A program made the position numbers and the translations under genes. The notes under the pieces are model-generated. The model did no database searches, was not told the origin of the DNA, and worked only from the letters and a program-made list of their open reading frames with translations. Below, one piece after another: positions 1 through 64,000 of a stretch of 64,000 nt of DNA. Source of the stretch: Aminobacter aganoensis (GTDB lineage: Bacteria > Pseudomonadota > Alphaproteobacteria > Rhizobiales > Rhizobiaceae). Within the stretch, counting starts at the first letter, position 1. Each line of letters begins with the position of its first letter. The DNA is taken from the NCBI RefSeq assembly GCF_014206975.1, contig NZ_JACHOU010000006.1:62001-126000 (forward strand), in the 5' to 3' direction.

Positions 1-267
1 CGCTTCATCTACTGGAACATGAACTACCACGTCGAGCACCACATGTTCCCGATGGTGCCCTATCACGCGCTGCCCAGGCTGCACGAGATGATCAAGCACG
101 ACCTGCCGGCGCCATCTCAGTCCATGTGGGCCGGCTACCGCGAGATGCTGCCGGCCTTTCTCCGCCAGCTCAGGAACGAGGACTACTTCATCAAGCGCGA
201 GCTGCCGCCGACGGCGCGGCCCTACCGCGAGGAATTCCACAGCGAGGCAGCACTCGCCGCCCAATAG
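1..267 (+). CDS. Fatty acid desaturase-family membrane oxygenase, C-terminal part (5' truncated)
   Basis: The frame is open from the first base of the window and ends at a TAG, giving the last 88 residues of a protein whose start lies outside. The visible HxxHH box (H-V-E-H-H, about residues 10-14 of the fragment) is the third histidine box of membrane di-iron desaturases and hydroxylases, followed by a soluble tail. The next two genes encode a Rieske ferredoxin and a ferredoxin reductase on the same strand. The trio therefore resembles the MocD-MocE-MocF set linked to rhizopine catabolism and would form an electron chain feeding the di-iron oxygenase. The substrate cannot be read from the fragment. 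Confidence 0.8.
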   Translation, partial: RFIYWNMNYHVEHHMFPMVPYHALPRLHEMIKHDLPAPSQSMWAGYREMLPAFLRQLRNEDYFIKRELPPTARPYREEFHSEAALAAQ

Positions 268-337
268 CCTCCCAAGGCGCCCCACGGGGCGGCGGCCCCC
301 AGCCGCTCCGAATTCCTGAAATCCCAAAGAGAGAGAC

Positions 338-655
338 ATGAGCGACTGGATCGAGGCCTGCGCGGCCGACGACATCGACGAGGAAGACGTGCTCCGCTTC
401 GACCATGCGGGCCGCACCTTCGCCATCTACCGCAGCCCCGAGGACGAGTTCTTCGCCACCGACGGCTTGTGCACCCACGAACAGATCCACCTGTCGCAGG
501 GGCTGGTCATGGGCGACATCATCGAGTGCCCCAAGCACAACGGCCGTTTCAACTACAAGACCGGCGCCGCCCGCGGCGCGCCGGTCTGCGTCAACCTCCG
601 CACCTATCCGGTCAAGGTCGACGACGGCAAGGTCTTCATCCGGATGGCTGACTGA
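338..655 (+). CDS. mocE: MocE-type Rieske [2Fe-2S] ferredoxin
   Basis: This 105-residue protein carries the Rieske cluster ligands C45-x-H47 and C64-x2-H67 inside the typical CTH...CPKHNGRF context. It is a small soluble ferredoxin, not a large oxygenase subunit. The ATG is preceded by a purine-rich AAAGAGAGAG ribosome site. It sits 70 bp after the desaturase-like gene and its stop is 1 nt before the start of the reductase gene, so the three are likely co-transcribed. It probably carries electrons from the reductase to the upstream di-iron enzyme. Assignment to the MocE family is by length and neighbourhood. Confidence 0.88.
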   Translation: MSDWIEACAADDIDEEDVLRFDHAGRTFAIYRSPEDEFFATDGLCTHEQIHLSQGLVMGDIIECPKHNGRFNYKTGAARGAPVCVNLRTYPVKVDDGKVFIRMAD

Positions 656-656
656 C

Positions 657-1901
657 ATGACGGCAGGAATGGTCGCAGGAATGGTCATTGTCGGCGCCGG
701 CGAGTGCGGCACGCGCGCGGCCTTCGCCCTGCGCGAGGCAGGCTACGACGGCACCATCGCGCTGGTCGGCTCGGAAGCCCACCCGCCCTATGAGCGCCCG
801 CCGCTCTCCAAGGAGGCGATGACGGGCGAACAGGCGCCGTCGATCAAGACCATCGCCGATGCCGCGCGCCTGGCCGAACACCGCATCGACCTCAGGAATT
901 CGACCACGGTCCTTTCCATCGACCGGGCCAACCGCTCGGTGCGCCTCGCCGATGGCTCCGACCTCGCCTACGACAAGCTGCTGCTCGCCACCGGCGCCTT
1001 GCCACGCAAGCTGCCGCTCCAGGGAATGGGGGGTCGCTCGGTCTGTCTCCGCACGTTCGACGACGCGCTCCTGATCCGCCGGCACCTGCGCCAAGGCGTC
1101 CGCATCGCCATCGTCGGCGGCGGCTTCATCGGCCTAGAACTCGCCGCCTCGGCGCGCAAGCTCGGCGCCGATGTCACCGTCATCGAGGCCCAGCCCCGCA
1201 TCCTCATGCGCGGCGTGCCCGAGGAGATCGCCGCCGTCGTGCATCAGGCGCATGTCGCCGAGGGCGTCGAGATCGTCTGCGGCGACGGCATCGCTTCGAT
1301 GGAAGACGACGGCGAGACCGTGCGCATCGTCCTGTCGAGCGGCCGGACTGTCGTGGCCGACCTCGCCATCGTCGGCATCGGCGCCGTCCCCGTGACCGCG
1401 CTTGCCGAAACCGCCGGCCTTGCGCTCAACAACGGCATCTCCGTCGACGCCCGCCTGCGCACCAGCGACCCCCACGTCTTTGCCGCCGGCGACTGCTGCT
1501 CCTTCCCGCTCGCCGTCTATGGCGACCGCCGCGTCCGGCTGGAGGCCTGGCGCAGCGCCCAGGAACATGGCGCGCTCGCCGCCCGCAACATGCTCGGCGC
1601 CGAGGAAGCCCACGCCACCGTTCCCTGGTTCTGGTCCGACCAGTATGGCCTCACCCTGCAGATCGCCGGCCTGCCCGACGAAGGCGACCGCACCATCCGC
1701 CGCGATCTCGGCGACGGCGCCTTCATCCTGTTCCATCTCAAGGACGACGGCCGCCTCGTCGCCGCCAGCGGCATCGGCCCGGACAATGCCGTTGCCCGCG
1801 ACGTCAGGTTGGCCGAAATGTTGATCGCCAGGTCGGCCCGCCCCGATCTCGCCGCTCTGGCCTCGACCGCCGTCAAGCTGAAGAGCCTGCTTGCCGCCTG
1901 A
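657..1901 (+). CDS. NAD(P)H:ferredoxin reductase, FAD-dependent pyridine nucleotide-disulfide oxidoreductase family
   Basis: The 414-residue product starts with a GAGECG-type FAD dinucleotide fold within the first 20 residues. A second Rossmann motif (VGGGFIGLELAAS) for NAD(P)H lies near residue 150, and the late FAD motif FAAGDCC follows near residue 275. This is the layout of rubredoxin/ferredoxin reductases such as MocF, BphA4 and putidaredoxin reductase. The ATG at 657 lies 1 nt after the Rieske stop; in-frame ATGs at 669 and 681 are alternatives. The frame is open far upstream through the Rieske gene, but that part is a shadow. Its role is to reduce the Rieske ferredoxin encoded just before it. 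Confidence 0.88.
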   Translation: MTAGMVAGMVIVGAGECGTRAAFALREAGYDGTIALVGSEAHPPYERPPLSKEAMTGEQAPSIKTIADAARLAEHRIDLRNSTTVLSIDRANRSVRLADGSDLAYDKLLLATGALPRKLPLQGMGGRSVCLRTFDDALLIRRHLRQGVRIAIVGGGFIGLELAASARKLGADVTVIEAQPRILMRGVPEEIAAVVHQAHVAEGVEIVCGDGIASMEDDGETVRIVLSSGRTVVADLAIVGIGAVPVTALAETAGLALNNGISVDARLRTSDPHVFAAGDCCSFPLAVYGDRRVRLEAWRSAQEHGALAARNMLGAEEAHATVPWFWSDQYGLTLQIAGLPDEGDRTIRRDLGDGAFILFHLKDDGRLVAASGIGPDNAVARDVRLAEMLIARSARPDLAALASTAVKLKSLLAA

Positions 1902-1992
1902 TTTTTCGGGGCAGGCCGCTTGAGAATCGGTCCCGTTTCCTGGACTCTGGACCGCGTCGGGGTACCTGCCCCGACTGCGGAGGTGCCAGGAA

Positions 1993-3012
1993 ATGCCGGT
2001 CAGCGAATTCGGTCGGATGCCCGACGGATCGACGGTGGAAGCGATCAGCATCGCCGCCGAGGGCATCGAGGCCAGGGTCCTCACCTTCGGCGCCACGCTT
2101 GCCGATCTCGTGGTCGCCACGCCAGCCGGCCGGCGCTCGGTGATCCTTGGCTTCGACGATCTCGACGGTTATCTCGCCCATGGCGCCTATTTCGGCGCCA
2201 TCGCCGGCCGCTGCGCCAACCGCATCGCCGGTGGCCGCTTCAGCCTCGACGGCATCCAGCACCAGCTCGACGTCAACGAGGCCGGCCGCACCCATCTGCA
2301 CGGCGGTGGCGACGGCTTCTTCCGCCGCAACTGGACGATCGTCGATGCCAGCGAAAACTCGGTGTTGCTCGGCCTGACCTCTCCCGACGGCGACCAGGGC
2401 TATCCCGGCAGGGTCATCGTCACCTGCCGCTATTCGCTCGACAAGGGCCGGCTGCGCATCGCGCTCGGCGGCCGCACCGACGCCCCGACCCTGATGAACC
2501 TCGCGCCGCACGCCTACTTCAACCTCGACGGCTCGGGCTCGATCCTCGACCACCGTCTCAGGATCGCCGCCGAGGCGTATACGCCCGTCGATATGGCCGG
2601 CATCCCCACCGGCGAGGTTCTGGCGGTAGACGACACCGTCTTCGATTTCCGCGACCTGCGCCCCATCCGCAACGGCCCGGGCGGCGCGCACAGCACCTAC
2701 GACCACAATTTCGTGCTCGCCATGCAACCGGCGCCCGAGCCATGGCATGCCGCCCGGCTGGAAGGCCCCCGATCCGGCATCCGCCTCGACCTCTGGACCA
2801 CCGAGCCCGGCCTGCAGTTCTACGACGGCGCGTTCCTGCCGGTCGCCCCGCTTTTGCGCGGCGGCATCGAACCCGTCCGCTTCGGCGCGCTCTGCCTCGA
2901 GCCGCAACGTTTCCCCGATGCGGCCAACCATCCGCATTTTCCGAGCGCCGTGCTCAGGCCCGACGAGATCTACTCGCAGGTGACCGAATACAGGTTCTCG
3001 AGGGTGGAGTGA
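1993..3012 (+). CDS. galM: Aldose 1-epimerase (galactose mutarotase)
   Basis: The 339-residue length matches GalM. Family landmarks are visible in order: the NRIAGGRF segment near residue 75, the LHGG histidine near 97, PHAYFNL near 175, a DHNF motif near 239 and the GLQFYDG / LCLEPQ block near residues 275-302, which supplies the catalytic glutamate. The enzyme interconverts alpha and beta anomers of aldoses. A GGAGG site lies 9 nt before the ATG. It stands alone between the ferredoxin reductase and an intergenic palindromic element, with no sugar-catabolic neighbours in the window. Confidence 0.9.
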   Translation: MPVSEFGRMPDGSTVEAISIAAEGIEARVLTFGATLADLVVATPAGRRSVILGFDDLDGYLAHGAYFGAIAGRCANRIAGGRFSLDGIQHQLDVNEAGRTHLHGGGDGFFRRNWTIVDASENSVLLGLTSPDGDQGYPGRVIVTCRYSLDKGRLRIALGGRTDAPTLMNLAPHAYFNLDGSGSILDHRLRIAAEAYTPVDMAGIPTGEVLAVDDTVFDFRDLRPIRNGPGGAHSTYDHNFVLAMQPAPEPWHAARLEGPRSGIRLDLWTTEPGLQFYDGAFLPVAPLLRGGIEPVRFGALCLEPQRFPDAANHPHFPSAVLRPDEIYSQVTEYRFSRVE

Positions 3013-3020
3013 GAAGGACG

Positions 3021-3148
3021 CCCCTCACCCACCCTCCGCTACGCTCGGGTGACCTCTCCCGCTGGGGAGAGGAGATCTGAGGCGCCGCCGCTCTTCCTCT
3101 TCTCCCCAATGGGGAGAAGGTGGCCGCGAAGCGGCCGGATGAGGGGGG
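3021..3148. repeat. Intergenic palindromic repeat element between convergent genes
   Basis: Three nested inverted repeats follow one another: CCTCTCCC/GGGAGAGG (3053-3072), CTTCTCCCC-AAT-GGGGAGAAG (3099-3119) and GGCCGC-GAA-GCGGCC (3122-3136). The ends carry CCCCTCA and its complement TGAGGGG. The organisation is like the short palindromic intergenic elements (RIME/REP-like) dispersed in rhizobial genomes. It lies between the convergent galM and serine hydrolase genes and may also stop transcription from both sides. The copy number elsewhere in the genome is unknown. Confidence 0.7.
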
Positions 3149-3169
3149 CAGCCTGCTCGAAGCCGCCCC

Positions 3170-4348
3170 TCAGACCCGCGCGCAGATCGCCTCGAAGAAC
3201 GCGACATTGTCGAGGTCGAGCGGATCGTCCACCGGCAGCGGCTGCGACGACATCTTGGAGATCACCACCTCGGCCTTGGGATCGACATAGATCCACTGGC
3301 CATGAATGCCTATGCCGCAATAGGCGCCGCTGGCATTGGCGCTCTGGTACCATTTGTTGCGGTAACGCCCCTGGGCAAACAGGTTGGTCATCGTGCCACG
3401 CTGCCAGGCTGCAGCGTCGCCGCCGTGGATCGTGTCCTCGACCCAGGCCTGCGGCACGATCCGCCCGCCATCCGACGAGCCACCCTGACGCATCATCTCG
3501 CCGACGCGGGCAAGGTCGCGCACCGCAACCGAAACGCCACCCGCCGCACGCGCCGAGCCTTCCTTGTCAACGGTCACGAAACCATCGCGCCTGGCGCCCA
3601 GCGGTTGCCACAGCGTCTCCGACATCAGCTCGGCGTAGCGTTGGCCCGACGCACGCTCGACGATGATGCCGAGCAGGTCGGAATTGGGCGAGCGGTAGCG
3701 GAAGGTTTTTCCGTGCGGCTCATCGAGTTGCTGCAGCGAAACGAGGAACTCGCGCAGCGATTCCGCCCCGCCGCCCGGGTTCCACATCGTGGCGCGGCGA
3801 TAGCGCGCAAACAGGCTTTCGGGATCGAGATAGGCCTCCTCGAAGTCGAGGCTGACGGTCATGTCGAGCACATGCCGCACGGTGGCGTTGCCATAGACCG
3901 AGCCTGCCGCTTCCGGCACGTAGTCGGTCACCGGCGCGTTCGGGTCGAGCTTGCCCTCGCCTTCGAGGCTACCTGCCAGGATCGCCGTCAGCGACTTCGA
4001 GATCGAGAAGATGATGTGCCGCGCATCGGGCGTCATCGTCGGCGCGAACCAGTCGCCGACGAAACGGCCCTTCTTCATCACCGCCAGCGCATCGGTCGAC
4101 GAGCGCGAGAGAAACCCGGCGACGGTTTCCTCATTCCCGTCGATCGCCATTCTCTCGTCGAGCAACCCGCCAAGGTCGATCGGTGCATCCTCGACCAGGC
4201 CTTCGCGCGCAGCGATGCGCGCGCTCGGCACCATCTCGCCGGCGTTCTGGAACGACCAGCTGTTGTAAGGCTGCTCGCGCCAGTTCCCCAGGCTCACCTC
4301 CTTGCGGGCGAAGCCGAACATGCGCTCAAACGCGGTGGATGACATCAT
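3170..4348 (-). CDS. Serine hydrolase, beta-lactamase class C / 6-aminohexanoate-dimer-hydrolase-like
   Basis: The 392-residue protein has the SxxK nucleophile motif S115-I-S-K118 and a Tyr motif Y218-R-S-P-N-S-D, the arrangement of class C beta-lactamases, EstB esterases and NylB-type amide hydrolases. No signal peptide is visible, so it is probably cytoplasmic, which argues against antibiotic defence. The ATG at 4348 follows AAGGAA; a second ATG lies directly after it. A related gene (4373-5569) ends 24 nt upstream, and both follow ABC uptake genes on the same strand. Hydrolysis of an imported amide or ester is the most likely role; the exact substrate is unknown. Confidence 0.85.
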   Translation of the reverse strand: MMSSTAFERMFGFARKEVSLGNWREQPYNSWSFQNAGEMVPSARIAAREGLVEDAPIDLGGLLDERMAIDGNEETVAGFLSRSSTDALAVMKKGRFVGDWFAPTMTPDARHIIFSISKSLTAILAGSLEGEGKLDPNAPVTDYVPEAAGSVYGNATVRHVLDMTVSLDFEEAYLDPESLFARYRRATMWNPGGGAESLREFLVSLQQLDEPHGKTFRYRSPNSDLLGIIVERASGQRYAELMSETLWQPLGARRDGFVTVDKEGSARAAGGVSVAVRDLARVGEMMRQGGSSDGGRIVPQAWVEDTIHGGDAAAWQRGTMTNLFAQGRYRNKWYQSANASGAYCGIGIHGQWIYVDPKAEVVISKMSSQPLPVDDPLDLDNVAFFEAICARV

Positions 4349-4372
4349 GGACTTTCCTTGCTGTGGCAGTGT

Positions 4373-5569
4373 TCAGGCGAGCGCGTCGGCAATCGCGTGG
4401 ACGGCCTTGAGCGTCGCCACCGAATAGGCGACGGAGGTGAATTCGGGCCAGGTCGACAGCTTCACCGTCACCATCCTCGTGTCCCAGTCGATATGGATCA
4501 GTTGCCCGAACACGCCGCGGCACATCAGCGCCCGCGAGCGCGGATCCTCGATCCAGAACTGGTTGCGGTAGCTGCCCTCCGGCATCGACGTGCTGAAGTT
4601 CGGGCCGTGCGTACCGTTCCGCGTCTCGGCGATCCAGTCGGCAGGAACGATCCCGGCGCCGTCCTCGAGGATCGTCTGGCCGAAGCGGGCGTAGTCGCGC
4701 AGCGTCGCGTTGAAGCCGCCGTCGGCAAGCGCGTAGCCGGCGCTGTCGACGGTGAAGAATGCGCTCTCTTCGGCGCCGATCTTCTGCCACAGCTCTTCCG
4801 AGACCAGCTGCGCCAGCCGCTTGCCGGTCGCCCGCTCCATGACGAAGGCGAGAACGTCGGTCTCGATCGAGCGGTATTCGAAGGCAGCGCCATGCGGCCG
4901 CGTCGTCCCGGTCAGGCGTTGGATCAGCTCGAACACATGCCGCGGCCACCTGAAACTGGGGTCGGTGCCAGACGGAACCGGCTTCCAGCCGCAGGCGACG
5001 TCGACCTGGCCGATGTCGGAATAGGGATCGGTATAGGCCTCGCTGAAACGGACGCCGGTGGTCATGTCCAGCACGTGCTGGACCGTCGCCCCGTTCCAGC
5101 CGGTCGTTGCCAGTTCGGGAATATAGTCGGTCACCAGCTTCTTCGGGTCGACGATGCCGCGCCCCGCGAGGATGCCGAACACCGTGCCGGTCACCGACTT
5201 CGCCACTGATTGCGACAGATGCGGCGTCCGCTCGGTCATGCCGTTGAAGTAGCGCTCATAGGCGATCTTGCCTTCCTTGAGCACGATGAAGCCGTCGGTG
5301 TAGCTCTCGTCGAGCAAGCCGGACAATGTTGCAGGATTGCCCGCGCTGTCGCTCACCGCCAGGCTGTCTAGGTCGACCTCGGCGCGCGGCAATTGCCGCA
5401 CCGGTCCCTCGCCGCGCCACACCTCGACGGTCGGCACGATCTCGCGGACGTGCTGGAACGCCCAGCGGTTCCACGGCGGCATGTCCCACGCCGCCTTCGG
5501 CACCGGAATGGCCGGCGGCGAGCCTTGCATGATGGGGGGCACATTTTCGCTGTTGCGGTAGGAGCTCAT
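4373..5569 (-). CDS. Serine hydrolase, beta-lactamase class C / NylB-like (paralogue of the next gene)
   Basis: The 398-residue protein carries SxxK (S121-V-A-K124) and a YRSIETD motif near residue 223. It aligns over its length with the neighbouring 392-residue hydrolase, so the two look like a tandem duplication that has since diverged. The start at 5569 is chosen because AGGG lies 8 nt upstream; an upstream in-frame ATG at 5626 would add an arginine-rich stretch that looks non-coding. There is no signal peptide. It lies 68 nt downstream of a solute-binding protein gene in what looks like one minus-strand operon. A cytoplasmic amidase or esterase acting on the transported compound fits best. 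Confidence 0.85.
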   Translation of the reverse strand: MSSYRNSENVPPIMQGSPPAIPVPKAAWDMPPWNRWAFQHVREIVPTVEVWRGEGPVRQLPRAEVDLDSLAVSDSAGNPATLSGLLDESYTDGFIVLKEGKIAYERYFNGMTERTPHLSQSVAKSVTGTVFGILAGRGIVDPKKLVTDYIPELATTGWNGATVQHVLDMTTGVRFSEAYTDPYSDIGQVDVACGWKPVPSGTDPSFRWPRHVFELIQRLTGTTRPHGAAFEYRSIETDVLAFVMERATGKRLAQLVSEELWQKIGAEESAFFTVDSAGYALADGGFNATLRDYARFGQTILEDGAGIVPADWIAETRNGTHGPNFSTSMPEGSYRNQFWIEDPRSRALMCRGVFGQLIHIDWDTRMVTVKLSTWPEFTSVAYSVATLKAVHAIADALA

Positions 5570-5637
5570 GGCATCACCCTCGCGCTGTCGGCGTTTGCGG
5601 GGTTCGGCGCGGACGCCGAACCCCATCTACGAAATGC

Positions 5638-6672
5638 CTACTTCTGCAGGTCGGTCCAGATCCTGGTGTAGAGCGCGTCGGCCTCCGGCGAGCACATCAG
5701 CGACATTGTGCCATGTGCCTTGCTGGCCTCCGGAATGACGATCTCCGGTGCATCCTTCATGTCGTCAGGCATGAATTTCTCCGATCCCGCGACGCCGTTG
5801 GCATAGCGGTGGAACGCCGAAAGCCCGGCCGCGATTTCAGGGTCCATGATGAAGTTCTGGAACAGCTTGGCGTTCTCGACGTTCGCGGCATCCTTGAGCA
5901 CGACCACGTTGTCGCTCCAGTAGGTGAAACCTTCCTTGGGATAACCGAACTGCACGTCCGGGCGCTCCAGCCGGATGCGCAGTCCTGCGCCGTTCCAGGT
6001 GCTCGAGGCCTTGAAGTCGCCCGCCTTCATCTTGTCCACGGCGCCATATTCCATGGCGATCCAGTTCGGCTTGGCGGCCACCAGCAGGTCGCGCGCCTTC
6101 TTCAGCACGTCCTTGTCGGTGGTGCACTGCTCGCCGCCGACGTAACGGACAGCAGCAGTCACCACGTCCTTCATTTCTGGAACGACGTTGACCTTGCCCT
6201 TCAGCTCCTCGGGCGTCTCGAAGATGACCTTCCAGGTGTTGATGTCGCCCTTGTAGACGCCGGTATCGACGACGACGCCGACAGTGCCCCAGGCCCATGG
6301 CACCGAATACTTGCGGCCCGGGTCGAAGCTCGGATCGGCCCATTCGGCTGCGACGTTCTTGAAGTTCTCCATGCCGCCGGGATTGGTCTCCAGCAGCAGG
6401 CCTTCGTTGATCCAGATCGGCAGATGCGTCTGCGACGGCACCACGATGTCGAAGCCGCTGCCGCCCTGGCGCGCCTTGGCGAGCGCGGTCTCGTTCGAGT
6501 CGTAGTCGGTGACAGTCACCTTGACCTGGTATTTGTCCTCGAACTTCTTGATGACCTCGGGGTTGGTGTAGTTGCCCCAGTTGTAGATGTTGAGCTGGCC
6601 TTCGGCGCGGCCGAGGCCGGTGGCCGCAAGCAGCGCGATCGCCGCGACAGTGGTGGACATAAATGGTTTCAC
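5638..6672 (-). CDS. Polyamine-type ABC transporter periplasmic solute-binding protein (second copy)
   Basis: The 344-residue product starts at a GTG with AAGGAG 7 nt upstream; the longer open frame to 6771 contains the hairpin at 6727-6761 and is not credible. A Sec signal peptide (hydrophobic STTVAAIALLAATGLGRAEG) precedes the mature start QLNIYNWGNY, the classic beginning of PotD/PotF spermidine/putrescine-binding proteins. It is a close tandem paralogue of the protein at 6785-7822, with co-linear motifs throughout (YNWGNY, VTVTDYDSNETALAK, GGEQCTTDKD). Both copies keep two cysteines. It would deliver ligand to the permeases encoded upstream. Confidence 0.9.
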   Translation of the reverse strand: MKPFMSTTVAAIALLAATGLGRAEGQLNIYNWGNYTNPEVIKKFEDKYQVKVTVTDYDSNETALAKARQGGSGFDIVVPSQTHLPIWINEGLLLETNPGGMENFKNVAAEWADPSFDPGRKYSVPWAWGTVGVVVDTGVYKGDINTWKVIFETPEELKGKVNVVPEMKDVVTAAVRYVGGEQCTTDKDVLKKARDLLVAAKPNWIAMEYGAVDKMKAGDFKASSTWNGAGLRIRLERPDVQFGYPKEGFTYWSDNVVVLKDAANVENAKLFQNFIMDPEIAAGLSAFHRYANGVAGSEKFMPDDMKDAPEIVIPEASKAHGTMSLMCSPEADALYTRIWTDLQK

Positions 6673-6726
6673 AGCGGGACTCCTTTTTATTGAGCTGTGA
6701 CTACCCTGCCAGCGGCAGGCTAAACG

Positions 6727-6761
6727 CTTGTCGCAGCCGGATGTGATCCGGCTGCGACAAG
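6727..6761 (-). promoter_or_regulatory. Perfect 16-bp intercistronic hairpin between the two solute-binding protein genes
   Basis: Two 16-nt arms, CTTGTCGCAGCCGGAT and its exact complement, are separated by GTG. No strong U-run follows on the minus strand. It could be a partial terminator or an mRNA-end stabiliser giving different levels of the two binding proteins. Confidence 0.65.
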
Positions 6762-6784
6762 TCCTTGGCAAATCCGGGCAGAAC

Positions 6785-7822
6785 CTACTTCTGCAGTTCG
6801 GTCCAGATCTTGGTGTAGAGCGCCGTCACTTCCGGCGCGCATGTCTGCAGGATTTCGCCGTTCTTCTTGAACTCTTCCGGCACCACGACTTCCGGCGCCG
6901 AGGTCATGTCGACCGGCATGAACTTCTCCGACCCGGCGATGCCGTTGGCATAGCGGTGGAAGGCCGAGTTCATCGCCGCGTTTTCCGGATCCATCATGAA
7001 ATTCTGGAACAGCTTGGCGTTGTCGACGTTCTTGGCTTCCTTCAGCACCACGACGTTGTCGGACCAGTACTGGAAGCCCTCGACCGGATAGCCGTAATGG
7101 ATGGCCGGGTTCTTGAGGCGCTGACGCAGCGCCGAGCCGTTCCAGTCGCTGGTCGCCTTGAAGTCGCCGGCGCCCATCTTCTCGATGGTGTTGTATTCCA
7201 TGGCGATCCAGTTCGGCTTGGCGGCAACGAGCACGTCGCGCACCTTCTTCAGCACGTCCTTGTCGCCGGTGCACTGCTCGCCGCCGACATACTTGATCGC
7301 GGCATGGATCACGTCGTTCATCTCGGGAACGACGTTGACCTTGCCCTTCAGCTCGTCAGGCGTGTCGAAGACGATCTTCCAGGTGTTGATGTCGCCCTTG
7401 TAGTCGTCGGTATTGACGACCACGCCGACTGTGCCCCATGCCCACGGCACGGTGTATTTGCGGCCGGGATCGAAGGCCGGATTGGCCCATTCGGGCGCCA
7501 CGTTCTTGAAGTTCTCCATGCCGCCCGGATTGGTCTCGAGCACCAGGCCTTCCTGGACCCAGATCGGCACGTAGGTCTGCGACGGCATGGCGACGTCGAA
7601 GCCGTGGCCGCCCTGGCGCACCTTGGCCAGTGCGGTGTCGTTCGAATCGTAGTCGGTCACCGTCACCTTGACGTCGAACTGCTTCTCGAACTTCTTGATC
7701 ATGTCGGGGCTGATGTAGTTGCCCCAGTTGTAGATGTTGAGTTCGCCGGCGGCGGAAGCCAGGCTGGTCGAGGCGAGCAGCGCAAGGCCGGCAGCCATCG
7801 ACATGGATTTCAGGTTCATCAT
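6785..7822 (-). CDS. Polyamine-type ABC transporter periplasmic solute-binding protein (first copy)
   Basis: The 345-residue protein begins MMNLKSMSMAAGLALLAS, a Sec signal ending near ASAAG, followed by ELNIYNWGNY typical of spermidine/putrescine-binding proteins (bacterial SBP family 8). A GGGAGTGG ribosome site precedes the start. It lies 14 nt after the inner-membrane permease gene, completing an ATPase-permease-permease-binding protein set. A near copy follows after a hairpin. Polyamine-like cationic ligands are an inference from family and from the linked acetylpolyamine deacetylase. Confidence 0.9.
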   Translation of the reverse strand: MMNLKSMSMAAGLALLASTSLASAAGELNIYNWGNYISPDMIKKFEKQFDVKVTVTDYDSNDTALAKVRQGGHGFDVAMPSQTYVPIWVQEGLVLETNPGGMENFKNVAPEWANPAFDPGRKYTVPWAWGTVGVVVNTDDYKGDINTWKIVFDTPDELKGKVNVVPEMNDVIHAAIKYVGGEQCTGDKDVLKKVRDVLVAAKPNWIAMEYNTIEKMGAGDFKATSDWNGSALRQRLKNPAIHYGYPVEGFQYWSDNVVVLKEAKNVDNAKLFQNFMMDPENAAMNSAFHRYANGIAGSEKFMPVDMTSAPEVVVPEEFKKNGEILQTCAPEVTALYTKIWTELQK

Positions 7823-7836
7823 TCCACTCCCGTTGA

Positions 7837-8637
7837 TTAATCCCGTTTCCTGCTCAAGAAGAAGAACAGCGTGACGATGACGACCGACAAGAGCAGGAAG
7901 ACGGTCGAAATCGCATTGACCTCCGGCGTGATGCCGCGGCGGATCTGCCCCAGCATGTAGGTCGGCAGGGTGTCCTGGCCGCCCGACTTGACGAATTCCG
8001 TGATGACCACGTCATCGAGCGAGATGACGAAGGCGAGCATCAGCCCGGCGATGATGCCGGGCCACAGGAGCGGCAGCGTCACCCGGCGGAACGCCTTCCA
8101 CGGCGTGGCGTAGAGATCGGCTGCGGCGCGTTCGAGCGTCAGGTCCATGTTCTCGAGCCGCGCCCGGATCGGCAGATAGGCAAAGGGGATGCAGAACGCC
8201 GTATGCGCGGCGATCAGGTAGCCGAGGCCCGAATAGCCGGTGGCGACCTTGATCTGCGCAAAGAAGATCAGCAGCGCCACCCCGGTGACGATCTCGGGCA
8301 CCATCAGCGGCTGGTTGATGAAGGCATATTTGAACGTCAGCCCGCGATAGGCGCGGGTCCGCGTCGTCGCCAGCGCCGCCATGGTTGCCGCGACCGTCGC
8401 GATCACCGCCGCCGAGGAGGCAATCTTCAGCGAACGCAGCGAGGCGTCGATGACCTGGTCGTTGTTCCAGGCGGCGGCGAACCAGCGCAGCGAGAAGCCG
8501 CCCCATTCGGATACCGAGGTCGACTCGTTGAAGGCATAGGCCACCAGCACAGCGATCGGCACGTAGAGCAGGACGAAGCAGGCCGCGGCGATGGTGGTGA
8601 AGCCGGTCTGCTGGCGGATCGAGAACCGCTTAGCCAT
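7837..8637 (-). CDS. ABC transporter permease, PotI/PotC-like
   Basis: The 266-residue membrane protein has about six hydrophobic segments and the EAA-type loop (ERAAADLYATPWKAFRRVTLPLLWPGIIAG) near residues 160-190 that contacts the ATPase. The start at 8637 overlaps the last 8 nt of the preceding permease gene (ATGGCTAA) and has GGAGG 6 nt upstream; the upstream in-frame ATG at 8670 is less likely. It is the second of two permeases in a polyamine-type importer. The solute-binding protein gene follows after 14 nt. Confidence 0.9.
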   Translation of the reverse strand: MAKRFSIRQQTGFTTIAAACFVLLYVPIAVLVAYAFNESTSVSEWGGFSLRWFAAAWNNDQVIDASLRSLKIASSAAVIATVAATMAALATTRTRAYRGLTFKYAFINQPLMVPEIVTGVALLIFFAQIKVATGYSGLGYLIAAHTAFCIPFAYLPIRARLENMDLTLERAAADLYATPWKAFRRVTLPLLWPGIIAGLMLAFVISLDDVVITEFVKSGGQDTLPTYMLGQIRRGITPEVNAISTVFLLLSVVIVTLFFFLSRKRD

Positions 8638-9550
8638 GACGCGCCTCCGACCCGGACGTGTTGCGGACATAGACCAGGAGCGCCACCATCACGATCGCCA
8701 TGACCGTGATCGACAGCGCCGCCCCCAGCGGCCAGTTGCGGCCTTGCCCGAACTGCAGCTCGATCAGGTTGGCGAACATCATGTTTTTGCCGCCACCCAG
8801 GACGCTCGGCGTGACATAGGCGCCGATCGCCGGGATGAACACCAGGATCGAACCGGCGATGACGCCGGGCCTGACCATCGGGAAGATGATCCGCTTCAGC
8901 ACCTGCCAGCGCGTGGCGTAGAGGTCATAGCCGGCCTCGACCAGGCGGAAGTCGAGCTTTTCCATGCTGGCATAGAGCGGCAGCACCATCAGCGGCAGAT
9001 AGACATAGACCATGCCGACCATGATGGCGAAGTCGGTGTAGAGCATCTGTATCGGCTGGTCGGTGATGCCGAGATTGATCAGCGCAGTGTTGATGATGCC
9101 CTCGTTGCGGATCACCTGCAGCACGGCAAAGGTGCGGATCAAGAGGTTGGTCCAGAACGGAATGGTGATCAAAAACAGCCAGATGTCACGCGTCCGCTCC
9201 GGCCGCGTGGCGATGAAATAGGCCGTCGGAAAGCCGAAGATCAGCGTCGCCGCCGTCGCCATGAGAGCAAGCTTCAGCGAACGCCAGAAGATGGTCAGGT
9301 GGGCGCTGGCAAACGACAGCGTGTCGTCGAAGATGTCGCGTTCGAGGAAGACCGATACCCAGCCTTCGGTCGAGAACGTCCACTGGACGTCGCCATACGG
9401 TCCGGGCGTCAGGAACGAATAGAGGAGCACGATCAGCAGCGGGCCGGATGCGGCCAGCAGGATGATGATCAGCGCCGGCGCCGACAGAAACCAGCGGTTC
9501 CTGATCTCCCGCGCCTCTGTCTGCTTTTCGATTTCGGCTGCGGTCGCCAT
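8630..9550 (-). CDS. ABC transporter permease, PotH/PotB-like
   Basis: This 306-residue membrane protein has a long charged N-terminus, a first transmembrane segment near residues 25-50 (PALIIILLAASGPLLIVLLY) and the cytoplasmic coupling loop (EAGYDLYATRWQVLKRIIFPMVRPGVIAG) near residue 205. It begins 3 nt after the ATPase stop and overlaps the next permease by 8 nt, indicating tight translational coupling. Together with the PotI-like partner it forms the membrane channel of the importer. Confidence 0.9.
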   Translation of the reverse strand: MATAAEIEKQTEAREIRNRWFLSAPALIIILLAASGPLLIVLLYSFLTPGPYGDVQWTFSTEGWVSVFLERDIFDDTLSFASAHLTIFWRSLKLALMATAATLIFGFPTAYFIATRPERTRDIWLFLITIPFWTNLLIRTFAVLQVIRNEGIINTALINLGITDQPIQMLYTDFAIMVGMVYVYLPLMVLPLYASMEKLDFRLVEAGYDLYATRWQVLKRIIFPMVRPGVIAGSILVFIPAIGAYVTPSVLGGGKNMMFANLIELQFGQGRNWPLGAALSITVMAIVMVALLVYVRNTSGSEARHG

Positions 9551-9553
9551 GGC

Positions 9554-10648
9554 TCAGTCCTTCAGGATCTGGGCCGCATCGTCGCCGATGACGATGCCGA
9601 CGCGCTCGCCGCGCTCGAAGCTCGTTCCGGCCCCCCGCGCATTCTGCTGGCGGACGGTGAACGTCTCGCCGTCGTCCAGCCTGATGTGGACATGCGTATC
9701 GGTGCCGAAATAGACGACGTTTTCGACCACGCCCGAAATGTCGCCATCGCCTTTGACGGCCTTGGCATGTTCGGGCCGGATCACCACCGTGGCCTCGCCG
9801 TCCGGCTTGAAGCCGTCGGGCAGCGTCGCCGAGATCGTCGCGCCGGACTTCAGCGTCACCTTGGCCTTGCTCCCGTCGATGCCGTCGATCCGCGCGTCGA
9901 GGAAATTGGTCTCGCCGATGAAGTCGGCAACGAAGCGCTCCGCCGGCCGGTCGTAGATGTCGCGCGGGCTGCCGACCTGCAGGATCTTGCCCGACGACAT
10001 CACCGCGATGCGGTCCGACATCGTCAGCGCCTCCTCCTGGTCGTGGGTGACGAAGATGAAGGTGATGCCGGTCTCGTGCTGCAGGCGCTTGAGCTCGATC
10101 TGCATTTCCTTGCGCAGCTTGTAGTCGAGCGCCGACAGCGGCTCGTCGAGTAAAAGCACCTTGGGCTGGGGCGCCAGCGCACGCGCCAGCGCCACGCGCT
10201 GCTGCTGGCCGCCCGAGATCTGACTGGTGCGGCGCTTGGCGAGCTTTTCCATGCGCACCAGCTTGAGCATCTCGGCGACGCGCGCGTCGATCTCGGCGCG
10301 CGGCTTGCCCAGCATCTCCAGACCGAAGCCGATGTTCTCGGCCACCGTCATGTGCGGAAACAGCGCGTAGGACTGGAACACCGTGTTCACCGGCCGCTTG
10401 AACGGCGGCAGCGGCGCGATGTCCTCGCCATACAGCATGATCTCGCCCTCCGACGGAAAGTCGAAGCCGGCGATCAGCCTCAGCAGCGTGGTCTTGCCGC
10501 AACCCGACGGCCCGAGCAGCGTGAAGAATTCGTTTTCCCTGATCGACACCGAGACGGTGTCGAGCGCCGCGACCTGCGCCTCTCCCGTTCCAAAGACCTT
10601 GCGAACTCCGCGAACTTCAATCGCATTCTTACCCGGTGTGTCCGGCAC
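9554..10648 (-). CDS. ABC transporter ATP-binding protein, PotA/PotG-like
   Basis: The 364-residue protein shows Walker A GPSGCGKT (46-53), the signature [15 protein letters not shown] near 143, Walker B VLLLDEP near 166 and the H-loop THDQEEA near 198. A C-terminal TOBE-like domain follows (about 280-360), typical of spermidine/putrescine and iron importer ATPases. Translation appears to start at GTG (10648), with GGGG about 8 nt upstream. It is the first gene of the transporter set and lies 125 bp downstream of the amidohydrolase gene on the same strand. Confidence 0.92.
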
Positions 10649-10773
10649 GCAAAACGCCCCATTGTTTATCCACCTTCACAGTGGAATATTTTTCCCCGTT
10701 CGATTGTCACCACAGGCGACGCGCCTTGGCAACAACGGCTCTCGATCATGCTCCAGGCAAGCCGCCATGCCGC

Positions 10774-12450
10774 TCAGGCCTGGTAGGTCACCCGCCCTCC
10801 GCAGATGGTGGTCACCGGTCGCACCTCGTGCAGATCGGCTGGATCCGTCGCCTCGATGTCGGCCGACAGCACCACCAGGTCACCGAAGAAGCCCGGCTTC
10901 AGCTTGCCCTTCCTGTCTTCCATGAACTCGGCATAGGCGCCCTCGACCGTGTAGCCGGCCAGCGCCTGGTGCAGCGAAACGCTCTGGTCGGGCATGTCCT
11001 CGGCCCACGGCTTGCGTAGCATCGCCGCCTGCATGCCCTGGATCGGATCGATCGGCGCCACCGGCCAGTCGGAGGCAAACACCACATGGGCGCCGGCATC
11101 GATCAGGCTGCGCGTCGGATAGGCATAGGGCCAGCGCTCGCGACCGATACGCGACACCGTCGGCTCCAGCGGGAAGGTCATCGCACCCGGCGGATGCGGC
11201 GGCTGCATCGACGCGATGACGCCGAGATCGACGAAGCGTTGGATGTCGCTCGCCGTGGTCAGCTCGACATGCTCGACCCGGTGGCGGCTGTCGCGCCTGC
11301 CGTTCGCCTTTTGCGCCGCCTCGTAGCCGTCGAGCACCGCGCGCGTCGCGCCGTCGCCGATCGAATGCACGGCAATCTGCAGGCCGCGCCTGTCGATCTC
11401 GACGGCGATACGCCTGAACTCTTCCGGCGAAAAAAGAGGCTCGCCGACCCAGTCCGGCCGGTCGGCATAGGGCTCGATCATCACCGCCGTCCAGGAATCC
11501 AGCACGCCGTCATAGAACAGCTTGACCATGCCCGACGACAGCCACTCTGTGGCGTAGCGTTCGGCCATGTCGGACGCCTTGTCCAGCATCTCGAGCGTCA
11601 TGAAATTCTTGTAGTGGAACGGCACCTTGACCCGGCAGATCAGGTCGCCCTCGGCCTCGACTTCCGACAGAAGCTCCAGCTGGTAGTAGTTGCCGTCCAT
11701 GTTCTGGATCGAGGTGATGCCATGGCGGGCGCACCAGTCGAGGCCGCGGCGCATGATGGCGCGGTCGCCGGCCCGTTCTTCCGCATTGGCCATCGGGTCG
11801 GGCTCGCCGCCCGTCGACAGGCCGAGCCGCACGCGCCCCTCGCCCGCAAGCTTGAGCACCGGGTTGAACGCCTCGTTCTCGCGCAACTCGCCCTCGGCCA
11901 GCCCGTCGGCGCCCATGACGATCTCGTTGCCGGGCGTGAGTTCGCGCCCGTGCAGCACGTCGGCCATCTCCAGCGCGCGCGTGTTGGCCCAGTAAGTGTG
12001 ATGGTCGGGCGCCGCCATCAGGAAGGCCCGGTCGGGCAGGATGGCGTCGAGGTGATGGCGCGTCACGCGCTCGCTGCCCAGGATGGTGTAGTCGGCACCT
12101 TGCCCCACCAGCATCGGCGCATCGGGCCGCGACCTGGCATAGGCCTGCACCGCATCGCGAAGCGCCTCGAAGCCATGCACGCCGGAAAGTTGCAGGTGGG
12201 CGAGTTCCGCTGCACCCGAAAACAGGTGCATGTGCGCTTCGATGAAGCCCGGCACCACCGATCCCCCGCGGGCGTCGATGATCCTGGTCTGTGGTCCGCG
12301 CAGCGCTTCGATCGTCGCCTTGTCGCCGATGGCGGCGATCAGGCCATCCGCGATGGCCACCGCTTCCGCAGCGGGCCGGGCCGGATCCATGGTCAGCACG
12401 CGGCCGTTGATGACGATCAGGTCGGCATTGCGAACCGTTTGGACAGACAT
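10774..12450 (-). CDS. Amidohydrolase, YtcJ-like metal-dependent hydrolase family
   Basis: The 558-residue enzyme has the amidohydrolase metal motif EAHMHLF near residue 67. Later histidines are seen in AVHSIGDGATR and HRVEHVEL, and the final aspartate in FASDWPVAP near residue 475. The closest family by layout is YtcJ/exoenzyme-regulatory-protein-like amidohydrolases, which act on N-substituted amides or formamides. The start at 12450 has GGAG 7 nt upstream; the extra 26 upstream residues of the open frame lack support. It is transcribed toward the ABC transporter and divergently from a TetR regulator, so it may process the imported substrate. Confidence 0.85.
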   Translation of the reverse strand: MSVQTVRNADLIVINGRVLTMDPARPAAEAVAIADGLIAAIGDKATIEALRGPQTRIIDARGGSVVPGFIEAHMHLFSGAAELAHLQLSGVHGFEALRDAVQAYARSRPDAPMLVGQGADYTILGSERVTRHHLDAILPDRAFLMAAPDHHTYWANTRALEMADVLHGRELTPGNEIVMGADGLAEGELRENEAFNPVLKLAGEGRVRLGLSTGGEPDPMANAEERAGDRAIMRRGLDWCARHGITSIQNMDGNYYQLELLSEVEAEGDLICRVKVPFHYKNFMTLEMLDKASDMAERYATEWLSSGMVKLFYDGVLDSWTAVMIEPYADRPDWVGEPLFSPEEFRRIAVEIDRRGLQIAVHSIGDGATRAVLDGYEAAQKANGRRDSRHRVEHVELTTASDIQRFVDLGVIASMQPPHPPGAMTFPLEPTVSRIGRERWPYAYPTRSLIDAGAHVVFASDWPVAPIDPIQGMQAAMLRKPWAEDMPDQSVSLHQALAGYTVEGAYAEFMEDRKGKLKPGFFGDLVVLSADIEATDPADLHEVRPVTTICGGRVTYQA

Positions 12451-12606
12451 CGCGACTCCGCGCACTTGACTGACTGAGACCGTCAGCCCTCGCATCGGCT
12501 GCCCCCAATTCCCAAGGGAGTGGCGCAACCAGACAGGAAGGCTGAAGCCGATCCGCCGCCCCCGGGAATTCCTCGCTTTTCCCAGAAGACAGCACCGCGA
12601 AAAAAT

Positions 12607-12622
12607 GCGACTAATTATTCGC
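12607..12622. promoter_or_regulatory. Candidate operator, near-palindrome in the divergent amidohydrolase/TetR region
   Basis: GCGACTAATTATTCGC is a 16-bp near-palindrome (one mismatched pair) in the AT-rich part of the spacer between the divergent amidohydrolase and TetR genes. Autoregulating TetR proteins usually bind such sites, but binding here is inference. Confidence 0.35.
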
Positions 12623-12674
12623 GTTTGTCAATATGCGGGATTTTTCGGATGCGTTGTGGAGGACGCCCCGCGGT

Positions 12675-13364
12675 ATGATGCGCGCGACTAGGGAGCGAGA
12701 AGATCATTCCGTGAATCGCAGTCTCAACTGGAAAACCAGGACGGCGCTCAAACCGCGCAAGCAGCCACGACAGGAGCGGTCGAGCAAGGTCGTCGACAGG
12801 ATCCTCGACGCCGCCCTGACCTTGACCCGGGAACAGGGCACCAAGACCCCGACGACGCTCGCCATCGCGCAGCGCGCCGGTTTGTCGGTCGGCTCGATCT
12901 ATCAGTACTATCCCAACAAGGAAGCCATCCTGCTCGATCTCGCCCGGCGCTGGCTCGCCGCATTTCCCGAGGTCATCACGAGGCGCATCGATGCCCCCCG
13001 TCCCACCAGCCACGACGCGTTTCAGCACGAAGTGGACAAGCTCTTCCTCGACACGTCCAGGCTTTACCTCGACAACGCCAACCTGATGCCGGTCATCGAG
13101 GCCATCACCGGCAATCCCGACCTGAGGCCCATCCAGAACGAATACGACGACCAGATCATCGCCCTCTACGCTGCCTGGCTGCAGCATGTGAACCCCGCGA
13201 TTCCGGACCAGGTCGCCAGCCGGCTCGGCGTGGTCATGATGGAGGTCGGCCACGTCTGCCGGCTCGTGGGGTTGAAGCGGGACCGCAAGGCCTTCGATCT
13301 CATCCAGGACGACGTCAAGACCATGTGGCTCGCCCTGGTCATCCCCTATCTCGACCTCAGCTAA
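12675..13364 (+). CDS. TetR/AcrR-family transcriptional regulator
   Basis: The N-terminal helix-turn-helix domain is clear: RILDAALTLTREQGTKTPTTLAIAQRAGLSVGSIYQYYPNKEAI, the TetR signature ending in Y-x-Y-[FY]-x-x-K. The C-terminal helical part would bind the ligand. The start is uncertain: ATG 12675 (used here, GGAGGA 11 nt upstream), ATG 12633, or GTG 12711 with GAGAAG 8 nt upstream giving a more usual 217 residues. It is divergent from the amidohydrolase/ABC genes and is followed 17 nt later by the deacetylase gene, so it probably controls both directions. Confidence 0.85.
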   Translation: MMRATREREDHSVNRSLNWKTRTALKPRKQPRQERSSKVVDRILDAALTLTREQGTKTPTTLAIAQRAGLSVGSIYQYYPNKEAILLDLARRWLAAFPEVITRRIDAPRPTSHDAFQHEVDKLFLDTSRLYLDNANLMPVIEAITGNPDLRPIQNEYDDQIIALYAAWLQHVNPAIPDQVASRLGVVMMEVGHVCRLVGLKRDRKAFDLIQDDVKTMWLALVIPYLDLS

Positions 13365-13381
13365 CGTCAGGAAGGACCCTC

Positions 13382-14413
13382 ATGAAGACAGTCTATTCCC
13401 CGCTCCACGCCGGCCACGGCGGCCAGATGGAGCTTGTCGCCGGCGCCATCGTGCCCGGCTTCGAAAAGCCATCGCGGGCCGAGATCATCAAGAAGCGTGT
13501 CGAGAGCGAGAAGCTCGGCCCGATCCTGGCGCCTGAAATCCACGACCTCGCAGCCGCCAAGCGCGTGCATACGGCCGACTATGTCGACTTCCTGCCGACC
13601 GTCTGGCCGAAATGGGAAGCCGCCGGCAAGTCCGGCTCGGCAATCCCCTTCGCCTGGCCGACGCGCGGCCTGCGCGGCGATGTGCCCCCGCGCAACATCG
13701 AGGCCCTGCTCGGCTTTTATTCCTTCGACGGCGGCGCGAGCTTCGTCAAGGGCACCTGGGACGCCATCAAGTCGTCCTATGACGTGGCGCTGACGGCGGC
13801 CCAGTTCGTCAAGGCTGGCGAGCGCAGCGCCTTCGCGCTTTGCCGCCCGCCCGGCCATCATGCCGGCGCTGCCTTCATGGGCGGCTACTGCTTCATCAAC
13901 AACGCCGCCGTCGCCGCGCAGTGGTTCCGCGACCAGGGCGCCAGGCGCGTCGCCGTGCTCGACGTCGACTATCACCACGGCAACGGCACGCAGGAGATCT
14001 TCTACGATCGCCCCGACATTCAGGTCATCAACCTGCATGGCGACCCGATGACCGAGTACCCGTTCTTCCTCGGCCATGCCGACGAGCGCGGCGTGGGCGC
14101 AGGCGAAGGCTTCAACCTCAACTACCCCCTGCCCTTCGGCACCTCGTGGGACAAGTGGAGCTTGGCGCTGGAGGATGCCTGCGCCAAGCTCGCCGCCTAC
14201 GCGCCAGACGTCGTCGTCGTCTCGCTCGGCGTCGACACCTTCGAGAAGGACCCGATCAGCCAGTTCAAGCTGACCAGCGCCGACTATCCCAGGATCGGCG
14301 CTCGTATCGCCAGGCTCGGCCTGCCCAGCCTGTTCGTCATGGAAGGCGGCTACGCCGTCGACGAGATCGGCATCAATGCCGTCGGCGTGCTCACCGGCTT
14401 CGAGGGCGCCTGA
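13382..14413 (+). CDS. Acetylpolyamine amidohydrolase / histone-deacetylase-family enzyme
   Basis: The 343-residue protein has the HDAC-fold landmarks: PPGHHAG near residue 157 (tandem catalytic histidines), DVDYHHGNGT near 194 (zinc ligands Asp and His) and EGGY near 321. Length and sequence style match bacterial acetylpolyamine amidohydrolases, which remove acetyl groups from N-acetylated putrescine, cadaverine or spermidine. ATG 13382 has GGAAGGA immediately upstream; the longer frame from 13325 lies inside the TetR gene. Linkage to a polyamine-type importer supports an acetylpolyamine substrate over other N-acyl amides. Confidence 0.9.
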   Translation: MKTVYSPLHAGHGGQMELVAGAIVPGFEKPSRAEIIKKRVESEKLGPILAPEIHDLAAAKRVHTADYVDFLPTVWPKWEAAGKSGSAIPFAWPTRGLRGDVPPRNIEALLGFYSFDGGASFVKGTWDAIKSSYDVALTAAQFVKAGERSAFALCRPPGHHAGAAFMGGYCFINNAAVAAQWFRDQGARRVAVLDVDYHHGNGTQEIFYDRPDIQVINLHGDPMTEYPFFLGHADERGVGAGEGFNLNYPLPFGTSWDKWSLALEDACAKLAAYAPDVVVVSLGVDTFEKDPISQFKLTSADYPRIGARIARLGLPSLFVMEGGYAVDEIGINAVGVLTGFEGA

Positions 14414-14417
14414 CCGT

Positions 14418-15602
14418 TCAGGCCGTCGCGCCCGCCTGTGGCGGCGCGGCGGCCACCTTCCGGCGGCCGAGCCGGGTCAGCAGCAAGGCGACCAGCACTC
14501 CGGCCACTGCGATGCCGATGGCCAGCAGCGGCCGGTACCAGAACCACGCCACCGCGATCGTCGCCGATCCCAGCAGCAGCGCCAGCACGAAGGCGATCAG
14601 CCCCGTGCCCATGCGCACGATCGAGCCGACGAACGGGATGACGTCGGCCAGCACGCCGAGCGGCGCCAGCAGCAGCCCGAAGCCGAGCGCCAAAAGCAGC
14701 AGGCAGCCGGCGCGCACCAGCCAGGTGACGATCGTGTTGACGCTCACCGCCTCGGCGAACATCTTCTCCGCCGGCACCCTGCCGGTATCGACCATCAGCA
14801 ACTCGTCGCCGGCCACCGTCTGGTAGGGCGAAAACCGGTCGCCGGTCTGGCGGCCGATGACGCTGATCTCGCCAAGCGGCACCAACTGGTAGCCGATGCG
14901 GTAGTCGCCGATCGCGGGCGAGGTCGGATTGGCGCCGATGAAGATGCGTCCATCGATAATGCTGACGCGCTCCGTACCGGAATAGGCGGCGGTGATGCCG
15001 GCAAGCTGGCTCGGCGTGATCGTCAGCGGGTCGGTGTCGCCGATACGGTCGAGCATCGGCTCGTCCAGCGTGAATGCGCCGAGCTTGCCTTCGCTGATCT
15101 GGAACGACCGCGAGCCGAGCTCCATCGACGGGTTCTGGTGGTTGGCCGGCTGCTTGAATTCCGCCGAGGCGATCGGCCGGTCCTGCCACTCCTTGGCATA
15201 GCTGTAGGTGGTGATCGTCTCTTCGCCGCCGCCGAGCTTCGTGTTCGTCTCGGACTTGGAGTTCTCGACCCACTGGAACATCTCGACGTTGCGCACCAAG
15301 CGCACGCCCTTGGCCTCGATCGCGAAATCCGGGTCGCCGACACCCTCCGACGAGGTCAGCGGCCCAGTCGTGTGAACCAGTTCGCCTTCGTTGACCGCAT
15401 CGATCTTGTCGACCGGCACCGACACCACGGCCCCGGCACCCTCGGCCAGCGAACGCGCCGTGGTCACCGCCCTGCCCTCGTTCCAGAACAGCACCACAAC
15501 CATCGCGACGACAAGGAGCATGCCGACCAGCACGCCGCCGACCGCGCGCTTGATCCGCCCGAACCAGGACACGTTGGTCACTTCACGAAACTGGTCGCTC
15601 AT
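14418..15602 (-). CDS. TMEM43-family membrane protein
   Basis: The 394-residue protein has one N-terminal transmembrane segment (VLVGMLLVVAMVVVLFWNEGRA, about residues 25-46), a long extracytoplasmic domain and three to four hydrophobic segments after residue 290. FWNEGRAV after the first helix and this topology match the bacterial TMEM43/LUMA family. The molecular function is not established. It converges on the deacetylase gene (4-nt gap) and looks like a single-gene unit unrelated to its neighbours. Confidence 0.8.
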   Translation of the reverse strand: MSDQFREVTNVSWFGRIKRAVGGVLVGMLLVVAMVVVLFWNEGRAVTTARSLAEGAGAVVSVPVDKIDAVNEGELVHTTGPLTSSEGVGDPDFAIEAKGVRLVRNVEMFQWVENSKSETNTKLGGGEETITTYSYAKEWQDRPIASAEFKQPANHQNPSMELGSRSFQISEGKLGAFTLDEPMLDRIGDTDPLTITPSQLAGITAAYSGTERVSIIDGRIFIGANPTSPAIGDYRIGYQLVPLGEISVIGRQTGDRFSPYQTVAGDELLMVDTGRVPAEKMFAEAVSVNTIVTWLVRAGCLLLLALGFGLLLAPLGVLADVIPFVGSIVRMGTGLIAFVLALLLGSATIAVAWFWYRPLLAIGIAVAGVLVALLLTRLGRRKVAAAPPQAGATA

Positions 15603-16009
15603 TGCATTCCCCTGCCGCAGTGGACGCAGCGTTAAGCCGAATGCTCCGGCCGATCAATGACGATTTTCGACCGCACTTCCCCAGCGTTTGCCGGGTCTTC
15701 GGTCGCGCCCTGAGTCTGTCGAAGGACTCTGAATTAACTTTTTGTCAATTCTGTTTGCCGAGCGATTCGCGAGGGGTTAAATTGAACCCGAATCAGCCGG
15801 TCCACGGGGGGCGCGGCGAACCACCAACTCTCTGAAACGCCGGGATTTTTCTCGGTTGAGAGCGCGTCAGGTTTCGCGCGACCCGCACGGATTCGGCCGA
15901 TGGATGCCTCTGGCATCTGCGTGGCGTTTTTCGTCTCAAGTGAAGCGTTTTCGAACCGGATCGGGCAGCCGCCTTTTCCGGCCTCCAATGGATTCCGGCC
16001 AAATTCCGC
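15603..16009. promoter_or_regulatory. Intergenic region upstream of visN with AT-rich motifs
   Basis: This 407-bp stretch separates TMEM43 from visN. It holds a hairpin-forming GAGTC/GACTC repeat (15709-15729) related in core sequence to the 16-bp tandem repeat at 58183, a TTAACTTTTTGTCAATT segment near 15734 and an imperfect palindrome GGTTAAATTGAACC near 15776. The visN promoter should lie here, but no clear -35/-10 pair can be assigned. No convincing gene is present. Confidence 0.4.
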
Positions 16010-16711
16010 ATGACCGCCCTCGCAGCCCGCAACGAACAGACGACCGTCGCAGCAAGGCTCGCATCGCGCAGCGATCTCACGGCCTTTTTCATGAACCTGA
16101 CCGACGAGATCGGCGCCGACGGCTACATGCTCGTCGCCATCGCCCAGGACCAGGATCGCGACAATCTCCAGATCATCGCCTCCAACTGGATCTACGACGC
16201 CATCCAGATCGCCGGCCATGCCCTGATCGCCGGCCTCGCCCAAGGGCCCTTCGCCAGCGCGCCCGGCGTGCGTCCGCAAAGCCTGATCGCCGCCCAGGCC
16301 CCCGCCGTCCTCGGCGGAGAGGAAGCGCGCCTGCTCGACGTGCTCGGCCACGCCGAGATCTTCGCGCTCAGGCTGCATGTCGGCCGCCAGCGCCTGTTCG
16401 TGCTGTTCTCCGCCGCCGAGGCCGGCCGCATCGATCCCGACGCGATGCCGCGTACCCAGCTCGAATGCTGCTATGCGCTGTCGCAGGCGCCGGCCATCCT
16501 GGCCGCGGCGTCGATGCAGGACCCGCTCTCCGACCGCGAGCGCGAGTGCCTGTTCTGGGTGTCCGAGGGCAAGACCACCGACGAGGTCGCGCTGATCCTT
16601 GGCGTCTCGTCCAACACGGTCAACAGCTACATCACCCATGCGATCCAGAAACTGTCGGCCAGCAACCGCGCCATGGCGATTGCGACCGCGATCAGGAGCG
16701 GCATCATTTGA
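16010..16711 (+). CDS. visN: LuxR-family flagellar master regulator VisN
   Basis: The 233-residue protein has an N-terminal ligand-binding-like domain (about 20-150) and a C-terminal LuxR/GerE helix-turn-helix (about 170-230: LSDRERECLFWVSEGKTTDEVALILGVSSNTVNSYITHAIQKL). A second LuxR gene follows with overlapping stop/start, and the motility genes come next, as for the VisN/VisR heteromer that sits at the top of the rhizobial flagellar cascade. The ribosome site before ATG 16010 is weak, so the start is less certain than the identity. Confidence 0.88.
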   Translation: MTALAARNEQTTVAARLASRSDLTAFFMNLTDEIGADGYMLVAIAQDQDRDNLQIIASNWIYDAIQIAGHALIAGLAQGPFASAPGVRPQSLIAAQAPAVLGGEEARLLDVLGHAEIFALRLHVGRQRLFVLFSAAEAGRIDPDAMPRTQLECCYALSQAPAILAAASMQDPLSDRERECLFWVSEGKTTDEVALILGVSSNTVNSYITHAIQKLSASNRAMAIATAIRSGII

Positions 16712-17463
16712 GCTACGCCCAATCGAGACAGCCTGGCCGCGCATCCGACCTCGGGCAGGACGTTTCGTCCGCCGCCCCTCCGACCGGCCAGCATGCCGTC
16801 ACCCTTGCCGACGCCGCCAGGCGCTGCCGCTGGATATCGATCGATCTCGGCGCGCGCGACTTCGCGCTCTGCCTTGCCGGCTCGTCCGCCGACAGCAACC
16901 GGCTGACGCCCGTCTTCGATTCCGAACATCCCGGCACCATATCCGCCGCCCGGTTGCTCGGCGGCGGCATCGGCGAACATCTGATGCGCCACATCAGGCA
17001 GTCGACGGCACCCTGCTGGTGGGCCGACGATGCCGGCGCCGAGGCTGCCTTTTCGCAGCTCGCCTGGACGAGCCGGATCGAGCCCCAGGCGCATGGCGGC
17101 CGTGGCATCGCCTTCCCCGTCTATACCGACGGCGGCCAGGCGGGACTGCTGGTCTTCGCCGGTCCCGATCTGGCACCCAGCCCGTATTCGCTGCACGACC
17201 TGCACGGCCGCTGCTTTGCGCTGTTCGGCGCGGTTGCCGGCCTCGCCCCCGGCCGGTCATCCGACATGCCGGCGATGTCGCGCCGCGAGATCGAGTGCCT
17301 GAAACTCACCTCGCGCGGCTACACCAGCGAAGAGATCGCCAAGCTGCTCAAGCTGTCGGTCCACACCGCCAACCAGTACCTCACCCAGACCACCCAGAAG
17401 CTCAACGCCGTCAACCGCATGCATGCGGTTGCCAAGGCCCTGCGCATGGGCCTGATCGACTAG
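16708..17463 (+). CDS. visR: LuxR-family flagellar master regulator VisR
   Basis: The 251-residue protein ends in a LuxR-type helix-turn-helix (MSRREIECLKLTSRGYTSEEIAKLLKLSVHTANQYL, about 185-225). The best start is TTG at 16708: it overlaps the visN stop as TTGA and has AGGAG about 9 nt upstream. The frame is open much further upstream, but that is inside visN. In Sinorhizobium VisN and VisR act together to activate rem and so all flagellar genes. The TTG start and overlap would keep VisR synthesis tied to VisN. Confidence 0.85.
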   Translation: MSYAQSRQPGRASDLGQDVSSAAPPTGQHAVTLADAARRCRWISIDLGARDFALCLAGSSADSNRLTPVFDSEHPGTISAARLLGGGIGEHLMRHIRQSTAPCWWADDAGAEAAFSQLAWTSRIEPQAHGGRGIAFPVYTDGGQAGLLVFAGPDLAPSPYSLHDLHGRCFALFGAVAGLAPGRSSDMPAMSRREIECLKLTSRGYTSEEIAKLLKLSVHTANQYLTQTTQKLNAVNRMHAVAKALRMGLID

Positions 17464-17503
17464 GCTTGCTTGCGCTTCCAGTCAGCCCGGTTTTGCCCGG
17501 CCC

Positions 17504-17944
17504 CTAGGCCGCCTCGGCCCGCGGTTCCGTCCGCCGGATCATCGCATGCTGGATGGCGGCAGCGAGATATTCGGTGTTCTTCTCGGGCTCCAGGTCGGGC
17601 TTTTCGAACGACACGTAGTGTACCTCGACCGAGGCGTTGGTGGCCGTCATCGACAGCTGGAAATAGACCACCGCGCCTTCCGGCCGGAGTTCGAGGTCGA
17701 GCACGATGCGTGGCGCACCGGTCCAGCTGACATGCGCCTCGCCGCCGAGCCCGAGCCGCAATGCGCCCGGCATGAAATAGAGCTCCGCTGCGGAATCGAC
17801 CAGGTCGGCCACGTTGCCGAAATGCTCCATCCGGATGAAGGCGATGTAGTCGGCAATGTCGATGAGGCGCAATTCGCGCACCACCGGCTGGATGGCGGTT
17901 GCAACAAGGACTTCGCGGGACAAAGCATGCGACTGGTTTTTCAT
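17504..17944 (-). CDS. Conserved-looking protein of unknown function coupled to flhB
   Basis: I do not recognise this 146-residue protein. It is soluble with no signal peptide, mixed alpha/beta in appearance, and acidic toward the C-terminus. Its ATG overlaps the flhB stop as ATGA, making it the last gene of the motA-fliM-fliN-fliG-flhB operon. It ends 41 bp from the convergent visR. Translational coupling to flhB suggests a role in motility, but no motif gives one. Confidence 0.7.
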   Translation of the reverse strand: MKNQSHALSREVLVATAIQPVVRELRLIDIADYIAFIRMEHFGNVADLVDSAAELYFMPGALRLGLGGEAHVSWTGAPRIVLDLELRPEGAVVYFQLSMTATNASVEVHYVSFEKPDLEPEKNTEYLAAAIQHAMIRRTEPRAEAA

Positions 17945-19020
17945 GGCTGATTGCGCTGGGCCCTGTTTCCGTAAACGATCCGCACCAACTCGGCGACGGC
18001 CTGGTAGAACTGAGGTGGAATGACACTATCCACCGAAACTTGCTTGTACATGGAGCGTGCGAGCGCCACGTCCTCGAACACCGGGATGCCGTTCTGCTCG
18101 GCGATCTCGCGGATCTTCAGCGCCACCAGGTCCTGGCCCTTGGCGAGCACCACCGGGGCCGCGTTCTCGTTGCGCACATAGCGCAGCGCGATGGCAAAGT
18201 GGGTCGGGTTGGCGATGACCAGCGTCGCCTTCGGCACCGCCGTCATCATGCGCTGGCGGGCGCGGTCGCGGGCGATCGAGCGCAGGCGCGCCTTGACGAT
18301 CGGATCGCCTTCCGACTGCTTCATCTCGTCCTTGACCTCCTGCTTGGTCATGCGCTGCTCCTGGAACCAGTGGAAGCGCGACCAGACGAAGTCGGCGACG
18401 CCGATGGCGCCCATGACGAAGACGATTGCCACCAGGATGTCGACGGCGACGCCGCGGATGACGCTGCCAAAGGCCACCGGATTGGTGATCATGCCGGCCA
18501 GAAGCACGCGTATGTCGTCCGACAGCACGAAGATCAGAACGATGATCGCGAAACCGAGCTTGGCCAGCGACTTCAGGAATTCGACGAAGCCCTGCACGCC
18601 GAACATGCGCTTCCAGCCCTGGGTCAGCGAGATGCGCGACGCCTGCGGCCGGACCCGTTCGCCGATGAACTGCGGCACGTTCTGCACCAGCGATGCCCCG
18701 ACACCAGCCACCACCAGCATCAGGAACAGGCTGGCGATTGCCCGGCCGATCTCGACCGTCACCGCCTGGTACAGCTCGACGACATCGCGCTCGGTGCCGA
18801 GCGGCCAGGCTTCGGGCTTTTCCAGGAAGTTCGACAAAAAGACGCCGAGCTCGGCCACCGAATTGCTGGCGAAGAACACGGTGTAGACGAGGATCGCCAG
18901 GAACGAGGTGAAGATCGCCACTTCCTTGGAGACGGGCAGCTTGCCCTTCTCCATCGTGTCGCGGATCTTCTTCTCCGTCGGTTCTTCTGTTTTGGAGTCC
19001 TTGTCCTCTCCGTCCGCCAT
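17941..19020 (-). CDS. flhB: Flagellar type III export switch protein FlhB
   Basis: The 359-residue protein has a charged N-terminus, four transmembrane segments and the cytoplasmic autocleavage motif N-P-T-H at about 271-274. FlhB switches export from rod/hook to filament substrates through this cleavage. It lies 23 nt after fliG on the minus strand and overlaps the next small gene by ATGA. Length and topology are standard. Confidence 0.96.
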   Translation of the reverse strand: MADGEDKDSKTEEPTEKKIRDTMEKGKLPVSKEVAIFTSFLAILVYTVFFASNSVAELGVFLSNFLEKPEAWPLGTERDVVELYQAVTVEIGRAIASLFLMLVVAGVGASLVQNVPQFIGERVRPQASRISLTQGWKRMFGVQGFVEFLKSLAKLGFAIIVLIFVLSDDIRVLLAGMITNPVAFGSVIRGVAVDILVAIVFVMGAIGVADFVWSRFHWFQEQRMTKQEVKDEMKQSEGDPIVKARLRSIARDRARQRMMTAVPKATLVIANPTHFAIALRYVRNENAAPVVLAKGQDLVALKIREIAEQNGIPVFEDVALARSMYKQVSVDSVIPPQFYQAVAELVRIVYGNRAQRNQP

Positions 19021-19043
19021 CGCTCAGGAACCCTGGCGCGGTA

Positions 19044-20054
19044 TCAGGCGGCGTTCTGCGCCGACGGCAATTCGAGGAGACCCTCGTTCGCCATGCGCAA
19101 AGCGGTGGAGGCAATGGTCTTGCGGGCGCGCAGGATCTCCGCCGGCTGGACGCCTTCCGAGCCCTGGCTGAGTTCGGATTCGATCATGCGCCGCGTGCGT
19201 GCGCCGATCGACGACAGCACCGCTTCGGCAAGCGGCAGCGCCGTGCCGCGCAAGGCAAGGGTGATCAGTTCGCTCGACAGCCCGTCAAACAGCGCCACGC
19301 GCGCCTTCTGCGACATGACGGGCACGTCGTCGAAGGAGAACAGCCGGGCGCGGATGGCGTCGAGATCGGCCATGCCGACCTCGCGCAGGTCGTTCATGAC
19401 TTCCTCGAGCTGCGACTTGTCGAGTTCGTTGAGCACGCTGGCGACGCGCGTCTGTCCGACGGACGTATCCTTCTGGGCGCTTTCGGCCAGCACGCGGGTG
19501 CGGATCTGGTCCTCCACCAGCTTGGTCGCGGCCTGGGGCACGCTCGCCAGTTCCATCATCCGCTTGATGATCTCGCTGCGCTGCGGCTTGTCCAGCGTCA
19601 GCACCACGCTTGCGGCATAGGTCGGCGCGAGATTGGACAGGATCATCGCCGCGGTCTGCGGATGTTCGTTGGAGAGGAAGGTGCCGATCTGCGCCGGCTC
19701 CAGCTTTTCGAGCTGCGGCCAGACCGGGGGCGTCGTGTCCTTCTTGGCCGCGGGCTCGTCCTTGCCCATCAGCGCGTTCATTTCTTCCGGCGACAGCGAC
19801 TCGTTGAGGATCGTGTCCATCTTGTCGGCCGAATCGAGCAGGCCGGCACCTTCGGTGAACTCGGCCTCGAATTCGGCGACGATCCGTTCGAGATCGGCCT
19901 GCGGAATGGTGCGCAGCAGCCGCGCGCCCTCGATCAGCGCCTTGAGTTCGTCCTGCTTGAAGAACTTCAGCAACCGGCTCGCCGACGGCTTGCCCATCGC
20001 CACCAGAATGGCCGCCGCCTTCTGCGGCCGCGTCAGCGTCGCCAGCAATGTCAT
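19044..20054 (-). CDS. fliG: Flagellar motor switch protein FliG
   Basis: The 336-residue C-ring protein shows the three FliG regions: an N-terminal domain that binds FliF (TRPQKAAAILVAMGKPSASRLLKFF), the middle EHPQTAAMIL segment near residue 135 and a C-terminal domain with charged residues near 270-300 that meets the stator. It is in the motA-fliM-fliN-fliG-flhB order, 43 nt after fliN. Confidence 0.96.
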   Translation of the reverse strand: MTLLATLTRPQKAAAILVAMGKPSASRLLKFFKQDELKALIEGARLLRTIPQADLERIVAEFEAEFTEGAGLLDSADKMDTILNESLSPEEMNALMGKDEPAAKKDTTPPVWPQLEKLEPAQIGTFLSNEHPQTAAMILSNLAPTYAASVVLTLDKPQRSEIIKRMMELASVPQAATKLVEDQIRTRVLAESAQKDTSVGQTRVASVLNELDKSQLEEVMNDLREVGMADLDAIRARLFSFDDVPVMSQKARVALFDGLSSELITLALRGTALPLAEAVLSSIGARTRRMIESELSQGSEGVQPAEILRARKTIASTALRMANEGLLELPSAQNAA

Positions 20055-20097
20055 GCGGAGGCCTTTCTTGAAGCAGGGGAAAGCACAGGCTGGCTCC

Positions 20098-20496
20098 TCA
20101 GGCGCTCTTGGTTGCCGCGACGATCTCGGTCAGCCGGATGCCGAAGCGCGACGGATCGCTTTCGAGCACGGTGATCTCGCCGCGCGCGATGCGGCGGCCG
20201 TTGACCACGACATCGACCGGTTCGCCGATGCGGCGGTCGAGCGCAACCGTCGAGCCCTTCTGCAGCGTCATCAGGTCGGACACCGGCATCTCGGTGCTGC
20301 CGAGCACGATCTGCACCTCGACCGGAATGTCGAAGATCACGCTGTTGCCGGCGGCAGCGGCGGGAGCGGCAGCGCTCGGGCGCTTCTCTTCCTCGCTCAG
20401 CACGCCGCGCAGTTCCTCGATGGCGCGGTTCAGCTGGTCGTCCTCGACTTCGACTTCGGGCTTTTCGACCTCGGGCTTGGGCTGCGCCTTGCTCAT
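20098..20496 (-). CDS. fliN: Flagellar motor switch protein FliN
   Basis: The 132-residue protein has an acidic N-terminal region followed by the SpoA domain (about 55-127: IPVEVQIVLGSTEMPVSDLMTLQKGSTVALDR), the fold shared by FliN and the FliM C-terminus. It forms the bottom of the C-ring with FliM. Gap to fliM is 57 nt and to fliG 43 nt. Confidence 0.95.
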   Translation of the reverse strand: MSKAQPKPEVEKPEVEVEDDQLNRAIEELRGVLSEEEKRPSAAAPAAAAGNSVIFDIPVEVQIVLGSTEMPVSDLMTLQKGSTVALDRRIGEPVDVVVNGRRIARGEITVLESDPSRFGIRLTEIVAATKSA

Positions 20497-20553
20497 CGGT
20501 GTTCTCCAGTTCTGTCGTTCACGGTGCCGGGCGCTGGGTGGCAGCGCATCGGC

Positions 20554-21483
20554 TCAACCCGCCACGATCCCTTCAATTGTTTCTTCGGTTGCGTCGAACG
20601 GACGCCTGATGCGGACGGTGTAGTTCTGGCCGAGCTTGCCGAATTCGCAGGCAAACAATGTCTTTCCGCGCGCCGAGATCACGGCATTGGACTGGGTGTT
20701 TTCGGCGAGTTCGATGACCTGCCCCAGCTCGAGCACGGAGAGGTCGCCGAGGGTCATGCGTCCGAGCGGCATCGACGCCTCGAGCCGGACGGTCGAGCGC
20801 ATCAGCTCGTCGGAGAAGCGCGAGCTCCATTCGGTCGCCGGCGCAGCCTCCGCTTCGCTCTTGTCGCGGCGATCCTCGACCAGTACGCGTTGCGGCAGCG
20901 TCAGGGTCAGCGTCCCGCGCGACACCGCCGTCGAGACCGACAGCACGACGCGCGCCGAGGGTCCGTCGCGAAACACGTGCTTCTTCATCACCGTGCTGGT
21001 CATCGCATCCGGCACCGGCAGCTTGACGCCAAGGCCGCCATTGGCGCCCTGCGCGTTCATCGCGCGCGCCACGTCCTGGATCAGCAGCGACACGACGCCG
21101 AGTTCGATCGACGAAAGCTCGCGCTCGATGGCCGCGACCTCGCGGTCCGGATCGCCGCCGAACATGACGTTGACGAGGATCGCGATCGCCTGCGGATCGA
21201 ACGTCATCACCAGGCCGTCGGGCGAGGTCCGGGTCGCCGCCACGCACATGGCCTGGTTGTTCTTGCCGGCCTTGGCGTCGGCCATGCGGCCGAGCTTGAC
21301 CTCCGCGACTTCGACGAAGATCGGCGAAGGCAGCACTTCGTTGACGGCAGCGGCGATCGCGGTCGCCGAACGTTCCGCCAGGCGGCGGGCGGCGGCATGC
21401 ACCTTGGCCGGCTCGCCGGTGTCGCCCAGCAGGCGCTCGATGACGAGGTCGCGCGGTTCCGCCGGGCTTGCGGTGGTATTCAT
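20554..21483 (-). CDS. fliM: Flagellar motor switch protein FliM
   Basis: The 309-residue protein occupies the FliM position between motA and fliN and has a C-terminal SpoA-like segment (MPLGRMTLGDLSVLELGQVIEL, about 230-300). The N-terminus lacks the strict enteric CheY-binding LSQxEIDxL motif, as is common in divergent rhizobial FliM. It begins 4 nt after the motA stop. Confidence 0.93.
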   Translation of the reverse strand: MNTTASPAEPRDLVIERLLGDTGEPAKVHAAARRLAERSATAIAAAVNEVLPSPIFVEVAEVKLGRMADAKAGKNNQAMCVAATRTSPDGLVMTFDPQAIAILVNVMFGGDPDREVAAIERELSSIELGVVSLLIQDVARAMNAQGANGGLGVKLPVPDAMTSTVMKKHVFRDGPSARVVLSVSTAVSRGTLTLTLPQRVLVEDRRDKSEAEAAPATEWSSRFSDELMRSTVRLEASMPLGRMTLGDLSVLELGQVIELAENTQSNAVISARGKTLFACEFGKLGQNYTVRIRRPFDATEETIEGIVAG

Positions 21484-21487
21484 CGTC

Positions 21488-22381
21488 TCAGGCGGCCTTC
21501 TTTTCGAGGTTGCCCGTGTTCAGCGTGCTCTGCTCCACCGCGTCGATCGACGGGCGGTCGTAGGACGAGATCGTCTTGCGGCCGAACTCGATGGCCACCT
21601 GCGGCAGCGAGCCGTTCATGTAGGCCAGCAGCGTCTGCTTCACCACGACATAGAGGCGGTTCTTCTTCTCGCGCACCGTCTTGATCTTGGTGGCGATGGG
21701 ACCGACCACCGCGTAGGACAGGAAGATGCCGAGGAAGGTGCCGACCAGGGCCGCGCCGATCAGGCCGCCGAGGATTTCCGGCGACTGGTCGAGCGCACCC
21801 ATGGCCTTGACCACGCCCAGCACCGCCGCAACGATGCCCAGCGCCGGCAGGCCGTCGCCGACGGCCACCAGCGCGTGGTAGGACTTGAGCTTGTCCGAGC
21901 GGATGGTCTGGATTTCTTCGTCCATCAGCGCCTCGATTTCATGCGAGCGCGCATTGCCGATGATGATGATGCGGCAGTAGTCGCAGATGAAATGCGTCAG
22001 GTCGTAGTTCTTCAGCACCGACGGAAACGCCTGGAAGATCGCCGACTCGTCGGGATTGTCGATATGCGCCTCGACCTCGGAGCGCGTCTTGGTGCGCAGC
22101 TCGCGCATCAGCGAGTGCAGTACGCCCAGCGTCTCGAGATAGTCCTGCTCTTTCGGCACCGCCTGCTTGAGCGCCTCGACCATCGCCTTGCCGGTGTCCT
22201 TGACGGTCGCCATCGGGTTGGCGACCAGGAACGTGCCGAGCGCGGCACCGCCGATGATGACGAGTTCCCACGGCTGCATCAGGACGTTGAGGTGGCCGCC
22301 CATCGCCATGAAGCCGCCAAGCACGCAGCCCAGCGTCACGACGAGTCCGATCAGAATGCCCACAAGCCGGTCCTTCCGCAT
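21488..22381 (-). CDS. motA: Flagellar motor stator protein MotA
   Basis: The 297-residue membrane protein has four hydrophobic segments (about 5-25, 32-50, 165-185, 200-222) and the conserved cytoplasmic loop between the second and third. It forms the proton channel with MotB, which is encoded about 20 kb away at 42764. It is first in the minus-strand C-ring operon, and a diverged copy of the flagellar promoter element lies 21 nt upstream of its start. Confidence 0.95.
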
Positions 22382-22402
22382 TCAAAGCACTATCAGGCAC
22401 AG

Positions 22403-22426
22403 ATAGCGGCCGTGCCTTGTGTGAGG
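22403..22426 (-). promoter_or_regulatory. Candidate flagellar promoter element upstream of motA (diverged copy)
   Basis: On the minus strand it reads CCTCACACAAG-N10-TAT, two internal changes and one end change from the consensus CCTCGCGCAAG-N10-TAG seen before five other flagellar units. It ends 21 nt before the motA start. Confidence 0.5.
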
Positions 22427-22455
22427 CTTGAAAGACGATGCAGAAAACGATTCAG

Positions 22456-22479
22456 CCTCGCGCAAGCATTTGGGCGTAG
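22456..22479 (+). promoter_or_regulatory. Candidate flagellar promoter element upstream of the DUF1217-flgF-fliI operon
   Basis: CCTCGCGCAAG-N10-TAG with the last base 36 nt before the GTG start of the DUF1217 gene. The identical 11-mer and spacing occur at flgE and flhA, and the 36-nt distance recurs at flgE and fliF. Confidence 0.65.
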
Positions 22480-22515
22480 CCTTCCCAGTCTATCCTGCGG
22501 CGGAAGGGCGTTGTC

Positions 22516-23637
22516 GTGCTCAATACCTATACAAGCTACCAGCTGATTGCGAGGGACATCGGCAAGGCGCTCGAGCGCGTCGAGAAGCAGCCCATCATCG
22601 AGCGCGAGACCGAATATTACCTCAAGAACATCACCAAGGTGAAAACCATTGATGAGTTCGTCAAGAACGACCGCCTGTTCAAATATGCCATGAAGGCCCA
22701 CGGCCTGCAGGACATGGCCTATGCCAAGGCGTTCATGGTCAAGGCGCTCAAGGAAGGCGTCGCCGACAAGGACAGCTTCGCCAACAAGCTGACCGACAAG
22801 CGCTACGCCGAATTCGTCAAGAGCTTCAATTTCGCCGAGCTGGGCGAGCGCACCACCGTCTTCAACAAGGCCCAGCAGGGCGCCGTCGACAAATACCTGC
22901 TGCGGGTCGGGATGGACGGCGGCAACACCCAGTCGGAAGCCGTCCAGAAGGAAGTGAAGTATTACCTCGACAACATCGTCAAGGTGACGTCGGCCAAGGA
23001 CCTGATGGCCGACGCCAGGCTCTACGCATTCGCGATGAAATCCTTCGGCATCGAAGCCTCCATCCCCAACAAGGAGATGATGGAGAAGGTCCTTGCCGGC
23101 GGCGTCCGCGATCCGAAAAGCTTCGCCAACGAGATGGCGGACAAGCGCTACGCCGCTTTCGCCACCGCCTTCAACTTCGAGGCCTATGGCGCCGACGCCA
23201 CCACCATCAACCCGTCCCAGCAACCGTCCACCGACAAGTTCCTGCGCCAGACGCTGGAAGAAGACGCCGGCAAGGACAATGAAGGCGTCCGGCTGGCGCT
23301 CTATTTCGAGCGTAAGGCATCCTCCATCGGCAGCTTCTACGACGTGCTCGCCGACCCCGCGCTGGCCAAGGTCGTGCGCACCGCGCTCGGCCTGCCTGAA
23401 GCCTTTGCGTCGGCCGACATCGACCGCCAGGTCAAGCTGTTCGAGGAGAAGCTGAAGATCTCGGATTTCTCCAACCCCAAGAAGCTCGGCGATTTCCTCA
23501 AGCGCTTCACCAGCCTCTGGGAGATCAACAACCCGTCGTCGCCGGTGCAGGCTTCGGTCGGCATCCTGTTCGGCATGCCGCCAGCCTATGGCGTGTCGAC
23601 CGACCTGATGTTCGCCATGCAGAAGCTGAGGTTCTGA
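22516..23637 (+). CDS. DUF1217-family protein, flagellar-linked, three internal repeats
   Basis: The 373-residue protein is a member of the alphaproteobacterial DUF1217 family found beside flgF. Two repeats are plain: YYLKNITKVKTIDEFVKNDR...FNFAELG (about 35-115) and YYLDNIVKVTSAKDLMADAR...FNFEAYG (about 155-235). A weaker third starts near 265 (LYFERKASSIGSFYDVLADP). It is helical, with no signal peptide or membrane segment. Start is GTG with GGAAGG 8 nt upstream. It ends 7 nt before flgF in the same operon; the function is unknown. Confidence 0.88.
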   Translation: MLNTYTSYQLIARDIGKALERVEKQPIIERETEYYLKNITKVKTIDEFVKNDRLFKYAMKAHGLQDMAYAKAFMVKALKEGVADKDSFANKLTDKRYAEFVKSFNFAELGERTTVFNKAQQGAVDKYLLRVGMDGGNTQSEAVQKEVKYYLDNIVKVTSAKDLMADARLYAFAMKSFGIEASIPNKEMMEKVLAGGVRDPKSFANEMADKRYAAFATAFNFEAYGADATTINPSQQPSTDKFLRQTLEEDAGKDNEGVRLALYFERKASSIGSFYDVLADPALAKVVRTALGLPEAFASADIDRQVKLFEEKLKISDFSNPKKLGDFLKRFTSLWEINNPSSPVQASVGILFGMPPAYGVSTDLMFAMQKLRF

Positions 23638-23644
23638 GGTCACC

Positions 23645-24367
23645 ATGCAGAACAGTCTCTACGTCGCCCTCTCCGCCCAGGTCGCGCAGGAAAAGCGCCT
23701 CAACACCATCGCCGACAACGTCGCCAATGCCTCGACCGTCGGCTTTCGCGCCACCGGCGTGAAGTTCGAGGACGTCGTCTCCGGCCTCGGCTCCAAATCG
23801 GTGTCCTTTGCCTCGGCGGGCGACACCTACCTTTCGACCCAGCATGGCGGCATGCGCGAGACCGGCAACCCGTTCGATTTTGCCATTCGCGGCGACGCCT
23901 GGTTCGGCATCGACACGCCGGCCGGCACCGTCATGACCCGCGACGGCCGCTTCACCATGACCCAGGACGGCCAGTTGGTCACCGTCGAGGGTTACCCGGT
24001 ACTCGATGCCGGCGGCGCACCGATGCAGCTCGATCCGCGTGCCGGCCCGCCCACGGCCGGCGCCGACGGCTCGCTGCGCCAGGACGGCCGCCTGATCGGC
24101 GCCATCGGCCTGTTCGAATTCAACCCCGGCGCCAATTTCGTCCGCTACGGCAATTCCGGCGTCGTGCCGCCATCGACACCCGAGCCGGTGGTCGACCGCA
24201 TGGAAGCCGGCATGGTCCAGGGGTTCGTCGAGGAGTCCAACGTCAATCCGATCAAGGAGATGACCAAGCTCATCATGGTGCAGCGCGCCTTCGAAAACAC
24301 CGCCGCCCTGATCCGCCAGACCGACGCCTCGTTCTCCGACGCCATCAAGACGCTCGGTTCGAAATAA
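23645..24367 (+). CDS. flgF: Flagellar basal-body rod protein FlgF
   Basis: The 240-residue rod protein begins MQNSLYVALSAQVAQEKRLNTIADNVANASTVGFRA, the N-terminal rod motif, and ends in the matching helix (EESNVNPIKEMTKLIMVQRAFENTAALI). It makes part of the proximal rod. It is followed without a gap by fliI. Confidence 0.95.
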   Translation: MQNSLYVALSAQVAQEKRLNTIADNVANASTVGFRATGVKFEDVVSGLGSKSVSFASAGDTYLSTQHGGMRETGNPFDFAIRGDAWFGIDTPAGTVMTRDGRFTMTQDGQLVTVEGYPVLDAGGAPMQLDPRAGPPTAGADGSLRQDGRLIGAIGLFEFNPGANFVRYGNSGVVPPSTPEPVVDRMEAGMVQGFVEESNVNPIKEMTKLIMVQRAFENTAALIRQTDASFSDAIKTLGSK

Positions 24368-25768
24368 GTGAGCACGTCCCTGACCGCCATACGCACCGAG
24401 CCCGCGCTCGTGCACGACAACCGTCTGGAAGCGCTGGAGCGCATCAAGCACCGCTTCGCCGACGACCGCCTGCTGGTCAGGCGCGGCGGCAAAGTGACGG
24501 AAATCGCACCCACCCACTACAAGGTCGGCGGCCTGTCCTCCAGCGCGCGCCTCGGCGACATCGTCGAGCATCGCGGCAAGGACCGCAACCGCCGCGGCGA
24601 GATCGTCCAGATCGGCCGCGACGAGGTGCTAGTCGCGCCCTATGAAAGCAGCGGCGAGGTCGGCGTCGGCGACGCCGTCTTCACCCGCGGGCCGATCGCC
24701 ATCACCCCGCATGGCAGCTGGCGCGGCCGCGCCATCGACGCGCTCGGCCGCCCCATCGACAGCGGCGCGCCGCTGGTCCGCAGCGCCAGGCAGGGCACCG
24801 TCGAAGCCCTGCCGCCGGCAGCCCTCGCCCGCCAGCGCGTCGACACTGGCTTCATGACCGGCGTCCGCGTCATCGACATCTTCACCCCGCTCTGCTTCGG
24901 CCAGCGCATGGGCATCTTCGCCGGCTCCGGCGTCGGCAAGTCGACGCTGCTTGCCATGCTCGCCGGTGCCGACGCCTTCGACACCGTCGTCGTCGCGCTG
25001 ATCGGCGAGCGCGGCCGCGAGGTGCGTGAATTCCTCGAAGACACCATCGGCGTCGCCTCGATGGCCAAGACCGTCGCCGTCGTCGCCACCAGCGACGAGA
25101 GCGCGATGATGCGCCGCCGCGCCCCCGACACCGCCATGCGCGTCGCCGAGCATTTCCGCGACCAGGGCGACCGCGTGCTGTTGGTGCTCGATTCGATCAC
25201 CCGTTTCGCCCATGCCCTGCGCGAGGTGGCGATCGGCGCCGGCGAGCCGCCGGTCGCGCGCGGCTACCCGGCTTCCGTCTTCACCGACCTGCCCAAGCTG
25301 CTCGAACGCGCCGGTCCCGGCATGGAAGGCAAGGGCTCGATCACGGCGATCATCTCCGTCCTCGTCGACGGCGACGACCACAACGATCCGGTCGCCGATT
25401 CCGTCCGCGGCATCCTCGACGGCCACATCGTGCTCGACCGCTCGATCGCCGAGCAGGGCCGCTATCCCCCGGTCAACCCGCTGTCGTCCATCTCGCGCCT
25501 CGCCGGCAAGGCCTGGACGCCGGAGCAGCGCCAGCTCGTCGGCAAGCTCAAGGCCATGATCTCGCGCTTCGAGGACACGCGCGACATTCGCCTGCTCGGC
25601 GCCTATCAGGCCGGTGCCGACCCCGAACTCGACCTGGCCGTGCGCCAGGTTCCGGTGATCTACGAAGCGCTGGCGCAATCGCCTGCCGACGGGCCTTCGC
25701 CTGACCCGTTCTCCGACCTCGCCAGCTATCTGAGAGCCAAGGAAAGACCCCATGTTCAGGCGGAATGA
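24368..25768 (+). CDS. fliI: Flagellar export ATPase FliI
   Basis: The 466-residue F1-beta-like ATPase has a P-loop (GSGVGKST, about residue 184), a Walker B region (VLLVLDSITRFAHAL) and the conserved GYPASVFTDLPKLLERAG segment. It energises substrate delivery to the FlhA/FlhB gate. Its GTG start directly follows the flgF stop (TAA-GTG). The last 17 nt overlap the next gene in another frame. Confidence 0.96.
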   Translation: MSTSLTAIRTEPALVHDNRLEALERIKHRFADDRLLVRRGGKVTEIAPTHYKVGGLSSSARLGDIVEHRGKDRNRRGEIVQIGRDEVLVAPYESSGEVGVGDAVFTRGPIAITPHGSWRGRAIDALGRPIDSGAPLVRSARQGTVEALPPAALARQRVDTGFMTGVRVIDIFTPLCFGQRMGIFAGSGVGKSTLLAMLAGADAFDTVVVALIGERGREVREFLEDTIGVASMAKTVAVVATSDESAMMRRRAPDTAMRVAEHFRDQGDRVLLVLDSITRFAHALREVAIGAGEPPVARGYPASVFTDLPKLLERAGPGMEGKGSITAIISVLVDGDDHNDPVADSVRGILDGHIVLDRSIAEQGRYPPVNPLSSISRLAGKAWTPEQRQLVGKLKAMISRFEDTRDIRLLGAYQAGADPELDLAVRQVPVIYEALAQSPADGPSPDPFSDLASYLRAKERPHVQAE

Positions 25769-26384
25769 CCCAGCGCGCGAGCTTCTGGACATCATCGAGG
25801 CGAAGGATGACAAGCCGCGCTCGCTGTTCCAGCGCCTGCGGCCGGCCCCGAAGAGCAGGCCGCTGGCCGCCAGGCGCAACAAGCGCGACCACAGCGGCGA
25901 CTTCGTGGTCGCCTGCCTCGGCATCACGCTCGGTCTCACCTGCGCGTTGTTCCCCTGGTACATCTTCTTTAACCAGGAGAAGTTCGGCATCCGCGCCATG
26001 AAGTTCTCGGGCGGCGGCCAGAACGAGCAGCCGATCCCGCTCGCCTTGGGCCAGCAGCCCGAGCGCGTCGGCGCGCCGATGTCGGTCGAGGACATCCCGG
26101 CGATGAAGCTCGACCTCTTCGCCACCGGTTCGCTGCGCCGCGGCAAGGACGACGAGGCCGGCGTCCCCGGTGCGGTCGAACAGCCGTTCCCCGGGCCCAA
26201 GATCGACTTCACCCTTGTCCACGTCGCCAATGGCCGCGCCATGATCCAGGACAATGCCGGCCTCTGGGTCGTGCAGCAAGGTTCGGTCCTGCCGGATTCG
26301 AGCAAGGTCGCCTCGATCGAGCAGCGCAACGGCAAGTGGGTCCTGGTCACCTCGCGCGAAGAGGTTCTCCAGGTCGCGCGCTGA
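25752..26384 (+). CDS. Uncharacterised single-pass membrane protein between fliI and flgB
   Basis: The 210-residue protein has a basic N-terminal region (about 1-48), one transmembrane segment (FVVACLGITLGLTCALFPWYIFF, about 50-72) and a periplasmic tail with a globular end (about 150-210: IDFTLVHVANGRAMIQDNAGLWVVQQGS). It starts inside fliI (17-nt overlap) and precedes flgB. Position suggests a motility role special to this bacterial group. I do not recognise a named family. Confidence 0.8.
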   Translation: MFRRNDPARELLDIIEAKDDKPRSLFQRLRPAPKSRPLAARRNKRDHSGDFVVACLGITLGLTCALFPWYIFFNQEKFGIRAMKFSGGGQNEQPIPLALGQQPERVGAPMSVEDIPAMKLDLFATGSLRRGKDDEAGVPGAVEQPFPGPKIDFTLVHVANGRAMIQDNAGLWVVQQGSVLPDSSKVASIEQRNGKWVLVTSREEVLQVAR

Positions 26385-26412
26385 CGCCGGTACGCTTGCC
26401 GTACCGCGCAAG

Positions 26413-26436
26413 GCCCGCGCAAGACTGACCCAATAG
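26413..26436 (+). promoter_or_regulatory. Candidate flagellar promoter element upstream of flgB
   Basis: GCCCGCGCAAG-N10-TAG, two changes from the consensus, placed 27 nt before the flgB ATG in the 79-bp gap after the preceding gene. Confidence 0.6.
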
Positions 26437-26463
26437 TGTCTGGAAATCTGCTCGGAGATTTCC

Positions 26464-26844
26464 ATGGACCCCGTCAATCTGTTCGATCTGGCCGCCCAGC
26501 AGGCACGCTGGCTCTCGGTGCGCCAGAACGCCATCGCCGGCAACGTCGCCAACGCCAACACGCCAGGCTACCGGACCAACGAAATCGAGCCGTTCGAGCG
26601 CGTGCTCGACCGTTCCCGCGTCGCCATGACGTCGACCCAGGCGGGCCACCTCACCGGCGGCGCCACCGAAGCCGGCTTTGCGGTGAAGCCCGAAGAGCCC
26701 AGGCACGCGGTCCTGCCCTCCGACAACACTGTCGCTATGGAAGATGAATTGATGAAGGCCGGCGAGGTCCGCCGCTCCTTCGAGCTCAACACGGCCATCG
26801 TCAAGGCGTTCCACCGCATGATCATGCTGAGCAGCAAGGGCTGA
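26464..26844 (+). CDS. flgB: Flagellar basal-body rod protein FlgB
   Basis: The 126-residue protein has the rod motif [21 protein letters not shown] near residues 20-40, standard for FlgB. It starts the flgB-flgC-fliE-flgG-flgA-flgI-motE-flgH-fliL-fliP operon and its stop overlaps the flgC ATG (TGATG). Confidence 0.95.
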
Positions 26845-27269
26845 TGGGGATGGATCCGCTCGTCGCCGCCCTCAAGGTCGCCGGCTCCGGTCTCGGAGCC
26901 CAGTCCGAACGCCTCCGCATCGTCTCGGAAAACCTCGCCAACGCGCAATCGACCGGCAACACGCCCGGTGCCGAGCCCTATCGCCGCAAGACCGTCAGCT
27001 TCGCCGCCGAGCTCGACCGCGCGACCGGCGCCTCGACCGTCGAGATCGCCGCGATCGGCCACGACCAATCCGCCTTCCCGCTGGAGTTCCAGCCGGGCAA
27101 CGAGGCGGCCGACGCCAATGGCTACGTCAAGATGCCCAACGTCAACGTCATCATCGAGATGGCCGACATGACCGAGGCCAACCGTTCCTACGAAGCCAAC
27201 CTGCAAGTCATCAAGCAGGCTCGCGACCTTATTTCCATGACCATTGATCTTATGAGGAGCCAGTCATGA
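26844..27269 (+). CDS. flgC: Flagellar basal-body rod protein FlgC
   Basis: The 141-residue protein has the N-terminal rod motif ([17 protein letters not shown]) and a C-terminal helix ending [18 protein letters not shown]. The last codon region overlaps fliE by ATGA. Confidence 0.95.
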
Positions 27270-27577
27270 TCGGCAGCATCAGCCCGCTCGGCCAACAGAT
27301 CCTGAGCAAGCCGACGAGCGTCGTTCCCGAAGCTGGCGCCGCGGCCACCGCTGGCGTCGCCTCGTCTTTTGCCGCAGCCCTTTCGGATGCAGCCGCCCAG
27401 ACCGCGGCGACCCTGCGCCAGGCCGAACAGCTGTCCATCGCCGGCCTCCAGGGCAAGGCCGACACGCGTGAGGTGGTCGATGCGGTGATGAGCGCCGAAC
27501 AGTCGCTGCAGGCGGCCATCGCCATCCGCGACAAGATCGTCACGGCCTATCTCGAAGTCAGCCGCATGGGCATCTGA
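27266..27577 (+). CDS. fliE: Flagellar hook-basal body complex protein FliE
   Basis: The 103-residue product matches FliE in length, and its C-terminal half is typical ([45 protein letters not shown]). FliE joins the MS ring to the proximal rod. ATGA overlap with flgC. Confidence 0.94.
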
Positions 27578-27588
27578 GGAACATCCCG

Positions 27589-28377
27589 ATGAAAGCACTG
27601 GCCATCGCCGCAACGGGCATGAATGCCCAGCAGACCAATCTCGAGGTGATCGCGAACAACATCGCGAACATCAACACGACCGGCTACAAGCGCGCCCGCG
27701 CCGAGTTTTCCGACCTGCTCTACCAGGTCGACCGCACCCAGGGCGTGCCCAGCCGCGCCAACTCGTCGGTCGTGCCCGAAGGGGTCAGCATCGGCCTCGG
27801 CGTCAAGACGGCGGCCGTCCGCAACGTCCACATCCAGGGCGGCCTGACCAACACCGGCAACCAGTTCGACTTGGCGCTGACCGGCCGCGGCTGGTTCCAG
27901 ATCGAGGGTGCCGACGGCCAGACGCTCTACACCCGCGCCGGCTCCTTCAACACCAATGCCACCGGCCAGCTCGTCACCGTCGACGGCTATGTCGTCAGCG
28001 GCGGCATCGCCATCCCGCCCGATGCCCTCGAAGTCATCGTCAACGACGCCGGCCAGGTCTTCTCCCGTCTCGCCAACCAGACGGCGCTGCAGCTCGAGGG
28101 CCAGCTGGAACTCGCCAACTTCGCCAACGAGGCCGGACTTGCCCCGCTCGGCGACAACCTGTTTGCCGAGACCGAGGCCTCTGGCGCCGCCGTCACGGGC
28201 CAGCCCGGCACCCCCGGCTTCGCCACCATCAAGCAGGGTTACCTCGAAAACTCCAACGTCGACCCGGTCAAGGAAATCACCGAGCTGATCTCGGCGCAGC
28301 GCGCCTACGAGATGAACTCCAAGATCATCCAGGCAGCCGACGAAATGGCCGCCGTCGTCTCCAAGAACATCCGGTGA
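27589..28377 (+). CDS. flgG: Flagellar distal rod protein FlgG
   Basis: The 262-residue protein begins [40 protein letters not shown], with the rod motif, and ends with the [34 protein letters not shown] signature. It forms the distal rod inside the P and L rings. Its TGA overlaps a GTG that likely starts flgA. Confidence 0.96.
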
Positions 28378-28856
28378 TTGCAATGCGGCGACGGAACGTC
28401 CTACCTCGGCTACGCGCGGCAGTGCTCGCCTTCGCCATGCTTGGCGGCACGGCGCTGGCTGCCGAGCAGGAGGTCGTGCTCGTTCCCAACCGCGTCATCT
28501 ATCCCGGCGAGACGATCGTGCTGTCCTCGCTCAAGGAAATCACCCTCAGGCCGGGCAAGGTCCGGCCCGACTCGGTCGCCACCCTGCCCGACGAGCTCGA
28601 CGGCAGGGTTGCCAAGCGCACGCTCCTGCCCGGGCGCTACGTGCCGGTAACGGCCCTGCGCGAGGCCTGGCTCGTCGATCGCGGCGCCTCCGTCCAGGTC
28701 GTCTTCGCCGCGGCCGGCCTGACGATCTCCGCCGCCGCCGTCACCCTCGAACCGGGTGCCGCCGGCGACGTCGTCAAGGTCCGCAATCTCGACAGCGGCA
28801 AGATCTTTACTGGTGTCGTCCTGGCCGACGGCTCGATCCGCGTGGGTGCGTCATGA
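28374..28856 (+). CDS. flgA: Flagellar P-ring assembly chaperone FlgA
   Basis: The 160-residue protein has a signal peptide ([21 protein letters not shown]) and an SAF-like periplasmic domain. FlgA helps FlgI assemble into the P ring. The GTG at 28374 overlapping the flgG stop (GTGA) is preferred; ATG 28383 is an alternative three codons later. It overlaps flgI by ATGA. Confidence 0.93.
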
Positions 28857-30109
28857 TCCGCAGACTGCTGCTCGCGGCGATTGCCGTTCTTGGTCTGCAG
28901 ACGGCCCATGCCGACGGCCCCGACGGTGTCCCCGCATCCCAGCTCAAGGCGCGGGGCGGCACGGCCGCCGGCGGCGGCGCGGTTGTCGAGCTCGGCGAGA
29001 ACTTCGCCATGACCGGCGACGGCGGACGGATGACCACGCTCAACAGCGGCACCGGCGCCAATCTCGTCAATGTCCGCATCAAGGACGTCGCCTCGCTTCA
29101 GGAAGCCCGCGACAACCAGCTCGTCGGCTACGGCCTCGTCATCGGCTTGAACAGCTCGGGCGACAGCCTGCGCAATTCGCCCTTCACCGAGCAGTCGATC
29201 CGCGCCATGCTGGAAAATCTCGGCATCGCCTCAGAGGATGGCCGCGCCCGCGTTCGCAACGTCGCCGCCGTCATCGTCACCGCCAACCTGCCGGCTTTCG
29301 TCCAGGCCGGCGCGCGCATCGACGTCAATGTCTCGTCCCTCGGCGATGCGTCCTCGCTCGCCGGCGGCACGCTGGTCATGACCCCGCTCAAGGCCGCCGA
29401 CGGCGAGATCTACGCGGTGGCGCAAGGCTCCATGCTCGTGGGCGGCTTCACCGCCCAGGGTGCTGCCGAGCAGGTGACCCAGGGCATCCCCACCTCCGGC
29501 CGGGTGCCCAACGGCGCCATCGTCGAGCGCGAGGTCAAGGCCCGCTTCGGCGACGAGAACATGCTGACCTTGCAGCTCTTCAATCCCGATTTCTCGACCT
29601 CCGTCCGCATCGCCGACGCCATCAACGACTACGCCCGCCACCGCTTCGGCAAGCGCGTCGCCGGCGAGCAGGATTCGCGCACCGTCTCGATCCGCAAGCC
29701 GGAGGGCATCTCGACGGCGCGCTTCTACGCCGAGCTCGAGAACCTGCTGGTCATGTCCGACACGCCTGCCCGCGTCGTCGTCGACGAGCGCACCGGCACC
29801 ATCGTCATCGGCAACGAGGTCAAGATCTCGCGCGTCGCCATCAGCCACGGCACGCTGACAGTCCGCATCACCGAGCAGCCCCGCGTCGTCCAGCCCGAGC
29901 CGTTCTCGCGCGGCGAGACCGCCGTCGAGGACTTCACCGTCATCGACGCCGAACGCCCCGGCTCCAAGCTGGCGATGCTCGAAGGCCCCGACCTGCAGAC
30001 GCTGGTCGCCGGGCTCAACCGCCTCGGCGTCAAGCCGGACGGCATCATCGCAATCCTCCAGGGCATCAAGTCGGCCGGCGCGCTCCAGGCCGACCTGGTG
30101 GTGCAGTAA
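28853..30109 (+). CDS. flgI: Flagellar P-ring protein FlgI, with N-terminal extension
   Basis: The 418-residue protein has a signal peptide (about 1-20) and, from residue 75, the conserved FlgI sequence RIKDVASLQEARDNQLVGYGLVIGL, continuing to GVKPDGIIAILQGIKSAGAL at the end. FlgI proteins are usually near 370 residues. The extra length is a glycine-rich stretch of about 54 residues between the signal peptide and the conserved start. No later start codon keeps a signal peptide, so the extension appears genuine. Confidence 0.95.
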   Translation: MIRRLLLAAIAVLGLQTAHADGPDGVPASQLKARGGTAAGGGAVVELGENFAMTGDGGRMTTLNSGTGANLVNVRIKDVASLQEARDNQLVGYGLVIGLNSSGDSLRNSPFTEQSIRAMLENLGIASEDGRARVRNVAAVIVTANLPAFVQAGARIDVNVSSLGDASSLAGGTLVMTPLKAADGEIYAVAQGSMLVGGFTAQGAAEQVTQGIPTSGRVPNGAIVEREVKARFGDENMLTLQLFNPDFSTSVRIADAINDYARHRFGKRVAGEQDSRTVSIRKPEGISTARFYAELENLLVMSDTPARVVVDERTGTIVIGNEVKISRVAISHGTLTVRITEQPRVVQPEPFSRGETAVEDFTVIDAERPGSKLAMLEGPDLQTLVAGLNRLGVKPDGIIAILQGIKSAGALQADLVVQ

Positions 30110-30114
30110 AAGCC

Positions 30115-30720
30115 ATGGCCGTGACCCGACGTTCCAGCACATCCATCGGCAGCGCGCTTGCTGCGGCAGCGCTCGCCATGGCCCTGTCCGGCAGCGCGTC
30201 CGCGCTTGCCGAGGAAGCTCCGGAAGCAGCCGCGGCCCCTCCCGTCCAGGGCGTGCCCACCCGCGTCGTCGAGCGCGAAATTCCCGCCGGGCAGCCCGCC
30301 GGCCAGATGACTGCCGCGCTCGAGCCGAGCGAGGTCGAGCGTTTCTGCTCCAACATCGCCGACGCCGCCCGCGACCGCCGCTATGCCCTCCAGGCCGAGG
30401 AGCTGAAGAAGCTCCAGGCCGAGGTCGACAAACGCATCGCCCTGCTCGAGGAGCGCAAGACCGAATACGAGACCTGGCTCAAGCGCCGCGAGGTCTTCCT
30501 CGCCCGCGCCGAGGAAGGCGTGGTCCAGATCTATTCGCGCATGAAGCCCGATGCTGCGGCCGAGCGCCTGGCGGTCATGCATGTCGATCTCGCCGCCGCC
30601 ATCCTGATGAAGCTCGACGCCCGCAAGTCGAGCGTCATCCTCAACGAAATGGAAAGCAAGTCGGCCGCCGAGCTGACCCGCATCATGGCGAGCGCCGCCC
30701 GCCGGGAAGACCCTTCATGA
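30115..30720 (+). CDS. motE: Motility protein MotE (chaperone of periplasmic MotC)
   Basis: The 201-residue protein has a signal-like N-terminus (ALAAAALAMALSGSASALA), a coiled coil (about 95-140, AEELKKLQAEVDKRIALLEERKTEYETWLKRRE) and a C-terminal MgtE-N/FliG-like part (MKPDAAAERLAVMHVDLAAAILMKLDARKSSVILNEME). Position between flgI and flgH is that of Sinorhizobium motE, whose product supports folding of MotC. The start ATG 30115 is 5 nt after flgI; the frame is open upstream but that part is a shadow. ATGA overlap with flgH. Confidence 0.9.
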   Translation: MAVTRRSSTSIGSALAAAALAMALSGSASALAEEAPEAAAAPPVQGVPTRVVEREIPAGQPAGQMTAALEPSEVERFCSNIADAARDRRYALQAEELKKLQAEVDKRIALLEERKTEYETWLKRREVFLARAEEGVVQIYSRMKPDAAAERLAVMHVDLAAAILMKLDARKSSVILNEMESKSAAELTRIMASAARREDPS

Positions 30721-31421
30721 TCAGAAAAGCCCTCCTCGCGGCCATGCTCGCCAGCCTCGCCGGCTGCGCCACCGACCTCAAGGAAATCGGCAAGGAGCCG
30801 AAGATGTCGGCCGTCGGCTCCGGCATCGAGGACGGCAGCTCGACCATGTACCGCTATCCCGAAGCGCCTACGGCTGCGCCCAAGCGTTTCTCGCTGTGGC
30901 AGGACAAGCAGAGTCGCATGTTCACCGATCCGCGCGCGCTTCAGCCGGGCGACATCCTGACCGTCAAGATCGAGATCGACGACCGGGCCCGTTTCCAGAA
31001 CGAGTCCGAGCGCAACCGCACCACCAGCCGCACGATCGGCGCCGGCCTCGACATGGAATGGGACGGCGTCGGCACTGGCGGCTCGGCCGACGGCAACGCC
31101 GGCTCCAAGTCGATCTATTCCGGCGACGGCGCCACCACGCGCTCGGAAAAGCTCAACCTGCTCGTCGCCGCCGTGGTCACCGAGGTCCTGCCCAACGGCA
31201 ACATGATGATCCGTGGCTCGCAGGAGGTCCGCGTCAACGCCGAGCTGCGCGTGCTGACCATTGCCGGCATCGTGCGTCCGTCCGACATCGGCCCGGAAAA
31301 CACCATTCCATACGAGCGCATCGCCGAGGCACGCATCTCCTATGGCGGCCGCGGCCGCATCACCGAGGTCCAGCAGCCGCCCTATGGCCAGCAGTTCCTC
31401 GACCAGGTCCTCCCGTTCTAG
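30717..31421 (+). CDS. flgH: Flagellar L-ring lipoprotein FlgH
   Basis: The 234-residue precursor has a lipobox LAGC with Cys17 and the FlgH signatures MFTDPRALQPGDILTV and GNMMIRGSQEVRVNAELRVLTIAGIVRPSDI. It forms the outer-membrane L ring. Eight nucleotides separate it from fliL. Confidence 0.95.
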   Translation: MIRKALLAAMLASLAGCATDLKEIGKEPKMSAVGSGIEDGSSTMYRYPEAPTAAPKRFSLWQDKQSRMFTDPRALQPGDILTVKIEIDDRARFQNESERNRTTSRTIGAGLDMEWDGVGTGGSADGNAGSKSIYSGDGATTRSEKLNLLVAAVVTEVLPNGNMMIRGSQEVRVNAELRVLTIAGIVRPSDIGPENTIPYERIAEARISYGGRGRITEVQQPPYGQQFLDQVLPF

Positions 31422-31429
31422 GTCAGGCC

Positions 31430-31930
31430 ATGTCAGCGATCGAACAGACCCCTGCCCCGAAATCCGGCCCCTCCTTCGTCGTCCAGGTCGGCATCCTGTT
31501 CCTGATGACCGGGGCGGCCATCGGCATGGGCTGGGTTTCCGGCGGCTATCTCTATGGCGAGGCCAAGCCCGTCGAGCAGGTTGCAGCCGAACAAGCCAAG
31601 CCCCACGCGGCGAAAGAGGGCACCGACCCTGCCGCCGCCGAAGGCGCCAGCACCCTGGTGCAGCTGCCGGCCATCACCTCCAACCTCGCAGCGCCCGACA
31701 GCATGTGGGTTCGCCTCGAACTGTCCCTGGTGCTCGACGCACCGCAGCCGCCGGACCTCGCCGAGCGCGTCCACCAGGACCTGCTCGCCTTCGTGCGCAC
31801 GCTTAGGATCCATCAGGTCCAGGGCGCCAGCGCCTTGCGCCACCTCAAGACCGACCTCGACGAGCGCGCCGCCATCCGCAGCGACGGCCACGTCAAGGAA
31901 GTGCTGATCAGAACGTTGCTGTTCGAATGA
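31430..31930 (+). CDS. fliL: Flagellar basal body-associated protein FliL
   Basis: The 166-residue protein has one transmembrane segment (FVVQVGILFLMTGAAIGMGWVSGGYL, about 16-42) and a periplasmic domain ending in VLIRTLLFE, the usual FliL topology. FliL supports stator function. It overlaps fliP by ATGA. A possible second FliL-like protein is encoded at 62703. Confidence 0.9.
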   Translation: MSAIEQTPAPKSGPSFVVQVGILFLMTGAAIGMGWVSGGYLYGEAKPVEQVAAEQAKPHAAKEGTDPAAAEGASTLVQLPAITSNLAAPDSMWVRLELSLVLDAPQPPDLAERVHQDLLAFVRTLRIHQVQGASALRHLKTDLDERAAIRSDGHVKEVLIRTLLFE

Positions 31931-32658
31931 AAAAACTCCTGGCCACCGCAGCCATCCTTGCCGGCACCGCCCTGCCCGCGAGCGCGCAGCAGCTCGACCT
32001 GAGTGCCATCGGCAATGCCGACGGCGCCACCATCGGCTACATCATCCAGATGTTCGGCCTGCTCACCGTTCTGTCGGTGGCGCCGGGCCTGCTGATCATG
32101 GTGACGAGCTTCACCCGCTTCGTCATCGCCTTTTCGATCCTGCGCACCGGCATCGGCCTGCAGTCGACGCCGGCCAACCTGATCCTGATCTCGCTGTCGC
32201 TGTTCATGACCTTCTATGTCATGGCGCCGACCTTCGATCAGGCTTGGAACAACGGCGTCAAGCCGCTGATGGACAACCAGATCAGCCAGACCGAGGCCGT
32301 CGACCGCATCTCCGATCCGTTCCGCACCTTCATGATGCACAACGTCCGCGAAAAGGACTTCAACCTCTTCGCCGACCTTGCCCGCGAGCGCGGCCAGACC
32401 GTCTCGGAAGACAAGGTCGACCTGCGCATCCTGGTCCCGGCCTTCATGATCTCCGAGATCCGCCGCGGCTTCGAGATCGGCTTCCTGATCGTGCTGCCCT
32501 TCCTCGTCATCGACCTGATCGTCGCCACCATCACCATGGCCATGGGCATGATGATGCTGCCGCCGACGGTGGTTTCGCTGCCATTCAAGATATTGTTCTT
32601 CGTCCTGATCGACGGCTGGAACCTGCTTGTCGGGTCCCTGGTGCGCTCGTTCACCTAG
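31927..32658 (+). CDS. fliP: Flagellar export gate protein FliP
   Basis: The 243-residue protein has a cleavable signal (MKKLLATAAILAGTALPASA) and the FliP signatures TSFTRFVIAFSILRTGIGLQSTP and MVSLPFKILFFVLIDGWNLLV-like end. It forms the export pore with FliQ and FliR, whose genes are 20 and 28 kb downstream. It closes the flgB operon and is followed by a strong terminator. Confidence 0.96.
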   Translation: MKKLLATAAILAGTALPASAQQLDLSAIGNADGATIGYIIQMFGLLTVLSVAPGLLIMVTSFTRFVIAFSILRTGIGLQSTPANLILISLSLFMTFYVMAPTFDQAWNNGVKPLMDNQISQTEAVDRISDPFRTFMMHNVREKDFNLFADLARERGQTVSEDKVDLRILVPAFMISEIRRGFEIGFLIVLPFLVIDLIVATITMAMGMMMLPPTVVSLPFKILFFVLIDGWNLLVGSLVRSFT

Positions 32659-32700
32659 CTTACCGCGCGCCGAAAAGGCGCGCACGGCCCGCCTACGGAC

Positions 32701-32727
32701 AACGCCCGCCTTCTCGGCGGGCGTTTT
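32701..32727 (+). terminator. Rho-independent terminator after fliP
   Basis: AACGCCCGCC-TTCTC-GGCGGGCGTT forms a perfect 10-bp stem followed by TT, closing the flgB-fliP operon before the flagellin array. Confidence 0.85.
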
Positions 32728-32759
32728 GCGTCTGCGATCAAATATCAACAATTTTAGCG

Positions 32760-32777
32760 GGTTAACGCGCATTAACC
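32760..32777. promoter_or_regulatory. Palindrome upstream of flagellin gene 1
   Basis: GGTTAA-CGCGCA-TTAACC, an 18-bp palindrome ending 14 nt before the TTTGGTAG box. The right half contains TTAACCAT, which also precedes flagellins 3 and 5. A regulator (Rem or CtrA-like) site is possible; binding is not shown by sequence alone. Confidence 0.45.
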
Positions 32778-32791
32778 ATAACATTTAGACG

Positions 32792-32930
32792 TTTGGTAGG
32801 AAGTATCGGCGAGATTGCCCGGCATGGTGGGTGACGCTCTCTGAAGCGGTCATTGGCATGATGCCTCTCCGCCATACCGGCCGATCCGGTATGTCCCTGT
32901 ACCTTGCGCATATTTAGGGGCGTATTTCCC
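32792..32930 (+). promoter_or_regulatory. Flagellin 1 leader: TTTGGTAG box and two hairpins
   Basis: TTTGGTAG at 32792-32799 marks the promoter-proximal end. Hairpin 1 at 32832-32852 (TGAC-GCT...AGC-GGTCA) and hairpin 2 at 32873-32893 (CATACCGG-CCGAT-CCGGTATG) follow. AGGGG at 32916-32920 is the ribosome site. The same layout precedes flagellins 2 to 5. Confidence 0.7.
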
Positions 32931-33917
32931 ATGTCCAGCATCAACACCAATGCATCGGCAATGACGGCGCTGCAGACCCTTGCAGCCACCAACAAGGCCC
33001 TCAACACCACCCAGGGCCGCATCGCCACGGGTCTCCGTGTCGCCGAAGCTTCCGACAATGCCGCCTACTGGTCGATCGCCACCACCATGCGTTCGGACAA
33101 CAAGGCACTCTCGACCGTTCAGGATTCGCTCGGTCTCGGCGCGTCGAAGGTCGACACCGCCTACACCGGCATGAACAAGGCCATCGACACCCTCAACGAG
33201 ATCAAGGTCAAGATCGTTGCCGCCAGCGGCGCTTCGGACGCCGACAAGGCCAAGATCGACACCGAGATCAAGGCACTGCAGAAGCAGCTGAAGGCCTATG
33301 CCGACGGTGCGACCTTCTCCGGCGCCAACATGCTTTCGGTCAACAGCGGCGCTGCCGTGGCTGCCGACGTCAAGGTCGTCTCCGCCTTCAACCGCGATGC
33401 CGCCGGCACCGCCTCGATCTCGACCATCGACATCAACGTCGAAGGCATCAAGCTCTACGAAGCCGGCGCTGGCGTCGCCACCACCGGCAAGGGCATCCTC
33501 GACTCCAACCGCACCGCCGCTGGCGTTGAAGGTGCTGCAGCCGCTCCGACGCTCGGTGCCGCTGCCGTTGCCGCCGACACCTACACGGTCGCCACCATGC
33601 AGCTGACCAACGGCACGCTGTTTGCCAGCGACACGCAGATCGGCGCCATGCTCGGCGTCGTCGAAAGCGCGCTCAAGGACATGAACACGGCTGCCACCAA
33701 TCTCGGCGCCGCCAAGAACCGCATCGAGCTGCAGAAGGCCTTCACCTCGAGCCTGATGGACTCCATCGATCGCGGTGTCGGCCAGCTCGTCGACGCCGAC
33801 ATGAACAAGGAATCGACCCGCCTGCAGGCCATCCAGGTCCAGCAGCAGCTCGGTATCCAGGCTCTGTCGATCGCCAACGGCAACTCGCAGTCGATCCTGT
33901 CGCTGTTCCGCGGCTAA
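32931..33917 (+). CDS. fla: Flagellin 1
   Basis: The 328-residue flagellin starts MSSINTNASAMTALQTLAAT and ends SIANGNSQSILSLFRG; the two ends (about 120 and 85 residues) are almost identical in flagellins 1-5 and form the D0/D1 helices. The centre (about 135-240) varies. ATG 32931 is set by the shared AGGGG leader, not by the in-frame ATG at 32904. It belongs, with flagellins 2 and 4, to the 3' class ending in Gly followed by the AACCGTTCCAGGCAAC spacer. Confidence 0.95.
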   Translation: MSSINTNASAMTALQTLAATNKALNTTQGRIATGLRVAEASDNAAYWSIATTMRSDNKALSTVQDSLGLGASKVDTAYTGMNKAIDTLNEIKVKIVAASGASDADKAKIDTEIKALQKQLKAYADGATFSGANMLSVNSGAAVAADVKVVSAFNRDAAGTASISTIDINVEGIKLYEAGAGVATTGKGILDSNRTAAGVEGAAAAPTLGAAAVAADTYTVATMQLTNGTLFASDTQIGAMLGVVESALKDMNTAATNLGAAKNRIELQKAFTSSLMDSIDRGVGQLVDADMNKESTRLQAIQVQQQLGIQALSIANGNSQSILSLFRG

Positions 33918-33950
33918 TCGAACCGTTCCAGGCAACAAGACTTCCCAAGT

Positions 33951-33985
33951 CGGGCCGCATCGCAAGATGCGGCCCGATTGCTTTT
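33951..33985 (+). terminator. Terminator after flagellin 1
   Basis: CGGGCCGCATC-GCAA-GATGCGGCCCG, an 11-bp perfect stem with tetraloop, followed by ATTGCTTTT. Confidence 0.92.
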
Positions 33986-34014
33986 GTCGGTATAAAAATA
34001 AGCGATTCCAACAA

Positions 34015-34030
34015 GTTAATTGAAATTAAC
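34015..34030. promoter_or_regulatory. Palindrome upstream of flagellin gene 2
   Basis: GTTAATT-GA-AATTAAC, a palindrome with 7-bp arms ending 15 nt before TTTGGTAG, at the same relative place as the flagellin 1 palindrome. Confidence 0.45.
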
Positions 34031-34045
34031 TACAATTGTTAGCAA

Positions 34046-34181
34046 TTTGGTAGCCACACCGAAGCTACATCTGCTGCATGGCGGATGACCTCCTAAACGG
34101 TCATGGGCATGATGCCGCTCCGTCATACCGGCCGATCCGGTATGTCCCTGTATTTTGCATTTTCCTAGGGGCGTATTTCCC
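34046..34181 (+). promoter_or_regulatory. Flagellin 2 leader: TTTGGTAG box and two hairpins
   Basis: TTTGGTAG 34046-34053; hairpin 1 ATGACC...GGTCAT at 34085-34104; hairpin 2 CATACCGG-CCGAT-CCGGTATG at 34124-34144; TAGGGG ribosome site before the start. Confidence 0.7.
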
Positions 34182-35183
34182 ATGTCCAGCATCAACACCA
34201 ATGCGTCGGCAATGACGGCGCTGCAGACCCTCGCCGCCACCAACAAGGCGCTGAACACCACCCAGGGCCGCATCGCCACGGGTCTCCGTGTCGCCGAAGC
34301 TTCCGACAACGCCGCCTACTGGTCGATCGCCACCACCATGCGCTCGGACAACAAGGCACTCTCGACGGTCCAGGATTCGCTCGGTCTCGGCGCCTCGAAG
34401 GTCGACACCGCCTACACCGGCATGAACAAGACCATCGACACGCTCAACGAGATCAAGGTCAAGCTCGTCGCCGCCACAGGCGCTTCGGACGCCGACAAGG
34501 CCAAGATCGACACCGAGGTCAAAGCGCTGCAGAAGCAGCTGAAGGCCTATGCCGACGGTGCCACCTTCTCCGGCGCCAACATGCTCTCGGTCAACAGCGG
34601 CACCACCGCCACCACCGCGTCCGACGTCAAGGTCGTCTCCGCCTTCACCCGCGACGCGACCGGCACGGCCTCGATCTCGACCATCGACGTCAACGTCGAG
34701 AACATCAAGCTTTACGAAGCCGGCACCGCTGCCGGCGTCAACAAGGGCATCCTCGATTCCAACCGCGTCGTCAGCGTGGCCGGTGCTGTCTCCGAGGTTG
34801 CTGCGGCTGACGCCGTCGTGCTCGGCACCTTCAGCCAGACCGACACCTTCACGGTGGCGGCAATGGAGCTGACCAACGGCACGTTGTTCGCCAACGACGC
34901 CCAGATCGGCCAGATGCTCAGCGTCGTCGAAAGCGCGCTCAAGGACATGAACACGGCCGCCACCAACCTCGGCGCCGCCAAGAACCGCATCGAGTTGCAG
35001 AAAGCCTTCACCTCGAGCCTGATGGACTCCATCGATCGCGGCGTCGGCCAGCTCGTCGACGCCGACATGAACAAGGAGTCGACCCGTCTGCAGGCCATCC
35101 AGGTCCAGCAGCAGCTCGGCATCCAGGCGCTGTCGATCGCCAACGGCAACTCGCAGTCGATCCTGTCGCTGTTCCGCGGCTAA
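34182..35183 (+). CDS. fla: Flagellin 2
   Basis: The 333-residue flagellin has the shared N- and C-terminal D0/D1 segments (MSSINTNASAMTALQTL...; ...SIANGNSQSILSLFRG). The variable centre (about 135-245) is richer in Thr/Val than in flagellin 1. Together with flagellin 3 and the spacer it resembles the flagellin 4-5 block. Start set by the conserved leader; in-frame ATG 34155 lies inside the leader. Confidence 0.95.
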   Translation: MSSINTNASAMTALQTLAATNKALNTTQGRIATGLRVAEASDNAAYWSIATTMRSDNKALSTVQDSLGLGASKVDTAYTGMNKTIDTLNEIKVKLVAATGASDADKAKIDTEVKALQKQLKAYADGATFSGANMLSVNSGTTATTASDVKVVSAFTRDATGTASISTIDVNVENIKLYEAGTAAGVNKGILDSNRVVSVAGAVSEVAAADAVVLGTFSQTDTFTVAAMELTNGTLFANDAQIGQMLSVVESALKDMNTAATNLGAAKNRIELQKAFTSSLMDSIDRGVGQLVDADMNKESTRLQAIQVQQQLGIQALSIANGNSQSILSLFRG

Positions 35184-35218
35184 CGCTGAACCGTTCCAGG
35201 CAACATGATTTCCGGCAT

Positions 35219-35253
35219 CGGGCCGCATCGCAAGATGCGGCCCGATTGCTTTT
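35219..35253 (+). terminator. Terminator after flagellin 2
   Basis: Same CGGGCCGCATC-GCAA-GATGCGGCCCG hairpin plus ATTGCTTTT. Confidence 0.92.
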
Positions 35254-35323
35254 GCACAGCCCATCTGTGGAAAATCCAGGCAAAGCGGCGCTCCGGCCGG
35301 GGGTTAACCATGCCGCTTAGAGC

Positions 35324-35454
35324 TTTGGTAGCGAGTCTCCGACAGGTTGTCCGCTATGGCGGGTGACCTTCTGGTCATGGGCATGATGCCGCTCCGCCAT
35401 ACCGGCCAACCCGGTATGTCCCTGTATTTTGCATTTCCTAGGGGCGTATTTCCC
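35324..35454 (+). promoter_or_regulatory. Flagellin 3 leader: TTTGGTAG box and two hairpins
   Basis: TTAACCAT at 35304-35311 lies just upstream; TTTGGTAG 35324-35331; hairpin 1 TGACC-TTCT-GGTCA at 35364-35377; hairpin 2 CATACCGG-CCAAC-CCGGTATG at 35398-35418. The leader frame is open and in phase with the gene here because of a one-base shorter T run. Confidence 0.7.
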
Positions 35455-36459
35455 ATGTCCAGCATCAATACCAACGCGTCGGCAATGACGGCGCTGCAGA
35501 CGCTTGCAGCGACCAACAAGGCGCTCAACACCACCCAGGGCCGCATCGCCACGGGTCTTCGCGTCGCCGAAGCCTCCGACAATGCCGCCTACTGGTCGAT
35601 CGCAACGACCATGCGTTCGGACAACAAGGCGCTTTCGACGGTCCAGGACTCGCTTGGTCTCGGCGCGTCGAAGGTCGACACCGCCTACACCGGCATGAAC
35701 AAGTCGATCGAGACCCTGAACGAGATCAAGGTCAAGCTCGTCGCCGCCACCGGCGCTTCGGCTGCCGACAAGGCCAAGATCGACACCGAGGTCAAGGCAT
35801 TGCAGAAGCAGCTGAAGGCTTATGCCGACGGCGCGACCTTCTCCGGCACCAACATGCTCTCGGTCGACTCCTCGGCTGCCGCCACGGTCGGCACCGCCGC
35901 ACCGGTCAAGATCGTCTCGGCCTTCAACCGCAGCGCCGCAGGCACGGCCTCGATCTCGACCATCGACGTCGACGTCAACGCGCTCAAGCTCTATGACGCT
36001 GCCGGCGCTGCCGACAACGCCCATGCCGGCCTGCTCGACGCCCAGCGCACCAGCGACGGCACGCGGGTCGCCGAAGCCGACATCCAGGCGCCGACCCTTG
36101 GCGTCGCCTCGGCTGCCGGCGACACCTACAGCGTCGCCACCATGGCGCTGGTCAGCGGTGCAACGGCGGCGAGCGACACCCAGATCGGTGACATGCTCGG
36201 CGTCGTCGAAGCGGCTCTCAAGGACATGAACACGGCCGCCACCAATCTCGGCGCCGCCAAGAACCGCATCGAGCTGCAGAAGACCTTCACCTCGAGCCTG
36301 ATGGACTCCATCGATCGGGGTGTCGGCCAGCTCGTCGACGCCGACATGAACAAGGAGTCGACCCGTCTGCAGGCCATCCAGGTCCAGCAGCAGCTCGGTA
36401 TCCAGGCGCTGTCGATCGCCAACGGCAACTCGCAGACCATCCTGTCGCTGTTCCGCTGA
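35455..36459 (+). CDS. fla: Flagellin 3
   Basis: The 334-residue flagellin has the common ends but stops at ...QTILSLFR without the final Gly, like flagellin 5, and shares with it the 3' flank GATCCGATCGCATCCGTCGA. The variable centre is about residues 135-245. An in-frame extension to 35347 exists only because the leader is open; ATG 35455 matches the other flagellins. Confidence 0.95.
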   Translation: MSSINTNASAMTALQTLAATNKALNTTQGRIATGLRVAEASDNAAYWSIATTMRSDNKALSTVQDSLGLGASKVDTAYTGMNKSIETLNEIKVKLVAATGASAADKAKIDTEVKALQKQLKAYADGATFSGTNMLSVDSSAAATVGTAAPVKIVSAFNRSAAGTASISTIDVDVNALKLYDAAGAADNAHAGLLDAQRTSDGTRVAEADIQAPTLGVASAAGDTYSVATMALVSGATAASDTQIGDMLGVVEAALKDMNTAATNLGAAKNRIELQKTFTSSLMDSIDRGVGQLVDADMNKESTRLQAIQVQQQLGIQALSIANGNSQTILSLFR

Positions 36460-36486
36460 TCCGATCGCATCCGTCGATCTGAAGAA

Positions 36487-36522
36487 CGGGCCGCATCGCA
36501 AGATGCGGCCCGTTTGCTTTTT
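36487..36522 (+). terminator. Terminator after flagellin 3
   Basis: CGGGCCGCATC-GCAA-GATGCGGCCCG followed by TTTGCTTTTT. Confidence 0.92.
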
Positions 36523-36625
36523 GGCATTCGCCTCCTTGCACGAAAACTACGCTCCATCTCCGCCTTCCGAAGTATACCAAGTATATAATCTAGAGAGCTT
36601 CCGCTCATCTTTGAAATATACACAA

Positions 36626-36760
36626 TTTGGTAGGGATTATCGTGAACACTCATGTCCATGGCGGGTGATCGTTGGATCATGGGCATGATGCCGCTCCGCC
36701 ATACCGGCCAACCCGGTATGTCCCTGTACTTTTTGCATTTTCCTAGGGGCGTATTTTCCC
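36626..36760 (+). promoter_or_regulatory. Flagellin 4 leader: TTTGGTAG box and covarying hairpin
   Basis: TTTGGTAG 36626-36633; hairpin 1 is TGATC-GTTG-GATCA (36666-36679), where the C-G pair of the other leaders is replaced by T-A on both sides; hairpin 2 at 36700-36720. The region further upstream is unusually AT-rich (near 36560-36625) and has no TTAAC palindrome. Confidence 0.7.
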
Positions 36761-37867
36761 ATGTCCAGCATCAATACCAATGCCGCCGCAATGACGGCGC
36801 TGCAGACCCTTGCCGCCACCAACAAGGCCCTCAACACCACCCAGGGCCGCATTGCCACCGGCCTCCGCGTCGCCGAGGCTTCCGACAACGCCGCCTACTG
36901 GTCGATCGCCACCACCATGCGTTCGGACAACAAGGCGCTCTCGACGGTCCAGGATTCGCTCGGTCTCGGCGCGTCGAAGGTCGACACCGCCTATACCGGC
37001 ATGAACAAGTCGATCGACACCCTCAACGAGATCAAGGTCAAGATCGTCGCCGCCACCGGCGCCTCCCCTGCCGACAAGGCCAAGATCAACACCGAGATCA
37101 AGGCGCTGCAGAAGCAGCTCAAGGCCTATGCCGACGGCGCCACCTTCTCGGGCGCCAACTTCCTGTCCGTGTCCTCGGACAAGACCGCGGCCGGTGCCGC
37201 TGCCGCCGCTGCCGGCACCGCGGTTCAGGCCGATGCCAAGATCGTCTCGGCCTTCAACCGCAACGCGGCCGGTTCGGCTTCGATCTCGACCATCGACGTC
37301 AAGGTCGAGAACATCAAGCTGTTCGACACCAACACCGCAAACCCCACCTACGTCAAGAATGCCGGCATCCTCGACCGCCAGACAGCGATCTGGGATTCGG
37401 CTGCCGCACAGGCTGCCTATGACAAGGCCTATGCCGCATCGGTGGCCGGCGGCGGTGCCGATACGGCCGCGCACACGGCCGGTGCGGCTGCCGCCGTGCT
37501 GCCCGCATCGGGCGGCGTCGTCGGTGCAACCTCGACCGCGGGCGTTTCAGTCGTCAATTTCGACATCACCACTGTCGGCGACCAGTTCATGGCCGGCCTG
37601 CTCGGCAAGGTCGAGACCGCGCTCAAGCAGATGAACACGGCTGCCACCGATCTCGGCGCCGCCAAGAACCGCATCGAGCTGCAGAAGACCTTCACCTCGA
37701 GCCTGATGGACTCCATCGATCGCGGCGTCGGCCAGCTCGTCGACGCCGACATGAACAAGGAGTCGACCCGCCTGCAGGCCATCCAGGTCCAGCAGCAGCT
37801 CGGTATCCAGGCTCTGTCGATCGCCAACGGCAACTCGCAGACCATCCTGTCGCTGTTCCGCGGCTAA
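36761..37867 (+). CDS. fla: Flagellin 4 (longest of the main type, mosaic centre)
   Basis: The 368-residue flagellin has the common ends of flagellins 1-5. Its centre differs: residues about 198-243 (VKNAGILDRQ...YDKAYAASVAGGGADTAAHTAG) match the same block of the divergent flagellin 6 far better than any main-type copy. NFLSV and VQADAKIVSAFNR upstream also follow flagellin 6. This looks like gene conversion or domain exchange. It ends SLFRG with the class 1/2/4 flank. Confidence 0.95.
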   Translation: MSSINTNAAAMTALQTLAATNKALNTTQGRIATGLRVAEASDNAAYWSIATTMRSDNKALSTVQDSLGLGASKVDTAYTGMNKSIDTLNEIKVKIVAATGASPADKAKINTEIKALQKQLKAYADGATFSGANFLSVSSDKTAAGAAAAAAGTAVQADAKIVSAFNRNAAGSASISTIDVKVENIKLFDTNTANPTYVKNAGILDRQTAIWDSAAAQAAYDKAYAASVAGGGADTAAHTAGAAAAVLPASGGVVGATSTAGVSVVNFDITTVGDQFMAGLLGKVETALKQMNTAATDLGAAKNRIELQKTFTSSLMDSIDRGVGQLVDADMNKESTRLQAIQVQQQLGIQALSIANGNSQTILSLFRG

Positions 37868-37903
37868 CGCCCGAACCGTTTCAGGCAACAAGACTTCCCG
37901 GGT

Positions 37904-37938
37904 CGGGCCGCATCGCAAGATGCGGCCCGATTGCTTTT
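37904..37938 (+). terminator. Terminator after flagellin 4
   Basis: CGGGCCGCATC-GCAA-GATGCGGCCCG plus ATTGCTTTT. Confidence 0.92.
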
Positions 37939-38007
37939 GCACAGTCTATCTGTGGAAAATCCAAGCAAAACGACACCCGTCCGGGGGTTAACCATGCCGC
38001 TTAGAGC

Positions 38008-38139
38008 TTTGGTAGCGAGTCTCCTACAGGTTACCGGGCATGGCGGGTGACCTTCTGGTCATGGGCATGATGCCTCTCCGTCATACCGGCCGATCCGGTA
38101 TGTCCCTGTATTTTGCATTTTCCTAGGGGCGTTATTCCC
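38008..38139 (+). promoter_or_regulatory. Flagellin 5 leader: TTTGGTAG box and two hairpins
   Basis: TTAACCAT 37988-37995; TTTGGTAG 38008-38015; hairpin 1 TGACC-TTCT-GGTCA 38048-38061; hairpin 2 CATACCGG-CCGAT-CCGGTATG 38082-38102. Nearly identical to the flagellin 3 leader, but hairpin 2 has the loop of flagellins 1 and 2. Confidence 0.7.
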
Positions 38140-39057
38140 ATGTCCAGCATCAATACCAATGCGTCGGCAATGACGGCGCTGCAGACCCTCGCCGCCACCA
38201 ACAAGGCGCTGAACACCACCCAGGGCCGCATCGCCACAGGTCTCCGCGTCGCCGAAGCTTCCGACAACGCCGCCTACTGGTCGATCGCCACCACCATGCG
38301 TTCGGACAACAAGGCACTCTCGACGGTCCAGGATTCGCTCGGTCTCGGCGCGTCGAAGGTCGACACCGCCTACACCGGCATGAACAAGGCCATCGACACC
38401 CTCAACGAGATCAAGGTCAAGCTCGTCGCCGCCAACGGCGCCTCGGGTGCCGACAAGGAAAAGATCAACACCGAGATCCAGGCGTTGCAGAGCCAGCTGA
38501 AGGCCTATGCTGACGGCGCGACCTTCTCCGGCACCAACATGCTCTCGACCAATGGTGCGGCTGCCGCTGCCGACGTCAAGATCGTCTCGGCCTTCAACCG
38601 CGACGCGGCCGGTTCGGCTTCGATCTCGACCATCGACGTCAAGGTCGAGAACATCAAGCTGTTCGAAGCCGGTGCTGCCCCCAAGGGCATCCTCGACAAG
38701 ACCCGCGACGCGACCGGCGCCGCAGCGGCAGGAACGGCCGTTTCCGGCATCGCCCTGACCGCTGCCACCACCGACGCCGTTGTCGGTGAACACCTGCAGC
38801 GCGTCGAAGCGGCGCTGAAGGAAATGAACACCGCCGCCACCGACCTCGGCGCTGCCAAGAACCGCATCGAGCTGCAGAAGACCTTCACCTCGAGCCTGAT
38901 GGACTCCATCGATCGCGGCGTTGGCCAGCTCGTCGACGCCGACATGAACAAGGAGTCGACACGCCTGCAGGCCATCCAGGTCCAGCAGCAGCTCGGCATC
39001 CAGGCCCTGTCGATCGCCAACGGCAACTCGCAGACCATCCTGTCGCTGTTCCGCTGA
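38140..39057 (+). CDS. fla: Flagellin 5 (shortest)
   Basis: The 305-residue flagellin has the shared ends and the shortest variable centre, ending ...QTILSLFR like flagellin 3. It shares the run GSASISTIDVKVENIKLF with flagellin 4, suggesting exchange within the array. Start set by AGGGG in the conserved leader. Confidence 0.95.
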   Translation: MSSINTNASAMTALQTLAATNKALNTTQGRIATGLRVAEASDNAAYWSIATTMRSDNKALSTVQDSLGLGASKVDTAYTGMNKAIDTLNEIKVKLVAANGASGADKEKINTEIQALQSQLKAYADGATFSGTNMLSTNGAAAAADVKIVSAFNRDAAGSASISTIDVKVENIKLFEAGAAPKGILDKTRDATGAAAAGTAVSGIALTAATTDAVVGEHLQRVEAALKEMNTAATDLGAAKNRIELQKTFTSSLMDSIDRGVGQLVDADMNKESTRLQAIQVQQQLGIQALSIANGNSQTILSLFR

Positions 39058-39084
39058 TCCGATCGCATCCGTCGATCTGAAGAT

Positions 39085-39119
39085 CGGGCCGCATCGCAAG
39101 ATGCGGCCCGATTGCTTTT
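39085..39119 (+). terminator. Terminator after flagellin 5
   Basis: CGGGCCGCATC-GCAA-GATGCGGCCCG plus ATTGCTTTT. Confidence 0.92.
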
Positions 39120-39238
39120 CTCCCCTGCCCAGGGCCGCCGCGCCACGACGCGAGCCCCGCGCAAGCTCTCTCCGGGATAAGTTCCGCCGCGTCATCGGCC
39201 GCGCTTCCACGCATCGGCCACGCCAGCCTTAATCGGTC

Positions 39239-39268
39239 GTTAACCATGAAACGCTAGTTATGGTTAAC
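39239..39268. promoter_or_regulatory. Inverted repeat upstream of flagellin 6
   Basis: GTTAACCAT (39239-39247) and ATGGTTAAC (39260-39268) with a 12-nt spacer. The left arm contains the TTAACCAT octamer seen before flagellins 1, 3 and 5. The main-type leader hairpins are absent at this gene. Confidence 0.5.
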
Positions 39269-39320
39269 CAATTGCTAGGGCGATCCTGCGCGGCACGCGG
39301 GTTTCAGAGGGGGTATTTCG

Positions 39321-40388
39321 ATGTCCAGTATCATGACCAACGCTTCGGCCCTGACCGCGCTTCAGAGCCTCAACACCACCAACAAGGCGCTTCAGACCAC
39401 TCAGGCCCGCATCTCGACCGGCTACCGGGTTGCCGAAGCGATGGACAACGCCGCCTACTGGTCCATCGCCACCACGATGCGCTCCGACAACCAGGCGCTC
39501 TCCACCGTGCAGGACGCGCTCGGGCTCGGCGCTTCCAAGGTCGACACCGCCTACACCGGCATGAACAAGGTTCTGGAGACCGTCGACCAGATCAAGATCA
39601 AGCTCGTCGCCGCCTACAGCGCCAGCGATTCCGACAAGGCCAAGATCCAGACCGAGATCGAGGCGCTCCAGGGCCAGATGAAGTCCTACGCCGATGCCGC
39701 CACCTTCTCCGGCACCAATTTCCTGTCGGTGACGTCGAAGCAGGTCGCCGCCGCCAATGACGGCGTGCAGGCCGACGCCAAGATCGTCTCGGCCTTCAAC
39801 CGCGGCGCCGACGGCAAGGTCACGCTCGGCACGATCGATGTCGATGTCGAGGGCGTCAAGCTGTTCGATTCCGGCCTGGCCGCCGAGGTCAAGAATGCCG
39901 GCCATCTCGACCGCAAGACCTCGGTCTATTCCACCGTCGCGGCCCAGACCCAGTACGACACGGCCTACGCCGCTTCGATCGCCGGCGGCGGCACCGACAT
40001 CGCGGCGCACACCGCAGGCCTGGCCGCCGTCACCGGCACGCCGGCAAGGGTCGACAACGTCTCGGTCCACAATCTCGACATCATGGCGACCGGCGTGACC
40101 AACGACATCATCAACCAGATGATCTCCAAGGTCGACGAAGTGCTCAAGGATCTGACCGATGTCGCCACCACGCTCGGCGCGGCCAAGAAGCAGATCGACC
40201 TGCAGAAAGGCTTCACCACCAGCCTGATGGACTCCATCGACCGAGGCGTCGGCCAGCTCGTCGATGCCGACATGAACAAGGAATCGACCCGCCTGCAGGC
40301 GCTGCAGGTGCAGCAGCAGCTCGGCATCCAGGCGCTGTCGATCGCCAATTCGAATTCGCAGAACATCCTGGCGCTGTTCAAGAGCTGA
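39321..40388 (+). CDS. fla: Flagellin 6 (divergent type)
   Basis: The 355-residue flagellin is related to the others but diverged along its length (MSSIMTNASALTALQSLNTT...; ...SIANSNSQNILALFKS). It lacks their leader and terminator sequences and uses a GGGGG ribosome site. Its central block (about residues 190-235) reappears in flagellin 4. It probably is a minor filament subunit with separate control. Confidence 0.95.
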   Translation: MSSIMTNASALTALQSLNTTNKALQTTQARISTGYRVAEAMDNAAYWSIATTMRSDNQALSTVQDALGLGASKVDTAYTGMNKVLETVDQIKIKLVAAYSASDSDKAKIQTEIEALQGQMKSYADAATFSGTNFLSVTSKQVAAANDGVQADAKIVSAFNRGADGKVTLGTIDVDVEGVKLFDSGLAAEVKNAGHLDRKTSVYSTVAAQTQYDTAYAASIAGGGTDIAAHTAGLAAVTGTPARVDNVSVHNLDIMATGVTNDIINQMISKVDEVLKDLTDVATTLGAAKKQIDLQKGFTTSLMDSIDRGVGQLVDADMNKESTRLQALQVQQQLGIQALSIANSNSQNILALFKS

Positions 40389-40417
40389 TCGGCTTCTGAA
40401 ACACCCCTTCTTCTTCG

Positions 40418-40453
40418 ATGGGCCGCGCCTCGTGCGCGGCCCATATCATTTTC
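40418..40453 (+). terminator. Terminator after flagellin 6
   Basis: ATGGGCCGCGC-CTCGT-GCGCGGCCCAT forms an 11-bp stem followed by ATCATTTT. The sequence is unrelated to the main-type flagellin terminators. Confidence 0.85.
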
Positions 40454-40473
40454 GCACAAGCTTCGAGGTCTAG
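40450..40473 (+). promoter_or_regulatory. Candidate flagellar promoter element upstream of fliF
   Basis: TTTCGCACAAG-N10-TAG, with the last base 36 nt before the fliF GTG, the same distance as at flgE and the DUF1217 gene. Confidence 0.55.
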
Positions 40474-40509
40474 GGTCTCCCCGGAAGATATTGCGGGGAA
40501 CCTACGCAC

Positions 40510-42147
40510 GTGCCCGAACAGCTACAGAGCATAGTCGCCAACTTCAGGAGCTTTGGCCCGCGCCGGCTCGCCATTTTGGGCGGCATCGCGGCGTTGGTCC
40601 TCGCCGTCGTCGGCGTGGCGTCGGTCTATCTCAACCGGCCGGCCTACGAGACGCTCTATGTCGGGCTCGAACGTTCCGACGTGAACCAGATCGGCATGGT
40701 GCTCGGCGAAGCCGGCATCGGCTTCGACGTCGCCTCCGACGGCACCACCGTCCTGGTACCTGCCGGCCAGACCGCGCAGGCGCGCATGCTGCTTGCTGAA
40801 AAGGGCCTGCCCACCAGCGCCAATGCCGGCTACGAGCTCTTCGACAATGTCGGCTCGCTCGGCCTCACCTCCTTCATGCAGCAGGTCACCCGCGTCCGTG
40901 CTCTGGAAGGCGAGATCGCCCGCACCATCCAGTCGATCACCGGCATCAAGGCCGCCCGCGTCCACATCGTCATGTCCGAGCGCGCCAATTTCCGCCGCGA
41001 CGAGCAGAAACCTTCGGCCTCCGTCGTCATCCGCGCCTCCAGCCTCGACGCAGACAAGAGCGCGATGTCGATCCGCCACCTCGTCGCCGCCGCCGTGCCC
41101 GGCCTCGACGCCGAACGCGTGACCGTGCTTGATTCGAGCGGCAACCTGCTTGCAGCGGGCGACGACCCCAACAATTCGAGTGCCGCCCGCTCCATCGGCG
41201 TCGAGCGCACCGTCGAGACCCAGATCGAGGACAACATCCGCCGCGCGCTCGCCGCCTACCTCGGACCCGACAATTTCCGCGCCAGCGTCAAGGCCGACGT
41301 CAACACCGACTCGCGCCAGACCGAAGAAACCATCTTCGATCCGGAGTCGCGCGTCGAACGCTCCGTCCAGGTCGTCCGCGCCAACGAGAACTCCAACCAG
41401 AAGCAGTCCGCCACCCCGGCCACCGTCGAGCAGAACCTGCCCGATGCCGAAGCCACCGCCACCGACGGACCGCAATCGACCTCGGCCAGCGATCGCAAGG
41501 AAGAGATCACCAACTACGAGATGAACTCGAAGCGCATCGCCACCGTCTCGAACGGCTATTCGGTGACCAAGATGTCGATCGCCGTTGTCGTCAACCAGCA
41601 GCGCCTCGCCACCATCCTCGGCAAGGACGCCACGCCGGAAGCCATCGCTGCCCGCGTCGCCGACATCCAGAAGATGGTGATCTCGGCCACCGGCTTCGAC
41701 GAAAAGCGCGGCGACCTGATCAACGTCTCGGCGGTCGAGTTCATCGACGGCCTCGACGGAGTGGAAATCGCCAGCCCCGGCGTCCTCGCTTCCGTCGGCC
41801 AGCACGCCGGCACGCTGATCAACGCAGCCGCCTTCATCGTCGTCGTCTTCCTCGTCGCCTTCTTCGGCCTGCGCCCGCTGGCGACGGCCCTGTCGAAGCC
41901 GGTCCCCGCAGCCATCGCCGGCCCCAGCTTCGACGAAGTGCAGCGGTCGCTGCCGACGCCGGATGCCGGTTCCGCCACCGCCGAGGCGCCTCCCGCGCTG
42001 CCCGGCGCGCGGCCCACCGCCATCGACGACCTGCGCAACAAGCTGCGTCCCGCCCCGCAAGATCGCCTCGCCCGCATGGTCGACATCAATGAAGAACGCA
42101 CCGCACTGATCCTGCGCAAGTGGGCTGCCCAGGAAGTCGCCGCCTGA
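40510..42147 (+). CDS. fliF: Flagellar MS-ring protein FliF
   Basis: The 545-residue protein has an N-terminal transmembrane segment (LAILGGIAALVLAVVGVASVYL), ring-building YscJ-type domains (YETLYVGLERSDVNQIGMVLGEAGIGF), a second transmembrane segment near residues 435-460 and a cytoplasmic C-terminal FliG-binding helix. GTG start at 40510. In Sinorhizobium fliF precedes visN; here it leads the fliH-like/motB/motC/fliK unit after the flagellins. TGATG overlap with the next gene. Confidence 0.96.
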   Translation: MPEQLQSIVANFRSFGPRRLAILGGIAALVLAVVGVASVYLNRPAYETLYVGLERSDVNQIGMVLGEAGIGFDVASDGTTVLVPAGQTAQARMLLAEKGLPTSANAGYELFDNVGSLGLTSFMQQVTRVRALEGEIARTIQSITGIKAARVHIVMSERANFRRDEQKPSASVVIRASSLDADKSAMSIRHLVAAAVPGLDAERVTVLDSSGNLLAAGDDPNNSSAARSIGVERTVETQIEDNIRRALAAYLGPDNFRASVKADVNTDSRQTEETIFDPESRVERSVQVVRANENSNQKQSATPATVEQNLPDAEATATDGPQSTSASDRKEEITNYEMNSKRIATVSNGYSVTKMSIAVVVNQQRLATILGKDATPEAIAARVADIQKMVISATGFDEKRGDLINVSAVEFIDGLDGVEIASPGVLASVGQHAGTLINAAAFIVVVFLVAFFGLRPLATALSKPVPAAIAGPSFDEVQRSLPTPDAGSATAEAPPALPGARPTAIDDLRNKLRPAPQDRLARMVDINEERTALILRKWAAQEVAA

Positions 42148-42767
42148 TGTCGATTGCCGCACTTTTCGAAAGGCTGACCGACTTCGCGCCGCTGGCCGCA
42201 AATGCCCCCGACGCCGTGGCCCCAGCCCCCAGCGCCTATCCCAAGGCCGTTCCCGAGCCTGACATCCCGGCCATCGTCGCGGCTGCCGTCGCCGCCGCCG
42301 AGACCGAGCTGGCGATGCGCCTCGACAGCGAGCATCAGGCCGCCCTCGAGGCCGAGCGCCAGCGCCATGCTTCCGAACTGGCGGGCCTGGGCGCCCGCTT
42401 CGGCACCGACATCGGCGCCGTCATCGGCGCCCGCATCGCCGAGATGGAGACCCGTGTCGTCCACCTCGCCACCGACGCCGCCGCCCGCGTCGTCGCCGGC
42501 CTGGTCAGCGACGACATCGCCACCCGTTCGATCGATGCCCTTGCCGCCGCGATCCTGTCGGCCACCGCCGACCGCGACGCCGTGCGCATCAAGGTCAGCG
42601 GCCCGCAATTCCTGTTCGACGCACTGGCCACCGCCATCGGCGACCGTGCCGAAAACATCGACTTCAGCGAGGCGGTCAGCTTCGACCTCAGCGTCTCGAT
42701 CGATGACAACCTGTTCGAGACCCGCCTCGGCGAGTGGTCGTCCGCCCTGACCGAGACCTTGCCATGA
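42147..42767 (+). CDS. FliH-like export stator protein (putative)
   Basis: The 206-residue protein has an Ala/Pro-rich N-terminus, a predicted coiled coil (about 45-85, VAAAETELAMRLDSEHQAALEAERQRHASELAG) and a C-terminal alpha/beta domain. This is the FliH/V-ATPase-E layout. No other FliH candidate occurs in the window although FliI is present. The start overlaps the fliF stop, and the end overlaps motB by ATGA. Assignment is by architecture and position, not clear sequence identity. Confidence 0.6.
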   Translation: MSIAALFERLTDFAPLAANAPDAVAPAPSAYPKAVPEPDIPAIVAAAVAAAETELAMRLDSEHQAALEAERQRHASELAGLGARFGTDIGAVIGARIAEMETRVVHLATDAAARVVAGLVSDDIATRSIDALAAAILSATADRDAVRIKVSGPQFLFDALATAIGDRAENIDFSEAVSFDLSVSIDDNLFETRLGEWSSALTETLP

Positions 42768-44092
42768 GCGTCGCCGACGGCACCGAGCCGCGCCACGAGA
42801 TCGTCATCGTCCGGCGCGCCCATTCCGACCACGACGAAGCCCATCACGGCGGCGTCTGGAAGATCGCCTTCGCCGACTTCATGACAGCGATGATGTGTTT
42901 CTTCCTCGTCATGTGGCTGATCAGCGCCGCCAACGAGCAGACCAAGGCTGCCGTGGCGAGCTACTTCAACCCGGTCAAGCTCGTCGACCGCAACGCCAGC
43001 CGCAAGGGCCTCGAAGAACTCGGCGACGGCCCCAATTCGGTCGGCCTGACCGCCGAGAACCCGCAGGAAGTCAGCGGCAAGGCCGGCGCCGACGGGCGCG
43101 GCAATGCCGGCCCCGCGACGGAACAGAATTCGCAGGATTCCGCCGCCGTCATCAAGCGCTCCGACGAACACCTGTTCAACGACCCTTATGCGGTGCTGGC
43201 CGAGATCGCCCAGGACACCGGCACCAAGGCCAATGTCTCGGAACGCGGCGAAGGCGGCATGCAGACCGCCGGCCCGTCCAGCGGCGCCTCCGGCGGCGAA
43301 GCCTATCGCGATCCCTTCGCGCCGGATTTCTGGACCGAGCAGGTCGCCACGCCCATCGCCGAGGCAAGCGCCGAGCGCGCGGCCATCGAGGGCGAGCCGG
43401 CCAAGCCCGGCGACAAGACCGAGCGTTCCGCCAGATCGGAACCGGTGAAGGCGCCAGAATCCAGGACCGAACCCCAGGCCGAGGTCGCCGAGCATCGGTC
43501 GCCGCTCGACATCGCGCCCGGCAACCCTGCCGGCGAGAGCGCCAAGCCGGGCGACGCACCGAAGGCCGAGACCGTCGAGGCCGAGGCGCCGGCCGACAGG
43601 CCGAAGCCAAGCGACGCGCCGAGCCAGCACACCATCGGCGAAGCCGACTCCATCCGGCGCGAACTCGCCGAGGCGATCAAGTCGGGCACCAACCTGCCCG
43701 ACGGCCTGTCCGTCGTCGCCACCGACAAGGGCGTCGTCATCTCGGTCACCGAGCAGTTCGACTTCGGCATGTTCGAGATCGGCTCGGCCGTGCCGCGCAA
43801 GCAGCTCGTGCTGGCCATGGAAAAGATCGCCAGGACGATTACCGCCCACGAAGGCAACGTCTCGATCAACGGCCACACCGACGCCCGCCCCTTCCGCGGC
43901 GGCGGCTACGACAACTGGCGGCTGTCGACCGCGCGTGCCCATTCGGCCTATTACATGCTGGTGCGTGCAGGGCTCGACGAGAAGCGCATCGTCGAGGTCG
44001 CCGGCTTCGCCGACCGCAAGCTGAAGGACACGGCGGAGCCGTTCTCGGCCACCAACCGCCGCATCGAGATCCTGCTGGAGCGCTCTGAATGA
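42764..44092 (+). CDS. motB: Flagellar motor stator protein MotB
   Basis: The 442-residue protein has one transmembrane segment (about 33-55, IAFADFMTAMMCFFLVMWLI) with the channel aspartate at D38. A long low-complexity linker rich in Glu/Ala/Pro follows (about 85-290), then an OmpA-like peptidoglycan-binding domain (INGHTDARPFRGGGYDNWRLSTARA, near 375-400). The linker makes it longer than enteric MotB. ATGA overlaps on both sides. Confidence 0.94.
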   Translation: MSVADGTEPRHEIVIVRRAHSDHDEAHHGGVWKIAFADFMTAMMCFFLVMWLISAANEQTKAAVASYFNPVKLVDRNASRKGLEELGDGPNSVGLTAENPQEVSGKAGADGRGNAGPATEQNSQDSAAVIKRSDEHLFNDPYAVLAEIAQDTGTKANVSERGEGGMQTAGPSSGASGGEAYRDPFAPDFWTEQVATPIAEASAERAAIEGEPAKPGDKTERSARSEPVKAPESRTEPQAEVAEHRSPLDIAPGNPAGESAKPGDAPKAETVEAEAPADRPKPSDAPSQHTIGEADSIRRELAEAIKSGTNLPDGLSVVATDKGVVISVTEQFDFGMFEIGSAVPRKQLVLAMEKIARTITAHEGNVSINGHTDARPFRGGGYDNWRLSTARAHSAYYMLVRAGLDEKRIVEVAGFADRKLKDTAEPFSATNRRIEILLERSE

Positions 44093-45474
44093 GGCTCGCG
44101 GCGACCCTCTCCGGCGCAGCGCTGATCGCCCTGCTTGTGGCGACGGCGCCGGAGCACGCACGCGCCGCCGAGGCGCCGGCGCTCGAGCCCTACCAGATGG
44201 TGCGCTGCCTGCAGCTCGTGCAGGACCGCATCGCCGCCGGCGACCAGGCCTCGCTGCCGATGCAGCGCCGCCTGCTCGAAATGACCGACGAGAACATGCG
44301 CGCCGCCAGCCCCGCCGCATTCAAGGAGCCGAAGAACTTTCGCGCCCTGCTGATCTACGCCATGAGCGGCGGCAACCCGCTGACCATCGAGCAGGTCGTC
44401 TCCCGCCTCACCCTCGAAGAGGCCGACCAGGCGCTTGCGCAAGGCATCATCGACTATCTCAGGGGCAAGCCCAAGGGCACCGTCGATGCTCTCGCCTCGG
44501 TCGATCCGCTGACCCAGATCTCCGAACTCGGCGCCTTCCTGGCGCTGGTCAAGGGCTCGGTCAGCATCGCCCAGGAGCCCGAGCAGGCGATGAAGCTGTT
44601 CGACCAGGCCCGGCTGCTCAGCCCCGGCACGCTCGTCGAGGAAGCCGCCCTGCGCCGCTCGGTGGCGCTCGCCCCCCGGCTCGATGACGGCGCCCGCTTC
44701 CTGCGCAGCTCGACCCAGTACGTCCGCTACTACCTGCGCTCGCCCTATGCCAGCCAGTTCGCCGACGCCTTCGTCGCCGGCATCGTCACCCTGCATGCCT
44801 CGATCAGCCTCGACACCGTGGGCGAGATCACCGCGATGATGGATGCTGAGCAGGAGAAGGTCGTCTATCTCCGCGTCGCCCGCCGTGCCGCGATCGACGG
44901 GTTGACCGAACTCTCCGCCTTCGCCGCCGCCAGGGCCGAGCAGGGACGCGACGGCCAGCGCAACGACGCCGATCCCCGCACCCAGCTTTATTCCGGCCTG
45001 TCGTCGGTCACCTCCGGCTCGGCCGACGACATGCTGGGCAAGCTTGGCGGCATCGACCGCGACAAGCTGTCCAAGGGCGACCGCGCCTTGCTCGACGCCG
45101 TGGAGGCGGTCGCGTCCGAACTGACCTCGGCCCTGCCCGCCGCGCCCGATGCCAAGCCAAAACCGGTCGACATCGGCGACCTGCCGCCGGCTTCGATCGA
45201 CATCGCACCGCCCCCGGCCGATCCGATGGTGCCCGACGCCGCCGAAGCGCCCGCGCCCGAAACGCAGCCGGCGACCACGGTCCAGCAGCCCGCCGTCGCG
45301 GCCGCGCCGAGGGTCGGCCCCAGGGTGGTGCCGCTTACGGCATCGCCGCAACCGGCAGCCGCCGAACCGACGACGGCCGACGCAGCGCCCGCGGAGGCCG
45401 AAAACCCCAAGGTCATCGAAGCGCGCCGCACGCTCGAAGCCATAGACCAACTGCTCGGAGTCTCCCCCAAATGA
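44089..45474 (+). CDS. motC: Periplasmic motility protein MotC
   Basis: The 461-residue protein has a signal peptide (LSGAALIALLVATAPEHARAA) and a helical periplasmic body ending in a Pro/Ala-rich tail with a short coiled end (EARRTLEAIDQLLGV). Placement between motB and fliK matches MotC of Sinorhizobium, which binds MotB to open the stator and needs MotE. ATGA overlaps on both sides. Confidence 0.88.
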   Translation: MRLAATLSGAALIALLVATAPEHARAAEAPALEPYQMVRCLQLVQDRIAAGDQASLPMQRRLLEMTDENMRAASPAAFKEPKNFRALLIYAMSGGNPLTIEQVVSRLTLEEADQALAQGIIDYLRGKPKGTVDALASVDPLTQISELGAFLALVKGSVSIAQEPEQAMKLFDQARLLSPGTLVEEAALRRSVALAPRLDDGARFLRSSTQYVRYYLRSPYASQFADAFVAGIVTLHASISLDTVGEITAMMDAEQEKVVYLRVARRAAIDGLTELSAFAAARAEQGRDGQRNDADPRTQLYSGLSSVTSGSADDMLGKLGGIDRDKLSKGDRALLDAVEAVASELTSALPAAPDAKPKPVDIGDLPPASIDIAPPPADPMVPDAAEAPAPETQPATTVQQPAVAAAPRVGPRVVPLTASPQPAAAEPTTADAAPAEAENPKVIEARRTLEAIDQLLGVSPK

Positions 45475-46760
45475 CCGACGCCATCCGCTCGGCACTGGCA
45501 GGCCCGCTCGCCTCGCAATCATCCGCCGATCGCAACGCCTTCGCCGGCAACGACGACCAGGGCGATTTCGACCGCGCTCTGGCAGCCCCGCAAAAGGGTG
45601 ACCAGAAGGCCGAGGACACGCGCCACGCCGCAGGGGCGCCGCATGAGCAGCGCTGGCACAAGCTGGCCGAGCGGCTGGCCGCGCGCGATCCGCGCGTGGC
45701 GGAGCCCGGCGACGACGCAACCGACGCCAGGCCGACCATGCATGGAGAACAAGCCGAAGCCCCCGAACCGCCGCTTGCCGAGGCATCGCCCAAGGAACCC
45801 GCCAGCTCCGACAAGCCGGCCGAAACGGCCTTGCCGCTAGTGCTTGCTCTCAGCGAACTGCGCAAGGCAGGCAGCCAGGCGGCCAGTGCCGGCCCGGCCG
45901 ACGCACCCGCCACCGAGGCCGGAACCGGCCTCGAACAGCCCAGCCTCGCCGCCGACGCCCCGGACAGCGAGCCGCGCCTCGTCGGCAACGCACCGTCGCG
46001 GGCTGCGGCCTCCGGTATCGCATTGCCGCCCGGCATGTCGGCCGCAGCCGAAACACCGGCGCTCGCCGACGCGTCGTCCGCTCCCGCCGGATCGGCAACC
46101 GGCGATGCCGAGGCCGACACGCCGGCACGCCCGGTTGCCTCCAGGCAGCCGGACCAGGCTGCCGCAACCAACCGCGTCAGCGTCATTTCCGAGCAGGCGA
46201 TCCCCGCCCCGGCCACCTCCGTCGCCAACGGCACGGCTGGCGCGCTGGCGATGGACATCGCCTCCTCCGCGCCGCGCCACACCGCTGCCGCCGCCACCGT
46301 CCAGCAGCTCCAGGCCAGCGCCGCAAACGCACCTGCCGCCCAGGTCCTGAAGATCCAGCTGCGGCCCGTCGAATTGGGCATGGTGACGGCCAGCCTGCAC
46401 CTCGCCGGAGAACAACTTTCGGTTGAAATCGAAGTCGAGAACGCCGAGGCCTATCACCGTCTCTCGGCCGACCGCGAAGCGATCGGCAACGCCCTTCGCG
46501 GCCTCGGTTTCGACGTCGACCGCGTCACCATCCTGCAGCCCCAGTCGCCCGCCCAGGCGCAGGCACGCAGCGACGGCAGCGGCCTTTCCTCCGGTTCCGG
46601 TGGCCGCGAGCAGCCGGCCTTCCAGTCGGACGGAATGGGCGGTGAAGGTGGCAACTCAGGCAATGGACGTCCCGGCGGGAGAGCGGCAAATGAAGAAGCC
46701 AATGCACGCAACATCTCGTCGCCTCGCACGGATCGTCCTGGCAGCAGCCGCTATATCTAG
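45471..46760 (+). CDS. fliK: Flagellar hook-length control protein FliK (rhizobial MotD)
   Basis: The 429-residue protein has a long low-complexity Ala/Pro/Glu N-terminal part and the FliK C-terminal domain near 290-350 (QVLKIQLRPVELGMVTASLHLAGEQLSVEIEVENAEAYHRLSADREAIGNALRGLGFDVDRVTI). The gene was first called motD in rhizobia. It overlaps the lytic transglycosylase gene by 71 nt. Confidence 0.9.
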   Translation: MTDAIRSALAGPLASQSSADRNAFAGNDDQGDFDRALAAPQKGDQKAEDTRHAAGAPHEQRWHKLAERLAARDPRVAEPGDDATDARPTMHGEQAEAPEPPLAEASPKEPASSDKPAETALPLVLALSELRKAGSQAASAGPADAPATEAGTGLEQPSLAADAPDSEPRLVGNAPSRAAASGIALPPGMSAAAETPALADASSAPAGSATGDAEADTPARPVASRQPDQAAATNRVSVISEQAIPAPATSVANGTAGALAMDIASSAPRHTAAAATVQQLQASAANAPAAQVLKIQLRPVELGMVTASLHLAGEQLSVEIEVENAEAYHRLSADREAIGNALRGLGFDVDRVTILQPQSPAQAQARSDGSGLSSGSGGREQPAFQSDGMGGEGGNSGNGRPGGRAANEEANARNISSPRTDRPGSSRYI

Positions 46761-47280
46761 TGCCGCGACCGGCCTGGCCGCTGCGGCTGCCAATCCTTGC
46801 GAGCCGGAGATCCTGCGCGCCGCCGACCGCTATGGCGTGCCGGTCGGCATCCTCTATGCCGTCGGCCTCACCGAAACCGGCAGGAAGGGAAGCTTGCAGC
46901 CCAACGCATTGAATATAGAAGGAAAAGCCGTCTTTCCGGGAAGTGCTGCCGAAGCCGTTGCCGCCTTCGAGGCTGCCCGCGGCGAAGGCAAGACGCTCAT
47001 CGACCTCGGCTGCATGCAGATCAACCACCGTTATCACGCCGCCGAGTTTCGCAGCGTGCGCGACATGCTCGACCCGCGCCGCAACGTCGACTATGCCGCG
47101 CGTTTCCTGGTCAGCCTGCACAGCCGCCACGAGTCCTGGTCGATGGCCGTCGCGCGCTATCACGCAGGCCCCGACAACGACCCCGCGCAGAAGCGCTACG
47201 TCTGCCGCGTCATCGCCAACATGGTCGCCACCGGCTTCGGCCGCTGGACCGAAAACGCCAGGTCCTTCTGCAACCCCTAG
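46690..47280 (+). CDS. SLT-type lytic transglycosylase
   Basis: The 196-residue protein has a signal peptide (RRLARIVLAAAAISSAATGLAAA), catalytic Glu62 in GLTETG, then GCMQINHRYH and AVARYHAGPDN, the soluble lytic transglycosylase fold. It probably opens peptidoglycan for the rod. ATG 46690 has GGGAGAG just upstream; ATG 46663 is possible. It starts inside fliK in another frame. Confidence 0.88.
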   Translation: MKKPMHATSRRLARIVLAAAAISSAATGLAAAAANPCEPEILRAADRYGVPVGILYAVGLTETGRKGSLQPNALNIEGKAVFPGSAAEAVAAFEAARGEGKTLIDLGCMQINHRYHAAEFRSVRDMLDPRRNVDYAARFLVSLHSRHESWSMAVARYHAGPDNDPAQKRYVCRVIANMVATGFGRWTENARSFCNP

Positions 47281-47494
47281 GCGGTTTCGCGCCACGCTGA
47301 ACCGGCCACGAACCGAGACCCCGCCCACATCGCCGGCCTGAAGCCCGGATGCACGCATGTCGTGCAACCGTTTCAACCCATGCGAGTCCGGACTCCCAAA
47401 AAAATAGCGGCAAGAATTCACGATTGGTCGCCTTGGTCTCGACCCATTACCGATTGGTTAACGGGGCATTTTTTCTGATTCGGAGGCGGGGCCG
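47281..47494 (+). promoter_or_regulatory. rem upstream region with CGATTGGT direct repeats
   Basis: CGATTGGT occurs at 47421-47428 and 47451-47458, exactly 30 bp apart, and the second runs into GGTTAACG. In Sinorhizobium VisNR activates rem, so these could be its sites. There is no recognisable terminator after the transglycosylase gene. Confidence 0.45.
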
Positions 47495-48163
47495 ATGATT
47501 GTTGTTGTCGACGAGCGCGAGCTCGTCACCAAGGGCTATAATTCACTTTTCGACAGGGAAGGCGTGGCTTGCGCGGGCTTCCGTTCGGGCGAGTTCGGCG
47601 AATGGGTCGAAAGCGCTCCCGAAGAGGATCTGCGCTCGGTGCGCGCCTTTCTCATCGGCGATTGCAACGAGGGCTCCATCTCTCCGCGCCAGCTGCGCGA
47701 CCGCTCCAAGGCGCCGGTGATCGCGCTCTCCGAGCAGAACAATCTCGAAAATACGCTCAAGCTTTTCGAATCCGGCGTCGACGACGTCATTCGCAAGCCG
47801 GTGCACATCCGCGAGATCCTGGCCCGCATCTCGGCGATCCGCCGCCGCGCGCAGGAAGACACCGGCTTCACCCAGATCGGCGCCATGCGCATCTTCATGG
47901 ACGGCCGCGATCCCGAAATCGACGGCCAGCCTATGCCGCTGCCGCGCCGTGAGCGCCGCATCCTCGAATATCTCGCAAGCAACAGCGGCCGCCGCGTCAC
48001 CAAGACCCAGGTCTTCAACGCCATCTATGGTGTCTTCGACGAAGAAGTCGAAGAAAATGTCGTCGAAAGCCACATCTCCAAGCTGCGCAAGAAACTGCGC
48101 GAGCGTCTCGGCCACGATCCGATCGATTCAAAACGCTTTCTTGGCTACCGGCTCGTCGTCTGA
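47495..48163 (+). CDS. rem: Flagellar regulator Rem (OmpR-type, orphan response regulator; FtcR in Brucella)
   Basis: The 222-residue protein has a receiver-like domain (about 1-120) with D6 and D55 in the acidic-pocket region and a winged-helix DNA-binding domain (about 125-220, [32 protein letters not shown]...[13 protein letters not shown]). No kinase gene is near. Rem links VisNR to the later flagellar genes. GGAGG precedes the ATG. It lies directly before flgE, as in other rhizobia. Confidence 0.93.
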
Positions 48164-48167
48164 CCAG

Positions 48168-48191
48168 CCTCGCGCAAGACATGTTGCGTAG
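48168..48191 (+). promoter_or_regulatory. Candidate flagellar promoter element upstream of flgE
   Basis: CCTCGCGCAAG-N10-TAG begins 5 nt after the rem stop and ends 36 nt before the flgE ATG. Confidence 0.65.
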
Positions 48192-48227
48192 TTTTGTTTC
48201 GTGGCATGAGATTTGGAGAGACCACCG

Positions 48228-49481
48228 ATGAGCCTCTATGGAATGATGCGGACTGGCGTGTCGGGGATGAACTCCCAGGCGAACCGTCTGTCGACGGTCG
48301 CTGACAACATCGCCAATTCGAGCACCACCGGCTACAAGCGGGCCTCGACCGAATTCTCGTCCCTGGTCCTGCCAAGCACGGCCGGCAGCTACAATTCCGG
48401 CGGCGTCACCACCACGGTGATCAACTCGATCAGCAAGCAGGGCGCCCTGCAGTACACCACCTCGGTCACCGACCTCGCCATCGACGGCGACGGCTTCTTC
48501 GTTGTCGAGGACGCCGGCGGCACCACCTTCCTGACCCGTGCCGGCGCCTTCGTGCCCGACAAGGATGGCTATCTCGTCAACACCGCGGGCTACAGGCTCC
48601 AGGGTTGGGATCTGAGCCAGGGGCCCCGGCCGGGCGCGCCGATCGACCCCAGCCAGATCGACGCGATCAAGATCGACGACACGACGCTCCAGTGGGCGCC
48701 GAGCGAGAACGGCACGTTCACGGCCAACCTGCCGCGCGATGCGGTCATCGTCCCGGCGGCCAACTTGCCGTCGGCCAACGCCGCCACCGCGGCCTACACC
48801 GCAAAGTCTTCGCTTGTCGCCTACAACAGCGCCGGCGGGCAGATGATCCTCGATGTCTACATGACCAAGACGGCCGCTGGCACCTGGGAAGTCGCGGTCT
48901 TCGATCAGTCGCAGGCAACGGCCGGCGGCTTCCCCTACACGGGCGGCGCGCTTTCCACCGAGACGCTCGACTTCGACGCCACCGGCAAGCTGACCGGCAC
49001 GAGCGCCACCGACATCACCTTGACCGTGCCGGGCGGCGCCTCGCTGACCATCGACTTGTCGAAGATGTCTCAGGCCGATGCCGACTACAGCGTTTCCAAG
49101 GCCGTCCTCGACGGCAGCCCGCCCAGCAAGATCGAGCGCATCGAGATCGACAAGGACGGCACCGTCTACGCCCAATATGCCAACGGCTCGATGAAGGCGC
49201 TGTTCTCCATCCCCATGGCCAACGTGCCGAGCCCCGACAAGCTGACCGTCATCTCCGGCAACGTCTTCGCCCAGGGCGCGGAATCCGGCGCCGTCACCAT
49301 CGGCTGGCCGACCGAAGGCAAGAACGGCAAGGTTGTCTCCGGCGCGGTCGAGAACTCCAACGTCGACATTGCCGAAGAACTCACCGCCATGATCGAGTCG
49401 CAGCGCAACTACACGGCCAATTCCAAGGTCTTCCAAACCGGCGCCGACCTCATGGACGTCCTCGTCAACCTGAAGAGATAG
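48228..49481 (+). CDS. flgE: Flagellar hook protein FlgE
   Basis: The 417-residue hook protein begins MSLYGMMRTGVSGMNSQANRLSTVADNIANSSTTGYKRA and ends with SNVDIAEELTAMIESQRNYTANSKVFQTGADLMDVLVNLK. ATG 48228 has GGAGAG 7 nt upstream; the ATG at 48213 lacks one. It starts the flgE-flgK-flgL-flaF-flbT-flgD-fliQ unit. Confidence 0.96.
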   Translation: MSLYGMMRTGVSGMNSQANRLSTVADNIANSSTTGYKRASTEFSSLVLPSTAGSYNSGGVTTTVINSISKQGALQYTTSVTDLAIDGDGFFVVEDAGGTTFLTRAGAFVPDKDGYLVNTAGYRLQGWDLSQGPRPGAPIDPSQIDAIKIDDTTLQWAPSENGTFTANLPRDAVIVPAANLPSANAATAAYTAKSSLVAYNSAGGQMILDVYMTKTAAGTWEVAVFDQSQATAGGFPYTGGALSTETLDFDATGKLTGTSATDITLTVPGGASLTIDLSKMSQADADYSVSKAVLDGSPPSKIERIEIDKDGTVYAQYANGSMKALFSIPMANVPSPDKLTVISGNVFAQGAESGAVTIGWPTEGKNGKVVSGAVENSNVDIAEELTAMIESQRNYTANSKVFQTGADLMDVLVNLKR

Positions 49482-49514
49482 GACTGACGGGCCCTAGCCC
49501 GCGAAAGATCCCGC

Positions 49515-50963
49515 ATGTCCCTGACGTCTGCCCTCAACATCGCCCAATCTGCGCTTCTCCACACGTCGCGCCAGACCAGCACCGTTTCCCGCAACGTCTC
49601 GGAAGCGCAGAACCCGGACTACGCGCGCCGCTCCGCCATGCTGGCAAGCACCGGCCCCGGTGCGCGCGTCGTCGAGATACAGCGGGCGACCAACGAACTT
49701 CTGTTCCGTCAGAACCTGTCGGCGCTCGCCTCCTTCTCGGGCCAGAACACGCTCTTCGAGGGCCTGCAGAAGCTCGCCCTCGACGTCAACGGCAGCGACA
49801 ACGCCGGCTCGCCGGCGACCGCGCTCGGCAAGTTCCAGCAGGCGCTGCAATTTTACGCCGCCTCCCCGTCCAACCAGAACCTCGGCGTGGCCGCCATCGA
49901 CGCCGCCCGCCAGGTGGTCCGCACGCTCAACGACGGCTCCAGCGCGATCCAGCGTTTCCGCACCGAGACCGACAGCGAAATCGCCACCACCGTCGACGAC
50001 CTGAACCGGCTGCTGGCCGACTTCGAGCAGGCCAACAAGACAATCATCGCCGGCACCCGCACCGGGCGCGACGTCAACGATTCACTCGACCAGCGCGACG
50101 CCATCCTGAAGAAGATCTCCGAGATCGTGCCGATCTCGACCTTCAAGCGCAGCGACAACGACATGGTCATCACCACGGCCGACGGTTCGACATTGTTCGA
50201 AACCGTCCCGCGCGTCGTCAGCTTCTCGCCTTCGCCCGGCTACGCCCCGGGCGCCGCCGGCAACAAGATCTACATCGACGGCGTGCCGGTCCAGCCCGGC
50301 ACCGGCGCCAACACCGACGCGGCGGGCAAGCTTGCGGGCCTCGTCCAGTTGCGCGACAGCGTCGCCGTCACAATGCAGGCCCAGCTTGACGAGACGGCGC
50401 GCGGCCTGATCACCGCATTCTCCGAAACCGCACCCGCCCTTGCCGACCAGGCCGGCCTGTTCACCTGGTCGGGCGGACCGGCGGTCCCCGGCACGATGGT
50501 CAACGGCCTCGCCCGTTCGATCCGTCTCAATCCGGCCGTCGACCCGGCTGCCGGCGGCGATCCCAAGCTGCTGCGCGACGGCGGCATCAACGGCGCTGCC
50601 TACAACAAGAACCCCGGAGCCAACGCCTCCTACGCCGAACTGCTGATCTCTTATGGCGACCGCATCGACCAGACCATGAGCTTCGATCCGGCCGCTGGCA
50701 TCAGCGCCTCGTCGAGCCTCAGCAGCTTCACCACCAACTCGGTCGGCTGGTTCGAGGGCATGCGCAAGCAGGCCGCCAGCGCGTCCGAGTCCAAGGAGGC
50801 ACTAGCCGTGCGCACGGCCGAGGCGCTGTCCAACGAGACGTCGGTCAATGTCGACGTCGAAATGTCGCTCCTGCTCGAACTCGAGCAATCCTACCAGGCC
50901 TCGGCGCGGCTCATCAAAGCGGTCGACGAGATGCTGTCGGCGCTGCTTGCGGCGGTGAGGTAG
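49515..50963 (+). CDS. flgK: Hook-filament junction protein FlgK
   Basis: The 482-residue protein shows the FlgK start (SLTSALNIAQSALLHTSRQTSTVSRNVSEAQNPDYARR) and the C-terminal coiled end (SLLLELEQSYQASARLIKAVDEMLSALL). It lies 33 nt after flgE and 3 nt before flgL. Confidence 0.95.
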   Translation: MSLTSALNIAQSALLHTSRQTSTVSRNVSEAQNPDYARRSAMLASTGPGARVVEIQRATNELLFRQNLSALASFSGQNTLFEGLQKLALDVNGSDNAGSPATALGKFQQALQFYAASPSNQNLGVAAIDAARQVVRTLNDGSSAIQRFRTETDSEIATTVDDLNRLLADFEQANKTIIAGTRTGRDVNDSLDQRDAILKKISEIVPISTFKRSDNDMVITTADGSTLFETVPRVVSFSPSPGYAPGAAGNKIYIDGVPVQPGTGANTDAAGKLAGLVQLRDSVAVTMQAQLDETARGLITAFSETAPALADQAGLFTWSGGPAVPGTMVNGLARSIRLNPAVDPAAGGDPKLLRDGGINGAAYNKNPGANASYAELLISYGDRIDQTMSFDPAAGISASSSLSSFTTNSVGWFEGMRKQAASASESKEALAVRTAEALSNETSVNVDVEMSLLLELEQSYQASARLIKAVDEMLSALLAAVR

Positions 50964-50966
50964 GCG

Positions 50967-52019
50967 ATGAAAACCACCTTCGTCTCTTCCGCCGCCGTAA
51001 CCAACGCACTGCGCTATTCGCTGCTGCGCCAGCAGTCGGAATTGGCCAAGGCACAGAAGGAAGCCTCGACCGGCTTCGTCGCCGACACCGGACTGGCGCT
51101 CGGCGCCCGCACCGCGCAGTCGGTCACGCTGCATCGCGACCTCGAACGGCTTGGCGGCATCGTCGATTCCAACGGGCTGGTGTCGGCCCGTCTTTCGGCG
51201 ACGCAGAAGGCCTTGAACCAGGTCGGCGGCGCGGCCCAGTCCTTCCTCTCGAGCCTGACCAGCAGTGCCTCGGGCGATGCCGCCTACGCGCTCACCCAGA
51301 AGAGCGGACGTGCCACGCTCGACACGCTGACCTCGGTGCTCAACACCAGCCTCAATGGCGAATACCTGTTCTCCGGCACCAACACCGACGTCAAGCCGAT
51401 CAACGACTTCAAGCCGGGCTCGGCGACCAAGGTGGCCTTCGACGCGGCCTTCGCCGGCTATTTCGGCTTCAACCAAAACCATGCCGACGCGCAGGACATC
51501 ACCGCCGCCGACATGACCAACTTCATGTCCACCGTCGTCGAGCCGATGTTCCTTGGCGCAGGCTGGCAGGCACCCGGCAGCCCCTGGTCGAACGCCACCA
51601 ACCAGGGCATCACCAGCCGCATCACGCTCAACGAAACCACCGAGACCTCGGTCAGCGCCAACAACGAGGGCATCCGCAAGATCGCCATGTCGGCCGCCAT
51701 CATCAGCGACCTGCTCGACAGCAATGTCGGCAACGCCGCGCGCGGCGCTCTGGTCACGCATGCCGTCTCGAGCATCGGCGAGGCGATCAGCGACATCGGC
51801 CAGCTGGAAGCCCAGACCGGCATCATCGAGCAGCGCGTCAAGAACGCCACCGACCGCATCAACGTGCAGGTCGACCTGTACGAGCGCTACATCCTCGATA
51901 CCGAAGGCGTTGACTATTACGTGGCTTCGGCGCGCGTCGCCGACCTGGTTTCGCAAATCGACAGATCCTACGCGCTGACCGCGCGCATCCAGCAGCTCAG
52001 CCTGATGAAGTATCTCTGA
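50967..52019 (+). CDS. flgL: Hook-filament junction protein FlgL
   Basis: The 350-residue flagellin-like protein starts KTTFVSSAAVTNALRYSLLRQQSELAKAQKEASTG and ends with the ILDTEGVDYYVASARVADL...ALTARIQQLSLMKYL helix, typical of FlgL in this group. It connects FlgK to the filament. Confidence 0.94.
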   Translation: MKTTFVSSAAVTNALRYSLLRQQSELAKAQKEASTGFVADTGLALGARTAQSVTLHRDLERLGGIVDSNGLVSARLSATQKALNQVGGAAQSFLSSLTSSASGDAAYALTQKSGRATLDTLTSVLNTSLNGEYLFSGTNTDVKPINDFKPGSATKVAFDAAFAGYFGFNQNHADAQDITAADMTNFMSTVVEPMFLGAGWQAPGSPWSNATNQGITSRITLNETTETSVSANNEGIRKIAMSAAIISDLLDSNVGNAARGALVTHAVSSIGEAISDIGQLEAQTGIIEQRVKNATDRINVQVDLYERYILDTEGVDYYVASARVADLVSQIDRSYALTARIQQLSLMKYL

Positions 52020-52045
52020 CCTGACCGGCAACACACGGGACGCAT

Positions 52046-52393
52046 ATGTATCAATTCTCCTATGCCGATATCCAGACCGACTCCGTCGCCGACGCGCGGG
52101 ATCGCGAACGTCAGCTTCTCACGCGCTCGATCGACATGCTGACCACGGCCAGCGAGGTCGGGACCGATTCCAACGAGGCCATCGCCGCGTTGAACTTCAC
52201 CAACCGCGTGTGGACGTCGCTGCTCGACGACCTCGGCAGTCCGGAGAACGAGCTGCCGAAGGAACTCCGCGCCAACCTCATCTCCATCGGCCTGTGGCTG
52301 CTGCGCGAGGCCGAGGACATCCGCCAGGGCCGCAGCGACAGCTTCGAAGGCCTGATCGAGGTCTCGCAGATCATCCGCGACGGCATCCAATGA
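52046..52393 (+). CDS. flaF: Flagellar biosynthesis regulator FlaF
   Basis: The 115-residue helical protein has the FlaF pattern (DARDRERQLLTRSIDMLTTA...WTSLLDDLGSPENELPKELRANLISIGLWLLREAEDIRQG). FlaF and FlbT act together in alphaproteobacteria to couple flagellin translation to assembly. Its stop overlaps flbT as ATGA. Confidence 0.94.
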   Translation: MYQFSYADIQTDSVADARDRERQLLTRSIDMLTTASEVGTDSNEAIAALNFTNRVWTSLLDDLGSPENELPKELRANLISIGLWLLREAEDIRQGRSDSFEGLIEVSQIIRDGIQ

Positions 52394-52833
52394 AAAACAC
52401 GCTGAAGATTTCGCTGAAGGCCAACGAGAAGATCTACATCAACGGCGCGGTCGTCCGCGTCGACCGCAAGGTCTCGCTCGAACTGCTCAACGACGTGCAG
52501 TTCCTGCTCGAAAGCCACGTGCTGCAGCCCGAGCAGGCATCGACGCCGCTGCGCCAGCTCTACTTCATCCTGCAGGTGATGCTGGTCGACCCGGTCGGCG
52601 CCGTCGAGGCCCGCGACATGTTCCGCCGGTCGCTGCCGCTGCTGCTCGCCACCTTCGACAATCCCGAGATCCTGTCGAGCCTCAAGCACATCGACCGCCT
52701 CGTCGCCGAGGACCATGTCTACGAAGCGCTGAAGACCATCCGCTCGCTCTATCCCCTGGAAAAGCGCGCCATGGCCGGCAACGACCAGCAGCAGCCGGCC
52801 GAGCTCGCCATTGCAGCCGGAGGCACATTCTGA
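52390..52833 (+). CDS. flbT: Flagellin mRNA regulator FlbT
   Basis: The 147-residue protein has the FlbT sequence from its start (LKISLKANEKIYINGAVVRVDRKVSLELLNDVQFLLESHVLQPEQASTPLRQLYFILQVMLVDP). In Caulobacter FlbT binds the 5' untranslated region of a flagellin mRNA and promotes its decay. The conserved hairpins in the five flagellin leaders here are natural candidates for its target. Overlaps flaF (ATGA) and flgD (TGATG). Confidence 0.94.
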   Translation: MKNTLKISLKANEKIYINGAVVRVDRKVSLELLNDVQFLLESHVLQPEQASTPLRQLYFILQVMLVDPVGAVEARDMFRRSLPLLLATFDNPEILSSLKHIDRLVAEDHVYEALKTIRSLYPLEKRAMAGNDQQQPAELAIAAGGTF

Positions 52834-53258
52834 TGGCCATCGACTACACCACCTCGGTGCCGGGCACCTCCAGCACCAACAAGACGGCCACCGGCACGCC
52901 GGCGCCGTCCAAGACCCAGGTCGACTACAACTCGTTCCTCAAGCTGCTCGTCGCGCAGATGAAGAACCAGGACCCGACCAAGCCGATGGACTCGACCCAG
53001 TACGTGGCGCAGCTCGCCACCTTCTCGCAGGTCGAGCAGTCGGTGCAGATGAACACCCGCCTCGACCAGATCCTGCAGGGCTCGGCGCTGGCCCAGGCCG
53101 ACGCGCTGATCGGCCGGACCGTCACCTCGCCCGACGGCAAGACCTCGGGCGTCGTCGCCGAAGTCCGCCTGTTCAAGGACGGCGTCGTCGCCGTCCTGAC
53201 CGACGGCAAGCAGGTCGTCATCAACCCCGGCGTTTCGATCAAGGCCACGCCGGCGTGA
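52833..53258 (+). CDS. flgD: Flagellar hook cap/assembly protein FlgD
   Basis: The 141-residue protein has the core FlgD segment FLKLLVAQMKNQDPTKPMDSTQYVAQLATFSQVEQ near 34-70. It is shorter than enteric FlgD, as usual in rhizobia. Its TGA overlaps the fliQ GTG. Confidence 0.94.
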   Translation: MAIDYTTSVPGTSSTNKTATGTPAPSKTQVDYNSFLKLLVAQMKNQDPTKPMDSTQYVAQLATFSQVEQSVQMNTRLDQILQGSALAQADALIGRTVTSPDGKTSGVVAEVRLFKDGVVAVLTDGKQVVINPGVSIKATPA

Positions 53259-53521
53259 ACGAGGCCGATGCCCTCGACCTCGTCCAGTTCGCCATCTGGA
53301 CGGTGCTGACTGCCTCGGCGCCCGCCGTGGCCGCGGCCATGCTGGTCGGCGTCGGCATCGCGCTCATCCAGGCGCTGACCCAGATCCAGGAAATCACCCT
53401 CACCTTCGTGCCCAAGATCGTCGCCATCTTCCTGGTCGTGGCGCTCACCGGCCCGTTCATCGGCGCCCAGATCTCCTCCTTCACCAACGTCATCTTCGAG
53501 CGCATCGAAACCGGCTTCTGA
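53255..53521 (+). CDS. fliQ: Flagellar export gate protein FliQ
   Basis: The 88-residue protein has two transmembrane segments and the FliQ signature LIQALTQIQEITLTFVPKIVAIF. Translation starts at GTG overlapping the flgD stop (GTGA). In Sinorhizobium flhA follows directly; here about 4.9 kb of unrelated genes intervene. Confidence 0.94.
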   Translation: MNEADALDLVQFAIWTVLTASAPAVAAAMLVGVGIALIQALTQIQEITLTFVPKIVAIFLVVALTGPFIGAQISSFTNVIFERIETGF

Positions 53522-53672
53522 TCACCCCGCTGGTCGTCGCCGGACTGGACCGCCCGCGAACCGGCCTTTGCCCTGCCGGCTTTCGACAATTTGGGTTCAC
53601 CCCGCTCACCGATCATGGTCTAGTCGACCGCGACGATTCACACGAGGGCATCCGGCTCGGCCGGCTTGGCGC

Positions 53673-55316
53673 ATGGACGACGACCACCAGTACGAGCGAG
53701 GTTCTGCACTCGAGCCGTTCAAGCACGGCATTTTCCGTTCCGTCTGGTTCGCCAGCCTGGCGTCGAATTTCGGCAGCCTGATCCAGTCGGTCGGTGCCGC
53801 CTGGCTGATGACCTCGATCGCCACCTCGTCCGACATGGTGGCGCTGGTCCAGGCCTCGATCACCCTGCCCATCATGCTGTTTTCGCTGGTCTCGGGCGCG
53901 CTCGCCGACAGCTTCGACCGCCGCCGCGTCATGCTCACCGCCCAGTGCTTCATGCTGGCGGTGTCGGCGCTGCTGACGCTCGTTGCCTATCTCGGCCTGA
54001 TCACGCCCTGGCTGCTGCTCGCCTTCACCTTCCTCATCGGCTGCGGCACCGCGCTCAACAACCCGTCCTGGCAGGCCTCCGTCGGCGACATGGTTCCCCG
54101 CCCGGTCATGCCGGCGGCCGTCGCGCTCAATTCGATGGGCTTCAACATGACGCGCAGCGTCGGCCCGGCCATCGGCGGCATCATCGTCGCCGCCGCCGGC
54201 GCCGCCGCCGCCTTCGCCGTCAACACGCTGAGCTACTTCGCCATCATCTTCGTGCTGTTTCGCTGGCGCCCGCACTATCCCGCCAACCCGCTGCCGCGCG
54301 AAACCCTCGGCCACGCCATGGCCGCCGGGCTGCGCTACATCGCCATGTCGCCCAACATCGGCAAGGTCCTGCTGCGCAGCTTCGCCTTCGGCTTCACCGC
54401 CGTCGTGCTGCAGGCGCTGCTGCCGCTGGTGGCGCGCGACCTCGTCGCCGGCGGCCCGCTCACCTACGGCATCATGCTCGGCGCTTTCGGCGTCGGCGCC
54501 GTCGGCGGCGCGCTGATCAGCGGCCGCATCCGCAGCAGCATGTCGAGCGAGGCGATCGTGCGCTCGGCCTTCCTCGGCTTTGCCCTGTGCAGCTGGATCG
54601 CCGCCTGGAGCTCGAACGCCTGGGTCACCAGCGCCGGCCTGCTCATCGGCGGCGCCTGCTGGGTGCTGGCGCTGTCGCACTTCAACATCACCGTGCAGAT
54701 GTCGACGCCGCGCTGGGTCGTCGGCCGCGCGCTGTCGATCTACCAGATGGCGACCTTCGGCGGCATGGCGCTCGGCAGCTGGGTCTGGGGCCTGATCGCC
54801 GAGGGCCATGGCCCGGCCACCGCCCTCATCGTCGCCGGCGTCGTCATGCTCGCCGGCGCCGCCATCGGTTTCCTGTTGCCCCTGCCCGAGCACACCGCGC
54901 TCAATCTCGACCCGCTCAACCGCTTCCGCGAGCCGCATCTGGCGCTCGACGTCCAGCCGCGCAGCGGCCCCATCGCCATCATCATCGAGTTCATCATCCG
55001 CGAGGAGGATGTGCCCGCCTTCCTCGACGCCATGGCCGAGCGCCGCCGCATCCGCCGCCGCGACGGCGCCCGCAACTGGACGCTCGCGCGCGACCTCGAA
55101 AACCCCGAAATCTGGGTCGAGAGCTACCACACCCCGACCTGGCTCGAATATGTCCGCCACAACCAGCGCGCCACCCATGCCGACGCCGAGATCGGCGAGA
55201 AGCTCAGGTCGCTGCACAGCGGCGCCCAGCCGCCGCGCGTCCACCGCCTGATCGAGCGCCCGACCAGCCTTGCCGCCGCCATCGTCACGCCCAAGGGCCC
55301 GATCGACCTGCACTGA
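53673..55316 (+). CDS. MFS exporter (EntS/MFS_3-like) with a C-terminal ABM-like domain
   Basis: The 547-residue protein has about 12 transmembrane segments (to about residue 410) with a DSFDRRRVM motif after the second helix. A soluble C-terminal part follows (about 430-545: IAIIIEFIIREEDVPAFLDAMAERRRIRRRDGARNWTLARDLENPEIWVESYHTPTWLEYVRHNQR), resembling a dimeric alpha-beta barrel (antibiotic-monooxygenase type). ATG 53673 is preferred over 53568, which would add a non-hydrophobic arginine-rich stretch. It has no link to flagella; the substrate is unknown. Confidence 0.85.
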   Translation: MDDDHQYERGSALEPFKHGIFRSVWFASLASNFGSLIQSVGAAWLMTSIATSSDMVALVQASITLPIMLFSLVSGALADSFDRRRVMLTAQCFMLAVSALLTLVAYLGLITPWLLLAFTFLIGCGTALNNPSWQASVGDMVPRPVMPAAVALNSMGFNMTRSVGPAIGGIIVAAAGAAAAFAVNTLSYFAIIFVLFRWRPHYPANPLPRETLGHAMAAGLRYIAMSPNIGKVLLRSFAFGFTAVVLQALLPLVARDLVAGGPLTYGIMLGAFGVGAVGGALISGRIRSSMSSEAIVRSAFLGFALCSWIAAWSSNAWVTSAGLLIGGACWVLALSHFNITVQMSTPRWVVGRALSIYQMATFGGMALGSWVWGLIAEGHGPATALIVAGVVMLAGAAIGFLLPLPEHTALNLDPLNRFREPHLALDVQPRSGPIAIIIEFIIREEDVPAFLDAMAERRRIRRRDGARNWTLARDLENPEIWVESYHTPTWLEYVRHNQRATHADAEIGEKLRSLHSGAQPPRVHRLIERPTSLAAAIVTPKGPIDLH

Positions 55317-55384
55317 GGCGCGGCCGGCAATCGGCAGGACACCGTTTGACCGGCTCGGCCCCGCATCATCGAGAGGAGACAAGA

Positions 55385-55834
55385 ATGGACAAGAAAACCG
55401 CCTCGAATGACGCAGACAGCGCCGCCGCCGCGTCCCGGCAGATCGATGACAAGATCGCCGCCCTCGGCGATTGGCGCGGCCAGGTGCTGGCCCGGCTCCG
55501 TGCCCTGATCCGCCAGGCCGACCCCGACATCGTCGAGGAGGTGAAGTGGCGCGGCGTTCCGGTCTGGTCGCATGACGGCATCGTCTGCACCGGCGAGACC
55601 TACAAGGCTGCCGTGAAGATGACCTTCGCCAGGGGCGCCTCGGTCGAGGACCCGAAGGGTCTCTTCAACTCGAGCCTCGAAGGCAACACCCGCCGCGCCA
55701 TCGACATCCACGAGGGCGACACCATCGACGAGGAGGCGTTGAAGACGCTCATCCGCGCCGCCGTCGCCCTCAACACCTCGGTGCTCGCCGCTCGCGCGCA
55801 GAAGCGCGCCCCGAAGCGGCCTGAGGGCGCCTGA
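55385..55834 (+). CDS. DUF1801-family protein
   Basis: The 149-residue protein has the DUF1801 pattern (LRALIRQADPDIVEEVKWRGVPVWSHDGIVCTGETYKAAVKMTFARGASVEDPKGLFN), a small YdhG-like fold of unknown function. A GAGGAG site precedes the ATG. It lies 68 nt after the MFS gene on the same strand and has a Lys/Arg-rich tail. Confidence 0.85.
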   Translation: MDKKTASNDADSAAAASRQIDDKIAALGDWRGQVLARLRALIRQADPDIVEEVKWRGVPVWSHDGIVCTGETYKAAVKMTFARGASVEDPKGLFNSSLEGNTRRAIDIHEGDTIDEEALKTLIRAAVALNTSVLAARAQKRAPKRPEGA

Positions 55835-56002
55835 GCGGCCTCCTGGTCCGTGACCGGCGCCGGGTCGGCGCGATGGGCCTGGGTCGCGAATTGGGCATCC
55901 GCGCTACGCTTGCCGCTTCCGCAATCCATCGGTTGTGGCACCGGCTGCCAGGGCATAGGACGGCAGGCAACAAGTCAGGGAATCGTTTTTCCGGAATACC
56001 CC

Positions 56003-56491
56003 ATGATCGAGATAAGACATGCCGTGCATGATGAAGTTCATGTGCTGGCCCGGGTCGGTTTGGCCGCATGGTGCAAGGGCATACAACCGCTCGTGCCTTC
56101 GGCGACGTCGGACAAAATCGAGAAAGACAACCCGTTCGTCCCGTTCCTCGAAGACATGGGGGCGCGGGTGCTGGTCGCGGTCATCGATGATCGGGCCGCC
56201 GGCATCGCCGCCTGCGAACACTCCGACGACTACATCAGCGATGTCTGGGTCGCGCCCGAGTTCGAGGGACGCGGCGTTGCGTCCGCGTTGATCGGAGCAC
56301 TCGAACGGGAAATCTCGGGACGAGGCTTTTCGAAGGCTCGAATTCACGTAGCCGCCGCCAACACGCGCGCGCTTGGACTGTACGAGCATCTTGGCTACAT
56401 CGAGGTCTCGCGCGAAACGGCCTTCGACCCCATCTTGGAAATCTCGCTCGACAAGATCGGCCTGGAAAAGCACCTGTCGGCCCAACGATAA
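56003..56491 (+). CDS. GNAT-family N-acetyltransferase
   Basis: The 162-residue protein has the acetyl-CoA motif (ISDVWVAPEFEGRGVASALIGALE, about 73-97, with the R-G-V-A turn) and the late NTRALGLYEHLGYIE segment. This is the RimI-like GNAT fold. The substrate is unknown. ATG 56003 is chosen because MIEIRHAV is a normal GNAT start; the upstream open frame from 55850 is not convincing. Confidence 0.87.
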   Translation: MIEIRHAVHDEVHVLARVGLAAWCKGIQPLVPSATSDKIEKDNPFVPFLEDMGARVLVAVIDDRAAGIAACEHSDDYISDVWVAPEFEGRGVASALIGALEREISGRGFSKARIHVAAANTRALGLYEHLGYIEVSRETAFDPILEISLDKIGLEKHLSAQR

Positions 56492-56572
56492 TTTCGAGTG
56501 TCTCTCCGCACGATCCAGTCGAGAACACCCGGTTCCCGCTTTAGTGCGCATGATCCGACCAGGAGCCGCCTG

Positions 56573-57055
56573 CTATGGCAGCCGCGCCGTCCGCGCTGTC
56601 ACTTCGGCGCTCACCTGCCGCAAGACCTCGGTGGTTCTGAGGATGTCCGCTTCGCCAAGGGCGCCGCCCATGGTCGAGGCGATCGCCAGGAGTTGGGCGT
56701 CCATCTCGCGATAGCGCGCAGCGCCCTGCGGTGTCAGTTGCACGAGCTTCGAACGCCGGTGCTTCGGATTGTCGGCGAACTCCACCAACCCCTCGGCTGC
56801 AAGCTCGTCCGCCAGCCTCTGCATGCGCTGGCGGCTCGTCGGCCGCATCTGCGCGATCTGCGGCACCGTCAGCGGACCGAGCACCGCCAGGCTTCGCATG
56901 AAGCCGAACGCGCCGCCGCCCCAGCTGGTGATCAGCCCGGTCTTCTGGCCGATCGCCCTTATCCTGAAGAAGCACTGCGCCACTTCGAGCATCAGCTCGG
57001 CAATCGCCTCCGCCTTGCTGCCGGCAACTGCACCCGTTCCCGTCTCAGCCGCCAT
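56573..57055 (-). CDS. MarR-family transcriptional regulator
   Basis: The 160-residue protein has a winged helix (LGPLTVPQIAQMRPTSRQRMQRLADELAAEGLVEFADNPKHRRSKLVQLTPQG, about 60-113). It is divergent from a methyltransferase-like gene, and two matching 19-bp palindromes lie between them. Auto-repression and control of the divergent gene are likely. Confidence 0.9.
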   Translation of the reverse strand: MAAETGTGAVAGSKAEAIAELMLEVAQCFFRIRAIGQKTGLITSWGGGAFGFMRSLAVLGPLTVPQIAQMRPTSRQRMQRLADELAAEGLVEFADNPKHRRSKLVQLTPQGAARYREMDAQLLAIASTMGGALGEADILRTTEVLRQVSAEVTARTARLP

Positions 57056-57107
57056 CCCGGTCCCCTGTCCTGCTGACCTTCACCGTTACCTGCACAGCCT
57101 CCGTTAT

Positions 57108-57126
57108 TGACACCAAGGTTGTCAAT
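57108..57126. promoter_or_regulatory. MarR operator candidate 1
   Basis: TTGACACCAAGGTTGTCAA, a 19-bp palindrome with TTGACA/TGTCAA arms and a CCAAGG centre, 53 bp from the MarR start. Confidence 0.6.
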
Positions 57127-57134
57127 TTATAGAA

Positions 57135-57153
57135 TGACACCTTGGTTGTCATT
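57135..57153. promoter_or_regulatory. MarR operator candidate 2
   Basis: ATGACACCTTGGTTGTCAT, the same palindrome type as site 1, with centres 27 bp apart. It would be overlapped by a start at 57142, which supports the downstream start of the next gene. Confidence 0.6.
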
Positions 57154-57192
57154 CGCATTGAATTTCGCCCTTCAGCATCTGCGGGAGCATTC

Positions 57193-57687
57193 ATGCGTCA
57201 CCCACCTGCACAACAGCCCGACCACGGCACGGCGGGCGTCATTGCCCGGCCGCCCATTCTCTTTCTTGGCACGCTCGTGCTTGGTCTGGTCGCCGACCGG
57301 CTGCTGCCCTTGGCGTTCGTCGTCCCGGCGAGCGGTCCGATCCTCACGCTGGTCGCCGGCGGCCTGGTCCTTGCCGGCATTGCGCTGGTCGCCGCGGGCA
57401 TCCGCAACTTCTCCCGGGCCGCCACGCCGGTGCCGACGAACGAGCCAACCCGCGCGCTCGTCACCTCGGGCATTCACGGCTGGACGCGCAACCCGATCTA
57501 TCTCGGCATGTTTCTGTTCTATGGCGGCATCGGCATCGCCGCGCAGAGCACATGGGTCCTTGTCCTCGTCCTGCCTCTTGCGATCGTCGTCCGCTACGGC
57601 GTCGTTGCCCGCGAGGAGGCTTACCTCGAGCGGCGCTTCGGCGATGCCTACCTCGACTACAGGCGACGCGTGCGGCGATGGCTGTGA
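57193..57687 (+). CDS. Isoprenylcysteine/phospholipid methyltransferase-family membrane protein
   Basis: The 164-residue protein has three to four transmembrane segments and the ICMT/PEMT signature GIHGWTRNPIYLGMFLFYGG near 95-115, plus a late EEAYLERRFGDAYLDYRRRV block that binds S-adenosylmethionine. ATG 57193 has GGGAG 5 nt upstream; ATG 57142 lies inside the second operator. It is divergent from marR and probably controlled by it. The substrate is unknown. Confidence 0.87.
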   Translation: MRHPPAQQPDHGTAGVIARPPILFLGTLVLGLVADRLLPLAFVVPASGPILTLVAGGLVLAGIALVAAGIRNFSRAATPVPTNEPTRALVTSGIHGWTRNPIYLGMFLFYGGIGIAAQSTWVLVLVLPLAIVVRYGVVAREEAYLERRFGDAYLDYRRRVRRWL

Positions 57688-58182
57688 GCCGGCAGACTTC
57701 GTCCTTGAGGGGATAGTCTTTCCACATCGAGATGGCTGCGGGTTCCGTCCGTCGGGCTGCTCGGCCACGGCACGGCAACCGCTGCCGCCCGATGCCGGCA
57801 AAGCCGTGTCACCATTCTGTCAGCAATCCGCGTGGATAGCCGGCCGTGTTTTTCCACGCCCTGAAAACCTCCCATACAATCCATGCCAGTTTCTCCCGCG
57901 GGAACGCCGGTCGCGACGGTGGCATGCGGGGAGGAACCGGCGCCTCCGGCAATGGGCCAACGTAGCCTGTTGCCCGGGGAGGTTCCGTCCAAGGGTTCCC
58001 CTTCGGGTATTACGGCCCGGGCGCGCTGGACGATGCGCTAGTGGGGCAAGGGCGAAAATGCCCGTGCCCCGGAAGCGGAACGGACGGGAACAGAAATCGC
58101 CGGCGGGGCGCGGACGTCGCGCCACATAAAATACTATCGGAAGGCACGGCCTTGCGCCCCGCTTCCCGGTTTCCCTCATCCT

Positions 58183-58278
58183 GAGCTTGTCGAAGGATGA
58201 GCTTGTCGAAGGATGAGCTTGTCGAAGGATGAGCTTGTCGAAGGATGAGCTTGTCGAAGGATGAGCTTGTCGAGGGAT
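58183..58278. repeat. Six tandem copies of a 16-bp repeat
   Basis: GAGCTTGTCGAAGGAT is repeated six times without spacers; the sixth copy has one A-to-G change. CTTCGACAAGCTC-type sequences are common dispersed elements in proteobacteria, but a head-to-tail array is unusual. It lies 84 bp before the flhA promoter element. Confidence 0.9.
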
Positions 58279-58361
58279 GACAATGGCCAGGCGCGAAAGC
58301 GAGCGTGGCGGTGAAAAGGCTTGGCATCCGCCAACGCAGGCCGTGCGTCCCCTCCTCCCAC

Positions 58362-58385
58362 CCTCGCGCAAGCTTGAAGCAATAG
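58362..58385 (+). promoter_or_regulatory. Candidate flagellar promoter element upstream of flhA
   Basis: CCTCGCGCAAG-N10-TAG, identical in the 11-mer to those at flgE and DUF1217, 49 nt before the flhA ATG. It would let flhA be expressed independently of the interrupted fliQ operon. Confidence 0.65.
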
Positions 58386-58434
58386 GGTCAACGGGCCGTG
58401 GCATGGGTCGCGGCGGAATTCGGTCGGGTAAGCC

Positions 58435-60525
58435 ATGGCGATCAGTGAAACCATTTCGGGCATAGGCGCTCCCAACAAGAGCGGACGCGACGTTTTCTTC
58501 GCGCTCGGCATCGTCGTCATCCTCGCCGTCCTGTTCCTGCCGATCCCGGCCTTCCTGATCGACGTCGGCCTCGCCTTCTCCATCGCCATCTCGGTGCTGA
58601 TCCTGATGGTCGCCCTGTGGATCCAGCGGCCGCTCGACTTCTCGTCGTTCCCGACGATCCTGCTGATCGCCACCATGCTGCGCCTGTCGCTCAACATCGC
58701 CACCACGCGCATGATCCTGTCGCACGGCAACGAAGGCACCCACGCCGCCGGCTACGTCATCTCGGGTTTCTCCAACCTCGTCATGTCCGGCGATTTCGTC
58801 ATCGGCCTGATCGTCTTCCTGATCCTGATCGTGGTAAACTTCATCGTCATCACCAAGGGCGCGACGCGTATCGCCGAGGTCGGCGCGCGCTTCACCCTCG
58901 ACGCCATCCCCGGCAAGCAGATGTCGATCGACGCCGACCTCGCCGCCGGCATGATCGACGACAAGACCGCCCAGCTCCGCCGCCGTGAACTGGAGGAGGA
59001 AAGCTCCTTCTTCGGCTCGATGGACGGTGCCTCGAAATTCGTCCGCGGCGACGCCATCGCCGGCCTGATGATCACCGCCATCAACATCGTCGGCGGCATC
59101 GCCATCGGCTATTTCCGCCACGACATGGGCATGGGCGAAGCCGCCGACGTGTTCATCAAGCTGTCGGTCGGCGACGGCCTTGTCACCCAGATCCCGGCCC
59201 TCATCGTCTCGCTCGCCGCCGGCCTGCTGGTCTCCAAGGGCGGCACCCGCGGCTCGGCCGACCAGGCGGTGTTCGGCCAGCTCGGCGCCTATCCGCGCGC
59301 CCTTTACGTCGCCGCCGGCCTGCTGCTGCTGCTCGCCCTGATGCCGGGCCTGCCGATGTTCCCGTTCGTCACCCTCGCCGCCGGCATGGCAGCACTCGGC
59401 TACATCATCCCGATGCGCCACAACCGCCGCATCGCCGAGGCCGATGCCGAGAAGAAGCAGGCGGAGGTCGACAAGGTCGAGGAGGAGAAGAATTCGGTCA
59501 AGGCGTCGCTCGCCACAGCCGAGATCGAGCTCCTGATCGGCAAGCAGCTGTCGACGCGCCTGCTCGCCACGCACCAGGAACTCGCCTTCCGCATGTCGAA
59601 GATGCGCAAGAAGTTCGCCACCCAATACGGCTTCGTCGTGCCTGAAGTCAGGATGACCGACGACTACTCGATCCCGCCCAAGAGCTACCAGATCAAGATC
59701 CACGGCACGGTGGTCGCCGAATACCAGATGCGCGTCGGCGAGATCATGGTGCTGCTCGGCTCGCGCGAACTGCCCGACATTCCGGGCGAGGAAGTGCGCG
59801 AACCCGCCTTCGGCATGCGCGCCTTTTCGGTACTCGATTCCTTCGCCGAGGACCTCAAGCGCGAGCAGTTCACCTTCGCCGACAACATGTCGGTGCTGCT
59901 CACCCATCTCTCCGAGGTGATCCGCAACAACCTGCCGCAACTGCTGTCCTACAAGGACATGAAGGCGCTTCTCGACCGCCAGGACCCGGAATACCGCAAG
60001 CTTGCCGACGAGATCTGCACCTCGCACATCACCTATCCGGGCCTGCAGGCGGTGCTCAAGCTGCTGCTCGCCGAGCGCGTCTCGATCCGCAATCTCCACC
60101 TCATCATCGAGGCCATCGCCGAGATTTCCCCGCACGTCCGCCGCACCGAGCAGATCGTCGAGCATGTCCGCATCCGCATGGCCCAGCAGATCTGCGGCGA
60201 CCTCGGCGAGAGCGGCGTGCTCAAGGTGCTGCGTCTCGGCAACCGCTGGGACCTCGCCTTCCACCAGAGCCTCAAGCGGGACGCCAAGGGCGAGGTCCGC
60301 GAATTCGACATCGACCCGCGCCAGCTCGAGGAATTCGGCCAGGACGCCTCCAAGGCGATCCGCACCCACCTGGAGACCGGCGAGCGCTTCGTGCTGGTCA
60401 CCGCCCCCGACGCCCGGCCCTACGTCCGCATGATCATCGAGCGTCTGTTCCCGACCCTGCCGGTGCTCAGCCATGTCGAGATCGCCAAGGGCGTCGAACT
60501 CCGCGTGCTTGGAACCATCTCATGA
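58435..60525 (+). CDS. flhA: Flagellar export gate protein FlhA
   Basis: The 696-residue protein has about eight N-terminal transmembrane segments, the FHIPEP-region equivalent ([50 protein letters not shown]) near 115-165 and a large cytoplasmic C-terminal substrate-docking domain. Length is normal. Its stop overlaps fliR (ATGA). Confidence 0.97.
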
Positions 60526-61274
60526 ATGTTGCCGCGCAAGGGTTCGTCCTTGCGGCGTTCCTCGCCTTTTGCCGCATCGGCAGCTGCTTCATGCTGATGC
60601 CCGGCATTTCGAGCGTGCGCGTGCCGATGCATGTCAGGTTGTTCGTCGCCGTCGCCGCGACCGGCGGGCTCATGGTCCATCTCTGGGACCAGATCTTTCC
60701 CTATGTCGATGCGCGCCCGGGCGTTCTGATGCCGATGATCGCCTCGGAGCTGCTGATCGGCGGCCTCATCGGCCTGATGGCGCGCCTCTACATCCTGGCG
60801 CTGATGTTCATGGGCTCGGCCATCGCCATGCTGATCGGCTATGGCGGCGTCGGCGGCCACGCCATCGAGGAAAACGAACCGCAGGCCCCGCTTGCGTCGA
60901 TCATCTCTATTTCGGCGCTGATCCTGCTCTTCGCCTTCAATTTCCATCATGAGATCGTGCGCGCGCTGGTCGCCTCCTATCAGGTCGCGCCGGTCAACCT
61001 GTTCTTCAACCCGCAGGCAGCCCTGGTCGACATCGCCGACACGCTGTCGGAGAGCTTCATGGTCGTGCTCAGGCTGGGCAGCCCGTTCATCGCCTATGCC
61101 CTCCTGGTCAACCTGACGATCGGCTTCGTCAACAAGCTGACGCCGCAGATCCCGGTCTACTTCATCTCGCTGCCCTTCGTCGTCGCCGGCGGCCTGATCA
61201 TGATGTATTTCGGCATCGCCACCATGCTCAGCCTGTTCGCCGACGGCTTCGTCGACATCACGGTGGGGAGGTAG
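60522..61274 (+). CDS. fliR: Flagellar export gate protein FliR
   Basis: The 250-residue membrane protein has the FliR start ([38 protein letters not shown]) and the late [29 protein letters not shown] segment. It builds the export pore with FliP and FliQ. Two nucleotides separate it from the next gene. Confidence 0.95.
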
Positions 61275-61276
61275 AC

Positions 61277-61663
61277 ATGGCGTCGCGCAGGGAGCGGCTG
61301 AAGAAGCTGGTCGTGGTGCAGGAGCAGCTCAAGGCGCTGCACGAGACACGTCACGCCGGCTTCGTCGCCCAGGCCATCGCCGCCGAGAGCGAGGCGCAGG
61401 CCCTGGCGGAAAGCTTCGACAGCGCCGAAGGCATGCCCCAGCTTTTCCCGGAGCTCTATCACCGCCGCATCTCGGCGGCGATCAACCGGCAGCAGCTCAA
61501 CCTCGGCCTCGCCAGGTTCGAGGTCGGAAAGATCGCCGCGGCCACCGCCCGCACCAACATGGTCGAGCGCGCCTATCGCGACGTCCGCCGCCAGGACGAG
61601 CGCGACAGCGCCGACCGCGAACGTCTCGAAATCATTGAAAGAAAGCCGAGCGACGACAAGTAA
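61277..61663 (+). CDS. FliJ-like coiled-coil export protein (putative)
   Basis: The 128-residue protein is almost entirely charged helix with heptad-like spacing (SRRERLKKLVVVQEQLKALHETRHAGFVAQ...), the size and style of FliJ. It is coupled to fliR and no other FliJ candidate occurs in the window. FliJ sequences diverge strongly, so the name rests on shape and position. Confidence 0.6.
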   Translation: MASRRERLKKLVVVQEQLKALHETRHAGFVAQAIAAESEAQALAESFDSAEGMPQLFPELYHRRISAAINRQQLNLGLARFEVGKIAAATARTNMVERAYRDVRRQDERDSADRERLEIIERKPSDDK

Positions 61664-61727
61664 GGTTGCCGCAAGCTTGACCCTCCACAATCAGCAGTAA
61701 CGCAAACCCCGGAAAGGCGAGCCAGCT

Positions 61728-62276
61728 TTGGCGATCTCCCCACCCAGCGACATCGTTCTGGACGTTGCCAAGGCCGTCGAGCCGGCCGGCATCCAGGCCG
61801 CGCGTGCCGCGCTCGCCAACCGGACGGCCAGCACCGCGGGCGCCTTCTCGCTCACCGAGGCAGCCGTCACCGGCGGCATCTCGCGGCAGCCCGACCCGGC
61901 AAGCCCCGACGCCAGCATGAAGCACTTCGAAGCCATGGTGCTGCAGACCTTCATCGAGAACATGCTGCCCAAGAACACCGACAGCGTCTACGGCAAGGGA
62001 ATGGCCGGCGACATGTGGAAGTCGATGATGGCCGAGCATCTGGCCGGCCAGACCGCAGAAGCCGGCGGCATCGGCATCGCCAAGGCGCTCATGCGCGACC
62101 ATTACATCAAGGACGAGCAGGCGATGCCGGTCGGACCGGCTGGCGGCGGCCCGGATCGGGCCGCGCTCGACCAGCAGGAAAGCCAGGCGACCGCGGTCAT
62201 CCAGGAAATACAACGGAAGATGGTCCAGTCGCTGGGACGCGACACAGCCTCCTCCGTCACTGACACCAAATCCTAG
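61728..62276 (+). CDS. flgJ: FlgJ-type rod-binding protein (no muramidase domain)
   Basis: The 182-residue protein has the rod-binding segment ASMKHFEAMVLQTFIENMLPKNTDSVYGKGMAGDMWKSMMAEHLAGQTAEAGGIGIAKAL (about 62-123), as in the N-terminal half of FlgJ. There is no peptidoglycan hydrolase domain; the transglycosylase at 46690 could supply that activity. It starts at TTG 61728 with a GGAAAGG site upstream. Confidence 0.85.
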   Translation: MAISPPSDIVLDVAKAVEPAGIQAARAALANRTASTAGAFSLTEAAVTGGISRQPDPASPDASMKHFEAMVLQTFIENMLPKNTDSVYGKGMAGDMWKSMMAEHLAGQTAEAGGIGIAKALMRDHYIKDEQAMPVGPAGGGPDRAALDQQESQATAVIQEIQRKMVQSLGRDTASSVTDTKS

Positions 62277-62286
62277 AGGGTAAGAT

Positions 62287-62706
62287 ATGTCGGATCTCTC
62301 CGAATACAGGCCGAACCTCCCGGCCAAGGCCGAGCCGATCGAACTCGTCCAGTCGACGCAGCCGGGCAACATCGGCGCCATCATCAGCCGCATCGAAGAG
62401 GCGGTCGAGGAAGAAACCGCCTCGATCCGGACCGACATCCGGTTCGACATCAAGGCGTCGAACGCGCGCAAGAGCCGCTATCTCTACGAATTGACGCGCG
62501 CCACCAAGGGTCTGGTCGAAGGTGACTTCCCGGGCGACCTCAAGGTCGGCGTCGAGCGCCTGCGCGACAAGCTCGCCGCCAACGAGCGCGCCATCCTCGC
62601 CCATCTCAGCGCGGTCAGCGAAGTCGCCAACCTGCTCAAGGATGCCATCCAGCGCTCCGAGACCGACGGCACCTATTCCGCCAACGAATTCGGATGGGCG
62701 CGGTGA
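62287..62706 (+). CDS. FlgN-like chaperone candidate
   Basis: The 139-residue helical protein has no signal or membrane segment and lies between the rod-binding protein and a membrane protein. Size, charge and position fit FlgN, the export chaperone for FlgK and FlgL, but no diagnostic motif is seen. GAGGGTAAGAT precedes the ATG. Its stop overlaps the next start (GTGA). Confidence 0.6.
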   Translation: MSDLSEYRPNLPAKAEPIELVQSTQPGNIGAIISRIEEAVEEETASIRTDIRFDIKASNARKSRYLYELTRATKGLVEGDFPGDLKVGVERLRDKLAANERAILAHLSAVSEVANLLKDAIQRSETDGTYSANEFGWAR

Positions 62707-63245
62707 TCAAGTTCATCGCGGCGGCCTTGTGGATTGTCGCCGTGACGCTCGGCGCGGTCTTCTATTCGTTCCAGGCCGCGGCCAACCTGCCCGCGGTCGA
62801 CGAAAAGAAGCCGCTGCTCGGCGGTCTCGACTACGTCAAGACGGATGTGATCTCGGTGCCGCTGCTCAAGGGCGAGCGCGTCGAGGGCTATTTCCTGACG
62901 CGCCTGGTCTACACGGTCGAGCCCAAGCAGGTCGCCAAGATGTCGGTGCCGATGGACGCGCTGCTCGTCGACCAGGTCTATTCCTATCTCTACGGCAATC
63001 CGCAGATCGACTTCACCCAGTACGACAAGCTCGACCTCGACGGCTTCCGCAACGGCCTGCGCGACAGCATCAACGCCCGCATCGGCGAGAAGCTGGTGCA
63101 TGAGGTGATGGTCGAGCAGATCGACTTCCTGACGCCGGACGACGTTCGCGACAATGCGGTGCGTCGCCGTTCTGCAGCCGCGACGGCGGCCGCCAAATCG
63201 GCCGAGGCCGAAGCCGCCGGCGAGGCACCGGCCCCCGCCCACTGA
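62703..63245 (+). CDS. FliL-like single-pass motor protein, MotF-like (putative)
   Basis: The product has an N-terminal transmembrane segment (IKFIAAALWIVAVTLGAVFYSF), a periplasmic domain (about 35-150) and an Ala/Glu tail. The layout resembles FliL, and its place at the end of the flagellar cluster fits MotF, the FliL paralogue described in Sinorhizobium. GTG 62703 (GTGA overlap, 180 residues) is preferred over ATG 62694. The identity is inferred from topology and position. Confidence 0.6.
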   Translation: MIKFIAAALWIVAVTLGAVFYSFQAAANLPAVDEKKPLLGGLDYVKTDVISVPLLKGERVEGYFLTRLVYTVEPKQVAKMSVPMDALLVDQVYSYLYGNPQIDFTQYDKLDLDGFRNGLRDSINARIGEKLVHEVMVEQIDFLTPDDVRDNAVRRRSAAATAAAKSAEAEAAGEAPAPAH

Positions 63246-63291
63246 GCCCGACGCGAGCCAGCCACTTGACGGGGCGTTTCTCAAATCTACG

Positions 63292-63321
63292 TTGACGTAA
63301 ACGTCAATTGGCCGCTATAGG
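63292..63321 (+). promoter_or_regulatory. Promoter with palindromic operator upstream of the SCP2 gene
   Basis: TTGACGT-AA-ACGTCAA (63292-63307) is a palindrome overlapping a TTGACG -35 (63292-63297), followed after 18 bp by TATAGG (63316-63321). The palindrome resembles sites of MerR-family LiuR-type regulators of branched-chain amino acid and acyl-CoA breakdown. Confidence 0.6.
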
Positions 63322-63411
63322 CTTTGCAGTCCTGTGACGCGGCCGGCTTGTCCGGATTGGTCCGGGGAGGCTGGGCGCAAAGCGCCTTTCAGGAAAGATC
63401 AGGAGACAGCC

Positions 63412-63696
63412 ATGAGCATTCAGACAGTCGCAGACCAGATCAAGTCGAAGGTCGAGAGCTCCGGCTTCGACCGTTCGGTCAAGTTCGACACCGGCGCCGA
63501 CGGCGTCATCGTCATCGACGGCGCGACGCTGTCGACCACCGACGGCCCCGCCGATTGCACCATCAAGCTGTCGCTCGACGACCTGGAGTCGCTCATTGCC
63601 GGCGACCTCAACCCGACGATGGCCTTCATGACCGGCAAGATCAAGGTCGAAGGCGACATGTCCGTGGCCATGGGCCTCAGCAGCCTTCTCGGCTAA
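63412..63696 (+). CDS. SCP2 sterol-binding domain protein
   Basis: The 94-residue protein is a single SCP2 domain (ADCTIKLSLDDLESLIAGDLNPTMAFMTGKIKVEGDMSVAM, about 48-88), a hydrophobic-pocket fold that binds fatty acyl groups or sterol-like lipids. AGGAGA lies just before ATG 63412. It has its own promoter and is unrelated to the flagellar genes. Confidence 0.9.
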   Translation: MSIQTVADQIKSKVESSGFDRSVKFDTGADGVIVIDGATLSTTDGPADCTIKLSLDDLESLIAGDLNPTMAFMTGKIKVEGDMSVAMGLSSLLG

Positions 63697-63719
63697 GCCT
63701 CGGTCCAAGAGGCCTAATG

Positions 63720-63752
63720 GACCTTCCCGTCACCGCCAGGCACGGGAAGGTC
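63720..63752. terminator. Bidirectional terminator-like hairpin between convergent genes
   Basis: GACCTTCCCGT...ACGGGAAGGTC forms a perfect 11-bp stem with an 11-nt loop between the SCP2 and GNAT genes. No long U-run is present on either strand. Confidence 0.65.
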
Positions 63753-63756
63753 ACGA

Positions 63757-64000
63757 TCAGGCAGCCAGCCGCGCACGCTCGGTCTTGAGCTTGCGGCCGG
63801 CAGCCTTCAGGACGCCCTTGGTACCGTCCAGGACGCCCGAAACAAGTTCCAGCGCGAGAAAGCGTTCGCGCTCGTAGGGGCCAGGCATTGCCAACTGCGC
63901 CGTCTTGTCGGCGGTAAAGCCGAAGCGCGCATAATAGGGCGCATCGCCGACCAGCAGGATGGCGCGATGGCCGAGGCGCGCAGCCTCCGCGATGGCATGG
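63757..64000 (-). CDS. GNAT-family N-acetyltransferase, C-terminal part (5' truncated by the window end)
   Basis: The minus strand is open to the window edge and encodes about 81 residues: AEAARLGHRAILLVGDAPYYARFGFTADKTAQLAMPGPYERERFLALELVSGVLDG followed by a basic tail. This is the last half of a YhbS-like GNAT acetyltransferase, with the conserved G-D-x-x-Y-Y-x-R-F-G-F turn. The stop is at 63757-63759. The substrate is unknown. Confidence 0.8.
   Translation of the reverse strand, partial: HAIAEAARLGHRAILLVGDAPYYARFGFTADKTAQLAMPGPYERERFLALELVSGVLDGTKGVLKAAGRKLKTERARLAA

Follow-up and report, generated by a model that had tools for sequence, protein, structure and literature searches.

Six copies of a 38-nt promoter element occur in the 64,000-nt stretch of Aminobacter aganoensis DNA analysed here (the window), and these are very probably, judging from sequence, predicted binding sites of the response regulator Rem joined to the core promoters that switch on class II flagellar operons. 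The architecture of the element, its conservation, its confident placement at six operons alone in the genome and its co-occurrence with Rem are all directly observed. A preliminary description of this DNA had reported a 24-mer at six flagellar transcription units. The six sequences are confirmed in position, letters and constant 10-nt spacer, and the 24-mer proves to be a portion of the 38-nt promoter; that description had overlooked the 11-bp half lying upstream, the T that closes the -10 hexamer (position 6) and the division of the sites into two subtypes.

Table. Promoter elements and associated genes in the window
Feature	Position	Strand	Upstream half (A) or upstream sequence (B)	Core	Spacer	-10	Subtype	Genome rank	Unit or basis of identification
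motA element	22400..22437	-	CGTCTTTCAAG	CCTCACACAAG	10 nt	TATCTG	A	1 (E 5.2e-4)	unit motA-fliM ... fliG-flhB
DUF1217-flgF-fliI element	22445..22482	+	AAACGATTCAG	CCTCGCGCAAG		TAGCCT	A	6 (E 0.022)	
flgB element	26402..26439	+	TACCGCGCAAG	GCCCGCGCAAG		TAGTGT	A	4	
fliF element	40439..40476	+	GCCCATATCAT	TTTCGCACAAG	starts CTTCG	TAGGGT	B	2	
flgE element	48157..48194	+	CGTCTGACCAG	CCTCGCGCAAG		TAGTTT	A	3	
flhA-fliR element	58351..58388	+	CCTCCTCCCAC	CCTCGCGCAAG	starts CTTGA	TAGGGT	B	5	
motA, first gene of minus-strand unit	21488..22381	-							TIGR03818 above cut-off
DUF1217 protein gene, first before flgF-fliI	22516..23637	+							PF06748; start GTG 22516
flgB	26464..26844	+							NF004653 above cut-off
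fliF (MS ring)	40510..42147	+							PF01514 and PF08345; start GTG 40510
flgE (hook)	48228..49481	+							Pfam hook domains; start taken as ATG 48228
flhA (export gate)	58435..60525	+							PF00771
rem, OmpR/PhoB-type response regulator, proposed activator	47495..48163	+							Pfam Response_reg and Trans_reg_C; alignment; profile search of solved structures

The promoter is composed, in order, of a degenerate upstream half, an 11-mer core, a 10-nt spacer and a -10 hexamer of the form TAGNNT, the latter found at five of the six window sites, with motA (TATCTG) as the exception. Within the core, CAAG is invariant across the family sites. When sites are selected on the 11-mer score alone, 102 of 103 have TA exactly 10 nt past the 11-mer and 75 have T as the sixth base of the hexamer; this test is partly circular, since the -10 had helped to choose the sites behind the 11-mer matrix. 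These counts support the earlier proposal that the TAG belongs to a -10. A -35 would be expected to span the point where the two halves meet, and there inspection of the alignment (A1) shows nothing resembling TTGAC. In other words, the element couples a fixed spacing to the -10 with the lack of a -35, this last judged from A1 by inspection only. The 11-mer had been proposed as activator or -35 site, and the first option, with the 11-mer as the downstream one of two activator half sites, is the best reading, while the second finds no -35-like sequence in A1.

The distance to the start codon is far less regular. The 36 nt given in the preliminary description hold for DUF1217, flgE and fliF and not for flhA (49 nt), flgB (27 nt) and motA (21 nt), and in 104 family sites the interval between the last base of the -10 hexamer and the start codon ranges from 7 to 137 nt, with a median of 26. 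A fixed 36-nt leader is therefore rejected, since the other three window sites and the family sites differ.

The upstream half defines the first and larger subtype (A), to which the motA, flgB, flgE and DUF1217 promoters belong. An [AC]AG ends exactly 11 bp upstream in all 69 family sites of this kind, even though this flank was not part of the matrix used to pick the sites, and, apart from the site itself, the offset of -11 gives the highest peak (z 5.1, the next being 3.0). AG stands exactly 11 bp above the core AG also in 76/76 named flgE sites. Subtype A thus carries a pair of half sites in direct repeat at a distance of about 11 bp, as in a tandem-repeat site of the OmpR/PhoB type. The fliF and flhA promoters, with other letters in place of the upstream AG and CTTCG directly after the 11-mer, constitute a second conserved subtype (B). 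Specifically, the upstream AG is retained at these two genes in just 1 of 35 family sites and 1 of 106 named sites, A at -2 being kept in 83% of the 35, and TT occupies positions 12-13 in 34/35 and 106/106, respectively. The combination of TT without AG separates the two groups in the family (34/35 fliF/flhA sites vs 0/69 others) as well as among the named sites (105/106 vs 0/76 flgE). The second half in subtype B is perhaps inverted or shifted. A tentative possibility, which we consider rather doubtful, is that the two Rem promoter architectures encode assembly order: the early MS ring (fliF) and export gate (flhA) would be under B, the rod, hook, stator/switch and ATPase operons under tandem A, and the level of Rem or its cofactors might make the two sets differ in when, or how strongly, they are switched on.

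Whether such a pattern is distinguishable from chance depends on how it is searched. In the window, the matches with up to 3 mismatches are not significantly in excess (13 against 10.1 +/- 2.96 expected, with 18 of 100 shuffles reaching 13), and the weaker variants, motA and fliF, are therefore not trustworthy on count alone. The genome-wide search with two mismatches proposed in the preliminary description yielded 216 matches vs 143 for a control pattern, and an IUPAC pattern with one mismatch was uninformative (41 vs 54 for the reversed pattern). Without mismatches, the IUPAC pattern matches five times in the genome, four of them flagellar, and exact CCTCGCGCAAG-N10-TA has three copies, at DUF1217, flgE and flhA; the flgB core GCCCGCGCAAG is identical at 9 of 11 positions. 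Far sharper is a 41-nt profile made of 91 sites from 19 other genomes of the family, with the window's own genus excluded (15 of 106 sites were left out: 6 from the window, 6 from the same genus, 2 flagellin sites and 1 below 17 bits). This profile places the six sites at ranks 1-6 of the 5.76-Mb genome (E 0.0005-0.022), all six before class II flagellar genes, and the seventh match, among the 150 of 1805 first-look candidates scored, reaches only E 0.45. Frequent occurrence away from motility genes, the outcome named beforehand as speaking against the proposal, is thus not observed in this genome, where none of the scored candidates outside the six is better than E 0.45. Equally, among the same 150 of 1805 candidates, no match with E below 0.45 falls at flagellin or chemotaxis genes. 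Two matches beyond the six, C1:18951 (E 0.45), by phosphorylase-like and helicase-like genes, and C3:283623 (E 0.92), between presumed M20 peptidase and lyase genes, were judged to be chance, with no flagellar match in either 3-kb locus; their neighbours were named by reading open reading frames.

Conservation in the family was followed in 21 syntenic clusters, 20 fetched and the window. The site is present before motA and flgB in 21 clusters each, flhA and flgE in 20 each, fliF in 15 and DUF1217 in 7, with 10 further sites of at least 12 bits between motA and flgF in clusters whose DUF1217 start had not been located. In 1.26 Mb, 142 matches reach 15 bits vs a single one with the reversed-matrix control. 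As to position, 105 of 133 family-loci matches at this threshold lie no more than 150 nt ahead of a located start, the other 28 elsewhere. Matches away from located starts include 9 inside flhB (window 18049, minus strand, and relatives), which probably reflect coding conservation, 8 between motA and flgF, and some that precede fliK or motB. Among 80 named loci, the best 80 of 545 relatives, a site precedes flgE in 77/78, fliF in 69/70 and flhA in 37/41. As for rem itself, no element was found within 150 nt before its start in the 21 clusters, and autoregulation through this element is rejected on that ground.

The presence of the element follows that of Rem. Genome counts are lower bounds, because part of the first-look candidates was scored (up to 107 per genome in the family search, 43 in the order search) and the first places are listed. 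Across the order, three or more matches at E <= 0.1 occur in at least 24 of 32 Rem-bearing genomes, at least 19 of 27 outside the family, and in at least 2 of 118 genomes lacking Rem, or at least 1 of 83 when these bear FlhA (Fisher p 7e-17 for 24/32 vs 1/83, genomes counted regardless of relatedness). In the family, the corresponding figures are at least 43 of 51 Rem-bearing genomes, at least 24 of 32 outside the training genomes, and 0 of 10 without Rem among the matches listed. Moreover, each of the 10 matches listed at E <= 0.05 in four genomes that carry two full FlhA types is within 31 kb of Rem, and none is at another flhA. In genomes outside the family, a score of 5 bits is reached at 22 of 25 target starts vs 1 of 73 internal flagellar starts, some of the loci having been motif-chosen; in loci chosen by Rem alone, it is reached at 10 of 13 target starts. 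Together with the profile ranking, this comparative evidence supports the initial assignment to a Rem-dependent promoter class. The correlation has exceptions in both directions. Fewer than three matches, among those listed, are found in 8 of 32 Rem-bearing genomes of the order and 8 of 51 of the family, and two genomes without Rem have five (best E 0.007) and three (best E 0.021), all weak. At least one match at E <= 0.1 occurs in at least 39 of the 118 genomes without Rem, and single matches therefore mean little. A further Rem-less genome (G049) has two good matches (E 3.5e-4 and 0.006) before genes read as tricarboxylate transport or catabolism, one adjoining a TctD-like OmpR regulator; the half site is therefore not exclusive to Rem.

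In the mechanism that we propose, the two 11-bp half sites would be occupied head to tail by a pair of Rem DNA-binding domains, covering roughly positions -44 to -23 on the assumption of a transcription start 7 nt past the -10 hexamer, a start that we infer, as we do Rem binding and the presence of sigma-70 on the polymerase. Rem would replace the -35 element and recruit the housekeeping RNA polymerase to a TAGNNT placed exactly 10 nt downstream. Recruitment would operate as with PhoB at pho boxes, which stand just before the -10 in place of the -35. Class II genes reported as activated by Rem include fliM (PMC8429497; PMC9812332), which here belongs to the motA unit.

Other readings have to be weighed against this one. 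An accidental resemblance, selected by eye from a GC-rich genome, might draw some credit from the ordinary in-window count at 3 mismatches but deserves practically no weight, being already refuted by the ranking of the six sites as first in the genome under an out-of-genus profile and by conservation at the same promoters. Very unlikely, too, is that an alternative sigma factor uses the 11-mer as -35 and the TAG as -10 with no need for an activator. A sigma factor could indeed read a fixed spacing and a strict CAAG/TA pair, but the 10-nt gap is far shorter than the 16-19 nt of sigma-70-family spacers, the upstream [AC]AG 11 bp away (69/69) would have no role and the presence of the element follows Rem. 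As for specific candidates, FliA (sigma-28) promoters are rejected since this genome has no FliA above the TIGR02479 cut-off (four matches stay below it, the best at 106.4 of 189.6 bits), and the sigma-54 consensus, GG-N10-GC, does not appear in A1 by inspection.

The remaining readings change the protein that binds. Direct binding by VisNR, with Rem merely co-travelling, has an even smaller probability: an open frame of the LuxR type lies near flhB in the window, but LuxR-type sites are inverted repeats and the element is a direct repeat, carried also by genomes with two flagellar systems, two of them inferred to be Bradyrhizobium-like. VisNR is described as standing above Rem in the cascade, and yet the same source attributes a rem homologue but no visNR to B. 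diazoefficiens and A. caulinodans (PMC8429497). More remote still is a different OmpR-family regulator, gained and lost along with this flagellar system, for which the TctD-like regulator beside a similar tandem site in G049 speaks; against it, the element keeps to the Rem cluster within one cell in the four two-system genomes, and rem mutants are reported to be non-flagellated, with Rem directly responsible for class II transcription (PMC8429497; PMC9812332).

Rem is the accepted activator of class II flagellar genes in rhizobia and relatives. The 38-nt element would make its regulon predictable in Rem-bearing genomes, as it suggests which genes are direct targets and gives the exact bases to mutate, and the fliF/flhA subtype suggests a hypothesis about the order of assembly that can be tested. 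No printed Rem binding consensus was found in the open-licence papers searched, and the portions available of the ActR (PMC8639532), agrobacterial start-site (PMC10469942) and S. meliloti start-site (PMC3616915) papers contain no such element.

Among known systems, the pho box of PhoB/PhoP resembles the element, whose binding is predicted, in its two 11-nt direct units, bound head to tail by an OmpR/PhoB-type regulator that contacts the sigma subunit of the polymerase (PMC4415409). The half sites differ, CTGTCAT vs CNTCNNNCAAG here, and here the upstream half is degenerate, with a subtype at fliF/flhA without a clear one. The regulators differ as well, Rem being reported to lack the aspartate and to be active when unphosphorylated (PMC9812332). 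With the Rem/FtcR/LafR regulons of Rhizobiales the likeness is in the regulator gene inside the cluster and in the class II target operons. The ChIP-seq motif reported for the Rem homologue FtcR, TGTGGGCA (PMC9456535), differs from the element described here from sequence and deserves a second look. This motif is not clearly enriched at our promoters (13 of 106 sites with one mismatch in a 140-nt stretch, about 8 expected). An OmpR-type regulator also acts at CtrA-dependent flagellar promoters of other Alphaproteobacteria, and among NCBIfam models Rem scores best with a CtrA, at 86 of 350 bits, far under the cut-off of that model; the CtrA consensus, TTAA-N7-TTAA, is not in the element by inspection of A1. 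Finally, ChxR and HP1043, for which the parts available of the source state no flagellar role, bind direct and inverted repeats, respectively, and are atypical OmpR/PhoB regulators that lack the phospho-accepting Asp and work unphosphorylated (PMC3960148), as reported for Rem.

The six sequences that the preliminary description had proposed as a shared promoter element, upstream of motA (minus strand), DUF1217-flgF, flgB, fliF, flgE and flhA, are borne out by direct inspection of the window (C6:62001-126000, part of a 5.76-Mb genome), with positions, letters and the constant 10-nt spacer all confirmed. Family models back the names of the surrounding genes motA, flgF, fliI, flgB, flgI, flgH and fliP, of an OmpR-type regulator (rem), flgE, flgK, flgL, flgD, flhA and fliR, and of fliF, motB, fliK, flhB, fliG, a fliM-like gene, DUF1217 and flaF; the model score of a motC-like gene lies below the cut-off. 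When three mismatches or fewer are allowed, the pattern is not enriched inside the window (13 matches, 10.1 expected). Genome-wide, the exact CCTCGCGCAAG-N10-TA occurs three times, every time inside the flagellar cluster, and weaker variants were tested with a profile built from the sites of other genomes. Specifically, syntenic clusters were taken from 20 family (Rhizobiaceae) genomes, with flagellar genes placed by tblastn, and a 27-nt matrix was refined to 106 sites; as the six window sites served as its seed, independence lies in the rows of the final model and not in the choice of the motif. This sequence-only model, an ungapped 41-column alignment, retains 91 of the 106 sites, from 19 genomes, and excludes the window and its genus. 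On the whole genome of the window, with 150 of 1805 first-look candidates scored, the six sites occupy ranks 1-6 (E = 5.2e-4, 5.4e-4, 0.002, 0.003, 0.005 and 0.022) and rank 7 has E = 0.45; because the E-values of the tool are rough, the argument rests on the gap between ranks 6 and 7 and not on the E value itself.

Every family site has CAAG at positions 7-10 of the 11-mer, nearly all have TA at spacing 10 and 73% have T at hexamer position 6, the TA and the T reading as a TAGNNT-type -10. When sites are chosen by 11-mer score alone, TA lies at spacing 10 in 102 of 103 and is merely scattered elsewhere, a result that is partly circular, the 11-mer matrix being derived from sites selected with the -10. 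The upstream flank was outside the matrix when scored, and [AC]AG lies exactly 11 bp upstream of the core CAAG in all 69 family sites of motA, flgB, flgE and DUF1217. The half-sites agree at 9 of 11 bases at flgB and at 3 to 7 in the remaining five window promoters. The element consists of two 11-bp direct repeat units, the first of them degenerate, with 10 bp between its end and the -10. The family sites of fliF and flhA take a second form, mainly with CAT or CAC upstream; 34 of these 35 carry TT at positions 12-13. The motA and DUF1217 elements of the window stand back to back, with their upstream halves 7 bp apart. Both elements are present in 17 clusters; the distance between the 5' ends of their cores is 22-55 nt in 16 of these and 566 nt in the other, and therefore a fixed geometry is unnecessary.

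With the matrix reversed as a control, 1.26 Mb yielded 1 match (142 with the matrix itself) and 1.56 Mb yielded 5 (200 with the matrix itself), and 105 of 133 matches of at least 15 bits in family loci fall no more than 150 nt upstream of a located flagellar start. A further set comprised 80 named loci, the best of 545 relatives (mainly Mesorhizobium, Aminobacter, Nitratireductor and their relatives, some overlapping the training set). Among those that hold the 5' end of the gene in question, elements of at least 15 bits precede flgE (77/78), fliF (69/70) and flhA (37/41); an element of this strength is absent from all three genes in L274 and from flhA in L275, L276 and L277. Here the first form is found at flgE (76/76), and the second at fliF (69/69) and flhA (36/37). 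Outside the family, a score of 5 bits is attained at 22 of 25 target starts, some loci having been fetched for holding the motif, and at 10 of 13 in loci picked by Rem alone, with misses at flgE and flhA in L137 and at fliF in L146. Among internal flagellar genes 1 of 73 scores as high, a flgF opposite motA. By these scores the element is recognisable outside the family, yet drifting. Upstream of flgE in L137, a locus of the Rem-bearing genome G022, two copies of GGCAAG at a distance of 11 bp score poorly with the matrix and are possibly a diverged tandem.

Some further matches and frames deserve mention (see table). The 15.9-bit match within flhB recurs inside flhB of several relatives and probably reflects coding conservation. 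In some relatives the element also precedes flagellin genes, with 98-120 nt between it and the start codon; this exceeds the usual distance at other genes, and such a long leader would suit translational control. Matrix and genome profile searches found no match of that strength before the flagellins of the window. A frame near flhB, whose C-terminal part matches a LuxR-type domain above the Pfam cut-off and an autoinducer-binding domain below it, is a candidate visR/visN region. Between flgD and flhA, a gap of 5.6 kb that is shorter in many relatives, lies a frame of 722 aa that contains a DUF1801 domain.

Coordinates of individual features in the window and in loci of related genomes
Feature	Sequence	Position	Strand
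Back-to-back motA and DUF1217 elements	window	22400-22482	
Element match within flhB	window	18049	-
Frame near flhB, LuxR-type match	window	15856-17463	+
DUF1801 frame	window	53666-55834	+
Element before flagellin gene	L123	2186	-
Element before flagellin gene	L103	3990	-
Element before flagellin gene	L162	1511	+
Element before flagellin gene	L167	1512	+
Match in Rem-less G049	L175	1510	+
Match in Rem-less G049	L281		

The distribution of the element follows that of Rem, which has orthologues in 32 of 150 genomes of the order Rhizobiales (E <= 1e-30) and in 51 of 61 of the family (E <= 1e-60). In the order, three or more profile matches at E <= 0.1 occur in at least 24 of the 32 genomes with Rem, at least 2 of the 118 without it and at least 1 of the 83 that lack Rem and have FlhA. 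In the family, they occur in at least 43 of 51 genomes with Rem (at least 24 of 32 once the 19 training genomes are removed) and, among scored candidates, in none of 10 without. Both searches used stricter filters, with weak sites lost, and scored a fraction of the candidates; Fisher's test on such counts assumes independent genomes. A second search for Rem, at E <= 1e-15, in eleven Rem-less order genomes, including G112 and G113 (three or more matches each) and G049 (two good ones), yielded distant OmpR relatives only (best matches E 6e-21 to 7e-18, with at most 36% identity). The G049 matches precede genes reading as tricarboxylate transport or catabolism, and one adjoins, as read from open reading frames, a TctD-like OmpR regulator and a kinase, hinting that related OmpR regulators may read similar tandem CAAG half-sites.

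Phylogeny or GC content might be the sole source of this correlation, a worry that is weakened by a contrast within single cells. FlhA falls into two groups, one with at least 58% identity to that of the window and all other matches at 48% or less, a split resembling the lateral and subpolar flagellar systems described in PMC6406911. The first group is present in 28 of 32 genomes with Rem and in no genome without it; of the other four, G116 has a 45% match only, and no match at E <= 1e-60 occurs in G017, G068 or G073. Both full FlhA types coexist with Rem in G035, G143, G119 and G149, G023 being left out since its second FlhA is a fragment only. In these four, all 10 matches with E <= 0.05 lie within 31 kb of Rem, while 4 weaker ones (E 0.066-0.094) lie elsewhere, none at another flhA.

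Tandem sites of the OmpR/PhoB kind are already known. In the open-licence literature, as far as its accessible text goes and with the primary Rem papers outside its scope, the element itself was not found in print. The one motif found reported for a homologue, the ChIP-seq motif TGTGGGCA of FtcR (PMC9456535), differs from the element and shows no clear enrichment at the element promoters. The Rem of the window shares 100% identity with the Aminobacter niigataensis protein, which points to an Aminobacter or a very close relative as the host. It combines a receiver domain with an OmpR-type winged helix, and its profile search of known structures leads to OmpR/PhoB-type regulators. According to PMC9812332 (see also PMC8429497), Rem is aspartate-less and phosphorylation-independent and drives class II genes directly. 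The winged helix, this published role and the geometry of the pho box are the reasons why the element is best read as a class II activator-dependent promoter, where Rem would sit on the two half-sites, replacing the -35, and polymerase would contact TAGNNT. Across 104 family sites, no start codon comes closer than 7 nt to the -10, which would fit a transcription start at that point. The element shares the geometry of the pho box, which consists of two 11-nt direct repeat units bound head-to-tail (PMC4415409).
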